Shown here: one piece after another, positions 1-20,293 of the stretch
Numbering within the stretch: position 1 is the stretch's first letter
How the letters are laid out: every line of letters starts with the position of its first letter
Translations under genes and position numbers: made by a program
IMG/VR virus record: IMGVR_UViG_3300007540_003771
Coordinates: 1 to 20,293 of that record
Origin: a virus
Reading direction: 5' to 3' (one strand)
DNA length: 20,293 bases
The notes under the pieces: model-generated
Told to the model about the DNA's origin: nothing
The model's database searches: none
Seen by the model: only the letters and a program-made list of their open reading frames with translations

Positions 1-476
1 CTGAAGTTAGAGCTACACTTGCACAGGCAGGTACTCGTTTCTCAGTCAAACTTAAGAACCTAGAACGTGAAGGTATGAAAATACTTGCAGACAACATGTT
101 CAAACTTATACAGATACACGTTACACAAGAAACAGCAGTACGAACTATAGGTGCTGAAGGTGCTGAGTTTATGAACTACAACCCAGGCGAATACATGGGT
201 GATTACGAACCAAGAGTTATGCTTGACACTACAGCAACAGCCGTAGCAGAAGAAGAGAAGCAAAACGCTATGATGTTCTACCAGATGAGCTCACAACTTC
301 CTTTCGTTAATCAGGAACAACTATTCAAGATGACTTCCGAGAAGATGTTCGGTATGGACAAGAAAGACCTAGAATCACTCGTTATGCAGCAACAACCACA
401 GATGGGTATGATGGGACAAGGACAGCCTCAACAACAGATGCCAGAGATGCCAAGTGGACAACCAAGACCGCAGTAA
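1..476 (+). CDS. Portal protein, C-terminal part (5' truncated)
   Basis: This reading frame is open from base 3 and ends at TAA 474-476, giving 157 visible residues; its start lies outside the window. The segment RFSVKLKNLEREGMKIL, followed by an amphipathic helix, a VRTIG strand and the GDYEPRV motif, resembles the C-terminal wing/stem part of podovirus-type portal proteins. The last 40 or so residues form a Met/Gln/Pro-rich low-complexity tail, as portal C-termini often have. Portals form the 12-subunit ring at the capsid vertex through which DNA is packaged and ejected. Position supports the call: scaffold and coat genes follow at once. The terminase genes expected upstream are not in view. 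The family match is from memory, not from a search. Confidence 0.8.
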   Translation, partial: EVRATLAQAGTRFSVKLKNLEREGMKILADNMFKLIQIHVTQETAVRTIGAEGAEFMNYNPGEYMGDYEPRVMLDTTATAVAEEEKQNAMMFYQMSSQLPFVNQEQLFKMTSEKMFGMDKKDLESLVMQQQPQMGMMGQGQPQQQMPEMPSGQPRPQ

Positions 477-684
477 GAACCACTTAAGAGGTGGATACAC
501 TTCTTTCCTAAAGAGTCCTTCTGGAATGGATTTGCTAAAGCAAGCAGAAATGCTAGAGAAGGCTATAGTGATAGAAGCCATGCAGGGTAAGTCGGTGGAA
601 ACCAAAGCCCTGTCTATAGCCAAACTAGAAGGACTAGTAAGCCTAAGAGATTACATGGTCAGGATGTCTAAGCAAAGTAAGTAG
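454..684 (+). CDS. Small helical protein between portal and scaffold
   Basis: This frame encodes 76 residues from a GTG at 454 that overlaps the portal gene by 23 bases, and ends at TAG 682-684. An in-frame ATG at 526 would give 52 residues starting MDLLKQAEMLEK; neither start has a good Shine-Dalgarno sequence, so the start is uncertain. The core is a predicted long amphipathic helix rich in Leu, Ala, Glu and Lys, with no cysteine and no membrane segment. I do not recognise the family. Small helical proteins at this place between portal and scaffold are common in podovirus head modules, so a head-assembly role is possible, but that is inference from position only. Confidence 0.6.
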   Translation: MDNQDRSKNHLRGGYTSFLKSPSGMDLLKQAEMLEKAIVIEAMQGKSVETKALSIAKLEGLVSLRDYMVRMSKQSK

Positions 685-691
685 TTTGCCC

Positions 692-716
692 AGGGGGGTA
701 TGCACTCTACCCTCCT
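692..716 (+). terminator. Hairpin after the portal unit, weak terminator or processing site
   Basis: A nine-pair stem (AGGGGGGTA at 692-700 with TACCCTCCT at 708-716, one G-U pair) encloses a seven-base loop. It lies just after the stop of the small gene. The downstream sequence (GTAGAGATTATTT) has only a poor T tract, so it may be an inefficient terminator or an RNA stability/processing hairpin rather than a full intrinsic terminator. Confidence 0.45.
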
Positions 717-726
717 GTAGAGATTA

Positions 727-755
727 TTTACAAACAGAGGAGCATATGCTTTAAT
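727..755 (+). promoter_or_regulatory. Candidate sigma70-type promoter for scaffold and coat genes
   Basis: TTTACA at 727-732 and TTTAAT at 750-755 are separated by 17 bases, the preferred spacing. Transcription would begin near 762 and leave a leader of about 40 bases that keeps the strong AAGGAG before the scaffold ATG. It sits just past the hairpin at 692-716, so the scaffold and coat genes could have their own promoter. Confidence 0.4.
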
Positions 756-802
756 TAAGGTGAGTGCAGTACATTTAATAATTCTAACCCAAAAGGAGTC
801 TT

Positions 803-1564
803 ATGGAAGACAACACCATTACTGACGCACCAGTAGTAGAAGAGGCGGAGCAATCCACTACCCCAGAAACTATTGAAAGCTCAGCGGAAAGTCTACGTAG
901 CGACAGCCCACAAGCTGAAGTTGCAACCCCTGAAAAGGAAGACAATAACGAGGCGGAGCAATCCACTACCTCAACAGATGAACAAACATCTACAGACGAC
1001 CAGGAACTAATAGACTGGGCGGAAAAGACAGGTCTTGATACGAAGGACCAGAATAAAATATTAAAAGCTTTGCGAGATACGCAGAAGAAGCTTCACGAGA
1101 CCACTTCACAGGTTTCTACTTTAAAGAAGAACGTGAATGAAGATATTGGTAGCGGAAGTGACCAAGCAGTCGTGCAAGAAGCTAGAATATTAAACTTCTA
1201 CAACTCTAATCCAGAAGCCAGAGCATTAGATAAAGAAATGGGAGAAATCTATAGCAGATACAGGGAAACGGACTCAGCCTTTGCTGACCACCTACTTGTG
1301 AACTTAGATACGCTACATCGACTAGCCAAAGCTGAATCAGCAGAAACTAGAGAAATAGCTGCTCGTCAAAAAGGGAAAGAAGACGCAATCAAACAAACTA
1401 AACAAGCTCAAGCCTCTTCTGCTCCACGGGCAAATGCAGTAACATCTGCACCCGAGAAAACAGAAATGACAAGTGAACGTGTGAATGAAATCATCGCAAG
1501 TGGAAAATACAATGACCACCAAGAAGAAATACTCGCATGGGAAAAACGTCAGTACGGTTTGTAG
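803..1564 (+). CDS. Capsid scaffolding protein
   Basis: The gene encodes 253 residues from an ATG preceded by a strong AAAAGGAG, and ends in TAG. The first 75 residues are a strongly acidic, Ser/Thr/Glu-rich, probably disordered arm containing the heptapeptide EAEQSTT twice (residues 14-20 and 50-56), encoded by an exact 21-base repeat. Residues about 75-195 look like helical coiled coil, and the end (residues 205-253) is basic and helical again. Acidic disorder followed by coiled coil and a charged C-terminal helix, directly upstream of the coat gene, is the usual design of phage scaffolds, which bind coat subunits through the C-terminus and leave the prohead before DNA enters. The call rests on composition and position; I saw no catalytic motif, so it does not appear to be a protease-scaffold fusion. 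Confidence 0.8.
   Translation: MEDNTITDAPVVEEAEQSTTPETIESSAESLRSDSPQAEVATPEKEDNNEAEQSTTSTDEQTSTDDQELIDWAEKTGLDTKDQNKILKALRDTQKKLHETTSQVSTLKKNVNEDIGSGSDQAVVQEARILNFYNSNPEARALDKEMGEIYSRYRETDSAFADHLLVNLDTLHRLAKAESAETREIAARQKGKEDAIKQTKQAQASSAPRANAVTSAPEKTEMTSERVNEIIASGKYNDHQEEILAWEKRQYGL
842..970 (+). repeat. Pair of 21-base in-frame direct repeats in the scaffold gene
   Basis: Bases 842-862 and 950-970 are identical over 21 positions, 108 bases (36 codons) apart, and both encode EAEQSTT. Flanking bases differ, so the exact match ends there. It is most simply a duplication within the disordered acidic arm. Confidence 0.9.
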
Positions 1565-1589
1565 CTTATATCTTTAAGGAGATAATTTA

Positions 1590-2426
1590 ATGGCATTAGG
1601 AACAAACCATTTAACGGGCACTACGCACGATACATGGGCACCAAACATTTGGGCATCCGAAACTCTAAAGGCACGTGAGAGCAATCTTGTTCTAGCACCT
1701 TTGGTAAAACGGTATGACCGAGACATCAAGAGCAAAGGTCAGACAGTAGAAATACCTAACCTTTCAAATCTAACAGCATACGCTAAAGCAGCTAACACTC
1801 AAGTTACTCTTAACGCTGTTACAGAAACTAAAACTACACTAGTAATCGACCAACACTGGGAAAGCTCAGTAATGATAGAAGACTTCGCAGATGCACAGTC
1901 AGCTTATGAAATGGCTGCACAGTATCGTGAAAAAGCTGGATATGCAATCGCAGAAAAAATCGACAACTTCATCGCTGTCGGAATGGATGCAGCATTTTCA
2001 GGAGCAGTTGGTGTAGCTGCAACACCACTAACATACGCAATCATCTTAGACGCTAAAGAACTACTTGACGTAGCTAAAGCACCTATGACAGAGCGTTACC
2101 TAGTTGTTGAACCACACGGTCACAGAGAACTCCTAGAAATTGACGAATTCGTTCGTTATGACGCTATGGGTGCATCTGGACAACCTTCTGGTTTCAAGAC
2201 TGGTAAAGTTGGTACAGTAGTCGGTGCAGAAGTATTTATGAGCCAAAACCTTGTATCTACATCACACCTATACTTCCATAAGGAAGCATACGCAATTGCA
2301 ATGCAAAAAGAACCTAAGTTCGAAATGCAACGCAAGACAGAATACTTGGGCGACCTAGTAGTATGTCAAGCACTATGGGGCGGCACAATTCTACGTGCAG
2401 ACCACGGTGTAGTTGTAACAAGCTAA
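1590..2426 (+). CDS. Major capsid (coat) protein, HK97-like fold
   Basis: The gene encodes 278 residues from an ATG eight bases after AAGGAG, ending in TAA. The N-terminal WAPNIWASETLKARESN region is followed by GQTVEIPNLSNLTAYAK, a run of beta strands (TETKTTLVIDQHWESSVMIEDF), the long helix QSAYEMAAQYREKAGYAIAEKI, and the later block YLVVEPHGHRELLEI. This order of N-arm, E-loop, spine helix and P/A domain is what HK97-fold coat proteins of podoviruses show. The protein is shorter than P22 coat (about 430 residues), so the inserted I-domain of P22 is probably missing. It follows the scaffold and is closed by an intrinsic terminator, consistent with a highly expressed unit. The precise coat family needs a profile search. 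Confidence 0.87.
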   Translation: MALGTNHLTGTTHDTWAPNIWASETLKARESNLVLAPLVKRYDRDIKSKGQTVEIPNLSNLTAYAKAANTQVTLNAVTETKTTLVIDQHWESSVMIEDFADAQSAYEMAAQYREKAGYAIAEKIDNFIAVGMDAAFSGAVGVAATPLTYAIILDAKELLDVAKAPMTERYLVVEPHGHRELLEIDEFVRYDAMGASGQPSGFKTGKVGTVVGAEVFMSQNLVSTSHLYFHKEAYAIAMQKEPKFEMQRKTEYLGDLVVCQALWGGTILRADHGVVVTS

Positions 2427-2445
2427 TACTTGTACAATATAAATT

Positions 2446-2478
2446 GAGTCCTCCAGTCTCTCGGGGGGCTCTTTTTTT
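2446..2478 (+). terminator. Rho-independent terminator after the coat gene
   Basis: GAGTCCTCC (2446-2454) can pair with GGGGGGCTC (2463-2471) as a nine-pair stem with two G-U pairs around an eight-base loop, followed immediately by seven T residues (2472-2478). This is a standard intrinsic terminator and should limit read-through from the strongly expressed coat gene. Confidence 0.85.
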
Positions 2479-2479
2479 A

Positions 2480-2488
2480 TGCTATAAT
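2480..2488 (+). promoter_or_regulatory. Extended -10 promoter overlapping the end of the terminator
   Basis: TGCTATAAT (2480-2488) is a perfect extended -10 box (TGn plus TATAAT), starting two bases after the T tract of the terminator. No convincing -35 box is placed 16-18 bases upstream, which extended -10 promoters can do without. A start near 2495 would leave a short leader containing AAAGGAG (2501-2507) before the ATG at 2514. Confidence 0.6.
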
Positions 2489-2513
2489 AAAGTTACTAAT
2501 AAAGGAGTGCAGC

Positions 2514-2816
2514 ATGCCATCAGTAAAGAAATACTTAAAAGAACTAGAAAGCCTAGAGTCACCAGAACTCTCAAAGGAAGAAAAGTTAAAATATCTAACT
2601 GCTCAAATCGAAGGTTTCCAGACCCAGAGATACCGTTTCGAGGTAGATATAGAGATTGCTAAGAGATACATAGCCGTAGGAGAGAAAATGGAAGGCGAAG
2701 AAGCCTATACTGAGACAGGTGAGAATAAAATCATGGAATCAGTACAGAACCTACGTTCTATATTCCTAAGCATTAACAAGCTCATCTCTTTGAAAGAAGA
2801 ACTAGAAAAAGAATAA
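2514..2816 (+). CDS. Small all-helical protein, unknown function
   Basis: The gene encodes 100 residues. AAAGGAG lies seven bases before the ATG and TAA ends it at 2814-2816. The sequence is rich in Glu, Lys and Leu, with heptad-like spacing in residues 1-35 and again in 75-100 (SINKLISLKEELEKE), so a coiled-coil or helical bundle is likely. There is no cysteine, membrane segment or signal peptide. It is the first gene after the coat terminator and is served by its own extended -10 promoter. I do not recognise the family; its place among head genes suggests an assembly or structural accessory role. A frame shift of the same DNA (2363-2662) is a shadow. Confidence 0.8.
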   Translation: MPSVKKYLKELESLESPELSKEEKLKYLTAQIEGFQTQRYRFEVDIEIAKRYIAVGEKMEGEEAYTETGENKIMESVQNLRSIFLSINKLISLKEELEKE

Positions 2817-2817
2817 G

Positions 2818-2832
2818 TGGTACAATGGAGTC
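2818..2832 (+). promoter_or_regulatory. Extended -10 box six bases before an ATG (leaderless-type start)
   Basis: TGGTACAAT (2818-2826) fits the extended -10 pattern TGnTANAAT. It is followed by six bases (GGAGTC) and then the ATG at 2833, so transcription starting at the usual distance would begin at or next to the start codon. GGAG is present but ends only two bases from the ATG, too close for a normal Shine-Dalgarno site. Confidence 0.5.
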
Positions 2833-3741
2833 ATGAAAGATTTCGATAATTTAGTACAGACCCTCAAAGACAAGAAAGACCATAATATTGGTCGTGGTAA
2901 AGAGCTTGAAGACGTTAGATACGTAGTACAGGCTACTGATGCTGTCCAGAAGGCAGTTATTGAGACAGCTAAAGCCATAATAGAATCTCTTACTACAGAT
3001 ATACAGAATGTAAGGGTAACAAACAGCAAAGAGTCCATATCTACACCAGACGCATTAAAAGGTGCTAATACTGTCAAACAGGCAGTAGACAACCTAAAAG
3101 TAGTGCTTGAAGGTAAAGAGGTGGACTTTATGCCTATCCTGGAGCGTTTAGAGAGCGTAGAACAAGCGATAGGCAAACTTCCGACAGAATACCCATCCTT
3201 CCCAGAAATGCCTAAGGAAACGGCTGTAAACAACCTAAAAGAGATTACTAAGTGCATAGACGACTTAAGAGCTGATGTAAAGAAATTAAAGCTAGACCCT
3301 AAGATAACCGTAAAACCTACAGACGTAAAAGTGGAAGCTCCACAAGTCACCGTAGACATGAGCAAGCTGGAAGAAGTAAAAGAAGCCATAGAGGGCATCA
3401 ATTACCCAGACACCTCTGCACTAATCGTTACTCTAATCAATAAAACGGTAGAAGTAACGAATAGTATCAATGAACTAGAGTTTCCTATACCTAACTTCCG
3501 TTCAGCGGACATTATTAATGCTGTAACAGGTAAATCTACAACTGTACCAAGAGTAGAGATAGACACAACCAACTCTCCTGTTATATACTTTGGTAAGGCA
3601 GAACCGTCTGCTAGCAGTAGTGAGTCCAAATGGCAGATAGCTAAAGGAGACACTACAAACGGCTTATCCAAATCATTCCCTGGTGGAGACACCACGTTCT
3701 CATACGTTTGGGATGATAGGGCTTCATTAACATATAATTAG
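2833..3741 (+). CDS. Coiled-coil virion fibre-like protein with C-terminal beta domain
   Basis: The gene encodes 302 residues and ends in TAG. Residues 1-75 and 90-205 are helical with heptad patterns (for example ILERLESVEQAIGKL and MSKLEEVKEAIEGI), with a strand-like KITVKPTDVKVEAPQVTVD stretch between. After FPIPNF near residue 222 the composition changes to a beta-rich domain with TTVPRVEID, VIYFGKA, WQIAKGDTT and the ending VWDDRASLTYN. I recall this ending as a recurrent C-terminal domain of phage virion proteins encoded near the coat gene, in which a coiled-coil stalk carries a small beta tip. A head fibre or decoration is therefore the likely role, by analogy and position. The start follows an extended -10 box by six bases instead of a spaced ribosome binding site. 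Confidence 0.8.
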   Translation: MKDFDNLVQTLKDKKDHNIGRGKELEDVRYVVQATDAVQKAVIETAKAIIESLTTDIQNVRVTNSKESISTPDALKGANTVKQAVDNLKVVLEGKEVDFMPILERLESVEQAIGKLPTEYPSFPEMPKETAVNNLKEITKCIDDLRADVKKLKLDPKITVKPTDVKVEAPQVTVDMSKLEEVKEAIEGINYPDTSALIVTLINKTVEVTNSINELEFPIPNFRSADIINAVTGKSTTVPRVEIDTTNSPVIYFGKAEPSASSSESKWQIAKGDTTNGLSKSFPGGDTTFSYVWDDRASLTYN

Positions 3742-3748
3742 GAGTAAC

Positions 3749-3865
3749 ATGCCAAAGAAAAAAGATGATGTAATCATCAAACCAAATAAAATTAAAATAG
3801 AACCTTTTAAAAAGGTAAAAAAGCTAATAGACAAAGTAAATAATAAACCAAAGAAGGATAAATAA
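3749..3865 (+). CDS. 38-residue lysine-rich peptide
   Basis: ATG at 3749 follows TAGGAGTAAC (GGAG five bases upstream), and the frame runs 38 codons to TAA at 3863-3865. The next ATG lies two bases later. The peptide begins MPKKKDDVIIKPNKIKIE and contains 15 lysines, with few acidic residues, no cysteine and no membrane segment, so it is very basic. It fills the gap between two accepted genes exactly, with a good ribosome binding site, which favours a real gene. Possible roles are nucleic-acid binding or a capsid-binding peptide; neither can be shown from the sequence. TATAAT at 3733-3738, inside the end of the previous gene, could be a -10 box for it, but AT-rich DNA gives such matches by chance. 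Confidence 0.65.
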   Translation: MPKKKDDVIIKPNKIKIEPFKKVKKLIDKVNNKPKKDK

Positions 3866-3867
3866 TA

Positions 3868-4251
3868 ATGGCAAAATTTGTACCAGATGCAACCATAGAT
3901 GCGATGCTTGACGTAATCGCAGACAACGTAGACGAGATTAACATCTGTTCTACGCAACCAACCACATTCGCAGAAGCTAACGCTACCTACGAACTAGGTT
4001 CAGTAACAGTAACTACTGGAGACGGTGGTGGAGACTGGACTATCGCTAACGGTGATACTTCAGGTCGTAAACTAACACTAGGAGAGCAAACTGGCGTATC
4101 AATCGGTACTTCAGGAACAGCAGCTCACATTGCAGGAACTAACGGAACTGATACGCTTTACTTCGTAACTACTTGTACTTCACAAGCAGTAACATCAGGC
4201 AACACAGCAACAATCCAAACTTTCGATATCGAAATACAAGACGCTGCTTAA
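3868..4251 (+). CDS. Conserved phage virion-region protein, possible capsid decoration
   Basis: The gene encodes 127 residues starting MAKFVPDATIDAMLDVIADN. AAGGA lies nine bases upstream of the ATG, and TAA ends the frame. A short N-terminal helix is followed by strands: EINICSTQP, SVTVTTGDGGGDWTIANGD, GRKLTLGEQTGVSI, DTLYFVTTCTSQ and IQTFDIEIQD. I recall close relatives of this pattern (MAK-PDA-IDA start, ANGDTSGRKLT middle, VTTCTSQ-V-SGNT end) as small hypothetical proteins in many phage structural regions. The all-beta composition and place near the coat gene suit a decoration or fibre-tip protein, but no function is established from the sequence. It sits in a tight run with the 38-residue peptide and the Cys-rich gene. 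Confidence 0.85.
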   Translation: MAKFVPDATIDAMLDVIADNVDEINICSTQPTTFAEANATYELGSVTVTTGDGGGDWTIANGDTSGRKLTLGEQTGVSIGTSGTAAHIAGTNGTDTLYFVTTCTSQAVTSGNTATIQTFDIEIQDAA

Positions 4252-4254
4252 CAA

Positions 4255-4275
4255 CTAACTCTAACAAGGAGTTAG
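4255..4275 (+). promoter_or_regulatory. Hairpin that can hide the ribosome binding site of the Cys-rich gene
   Basis: CTAACTC (4255-4261) and GAGTTAG (4269-4275) form a perfect seven-pair stem with a seven-base loop. The Shine-Dalgarno AAGGAG (4266-4271) lies half in the loop and half in the 3' arm, and the stem ends one base before the ATG at 4277. Folding would reduce ribosome access. No T tract follows, so a terminator is unlikely. Confidence 0.5.
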
Positions 4276-4276
4276 C

Positions 4277-4537
4277 ATGGCAGTAGATGAGAACAAACTT
4301 TCAAAAGAAGAAAAAGACTACCTAAAGGGTAGAGCTAGACCCCTATCTAAAAAAACCGTAAAGCTTACTAAAAAAGCTGGGCATGAGTGGAAGAACTTCG
4401 GTCTACCTGACGGAGATATAGAGATAGAGTCTGGTATCTGCCCCTGTACGGTATGCACTAAAGATAAAAAGCACGGTCAAACAATGCTTAGTTGCTACGA
4501 AGAAGACCACTTGTGCTGTAGTTCGGTGTGCACTTAA
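4277..4537 (+). CDS. Small cysteine-rich protein, possible metal-binding
   Basis: The gene encodes 86 residues starting MAVDENKLSKEEKDYLKG and ends in TAA at 4535-4537, directly abutting the next ATG. The first 50 residues are basic and helical (several Lys-Lys pairs). The last 34 contain seven cysteines at residues 55, 57, 60, 73, 80, 81 and 85, with histidines at 66 and 78, in the pattern CPCTVC, then C, then LCC, then VC. This could be a zinc-binding knuckle or a disulfide-rich cap. The rest of the virion block is poor in cysteine, so it stands out. I do not recognise the family. AAGGAG supports the start, but a hairpin covers it. Placement before the large fibre genes could mean a structural or fibre-assembly role. 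Confidence 0.8.
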   Translation: MAVDENKLSKEEKDYLKGRARPLSKKTVKLTKKAGHEWKNFGLPDGDIEIESGICPCTVCTKDKKHGQTMLSCYEEDHLCCSSVCT

Positions 4538-7363
4538 ATGGCTAATCTATTCAAAGCCAGTGGCGGTACAATTACTCTCACACCGACTACTTCATGGGCT
4601 GCACCTAATGGACTATTCCCTACTACAGATATAGCTGGTACGGGTTATACGTGGACTAGCTCTACATCGACTATTACGTTACCCTCAACAGGACTTGCTG
4701 ATGGTTACTTAGTAGTTGCTGCTTTCGAGTATGAAGATAGCTCTAACGGTAGGCACAACCCGTCTGGTAGGTTTATTCAAGCTAGCGGTACGGGTAACTT
4801 CTCAAGTAGTGCTAGTTCTGGCTATAACAGAGATACCTCAGAGGACAGGTCGTATGTACGTGCTTGGGGCTTTGTTGACAATCCTAGTGCAGGGGCTACG
4901 CTACAGTTCCAGTGGCACAGAGATACCGACCCGCCTACAGGTGGGACTGTTCGTTCAGAGTTACAGGTCATACCTCTCTATTACGCAGATGCAGGTATTT
5001 ATAATTCAACGACTACAACCGTAACTGGTGGTACAACTCCTACTAAAGTACCTAGCCTCTCTGGTACAGACGGTACAAATATCACAATCGCATCTGATGT
5101 CGTATCGGTCACAGGAGATAACAAACGCTACCTAGTCTTTGGTGGGGTGTGGCATGAGGGAGTCGGTGCTACTCGTTCACAGCGTTGGTACGGACTTGGT
5201 ATAGACGGTACTTTAGACGACTCTGCTAAGGGCTATGCTTATATAAGACAAGCTTCTGATGCTAACGGTGGAGAGATGTTCACTCAGATTATTGAGACAT
5301 CAACCGCTACCCGAACTATTGAACTTATGCAGTATAGGGGTAATGGCGTTGCTAATGGTGACGGTGGTGCAGACGTAGACTCAGCCACCACTTCTGCAGC
5401 AGGTATACATGGGCTTGTAGTATTAGAACTTAATGATAATGCAGAGGTGTTTGCCTCACACGATAGTAACGTAAGTTCTGATTTGTCTGCCTCACCAACA
5501 GACCTAGACGTAAACGAAGTGACCGATTTCAATGATACGGCTTCATTCACTGATTTAGCCACCACATCTATAAATGCTGTTAAGACAAACGACTATCTAT
5601 TTGGTGCAAACATATCGGCTGCTTCGAATAATGTTGCCGCTACCACAAGGTGGACTGCCTTTGCAGAGTTCCATGTAAACGGCGTAGAAGATACAGACTC
5701 CTTCGCTGGTGATTACATGAGAAATAACCAGAGTTCCATTGACACCTTTGGCTGGTCAGCTAACCTTATGGGTGCATTAGCTCTAACCGCTGGTGATGAT
5801 GTAGGTGTATCTGTCACAGAACTTACTGGTACAGAGGGCGGTGGTAATGCCATATCCCCTGCTGGTTGGACAGGCTTCTGGGGAGTAAACCTAGACACTC
5901 TAGAGGCTGCTGGAGGTGATGACCACACAATCATATCTAACGATATATCTCTACCACTGACCACAGATAATGCAACAGTTGTAGACGAAGTTACAGTGTT
6001 TACATATTACTTTGATGCTAGCGATGCGAGTGCTTATGACCCTGATGGTGTTTGGGCTGACCTTAACGACGGATTTGACGGAAGCACAGGAACTCTAGCA
6101 AGTACTAGTACTATTGGTAGTAGTACTTCAAATTACTTGCTAGGGGAAGGAACAAATGCTCCATCAAGTGGAGACACTATAACTCAAGTACGAGCTAGGT
6201 TATATGACACTTCTTTTTCTATTGAAATGACCACAGAAATATATACAGACAGCAAAGGAGAATTGTTGGCTACACTCTTAACAGGGGGTGGTGGAAACAA
6301 CTATACAAGTTATACAACTTTGTCTACGCCCACAGGGGGGTGGACCTGGGCTAAACTACAGGCACTAGAGTGTTTAGCCTTTGCTAGAGTAACTGCTGCA
6401 CGTCAGAATAGGGTAGAACTAGAAGTAACGACAAACTCAAGTATTCACACCATAACCCCTCAAGATATTTCCTTATCTCTAACTGAAGACAACACCACGA
6501 TAGACCCTTACCCAGACTGGAATTACACTTACGAAGATGAAGCAACTCTAGGTACTGACAGTACAGACCTAGCTAATACACTTACCACAGCTGAAAAAGG
6601 TGATGTGGAGCTAGATGACAACACCTACTTTGATTTTGAGGCAAGTGACAACGCTGTAAAGCTATTCAAATATACTCACACAAACTCTACTGACAATATA
6701 GAAGTCACTTGGAAGGGTAAAACAACTCTTGCTCCAAGTTCATCTACAGTTTATCTTCAGATTTATAAATATCCATCTGTTAGTACTTATTACTTTGATG
6801 GTTCTGATGCTGCTGCTAGTGATGGTGGTTCTGATTGGAGCAACGTAACTAATGCAGATGACGGTAGTACATCCACACTGGCATCTGTATCTGTAGAGAA
6901 CTCGTCATTATTAAGTATTGATGGCACAGACGCACCATCTTCGGGAGAATCAATTACACAAGTAAGGTACAGAGTATATGGTTCATCCGAAAGGGATGAA
7001 GAAGTTGGTATTGATACTGATGGTGGTGCAGAAAACTTGGGCTATTCTTACACTGCGGTTCCTACTGGTGCAGTTAACGCTTGGGGAAGTTATCAAACAC
7101 TATCAATACCGAGCGGTGGTTGGTCGTGGACTAAAATACAAGCACTAGAGTTTTATTGTTATACGCTATCTGGCGGCTCTAATAGTACGCATATTGGTAA
7201 GGTAGAAATAGAAGTAACTTCAGGTGGCTGGGAAACTCTAGATTCGGATAATACAACTGCTGTGGATACCGAGTTTACATTAACTGGTACTAAAACTACT
7301 GGATTATCAAACTATTATTCTTCTGACGTAGTTTCAGCTAGGGTTTATCAGGTGGTAGTGTAA
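4538..7363 (+). CDS. Large modular fibre/adhesion protein (941 residues)
   Basis: The ATG touches the preceding TAA; translational coupling is likely because no clear Shine-Dalgarno sequence precedes it. Composition is Ser/Thr/Gly/Asp-rich and beta-stranded throughout. Residues 1-300 and 300-455 look like two beta-sandwich regions. At 463-485 there is a single copy of a repeat (HTIISNDISLPLTTDN) and at 637-655 another (HTITPQDISLSLTEDN). Residues about 488-632 and 749-895 are two copies of one domain that opens with YYFDxSDA, contains NAPSSGDTITQVRARLY-like and GGWTWAKLQALE-like blocks, and closes with VELEVT. A third copy begins the next protein. The design suits a host- or glycan-binding virion appendage. 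No enzyme motif was seen. Gene order, downstream of head genes and upstream of a tailspike, agrees. No family name can be assigned without a search. Confidence 0.85.
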   Translation: MANLFKASGGTITLTPTTSWAAPNGLFPTTDIAGTGYTWTSSTSTITLPSTGLADGYLVVAAFEYEDSSNGRHNPSGRFIQASGTGNFSSSASSGYNRDTSEDRSYVRAWGFVDNPSAGATLQFQWHRDTDPPTGGTVRSELQVIPLYYADAGIYNSTTTTVTGGTTPTKVPSLSGTDGTNITIASDVVSVTGDNKRYLVFGGVWHEGVGATRSQRWYGLGIDGTLDDSAKGYAYIRQASDANGGEMFTQIIETSTATRTIELMQYRGNGVANGDGGADVDSATTSAAGIHGLVVLELNDNAEVFASHDSNVSSDLSASPTDLDVNEVTDFNDTASFTDLATTSINAVKTNDYLFGANISAASNNVAATTRWTAFAEFHVNGVEDTDSFAGDYMRNNQSSIDTFGWSANLMGALALTAGDDVGVSVTELTGTEGGGNAISPAGWTGFWGVNLDTLEAAGGDDHTIISNDISLPLTTDNATVVDEVTVFTYYFDASDASAYDPDGVWADLNDGFDGSTGTLASTSTIGSSTSNYLLGEGTNAPSSGDTITQVRARLYDTSFSIEMTTEIYTDSKGELLATLLTGGGGNNYTSYTTLSTPTGGWTWAKLQALECLAFARVTAARQNRVELEVTTNSSIHTITPQDISLSLTEDNTTIDPYPDWNYTYEDEATLGTDSTDLANTLTTAEKGDVELDDNTYFDFEASDNAVKLFKYTHTNSTDNIEVTWKGKTTLAPSSSTVYLQIYKYPSVSTYYFDGSDAAASDGGSDWSNVTNADDGSTSTLASVSVENSSLLSIDGTDAPSSGESITQVRYRVYGSSERDEEVGIDTDGGAENLGYSYTAVPTGAVNAWGSYQTLSIPSGGWSWTKIQALEFYCYTLSGGSNSTHIGKVEIEVTSGGWETLDSDNTTAVDTEFTLTGTKTTGLSNYYSSDVVSARVYQVVV

Positions 7364-7835
7364 TGGCTGTATATACTTATTATTTTAACGCTTCAGATGA
7401 AGGTCCTAGTGACCCAGATTCAGAGTGGACTTCGGACAGTAACCTTTTTGATGGTTCTAGTAGCACTGCCGCAGCCAATAACTCCATAGACAACGGCACA
7501 GATAGTTTTGGGGAGCTTTCAGGCGGTGGTACCAATGCTCCGACTAGCGGAGACACTATATTAAGTGTAAAAGCTAGAATATATGCCGCAGATGCCTTTG
7601 ACACAACAAATGTATTTGCAGCTATTTATACTGATGGTAAATCAGAGTTACTGGGAACACCGAGGAGCAACAGCTCAGACTACGCTAATCCGACTGCTGG
7701 AGCAGACGTAACACTAAATACTCCCACTGGTGGTTGGACTTGGGCTAAACTATCAGCTCTAGAAGTGTACGTATACTACAATGGTGGCTTGGCTGGTTTT
7801 CAGGTAGCATCTTTAGTAGAACTAGAGGTTACTGA
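5999..7835 (+). repeat. Three copies of a ~145-residue beta domain across two genes
   Basis: Copies lie at about 5999-6434, 6782-7225 and 7366-7835. Shared landmarks in order are YYF(D/N)xSD, an (F/A)DGS(S/T)(S/G)T block, (T/D)AP(S/T)SG(D/E)(T/S)I, (A/Y)R(L/V/I)Y, P(T/S)GGW(T/S)W(A/T)K(L/I)xALE and V(E)(L/I)EVT. Conservation is clear in protein and loose in DNA, so the duplications are old. Confidence 0.8.
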
Positions 7836-9015
7836 TTCTTCTCAAACCTTATCTACAGACCAGGTACTCTTTAATTTTACAGAACCTACAATACCATTAA
7901 TAACTCAAGACGCATCTCAAAACTTCACAATAGACACAACAAGCATTACTCAGAACCACGCTATAGGTACAGACGATATAGCGTTTAGTACTGGTGTAGA
8001 TGATGGGAGTATAGGACAGAATCACGTACTACCTACTCAGGACATATCTCATACATCCACACTTGATGGCAGTGCTATTACTCAAAACCATGTAATAGTT
8101 ACTCAGGATATAAGTAATGTATTTACAATAGATGAAGCAGGTTTAGACACCAACACACAACTGTATGTAGATGATGTAGGCAGTGTATTCACTATTGAAG
8201 GCACAGCAATTACCCAGAACCATATATTCACTCCAGATGATATATCCTTTGATACTCAGGTAGATGATGGAGGGCTTAGTCAGAACCACGTAATTGATAC
8301 ACAAGATATAAGCTTAGCAAGTTCAGTAGACACTGCTACTATCACACAGAACCATATAATACCTACGGACGATATTCAATTCACTACCTCAGTAGACAGC
8401 ACCGACCTAGTAGAGAACGTAACTATTGCTACAAATGACATTACATTTACAACTTCAGTAGATGATTCAGGCGTAGCCATAAATGTAGATATAGTTCCTC
8501 AAGATATAAGCCACTCACTAACTATGACTGGTAGCAGTCCCGTACTAGATGAAGCTGGTGAGCCTATACTTGACGAATCAGGTGAGCCTATAACTGATGA
8601 AGCAACTGATGTAGGGCTGATAATCAACTACAGCCTAGATACTGATGATATTAACTTCATTACACAAGTAGATGATGCTGGCTTAATCCAAGACCACGTA
8701 CTTACCCCTGAAGATATAGCCTTCCAGCAAGCTATAGACGGTACGGACATAACTCAGAATCATGTAATAAACCCTGACGACCTACTCCACCTATTCACAA
8801 TAGATACCACAGACCTAGAGCATAACTACAACCTTGCTATAGATGATATAGAGCACACAATAACACTAACCAATACGGTAGTAGAGAACACCAATCACTA
8901 CTTAGCCGACAGCGACATATCCTTCGGTCCTTCCAAGAAAGATTTCTACTTCGATAGTGATGGGAATATTTACTGGGTAATAGACCATAACGTAGGATTA
9001 GTCGAGAAAGTATAA
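7363..9015 (+). CDS. Repeat-built fibre protein (550 residues)
   Basis: The ATG overlaps the preceding TAA by one base (TAATG), with AGGTGG just upstream. Residues 4-158 are the third copy of the YYF/GGWTWAK domain found twice in the preceding protein. Residues 181-515 are about 14 tandem copies of a 22-residue unit with consensus (T/P)(Q/D)DISxxxTxDxxxITQNHVI. One copy is interrupted by a short internal repeat, LDEAGEPI/LDESGEPI/TDEATD (residues 395-416). The last 35 residues form a different end, with KKDFYFDSDGNIYW. Such repeats probably form a stacked beta or extended fibre shaft carrying the N-terminal domain. I recall similar NDIS/TQNHVL arrays in phage virion proteins of unknown function. 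No catalytic site is evident. It is likely a partner or paralogous extension of the preceding fibre. Confidence 0.85.
   Translation: MAVYTYYFNASDEGPSDPDSEWTSDSNLFDGSSSTAAANNSIDNGTDSFGELSGGGTNAPTSGDTILSVKARIYAADAFDTTNVFAAIYTDGKSELLGTPRSNSSDYANPTAGADVTLNTPTGGWTWAKLSALEVYVYYNGGLAGFQVASLVELEVTDSSQTLSTDQVLFNFTEPTIPLITQDASQNFTIDTTSITQNHAIGTDDIAFSTGVDDGSIGQNHVLPTQDISHTSTLDGSAITQNHVIVTQDISNVFTIDEAGLDTNTQLYVDDVGSVFTIEGTAITQNHIFTPDDISFDTQVDDGGLSQNHVIDTQDISLASSVDTATITQNHIIPTDDIQFTTSVDSTDLVENVTIATNDITFTTSVDDSGVAINVDIVPQDISHSLTMTGSSPVLDEAGEPILDESGEPITDEATDVGLIINYSLDTDDINFITQVDDAGLIQDHVLTPEDIAFQQAIDGTDITQNHVINPDDLLHLFTIDTTDLEHNYNLAIDDIEHTITLTNTVVENTNHYLADSDISFGPSKKDFYFDSDGNIYWVIDHNVGLVEKV
7903..8907 (+). 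repeat. Array of ~14 tandem 66-base (22-residue) repeats
   Basis: The encoded units include TQDISHTSTLDGSAITQNHV, PDDISFDTQVDDGGLSQNH and PEDIAFQQAIDGTDITQNH. The period is 22 residues except for one unit enlarged near 8545-8610. Units differ strongly in DNA, so this is a protein-level array and not a recent expansion. Confidence 0.9.
8545..8610 (+). repeat. Internal 24-base repeat (LDEAGEPI) inserted in the 22-residue array
   Basis: Two full copies (8545-8568, 8569-8592) encode LDEAGEPI and LDESGEPI, followed by a partial TDEATD. The 12 bases GGTGAGCCTATA are identical in both. The block breaks the 22-residue period of the surrounding array. Confidence 0.85.
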
Positions 9016-9027
9016 TAGAATATAGAT
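9011..9027 (+). promoter_or_regulatory. -10-like boxes just before the tailspike start
   Basis: TATAAT (9011-9016) overlaps the previous stop codon, and TAGAAT (9016-9021) ends six bases before the ATG at 9028. No Shine-Dalgarno sequence is present. The spacing matches the leaderless-type starts at 2833, 10239 and 18575, although no TG extension is present here. Confidence 0.4.
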
Positions 9028-10215
9028 ATGGGAAAAATTACAAACTACACAGAACTAGCAGAAGCACCAGCAGATGACGACTTATTCGTAATGGTGGATG
9101 TTTCAGATACTACTATGTCTGGAACTGGCACAACTAAACACGTAAAGAAAAGCAACCTCGGTGGAGGAGGAAACCCATATGGAGCACAAACTATAGTTCC
9201 TGACGACTACACCAGTGTAGGAGAGGCTATAGCTGCTTCCACATCAGGGGATACTATATTTGTAAGAAACGGAACGCACGATGAAATTGCATCTAGAACT
9301 GTAACTCAAGGCAGAGTAAACATAATAGGTGAGAGTCATCTAGCTGTAATAAAGTTCGGAAATTATTCATGGTCATTTAGTAACTACAAACGATTCAATA
9401 TATCAAATCTTTATTTAAATTTTAGTGGTACAGGTTCTATAACGGATGGCGGAGTTACATATGATGGCTCTAGTATTACTAATTGCTACATTACTATTAG
9501 TGGTACGAACACCTCCCCAATCAATCTCAACAAACGTGCTTGTAGGTTTATGGGCAATCACTTATGGATTGGCGGTTTACTAAACGGTCCAATGATTACT
9601 GTCGGTGGTCAATCCAATCAAGTAACTGATAACATTTTTGACTTTTATCAACCAAAGTCAGCCTCTACTGTAGTACAGGTGTCTGGTGAGAATAACTCAG
9701 TTAATAATAATATTTTTAGAGGAGACTATGTAAGAACTAATTCATTTGCAGTAAGTCTATCTGGCACAAATAATAGTATTGTTGGAAATGTAATAGAGGG
9801 AGTTTGCAGCGGCATACAGGTTAATGGCTTTTACAATACAGTCTCAAGCAACAATGTAAACATTCCAGCTTCAGCAACTGGCATTGAAATAACTAAAGGT
9901 AGAAATACTGTTACTGGTAATATGGTACGCGGTTATCAAGGTAATTACGGCATTTTAATTGGCTCATATGATGTAACAGTAACTGGTAATACAGTATATA
10001 GCGGTGATACAGCTACTGGCTCAGGAATAGCAGTAGAGCTTGCTGGCGATACCAATAACGTAATTACTGGCAACAGGTCATCAGGGTGGCTACATGGCGT
10101 AAACATAGTGGCAGCAGCCACCGACATAGTAGTAACTGGTAACAACCTAAAAAGCAATGGAACATCACTAACCGACAATGGTAGTGGAACCATTAATTCA
10201 GGAAACGCAACCTAG
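9028..10215 (+). CDS. Tailspike with right-handed parallel beta-helix
   Basis: The gene encodes 395 residues and ends in TAG. Residues 1-50 (ITNYTELAEAPADDDLFVMVDVSDT ... HVKKSNL, read in part) match the short adaptor that attaches many phage fibres to the virion. PDDYTSVGEAIAASTSGDTI (from about residue 63) is the usual opening of pectate-lyase-like helices. From about residue 190 to 385 there are repeated rungs with Asn-Thr-Val-Thr-Gly-Asn character (NQVTDN, NSVNNN, NSIVGN, NTVSSN, NTVTGN, VTVTGN, NVITGN, IVVTGN), typical of NosD/Beta_helix families. These trimeric spikes bind and often cleave surface polysaccharide; I could not place catalytic acids, so enzymatic activity is unproven. The start is chosen because nothing in-frame lies closer to the prior stop. 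The start lacks a Shine-Dalgarno site and follows a -10-like box. Confidence 0.88.
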   Translation: MGKITNYTELAEAPADDDLFVMVDVSDTTMSGTGTTKHVKKSNLGGGGNPYGAQTIVPDDYTSVGEAIAASTSGDTIFVRNGTHDEIASRTVTQGRVNIIGESHLAVIKFGNYSWSFSNYKRFNISNLYLNFSGTGSITDGGVTYDGSSITNCYITISGTNTSPINLNKRACRFMGNHLWIGGLLNGPMITVGGQSNQVTDNIFDFYQPKSASTVVQVSGENNSVNNNIFRGDYVRTNSFAVSLSGTNNSIVGNVIEGVCSGIQVNGFYNTVSSNNVNIPASATGIEITKGRNTVTGNMVRGYQGNYGILIGSYDVTVTGNTVYSGDTATGSGIAVELAGDTNNVITGNRSSGWLHGVNIVAAATDIVVTGNNLKSNGTSLTDNGSGTINSGNAT

Positions 10216-10223
10216 AAGAAACA

Positions 10224-10238
10224 TGGTAGAATAAAGAT
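10224..10238 (+). promoter_or_regulatory. Extended -10 box six bases before the adaptor ATG
   Basis: TGGTAGAAT (10224-10232) is followed by AAAGAT and the ATG at 10239, and there is no Shine-Dalgarno sequence. A 17-base stretch here (10219-10235) is identical to 18555-18571 before another gene, which argues that the motif is functional. Confidence 0.55.
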
Positions 10239-10883
10239 ATGGCAAATACACTAGCAACAATCAGACAAACAGTAAAAGACAGATTAGTAGACCAGAACTT
10301 CTCTTCTGCATTAATTGACCAATTCATTAATGATGAACAAAGAGAAATACTAAACTACTACGACCTACCATTTAACAGGGCTACCGTTGTACATACTTTG
10401 GTACAGGGAGCATCTCAGTTTGACCTTCCAGTAGGACACCAGAAGACTAAAATCCTCCGTATTACAGCACCAGAGAGCTACGACACAGACGTAACACGCT
10501 TCTACCTACCTTACGGGAAGTTCAGAGAAGCTTTCCAGGAGACATCAGGATATTCAGAGAGTATTCCTCGATGGTGGACAATTTATAACAACGAGATTAT
10601 CTTCGCATGGGACTCAGATAGAACATTCACTTTCCAACACGACTACTTAAAGGCTGCAACTGCACTAGAAGATGATGCAGACGAACCTGACATACCTGAA
10701 GAGTTTCAAGAAGTCTTAGTATTAGGAGCACTAGTAAGGTGTTACGAGACTAATGACGATAACGACATCGCTCAATACCAACAGGGTAAAAAGAACCTCC
10801 TAGTAGCAGCTCTGCTTAAACGCTTCAGCCCACAGCAATCAGGCAAGGTAGATGTGTTACGGAATACGAATAGAGGTATATAA
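10239..10883 (+). CDS. Head-tail adaptor/connector-like protein
   Basis: The gene encodes 214 residues. It starts TIRQTVKDRLVDQNFSSALI and continues with DQFINDEQREIL, the helical signature at the front of many podovirus adaptor proteins that dock below the portal (P22 gp4-like role). The middle is beta-rich (ATVVHTLVQGASQFDLP, KILRITAPESY, WWTIYNNEIIFAWD, TFQHDYLKAA). The C-terminal helices, EFQEVLVLGALVRCYETN onward, resemble the closing region of this group. The stop overlaps the ATG of the nozzle-like gene by one base (TAATG), so the two are probably translated together, consistent with one connector complex. Assignment is from remembered motifs and position. It is odd that fibre genes separate it from the coat gene. 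Confidence 0.75.
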   Translation: MANTLATIRQTVKDRLVDQNFSSALIDQFINDEQREILNYYDLPFNRATVVHTLVQGASQFDLPVGHQKTKILRITAPESYDTDVTRFYLPYGKFREAFQETSGYSESIPRWWTIYNNEIIFAWDSDRTFTFQHDYLKAATALEDDADEPDIPEEFQEVLVLGALVRCYETNDDNDIAQYQQGKKNLLVAALLKRFSPQQSGKVDVLRNTNRGI

Positions 10884-12856
10884 TGCCGTCACGCTCAAGA
10901 TTCACAAGAGAAGTACCAAAAGCACCTAAAGGAAGAAAACTAAGCTCCAACATTGTAAAAGACGTTAGGGGTTATAACTCTACAGACCCTTATTCAATCC
11001 TTAAAGACTCTACCTCTCCATACCTTCGTAACGCACGTATGTACAAGTCAGAAGATACTCGACAGGTAGCTATCTCCACACGTACTGGAGAAGAGGCGTT
11101 TTCAATCCCAGTGGGTGAAACCCTAGATGATAGTGAAACAGCGGTTACAGGTGCCTCTACGATTGATGTAGACAATGTAAACATAAGGTCACAGCCTTTC
11201 ACTACTACTACAGCTGGAGTCTTATCTAAAGTAGCTATCGGAGTAGACTCAGCAAACACTAGAGGACCACTACAGGTAAAGGTCTATACAGACTCAGCAG
11301 GAGTACCTAGTACGCTACTAGCTTGCTCTTCAATCGTATCTAGTTCTGTTCCAGGCTCACCTGATTATGTAGACGTATTATTCATAGAAGCACCTACTCT
11401 GGATGCAGCAACAACTTATCACTTAGTATTACAGTCTCAAGAGCAAGGAGACGTATTCACGTTCTCAACTACAACCAACACCACAGACGCAATAGCATCA
11501 ATAGACGCAGGTGCAAACTGGACAGCAACTACCTACGCTATCAACTTCAAACAGTACTATGCTTCAGCTGGTGGAGTAAAAGGTGGAATAAGATTCTCTC
11601 CATCAACAGGAGCTAAGGTTTATTTCTTCGCACATGGCGATAACATCTACTCAGCGGATAATTCCACTGGAGTAGTCACTTCTCAGGTGGGTTCACTAGA
11701 CTCTTCTGCAGAAAAAGTGAGAGTCGCACAATATGACGATGCTGTATTTGCAGTCAATGGCTACGATAACCTACACAGAAGTACTGGAACTACCTTCACA
11801 GACATATCAGGAACCTCTACTACTACAGTCTTCAGCAACATTATCAATCACAGGAACCGACTATTCGGAGTCAAGGCTTCAGAACCTACACGCATTGAGT
11901 GGTGTAACCTTGCAGACTACACAACATGGGAGGGTACAGCCTTTGCATATGTACCAGAACCTAAATCTTCAGACCCTATAACGGGCTTAGTGGGATACCA
12001 AGATGACCTAGTTATATTCACTAGAGACGGCAAGCACAGACTTATAGGCGATTACTTGGAAGAGTACCAACTTGAAGAGGCTTACGGAAACATGGGTGCT
12101 ATATCTCAGGAGGCTATCTGCCAGGATGAGAACTACATCTACTTCGTGGGTACTGACGGACACGTATACCAATGGAATGGAAACGAAGACGTACAACTAT
12201 CACGACCAATAGAGGCAGACCTAGATGACATAGCAGATATAGACAACGTAAGACTTACTTATTACAACGACAGAATCTATTACTGGTTCCAGACTTCAGG
12301 TAGTACAGACTATGACGGATGCTTCGTATACGAGACTAGATTTAAAGAATGGTTCTACGACACTAACCGAAACATCAACGGTGCTATGCTAATGCCACAA
12401 GAAAACAGCATTAAGTACTTCTCATCTAGAATGGGAGCTATCTACTCAGACTCAGAGAATCACTCAGACCTAGGTAGACCGATAGAGTTTGAATACCACA
12501 CCAACTACTTCGACTTCGATGCACCAGACAACTTCAAGCAAGTAAGAAGAATGTACCTTCACTTCCGTATACCTGTATGGAGAGGTGTTACATATATAGG
12601 CACAGACCTAGACTACCGAAACCAGCCAGAATATAAAGAACTGATGATTGAACCAACGGAGACAGGTACGATAGTGGGCTCATTCGTACTTGGAGACGGC
12701 TCAGAATTAGGAGCAAGTGAACAGTACTACCGACACAGGATTAACTCTCCAGGACTAGCTACAGTATTCCAGATAAGGATAATGAAAACAGGAGTAGATA
12801 CACCAGTCTATCTAATAGCTCACTCTCAATACTACCGTAACCGAAGACCTGCATAA
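10883..12856 (+). CDS. Beta-propeller tail nozzle/stabilisation-like protein with inserted module
   Basis: The gene encodes 657 residues. GAGGT lies about six bases before the overlapping TAATG start. Residues 1-65 (DVRGYNSTDPYSIL, SPYLRNARM) and the later blade-like blocks (GLVGYQDDLVIFTRDGKHRL, AICQDENYIYFVGTDGHVYQW, TYYNDRIYYWFQ) resemble the beta-propeller proteins that plug podovirus connectors (P22 gp10-like role). Residues about 100-225 are a separate jelly-roll-like module: QPFTTTTAGVLSKVAIGVD, VKVYTDSAGVPSTLL, and TYHLVLQ. This resembles the choice-of-anchor or carbohydrate-binding domains of surface proteins and appears inserted before the first full blade. The C-terminal part (515-657) is beta-rich. 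It would form the tail tube/nozzle and might also contact the host. Confidence 0.75.
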   Translation: MPSRSRFTREVPKAPKGRKLSSNIVKDVRGYNSTDPYSILKDSTSPYLRNARMYKSEDTRQVAISTRTGEEAFSIPVGETLDDSETAVTGASTIDVDNVNIRSQPFTTTTAGVLSKVAIGVDSANTRGPLQVKVYTDSAGVPSTLLACSSIVSSSVPGSPDYVDVLFIEAPTLDAATTYHLVLQSQEQGDVFTFSTTTNTTDAIASIDAGANWTATTYAINFKQYYASAGGVKGGIRFSPSTGAKVYFFAHGDNIYSADNSTGVVTSQVGSLDSSAEKVRVAQYDDAVFAVNGYDNLHRSTGTTFTDISGTSTTTVFSNIINHRNRLFGVKASEPTRIEWCNLADYTTWEGTAFAYVPEPKSSDPITGLVGYQDDLVIFTRDGKHRLIGDYLEEYQLEEAYGNMGAISQEAICQDENYIYFVGTDGHVYQWNGNEDVQLSRPIEADLDDIADIDNVRLTYYNDRIYYWFQTSGSTDYDGCFVYETRFKEWFYDTNRNINGAMLMPQENSIKYFSSRMGAIYSDSENHSDLGRPIEFEYHTNYFDFDAPDNFKQVRRMYLHFRIPVWRGVTYIGTDLDYRNQPEYKELMIEPTETGTIVGSFVLGDGSELGASEQYYRHRINSPGLATVFQIRIMKTGVDTPVYLIAHSQYYRNRRPA

Positions 12857-13386
12857 TGAAGAGATTAACCCCGATTATCCAGAAGGAACTTACTCAGGTA
12901 GACCAGAACTTCAGAAGAGTAGGTAGGGGCGTAAACGAGATACGTACAGCTAGTGACACTACTAATACTCGTATAGACAATTTAACAGCCACAGTGGGTA
13001 CAGTAATACGTTCAGTTTTACCAACAACTTTTACATCTACAACTTCACCTTCTTATCAAGATACTGGGCTTGATGTAACTCTACCAGAACCAGGAACATA
13101 TATTATTCATTGTGATTTAAGAATTGCTACTTCTTCTACTGCTAGTACGTATGCAACAGTACAGCTTTATAATGAAACAACCTCTACTGAAGTAACCGAC
13201 TCACACAGGATTAGTGGCTATCCAACAGCATCTAATCAGACAACCATTACACTAACAGAGGTGGTAACAACCACTACAGCAGATAATGTAATACGAGTAA
13301 ATATGAAACCAAGTGCCGCTGTAACAGTAATACTCTATAACAACTCAGCAGGTACTAGCGTGATGATAGCTCAGAGGGTAGCATAA
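12856..13386 (+). CDS. Small fibre protein: N-terminal coil plus jelly-roll tip
   Basis: The gene encodes 176 residues, with its ATG overlapping the previous TAA by one base. No Shine-Dalgarno sequence is seen, so translation by reinitiation is likely. Residues 1-50 (IQKELTQVDQNFRRVGRGVNEI) form a coil. Residues 55-176 form a Thr-rich beta sandwich: YQDTGLDVTLPEPGTYIIHC, TYATVQLYN and TTADNVIRVNMK. The YxDTGLxVTLPxPGTYxI pattern is typical of TNF/C1q-like tips in phage fibres, which trimerise and bind host or assist virion stability. The stop is TAA directly followed by TGA, a tandem stop. It sits in the same overlapped group as the adaptor and nozzle genes and so may be a tail appendage. Confidence 0.8.
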   Translation: MKRLTPIIQKELTQVDQNFRRVGRGVNEIRTASDTTNTRIDNLTATVGTVIRSVLPTTFTSTTSPSYQDTGLDVTLPEPGTYIIHCDLRIATSSTASTYATVQLYNETTSTEVTDSHRISGYPTASNQTTITLTEVVTTTTADNVIRVNMKPSAAVTVILYNNSAGTSVMIAQRVA

Positions 13387-13414
13387 TGACTTGCTTTAAG
13401 ACCATAAGATGTAG

Positions 13415-13437
13415 CATAATAATAACTGTAGTATAAT
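13415..13437 (+). promoter_or_regulatory. -10-like boxes before the ejection gene cluster
   Basis: The 60-base gap contains CATAAT (13415-13420), with TTGCTT (13391-13396) 18 bases upstream, and a perfect TATAAT (13432-13437). TATAAT ends nine bases before the ATG at 13447. AGGA (13438-13441) lies five bases from the ATG. Either box could start a short- or medium-leader transcript for the ejection proteins. Confidence 0.4.
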
Positions 13438-13446
13438 AGGAACAAT

Positions 13447-14265
13447 ATGTCAGCAACACCACCACAATTTACAGCACCAATGATAGACACAGCAGCCAAA
13501 ACTAAAGCTCTTGACGGCATCTACAATCCACAAAGTCAATTTATAGAAAGTCAAATAGAACAACTTCCACAATATTATGGAGCACAGAAGGCTTCTATCG
13601 AACAGGCTAAGACTAATGCCTTCAGAGATATAGGCGATACAGCACAGAAGAGGGGCATGTTCTTTAGTGGCTTCCAACCTGCAGAGAACGCTCGCTACTT
13701 AGGTGAGAAATACCTTCCTGGACTAATGGAAGTAGATAATCAGATGAACCGAGAACGTCAGGGCTTACTAGGACAAATAGTAGGACTTAACGCTGACCGT
13801 GGACAACAGATGCTTGGATACTCAGATAAGAATGATGACCGAACCTACGATGCAGCTGGAATGAACTACAACACTAACACTGACTGGTGGAATACTAACC
13901 AACAGTGGGGTAGAGACGATAGGCTGCTGGCTGAAGCTAACGCAAGAGAAGATGCAATCCGAGCAGAACAAAATGCTATAGATGAATCACAATTCTCTAG
14001 GTCAATGGCTACAACTAGAGGCTCAAGTAGCTACACTGGTGGCGGTGGCTCTGAAACCTCTAGGGCTTCAGCAGCTAAAGTATACGGTGATGCACTAGCT
14101 TCTAGGGTTGGTGGAGATGGCAATGTTAGCCCAGAATCATATAGACAGGCAAGAGCCCAATTTGTTATTGATGGTGAGGGTGATGGAAGGGCATTTGATG
14201 ATGCCTTCTGGAAAACATACGTGAATGAAGACCACTGGCAAGATTATATAGTGTATGACGAGTAG
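13447..14265 (+). CDS. Probable internal virion / ejection protein
   Basis: The gene encodes 272 residues and ends in TAG. AGGA lies five bases upstream of the ATG. The front is helical and Gln/Ala-rich, including YNPQSQFIESQIEQLPQYY and the GDTAQKRGMFFSGFQPAEN block, which I recall from phage proteins placed next to large ejected proteins. The middle is Trp/Asn-rich (TDWWNTNQQWGRDDRLLAE), then a Gly-rich hinge (SSSYTGGGGSE), then a short helical end, AKVYGDALASRVGGDGNVS followed by PESYRQARAQFVIDG, that could be an EF-hand-like or assembly domain. No membrane segment is evident. The gene lies nine bases upstream of the giant ejection-type gene. Ejection into the cell is inferred from position. 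Confidence 0.65.
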   Translation: MSATPPQFTAPMIDTAAKTKALDGIYNPQSQFIESQIEQLPQYYGAQKASIEQAKTNAFRDIGDTAQKRGMFFSGFQPAENARYLGEKYLPGLMEVDNQMNRERQGLLGQIVGLNADRGQQMLGYSDKNDDRTYDAAGMNYNTNTDWWNTNQQWGRDDRLLAEANAREDAIRAEQNAIDESQFSRSMATTRGSSSYTGGGGSETSRASAAKVYGDALASRVGGDGNVSPESYRQARAQFVIDGEGDGRAFDDAFWKTYVNEDHWQDYIVYDE

Positions 14266-14273
14266 GGGTTGTT

Positions 14274-17200
14274 ATGTCATGGATAAACAGAAACGACTTT
14301 TACCTCTCACAAGACGAACGAGTAAAGAAGTACTCTAGACAAAGGTCAGAACGTGTCAAACAAGAAATGTCTTCTGAAAACTTCAGAGGTCATCCTTACG
14401 AAACAACACTAAAGACAAATGCAGCCAATAAGTTTAGAGACAAATTTTTCGAACAAACAGATAACAGCAACGCCTTCTTTGGTATAGCTAGTGGACTTAG
14501 AAAAAGAGCTGAAGCTGGAGACGAAGAAGCACAGTATAAATATAAAGCCATCTTTGACGATGAACGCTCTAAGAAGTTCCTCCAACCTAATGACCCAGTA
14601 GACAGAGTAAACCCTAATACTAGCAATGACTTCTTCTCTCAGAAGTCTAGACAACAACTACCTACTAGCCCGATGCAACCTACTCAGAGACCATCTATGC
14701 TCAGTCCTCTCGCTCCTACTCCAGTAAACAAGAGACCAGAAGAACCAGAGGGTGGCTATGGTCCTCAAGACGTAGGCTTTAAAGAAGTACATTCTCCTGG
14801 CACTCAATTATCAAACATGGAAAAGGCTGGCGTAATGGGTGTAGGCTTCCTTCAAGGTATAGCACAGCCATATCTACGTGGTGCTAGGTACATGGATAGA
14901 CAGATAATGCAGAACAGAGACACACAGAACTTCGATAAACAGACAGACTTAATAGACACTCTAGGACAACAAGTGAAGATGTTCAGAGGAATCATAGCTA
15001 GCGATACTGCGACTCCTGCACGTAAAAAGAAAGCCGTAGAAGAGATGAACGCAGCGATGGCTAAAATGGAATCTATCGTAAAAGACCAAAGAGGTTATGC
15101 GGAAGACTATGCAAACTGGGGAGACAACAAAAGAGTAGCAGGTTCAGTAGGGGAAATGGGGCTAGACCTACTAACAGCTGGCTCAATAAGGGCGGCTTCT
15201 AAGCTTCCTGCAGGTGCAAGAGCACTTCAGACCTTTAATACTGGTGTAATTGGTGGTACTGGTATGGGAGCTACAAGTGCTGTACAAGACGATACAGACG
15301 TAGCCTCAGGTGCTATGAAAGGTATGCTATTCGGTGGTGCTCTAGGTCTTGCTGGTGCAGCTGCTCCGTCTATAGGTAAAGCATTTACTGGCTCCGCTGG
15401 TAAGGGTGTTAAAGTCACCAAAACTTATACTAAGGGTGGTGAGAAGCTAACCGATGTAGTGGTAAACGGTAAAACAACTAAGGGTCTACCTGAAGACACC
15501 GTGGCTGCTCTTATGAACTACAAAAGCGGTGGACTGATAAGCAAGATGCAGAACCCAGTACGTAAGTTCGAGAACAAGATAGCTCCATGGGTAGGTAAGA
15601 ACATAAGCAGACCTGTAAGACAACAGGTTAATAGGATTCCAGGTGCTAAGAAAGTTATAGATAGAGCTGGTAGCATTGTAGACCAGATAAATGAAGTTAA
15701 ACTACCTTACAGAGGTCTCAAGGATGCTGAAGGCAATAAGATTACAATGAAGATGGATGAGTTTGCTACCGAGATAAACAAATCTAACAGTGTTGCTATG
15801 AGTAAGCTTACTAAAGACCCTAACTTCAATACACTAGTAGAAATCCTCCAAGCTCCTAAAGGCAAGAAAGCTCAAAAGGCTCTCATGGAGGACTTAGGTA
15901 AGTTCGTAAGTAAGAAACAGGACATTATAAACAACAATAAGCTAGTTGCTACTGGTGCTAAGATTGGAAAGATTAAGAAGGTTCCTAAAGGTACTAAAGT
16001 CCAACAGCAGTACTACGATGCTATGAACAAGATGACTAAATCTCCTATCTCAACCCTCTACGAAGCAGGTAGGATAGATAAGTACACCTACGAGAAGTGG
16101 ATGGCAGACGATGACTATACCCGTGTACAGAGAGAGATAGACGAACAGTTCGGTAACACGACCTTTAATGGTGAGAGTAGTGCTATTAACAGGGGTGGAA
16201 ATGTAGAGATGAAACTCAAAGGGGACCAGAGCCAAGAAGCAGTAGAGCCTCTAGCCGCACTTATGGACTTCTATATGAGAACAGAATCATCACTAGCCAA
16301 GAGAAACTTCGGCAAGTACCTTAAAGAAGTAGGACAGCAGCACAAAGTTATAGGCAAAGCTAAAGTATCCTCAGCTAACGTCAAGATACGTAAAGAAGCT
16401 ATAGGAGCTATGCTACAGAACTCAGCCTTCAAGAAAGTGCTTACCAGGTTCCAGAAGTCTCAGAATAAATACATAAGGAAGATACAGACAGAACTAAATG
16501 GGCTAAACAAAGAAGGACTACAGAAAGCTCTTAAATCAGATAAAAAAGGTATGCCTAACTTTAGTCCTGAAGGTCTTAAACTATTAAAACAGAAAGATGT
16601 TAAAAACTTTGCTAATTCTTTAGTAGAACTTAATAATAAAGATTATAACCTATTAAAGAAAATGATAGGAAGAAGAGATAAGAAGTTAGTTACAGCATTA
16701 GATGAATTAGATGTAATACGTAAAGATATAGAGATTAGTTCTGAGTTTAACAAGACTATGAAAGATGTCCTTAAGAAGCATGCTGACTTAGACCACGCTG
16801 GCAAACCTATGCTTAAGGTGTGGAACGATGGAGTCCAGGAACTATATGAGGTAGACGCTGGTACATTTAGACAGCTTAACGGCATGTCCAATAAAGTTAT
16901 GGGCAATACTGCCAGGGCTGCTATGCAAGCTAACCGTATCCTTAGGTTCGGTGCTACAGCAGGAAACCCTTCATTCGCAGCAGCTAACGTAGTAAGAGAC
17001 TTCTTTACTTCAGCTATTCATACCGATGACATATTCGCTACTCACAACCCTATGGCAGTAGGCAGGAGTCTTAAAGAGACTATAGCTAAACCAATAGGTA
17101 GGAGCACTCTAGGGAAACTCGGTAAGAAGGATAGCTTTATTAACAATATGCTACAACCATCTGATGAGTTCCAGCAGTTCCTAATTAAGAACCAGAACAT

Positions 17201-18554
17201 TACTAGAGCAGACCTAGGTAAACAGCTAGATGCAACTATAGGTGAGGTACAGAAGATAATGGGAGTTAAGCGTGATTCTCCTCTACAGACATGGGAAAAC
17301 GTAGTATCAGGCTCAGAGTTGTTTGGTCGCTACCAGAACTTCAGTGGAACACTTAGAAAAGAGATAGCTCAGGGAGACGGCAGCGTAGCATCATTCTCTA
17401 AGGCACTATCTACAGCTAACAGGGCTTCCGCCAAGAACTCCATTAACTTTGCTAACCAGAGTGAGTACGCTAACGCCATTAAGATAATGAACCCATACTT
17501 AAACGCTGGTATACAGGGTTCTAGACAGTTGGGGCGTACATTACTAGACAAACCTATTACCGCATCCTTCAAGATAGTTAGTGGTGTTATAGCTCCTGTA
17601 ATGGCTGCTACCTACTACAACCTAGCAGACCCAGAGAGAGCAGAAGTATATGCTTCAATGCTAGCTACTAACCCTGCTGAAGTAGAAAACAACCTCATCT
17701 TTGTAAAGGGTGATGGAAACGTCATAAAGTTACCTCTACCTCCTGGTATCAATAAGTTCGCTAACCCCTTCAGGAACGCTATAGAGGCAGAGTATGTAGG
17801 AGACCAACAGGGCTTCAAGGATAATGCAGTAGACTTCATGGGAGCATTTAATCCGTTTGGAAATAGCAAAAGTGAGGCTCTAGGAACACTCCTACCTCAA
17901 CCATTGATACCCGTAGTTGAAGATGTTACCAACCATAGCTTCTTCTACGATGATAATATAGTCCCAGAAAACATGGAGTTTACTCCAGAGGAAGAGCAGT
18001 ACTACAACAGTATTCCTCAGTCAGTAAGAGATATAGCTAACATACTTAACATCTCACCTATAAAAGCACAGCACTACATTAGAGGCTATACAGCAGGTGT
18101 AGGTACTGGTGTCTTCGGTACAGCAGATAAGATACTCGGAAGAGAGAGTGGTACTCAGTCCTTTGATGACCAGATACTTAAGAGATTCTACAAACCAGAC
18201 GCTAATAAGGGCGTGTCCAACACTTACTATGACGGTAACAGGGACACTAAAGGTAAGGATGAATTAGATGGAGTCAAAGAATACACCACTAAATCACTTA
18301 CTAAGCTAGTAGGTCAGGGTAAGATAGATGAAGCCAGCAAGAAAGCCGTAGAATACAACGCAGAAGTAGACAGAGCTATAGATGCCCTTACTAACAAGTA
18401 CGGTAGATACGATAGTCAGGCATACGAAAATGGTGACAGTATGAAAGAAATCAGACTAGGCTTACTAGAAGCTATGAAGTTTCCAGTAAAAGATGGAAGA
18501 TTAACTGACGGTTCAATAAACTCACGAAAGAAAATATACGATGAGAGAAACTAA
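14274..18554 (+). CDS. Giant ejected (polyvalent-type) protein with LPD38-like C-terminal half
   Basis: The gene encodes 1426 residues, with AGGGG before the ATG. Residues 1-290 are helical and polar. Residues about 290-370 carry small-residue helices (GMLFGGALGLAGAAAP near 350-365) that could insert into membrane. Residues 430-865 are basic and helical. From about 865 the blocks NRILRFGATAGNPSFAAANV, NFANQSEYANAIKIMNPYL, KLPLPPGINKFANPFRNAI, LLPQPLIPVVEDVTNH and HYIRGYTAGVGTGVFG follow in the order I recall for LPD38 (large polyvalent protein-associated domain 38), which marks phage proteins injected with DNA. No zincin, kinase, methylase or peptidoglycan hydrolase motif was seen. The likely role is capsid-internal cargo that enters the host. 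An AT-rich patch at 16540-16740 has locally different codon use. Confidence 0.75.
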   Translation: MSWINRNDFYLSQDERVKKYSRQRSERVKQEMSSENFRGHPYETTLKTNAANKFRDKFFEQTDNSNAFFGIASGLRKRAEAGDEEAQYKYKAIFDDERSKKFLQPNDPVDRVNPNTSNDFFSQKSRQQLPTSPMQPTQRPSMLSPLAPTPVNKRPEEPEGGYGPQDVGFKEVHSPGTQLSNMEKAGVMGVGFLQGIAQPYLRGARYMDRQIMQNRDTQNFDKQTDLIDTLGQQVKMFRGIIASDTATPARKKKAVEEMNAAMAKMESIVKDQRGYAEDYANWGDNKRVAGSVGEMGLDLLTAGSIRAASKLPAGARALQTFNTGVIGGTGMGATSAVQDDTDVASGAMKGMLFGGALGLAGAAAPSIGKAFTGSAGKGVKVTKTYTKGGEKLTDVVVNGKTTKGLPEDTVAALMNYKSGGLISKMQNPVRKFENKIAPWVGKNISRPVRQQVNRIPGAKKVIDRAGSIVDQINEVKLPYRGLKDAEGNKITMKMDEFATEINKSNSVAMSKLTKDPNFNTLVEILQAPKGKKAQKALMEDLGKFVSKKQDIINNNKLVATGAKIGKIKKVPKGTKVQQQYYDAMNKMTKSPISTLYEAGRIDKYTYEKWMADDDYTRVQREIDEQFGNTTFNGESSAINRGGNVEMKLKGDQSQEAVEPLAALMDFYMRTESSLAKRNFGKYLKEVGQQHKVIGKAKVSSANVKIRKEAIGAMLQNSAFKKVLTRFQKSQNKYIRKIQTELNGLNKEGLQKALKSDKKGMPNFSPEGLKLLKQKDVKNFANSLVELNNKDYNLLKKMIGRRDKKLVTALDELDVIRKDIEISSEFNKTMKDVLKKHADLDHAGKPMLKVWNDGVQELYEVDAGTFRQLNGMSNKVMGNTARAAMQANRILRFGATAGNPSFAAANVVRDFFTSAIHTDDIFATHNPMAVGRSLKETIAKPIGRSTLGKLGKKDSFINNMLQPSDEFQQFLIKNQNITRADLGKQLDATIGEVQKIMGVKRDSPLQTWENVVSGSELFGRYQNFSGTLRKEIAQGDGSVASFSKALSTANRASAKNSINFANQSEYANAIKIMNPYLNAGIQGSRQLGRTLLDKPITASFKIVSGVIAPVMAATYYNLADPERAEVYASMLATNPAEVENNLIFVKGDGNVIKLPLPPGINKFANPFRNAIEAEYVGDQQGFKDNAVDFMGAFNPFGNSKSEALGTLLPQPLIPVVEDVTNHSFFYDDNIVPENMEFTPEEEQYYNSIPQSVRDIANILNISPIKAQHYIRGYTAGVGTGVFGTADKILGRESGTQSFDDQILKRFYKPDANKGVSNTYYDGNRDTKGKDELDGVKEYTTKSLTKLVGQGKIDEASKKAVEYNAEVDRAIDALTNKYGRYDSQAYENGDSMKEIRLGLLEAMKFPVKDGRLTDGSINSRKKIYDERN

Positions 18555-18559
18555 AAACA

Positions 18560-18574
18560 TGGTAGAATAAACAT
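18560..18574 (+). promoter_or_regulatory. Extended -10 box six bases before a fibre ATG
   Basis: TGGTAGAAT (18560-18568), AAACAT and ATG (18575) repeat the arrangement at 10224-10239 almost base for base. No Shine-Dalgarno sequence precedes the gene, and the intergenic gap is only 20 bases. Confidence 0.55.
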
Positions 18575-19090
18575 ATGGGATTAATCAGCTACACCAAAAT
18601 CAAAGACGGAGACTCAGCAACAGGCACACTGTTCAATAGTCCCCTAGAAACTATTTATAACGAATTTAACGGAAACATAGGCTCTGTAAACATAGCTAAT
18701 AACGCTGTAACAGGGTCTAAGATAGCAGATGCTACAGTAACGCCAGCTAAACTAGATACAAGTCAGAAGTTCACTCTAGTAGCTACCGATACAATAGTGT
18801 CATCTTCAACAATCACACCGACTACAAGCGTAGATATGTTCACGGTCACAGCTCTAGCAGCTGCAGCAGACGTAGAGGCTCCTACAGGAGTACCTATAGA
18901 AGGTCAGACACTTTTACTTAGAATCAAAGACAATGGAACAACTAGAGCACTTACTTGGAACGCAATATACCGACCAGTAGCAGTAGAGCTACCAGCCGAT
19001 ACAGTAGCTAGTAAAATTATGTATGTAGGTGCAGTTTATAACAGTACAGAAGTAAAGTGGGATGTAGTAGCTGTCGGAATAGAGGAGTAG
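18575..19090 (+). CDS. Tail or head fibre protein
   Basis: The gene encodes 171 residues and ends in TAG. Residues 1-60 (YTKIKDGDSATGTLFNSPL, then NIANNAVTGSKIADATVTPA) are the collagen-like/beta-prism segment commonly seen in phage fibre N-termini. Residues 65-171 form a compact beta tip: FTLVATDTIVSSSTITPT, LLLRIKDNGTTRALTWN, YRPVAVELP and YNSTEVKWDVVAVG. I recall this tip (RxKDNGTxRAxTW and KWDVVAV) from many phage fibre proteins. Expected role is host contact or virion stability. The start is not preceded by a Shine-Dalgarno site but by an extended -10 box, which suggests a separate leaderless transcript inside the late block. Confidence 0.82.
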   Translation: MGLISYTKIKDGDSATGTLFNSPLETIYNEFNGNIGSVNIANNAVTGSKIADATVTPAKLDTSQKFTLVATDTIVSSSTITPTTSVDMFTVTALAAAADVEAPTGVPIEGQTLLLRIKDNGTTRALTWNAIYRPVAVELPADTVASKIMYVGAVYNSTEVKWDVVAVGIEE

Positions 19091-19093
19091 AAA

Positions 19094-20098
19094 ATGGGCT
19101 TACTATGGTCGGGTGAAATTGCTTCCGCAGCCGAAGCTGATGCACCCTACAGTATCTGGGGTGAAATATATGCAGGTGTTTCTCGTACTAATAATACAGT
19201 TACAGTAACAGGCTTCTATGTAAGACACAGAACTACAGCTGGAGGTGCAAACTGGGACTCGCCTTGGTACACAGACGCTTATATCAATGGTGGTCAGGTT
19301 TTTAATGATGTACAAACAAAACCCACTACTGGTATAGGCGTAGTTATAGGCACAACCTGGTACAGTTCAACGTCAACTAATAGTAGCGGAATAGGTGTAG
19401 GCACTGGCGGAGGTTCAATAGGAGTAAGTGCTAACTGGCTCAGTATTTACTATGGTGACTCATCAGGACAACAAGGAGCTTCCGTAGCTTACCCAGCCGC
19501 AGGAAGTCCATCTGGTACTACTGGAGCTCCATACAGCATTGCAACTACAAGTATAAAAATAAAAAATGATGTTACTAACTGGGGTACATACTGTACTGCT
19601 GGTTCAGTACGCTCTTATCGTGCAGACAATTCAGGTTTTTCAGGACAAACTTATATAGGTACGACAGATAACGCTGAAGTAAACCATACAGGACTAACCT
19701 CTAATGATGAATACTGGTTCAGAGGATGGATGAGCAACGGTGCTGGTTTATCAAATTACCAAGGTTCTACTAGAACTGCGGTCACTCTACCTCTAGCACC
19801 AGTAGCATCAACTCCTTCAAGCATAAAATCTAATAAGGTTACTATACCTACTACTATAGATACTGGTGGTGGTAAATACCCAATCACTAAACAATATCGT
19901 ATCAAAGAGACTGCTGGCTCATATGGAAGCTGGACTACCTATACTGGTGATGACCTAACAATTACAAGCCTGTCTCCTAAGACAGACTACACAGTGGAGC
20001 TTCAGTCAGTAACTACAGCTGGAACTACAGTAGGTACGACTACTAACTTTATAACTAAAACAGCATCTGGCAACTTCTTACCGTTGATGATGGGCTAA
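19094..20098 (+). CDS. Adhesion-type virion protein with C-terminal fibronectin III domain
   Basis: The gene encodes 334 residues with GAGGAG nine bases before the ATG, which lies three bases after the previous stop. Residues 1-225 are beta-rich, Gly/Ser/Thr/Trp-rich, with YVRHRTTAGGANWDSPWY, TTWYSSTSTNSSGIGVGTGG and the SYRADNSGFSGQT stretch. Residues about 234-325 match a fibronectin type III pattern (KVTIPTTIDTGGGKYPITKQY, then LSPKTDYTVELQSVTTAG and TNFITKT). It ends FLPLMMG. FN3 domains in phage proteins often bind carbohydrate or act as spacers on virions. No enzyme motif is visible. It follows the fibre gene closely, so both may build the same appendage. Confidence 0.8.
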   Translation: MGLLWSGEIASAAEADAPYSIWGEIYAGVSRTNNTVTVTGFYVRHRTTAGGANWDSPWYTDAYINGGQVFNDVQTKPTTGIGVVIGTTWYSSTSTNSSGIGVGTGGGSIGVSANWLSIYYGDSSGQQGASVAYPAAGSPSGTTGAPYSIATTSIKIKNDVTNWGTYCTAGSVRSYRADNSGFSGQTYIGTTDNAEVNHTGLTSNDEYWFRGWMSNGAGLSNYQGSTRTAVTLPLAPVASTPSSIKSNKVTIPTTIDTGGGKYPITKQYRIKETAGSYGSWTTYTGDDLTITSLSPKTDYTVELQSVTTAGTTVGTTTNFITKTASGNFLPLMMG

Positions 20099-20100
20099 TC

Positions 20101-20293
20101 GTGACTAAATCACAAGACGTTGTAATTGCAGAGATGAGGAAAGACATCGAATATATCAAGAAAGCTGTTGATGAGATTGTAGAACACAACGTCACTAAGG
20201 CAGAGTATTACTCCCTTAAACGCAGAGTAGCACTACTAGAACGTGCTGTCTGGGGCGTGGCTGGCTTTATTGTGATGTCAGTGATTGGGTATA
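20101..20293 (+). CDS. XhlA-like coiled-coil/membrane protein, lysis-associated (3' truncated)
   Basis: The frame opens at GTG 20101, two bases after the previous stop, and runs to the window edge: 64 complete codons. Residues 3-50 are amphipathic coil (DVVIAEMRKDIEYIKKAVDE; KAEYYSLKRRVALLERAV), followed by a hydrophobic segment WGVAGFIVMSVIGY at the edge. A short coil followed by a C-terminal membrane helix is the layout of XhlA/haemolysin-type and other holin-associated proteins. Lysis genes normally follow tail-fibre genes in late blocks, which fits. The start has no clear Shine-Dalgarno site, so coupling to the upstream gene is probable. The end is missing, so the topology cannot be judged fully. 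Confidence 0.65.
   Translation, partial: MTKSQDVVIAEMRKDIEYIKKAVDEIVEHNVTKAEYYSLKRRVALLERAVWGVAGFIVMSVIGY

Follow-up and report, generated by a model that had tools for sequence, protein, structure and literature searches.

Extended −10 boxes six bases upstream of start codons predict leaderless genes in an uncultivated phage group

Analysis of a 20,293-base virus record (the window), a fragment of a podovirus-like phage, reveals four genes on the forward strand in which a −10-like hexamer ends exactly six bases before the ATG start codon. Three of these boxes, at 2818, 10224 and 18560, are very probably extended −10 promoters that give rise to leaderless mRNAs, the box at 9016 being less certain. 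It is from sequence patterns that we infer the transcription start point, promoter activity, translation from a 5′-terminal AUG and the use of host RNA polymerase.

Promoter-like boxes in the window

The window has 17 called gene starts, and its products include the C-terminus of a portal protein, the major capsid protein, a set of fibre-like proteins, an SU10-type adaptor and a large protein bearing LPD38. Two long genes without Shine-Dalgarno sequences occupy positions 4538–9015, are coupled to the preceding stop codon and appear to be made of repeated fibre-like segments. The stop codons of the 17 genes are TAA (12) and TAG (5); TGA is absent both as a stop and in frame, although some TGA stops are used in the relatives. 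Codon preferences are ATA for Ile, AGA for Arg and CTA for Leu.

The four motifs of the original prediction are all present. The first is an extended −10 box, TGGTACAAT, at 2818–2826, preceding the ATG at 2833 of a gene of unassigned function (2833–3741, 302 aa). The second is TAGAAT at 9016–9021, which overlaps another hexamer, TATAAT (9011–9016), and lies before the ATG at 9028 of a gene encoding NosD-like beta-helix repeats (9028–10215, 395 aa; Pfam NosD, 2.7e-6), whose product is a probable tail spike. The same extended box, TGGTAGAAT, occurs both at 10224–10232, before the SU10-type head-tail adaptor gene (10239–10883, 214 aa; Pfam SU10_adaptor, 3.7e-19), and at 18560–18568, before a phrog_3030 gene (18575–19090, 171 aa) and probably tail-fibre associated. 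In each case six bases separate box and ATG, so that the first T of the hexamer is exactly 12 nt 5′ of the start codon. A TGN immediately 5′ of the hexamer is present at 2818, 10224 and 18560 and absent at 9016, which is a weak candidate.

Two further boxes on the same strand add to these four. An intrinsic terminator with a 9-pair stem followed by a T run lies 3′ of the major capsid gene (2446–2478; RNA fold −15.9 kcal/mol, z −4.1), and directly 3′ of it is an extended −10 box, TGCTATAAT, at 2480–2488. This box is leadered, with 25 nt to the ATG at 2514 and an AAGGAG Shine-Dalgarno sequence, and the ortholog of the 2514 gene in the relative L068 likewise has TGTGGTAAAAT and a leader with a Shine-Dalgarno sequence upstream. 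The other is TATAAT at 13432–13437, 9 nt from the ATG at 13447 and thus with a predicted 3-nt leader; the gene (13447–14265, 272 aa) is a late gene of unassigned function with orthologs in six relatives. Fusion of a terminator to an extended −10 box is seen in the window (2446–2488) and in the relatives L096 (20966–21005) and L109 (15120–15165), the T run touching or almost touching the TG.

The four genes were also claimed to lack a usable Shine-Dalgarno sequence, and this holds: none is present at 9028, 10239 or 18575, and at 2833 there is a GGAG just 2 nt from the ATG, which is too near for use as one. That most other genes possess a Shine-Dalgarno sequence is roughly right, with the qualification that the starts at 4538, 7363, 12856 and 14274 are without one too, the first three of these abutting or overlapping the preceding stop codon.

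The spacing is unusual within the window itself. TANAAT lies at spacing 6 from 4 of the 17 gene starts and at any other spacing from at most one, and it is found at spacing 6 from none of the 363 ATGs that are not gene starts. When the upstream regions were shuffled 3000 times, four TANAAT at any spacing were reached only once, and TAKAATN6ATG occurs four times in the window compared with 0.51 expected from shuffling, three of the four being claimed sites. The excess at spacing 6 thus survives the comparison with shuffled sequence proposed in the original prediction.

Box spacing across the phage group

Relatives were found through searches with capsid, tail and portal proteins. The first set consists of L068, whose capsid protein is 69% identical to that of the window, L069/G001 (42 kb), L070, L098, L100, L101 and MW202692.1 (L096; 44.9 kb, Manatee Spring); L108 to L111 were found later, and G004 to G007 last. 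The first set, the window included, contains 77 extended −10 boxes of the form TGNTANAAT, and an ATG stands at offset 6 from 14 of them versus a mean of 1.2 over the other 44 offsets, these sites coming from related phages, so that the samples are not fully independent. Frames of at least 40 codons are opened at 10 of the 14 offset-6 sites, versus 0.64 at other offsets, and with the window left out 11 of 73 boxes have an ATG at offset 6.

Several comparisons bear on the specificity of this peak. First, hexamers without the TG show almost no excess, with 8 at offset 6 and about 6.5 expected. Second, none of 11 altered control motifs gives a peak at offset 6 in the same phage group. Third, the held-out contigs G004 to G007 contain eight forward matches versus none for the reversed pattern, G004 and G007 sharing both of their sites. 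Fourth, unrelated phages (402 kb) have three at offset 6 and a mean of 1.1 elsewhere. No leaderless peak is seen in L003–L031, which were found via the 18575 protein and served as a negative control, the rest of the genome being too remote.

A cluster arising by chance from a common AT-rich motif in a genome of 42% GC is therefore a reading with practically no probability left to it, the shuffles, altered motifs, held-out contigs and unrelated phages all speaking against it, and it is conceivable for the box at 9016 alone. In its favour, a near-identical 19-mer also occurs inside coding sequences of unrelated viral contigs; a search of viral contigs for the exact 19-mer was set aside, its matches being mostly chance ones within one coding sequence.

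It is the sites carrying the TG that account for the excess, which fits a promoter better than a ribosome site. The TA-rich stretch might otherwise be read as a translation signal, an A/U-rich enhancer of ribosome binding, given that A/U-rich leaders can aid ribosome binding without a Shine-Dalgarno sequence. Such a signal is very unlikely to explain the pattern, as the surplus depends both on a TG preceding the hexamer and on a single exact spacing, and the same core also lies 20–38 nt from starts that have leaders of their own. The extended −10 reading, with a leaderless transcript, has strong support at 2833 and good support at 10239 and 18575; at 9028 it is weak because the TG is absent and sites without it are scarcely in excess at spacing 6.

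Transcription start point and polymerase

The −10 hexamer spans positions −12 to −7, and +1 is the seventh base after it; at spacing 6, +1 would therefore be the A of the ATG. The flanking bases fit this placement. The base at −1 is T or C at all 15 leaderless sites, compared with 62 of 167 (37%) other ATG starts (Fisher 1e-6), and at leadered boxes the predicted +1 is A in 21 of 24 cases. A pyrimidine at −1 and a purine at +1 are the usual preference of transcription starts and are not asked for by translation. The claim that transcription starts at the ATG thus gains support at 2833, 10239 and 18575 from the spacing statistics, the held-out relatives, the −1 pyrimidine and, as set out below, the kept spacing and the terminator junctions at orthologs of 2833, and does not extend with any firmness to 9028, which is without the TG.

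No −35 element accompanies the boxes, the −35 score at the 15 leaderless sites being at the random level (2.87 versus 2.89). An ordinary −35/−10 promoter reading was rejected, a consensus scan having given fewer matches than shuffles. Sigma70_r2 and r4 domains have no match in seven viral contigs (the window being a fragment) and MW202692, and a T7-type RNA polymerase (PF00940) is absent from four contigs of 41–44 kb and MW202692; the positive controls and the T7 control were matched. A phage sigma factor of the phiEco32/SU10 type and a T7-type phage polymerase were accordingly discarded as candidates, neither family having a match in the near-complete relatives, and because of this the host RNA polymerase is the likely transcribing enzyme.

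Start codons

It could be argued that the boxes are ordinary promoters with normal leaders and that the true start codons lie further downstream, since the starts were called by computer and the GenBank start of one ortholog itself appears to be misplaced. That ortholog of the 2833 gene, UOF80561.1 (L096, 19985–20989, minus strand), has a GenBank start that falls in the loop of an intrinsic terminator, and its true start is likely the ATG at 20959, 6 nt after TGCTATAAT. In the window, there is no alternative in-frame ATG, GTG or TTG within the first 40 codons of 2833, 10239 or 18575, and the alternatives that do exist within the first 40 codons of 9028 are without Shine-Dalgarno sequences. The N-terminus of the 10239 adaptor aligns from residue 1 in five relatives, and that of the 18575 product in three. 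Because of the absence of alternative starts and these alignments the called starts of 2833, 10239 and 18575 are very likely right, wrong start codons were rejected as an explanation, and downstream starts have only a very small chance of being correct.

Orthologous genes in the relatives

Conservation of the motif at a fixed distance, which the original prediction proposed to look for, is found at 2833 and differs at the other genes. Four phages, counting that of the window, keep spacing 6 before this gene: TGGTACAAT-ggagtc-ATG in the window, TGATATAAT-gcaaat-ATG in L068, TGCTATAAT-gaactt-ATG in L096 and TGCTATAAT-aacaac-ATG in L109. The letters of both box and discriminator vary while the spacing is kept, and the proteins are only about 21–33% identical to that of the window. 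The L098 ortholog is an exception, with a spacing of 28. In L096 a terminator hairpin, missed by the pattern scanner and clear in the RNA fold (−21.5 kcal/mol, z −5.3), runs right up to the TG of the box, and in L109 too an intrinsic terminator abuts the box; little besides the −10 box and six bases thus separates the point where the upstream message would end from the coding sequence.

These arrangements bear on a further explanation, in which translation proceeds mainly from a long upstream transcript, ribosomes reinitiate after the preceding stop codon and the −10-like motif matters little or not at all. At all four window sites the ATG follows the preceding stop codon by just 12–23 nt, and the terminator search found none before 2833, 9028, 10239 or 18575. 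Because no terminator intervenes, read-through transcripts probably also exist at these sites, and reinitiation could occur across the 12–23 nt. As the main explanation, however, reinitiation is quite unlikely. It does not predict the TG, the TANAAT, the fixed spacing of 6 or the −1 pyrimidine, it sits poorly with a terminator placed directly before the 2833-ortholog box in L096 and L109, and in L068 the gene upstream of the ortholog is a different one from that in the window.

Spacing 6 is also found at other genes of the group. Genes of about 126 aa resembling terminase small subunits have it in L109, L111, G005, L096 and G001; the PHROG match is limited to the G001 member, which is only weakly linked to the other four. 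The endolysin gene of G006 also has a box at spacing 6.

At the 10239, 13447 and 18575 genes, the boxes of the relatives are leadered. Orthologs of the 10239 adaptor gene have an extended −10 box upstream, 21–32 nt from the start codon, and those of the 13447 gene have a TG-preceded −10 box with a leader in five relatives, the spacings for these two genes amounting to 20–38 nt where upstream regions are readable. For 18575, the L100 and L101 orthologs have an extended −10 box with a leader, and the L098 ortholog has a Shine-Dalgarno sequence and no −10 box. The promoter position at 10239 and 13447 is, as judged from these orthologs, old. The zero leader at 10239 and 18575 may be either lineage-specific or merely unsampled, the latter perhaps because L068 ends short of both genes; no close relatives covering 9028–19090 were found.

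The predicted transcripts at four L101 sites (5730, 9097, 13173 and 16277) open with a common 5′-terminal motif after the extended −10 box, AACACGGGC at three and AGCACGGGC at one, and the corresponding motif at L098 9280 and 12526 is AACGGGGC or AACAGGGC. These motifs are often followed by a GTG or TTG start and are not Shine-Dalgarno sequences.

The claim that the late block contains several internal promoters is supported by the relatives, in which extended −10 boxes precede the same genes. Restriction to late genes fails as a rule for the group: the G001 strand opposite the late genes also carries boxes with near-zero leaders (20273 at 8 nt and 26654 at 12–13 nt), and the late-block wording is doubtful beyond the window.

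Discussion

We propose that the boxes at 2818, 10224 and 18560 and, with less certainty, that at 9016 are extended −10 promoters for a factor of the host's main sigma type, acting without a −35 element. RNA polymerase would start 7 nt past the hexamer, at the A of the start codon, giving each gene a leaderless mRNA of its own, on which ribosomes would bind the 5′-terminal AUG; read-through from upstream would be supplemented by expression of single late genes. The group would share one promoter core, TGNTATAAT, with leaders ranging from 0 to about 30 nt and several window genes lying at the zero-leader end. A more elaborate version, in which virion genes (terminase small subunit and the 2833 family) form a dedicated leaderless class whose zero leader is held by selection, perhaps with a phiYS40-like shift of ribosomes to 5′-AUG in a non-Thermus host, is possible but improbable.

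With regard to the host, a capsid search of 84,980 species genomes gave no relative, and a RecA query matched an Akkermansia contig in its N-terminal part only, judged irrelevant to the host. Several phage protein matches point to actinobacteriophages, in which the searched collection is rich, and a literature search on leaderless genes in Patescibacteria or Saccharibacteria yielded nothing relevant. G001 contains a cluster of 20 tRNA genes (L095, 5615–7688, minus strand) and encodes RNA ligase, PNKP-like and RlaP-like RNA repair proteins, the same set being present in MW202692.

Leaderless mRNAs for virion genes are thus very probable, on sequence grounds, in an uncultivated phage group, and the arrangement appears to have been retained at the same genes even as their products diverged to about 25% identity. 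Leaderless initiation in phages becomes testable beyond Thermus, TGNTANAAT-N6-ATG offers a simple marker for correcting gene starts such as that of UOF80561.1, and there is a hint about the host, in that its ribosomes and sigma factor would have to recognise such signals.

Leaderless initiation is an established though infrequent mode of gene expression, and both leaderless mRNAs and extended −10 late promoters are already known from Thermus phages. In phiYS40 most middle and late transcripts have no leader, and the phage induces a change of IF2 and IF3 (PMC3594737). The likeness is in leaderless late genes, predicted here; the host there is Thermus, and here predicted leadered and leaderless genes are mixed. 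The late mRNAs of the Thermus phage P23-45 are reportedly leaderless. Its middle and late promoters, under the gp39 switch, are of the extended −10 class and use host RNA polymerase (PMC7403470). Promoters of that class are predicted here too, but a relative has such boxes on its opposite strand too, and no late-only switch is evident.

Among bacterial genes, a -10-like TANNNT whose first T precedes the start codon by about 12 nt is a mark of leaderless genes, and such TA-led genes make up more than 20% of genes in Actinobacteria and Deinococcus-Thermus; the first known case of leaderless initiation came from lambda (Zheng et al. 2011, PMC3160421). The first T lies at exactly this distance at 4 of the 17 window starts, the differences being that here a phage group is concerned, a TG precedes the box and the spacing is exact. 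The lambda cI mRNA made from PRM starts at the AUG. The window genes resemble cI in being phage genes whose mRNA is predicted to start at the AUG, but cI is a regulated repressor gene, whereas those described here are structural genes in series.
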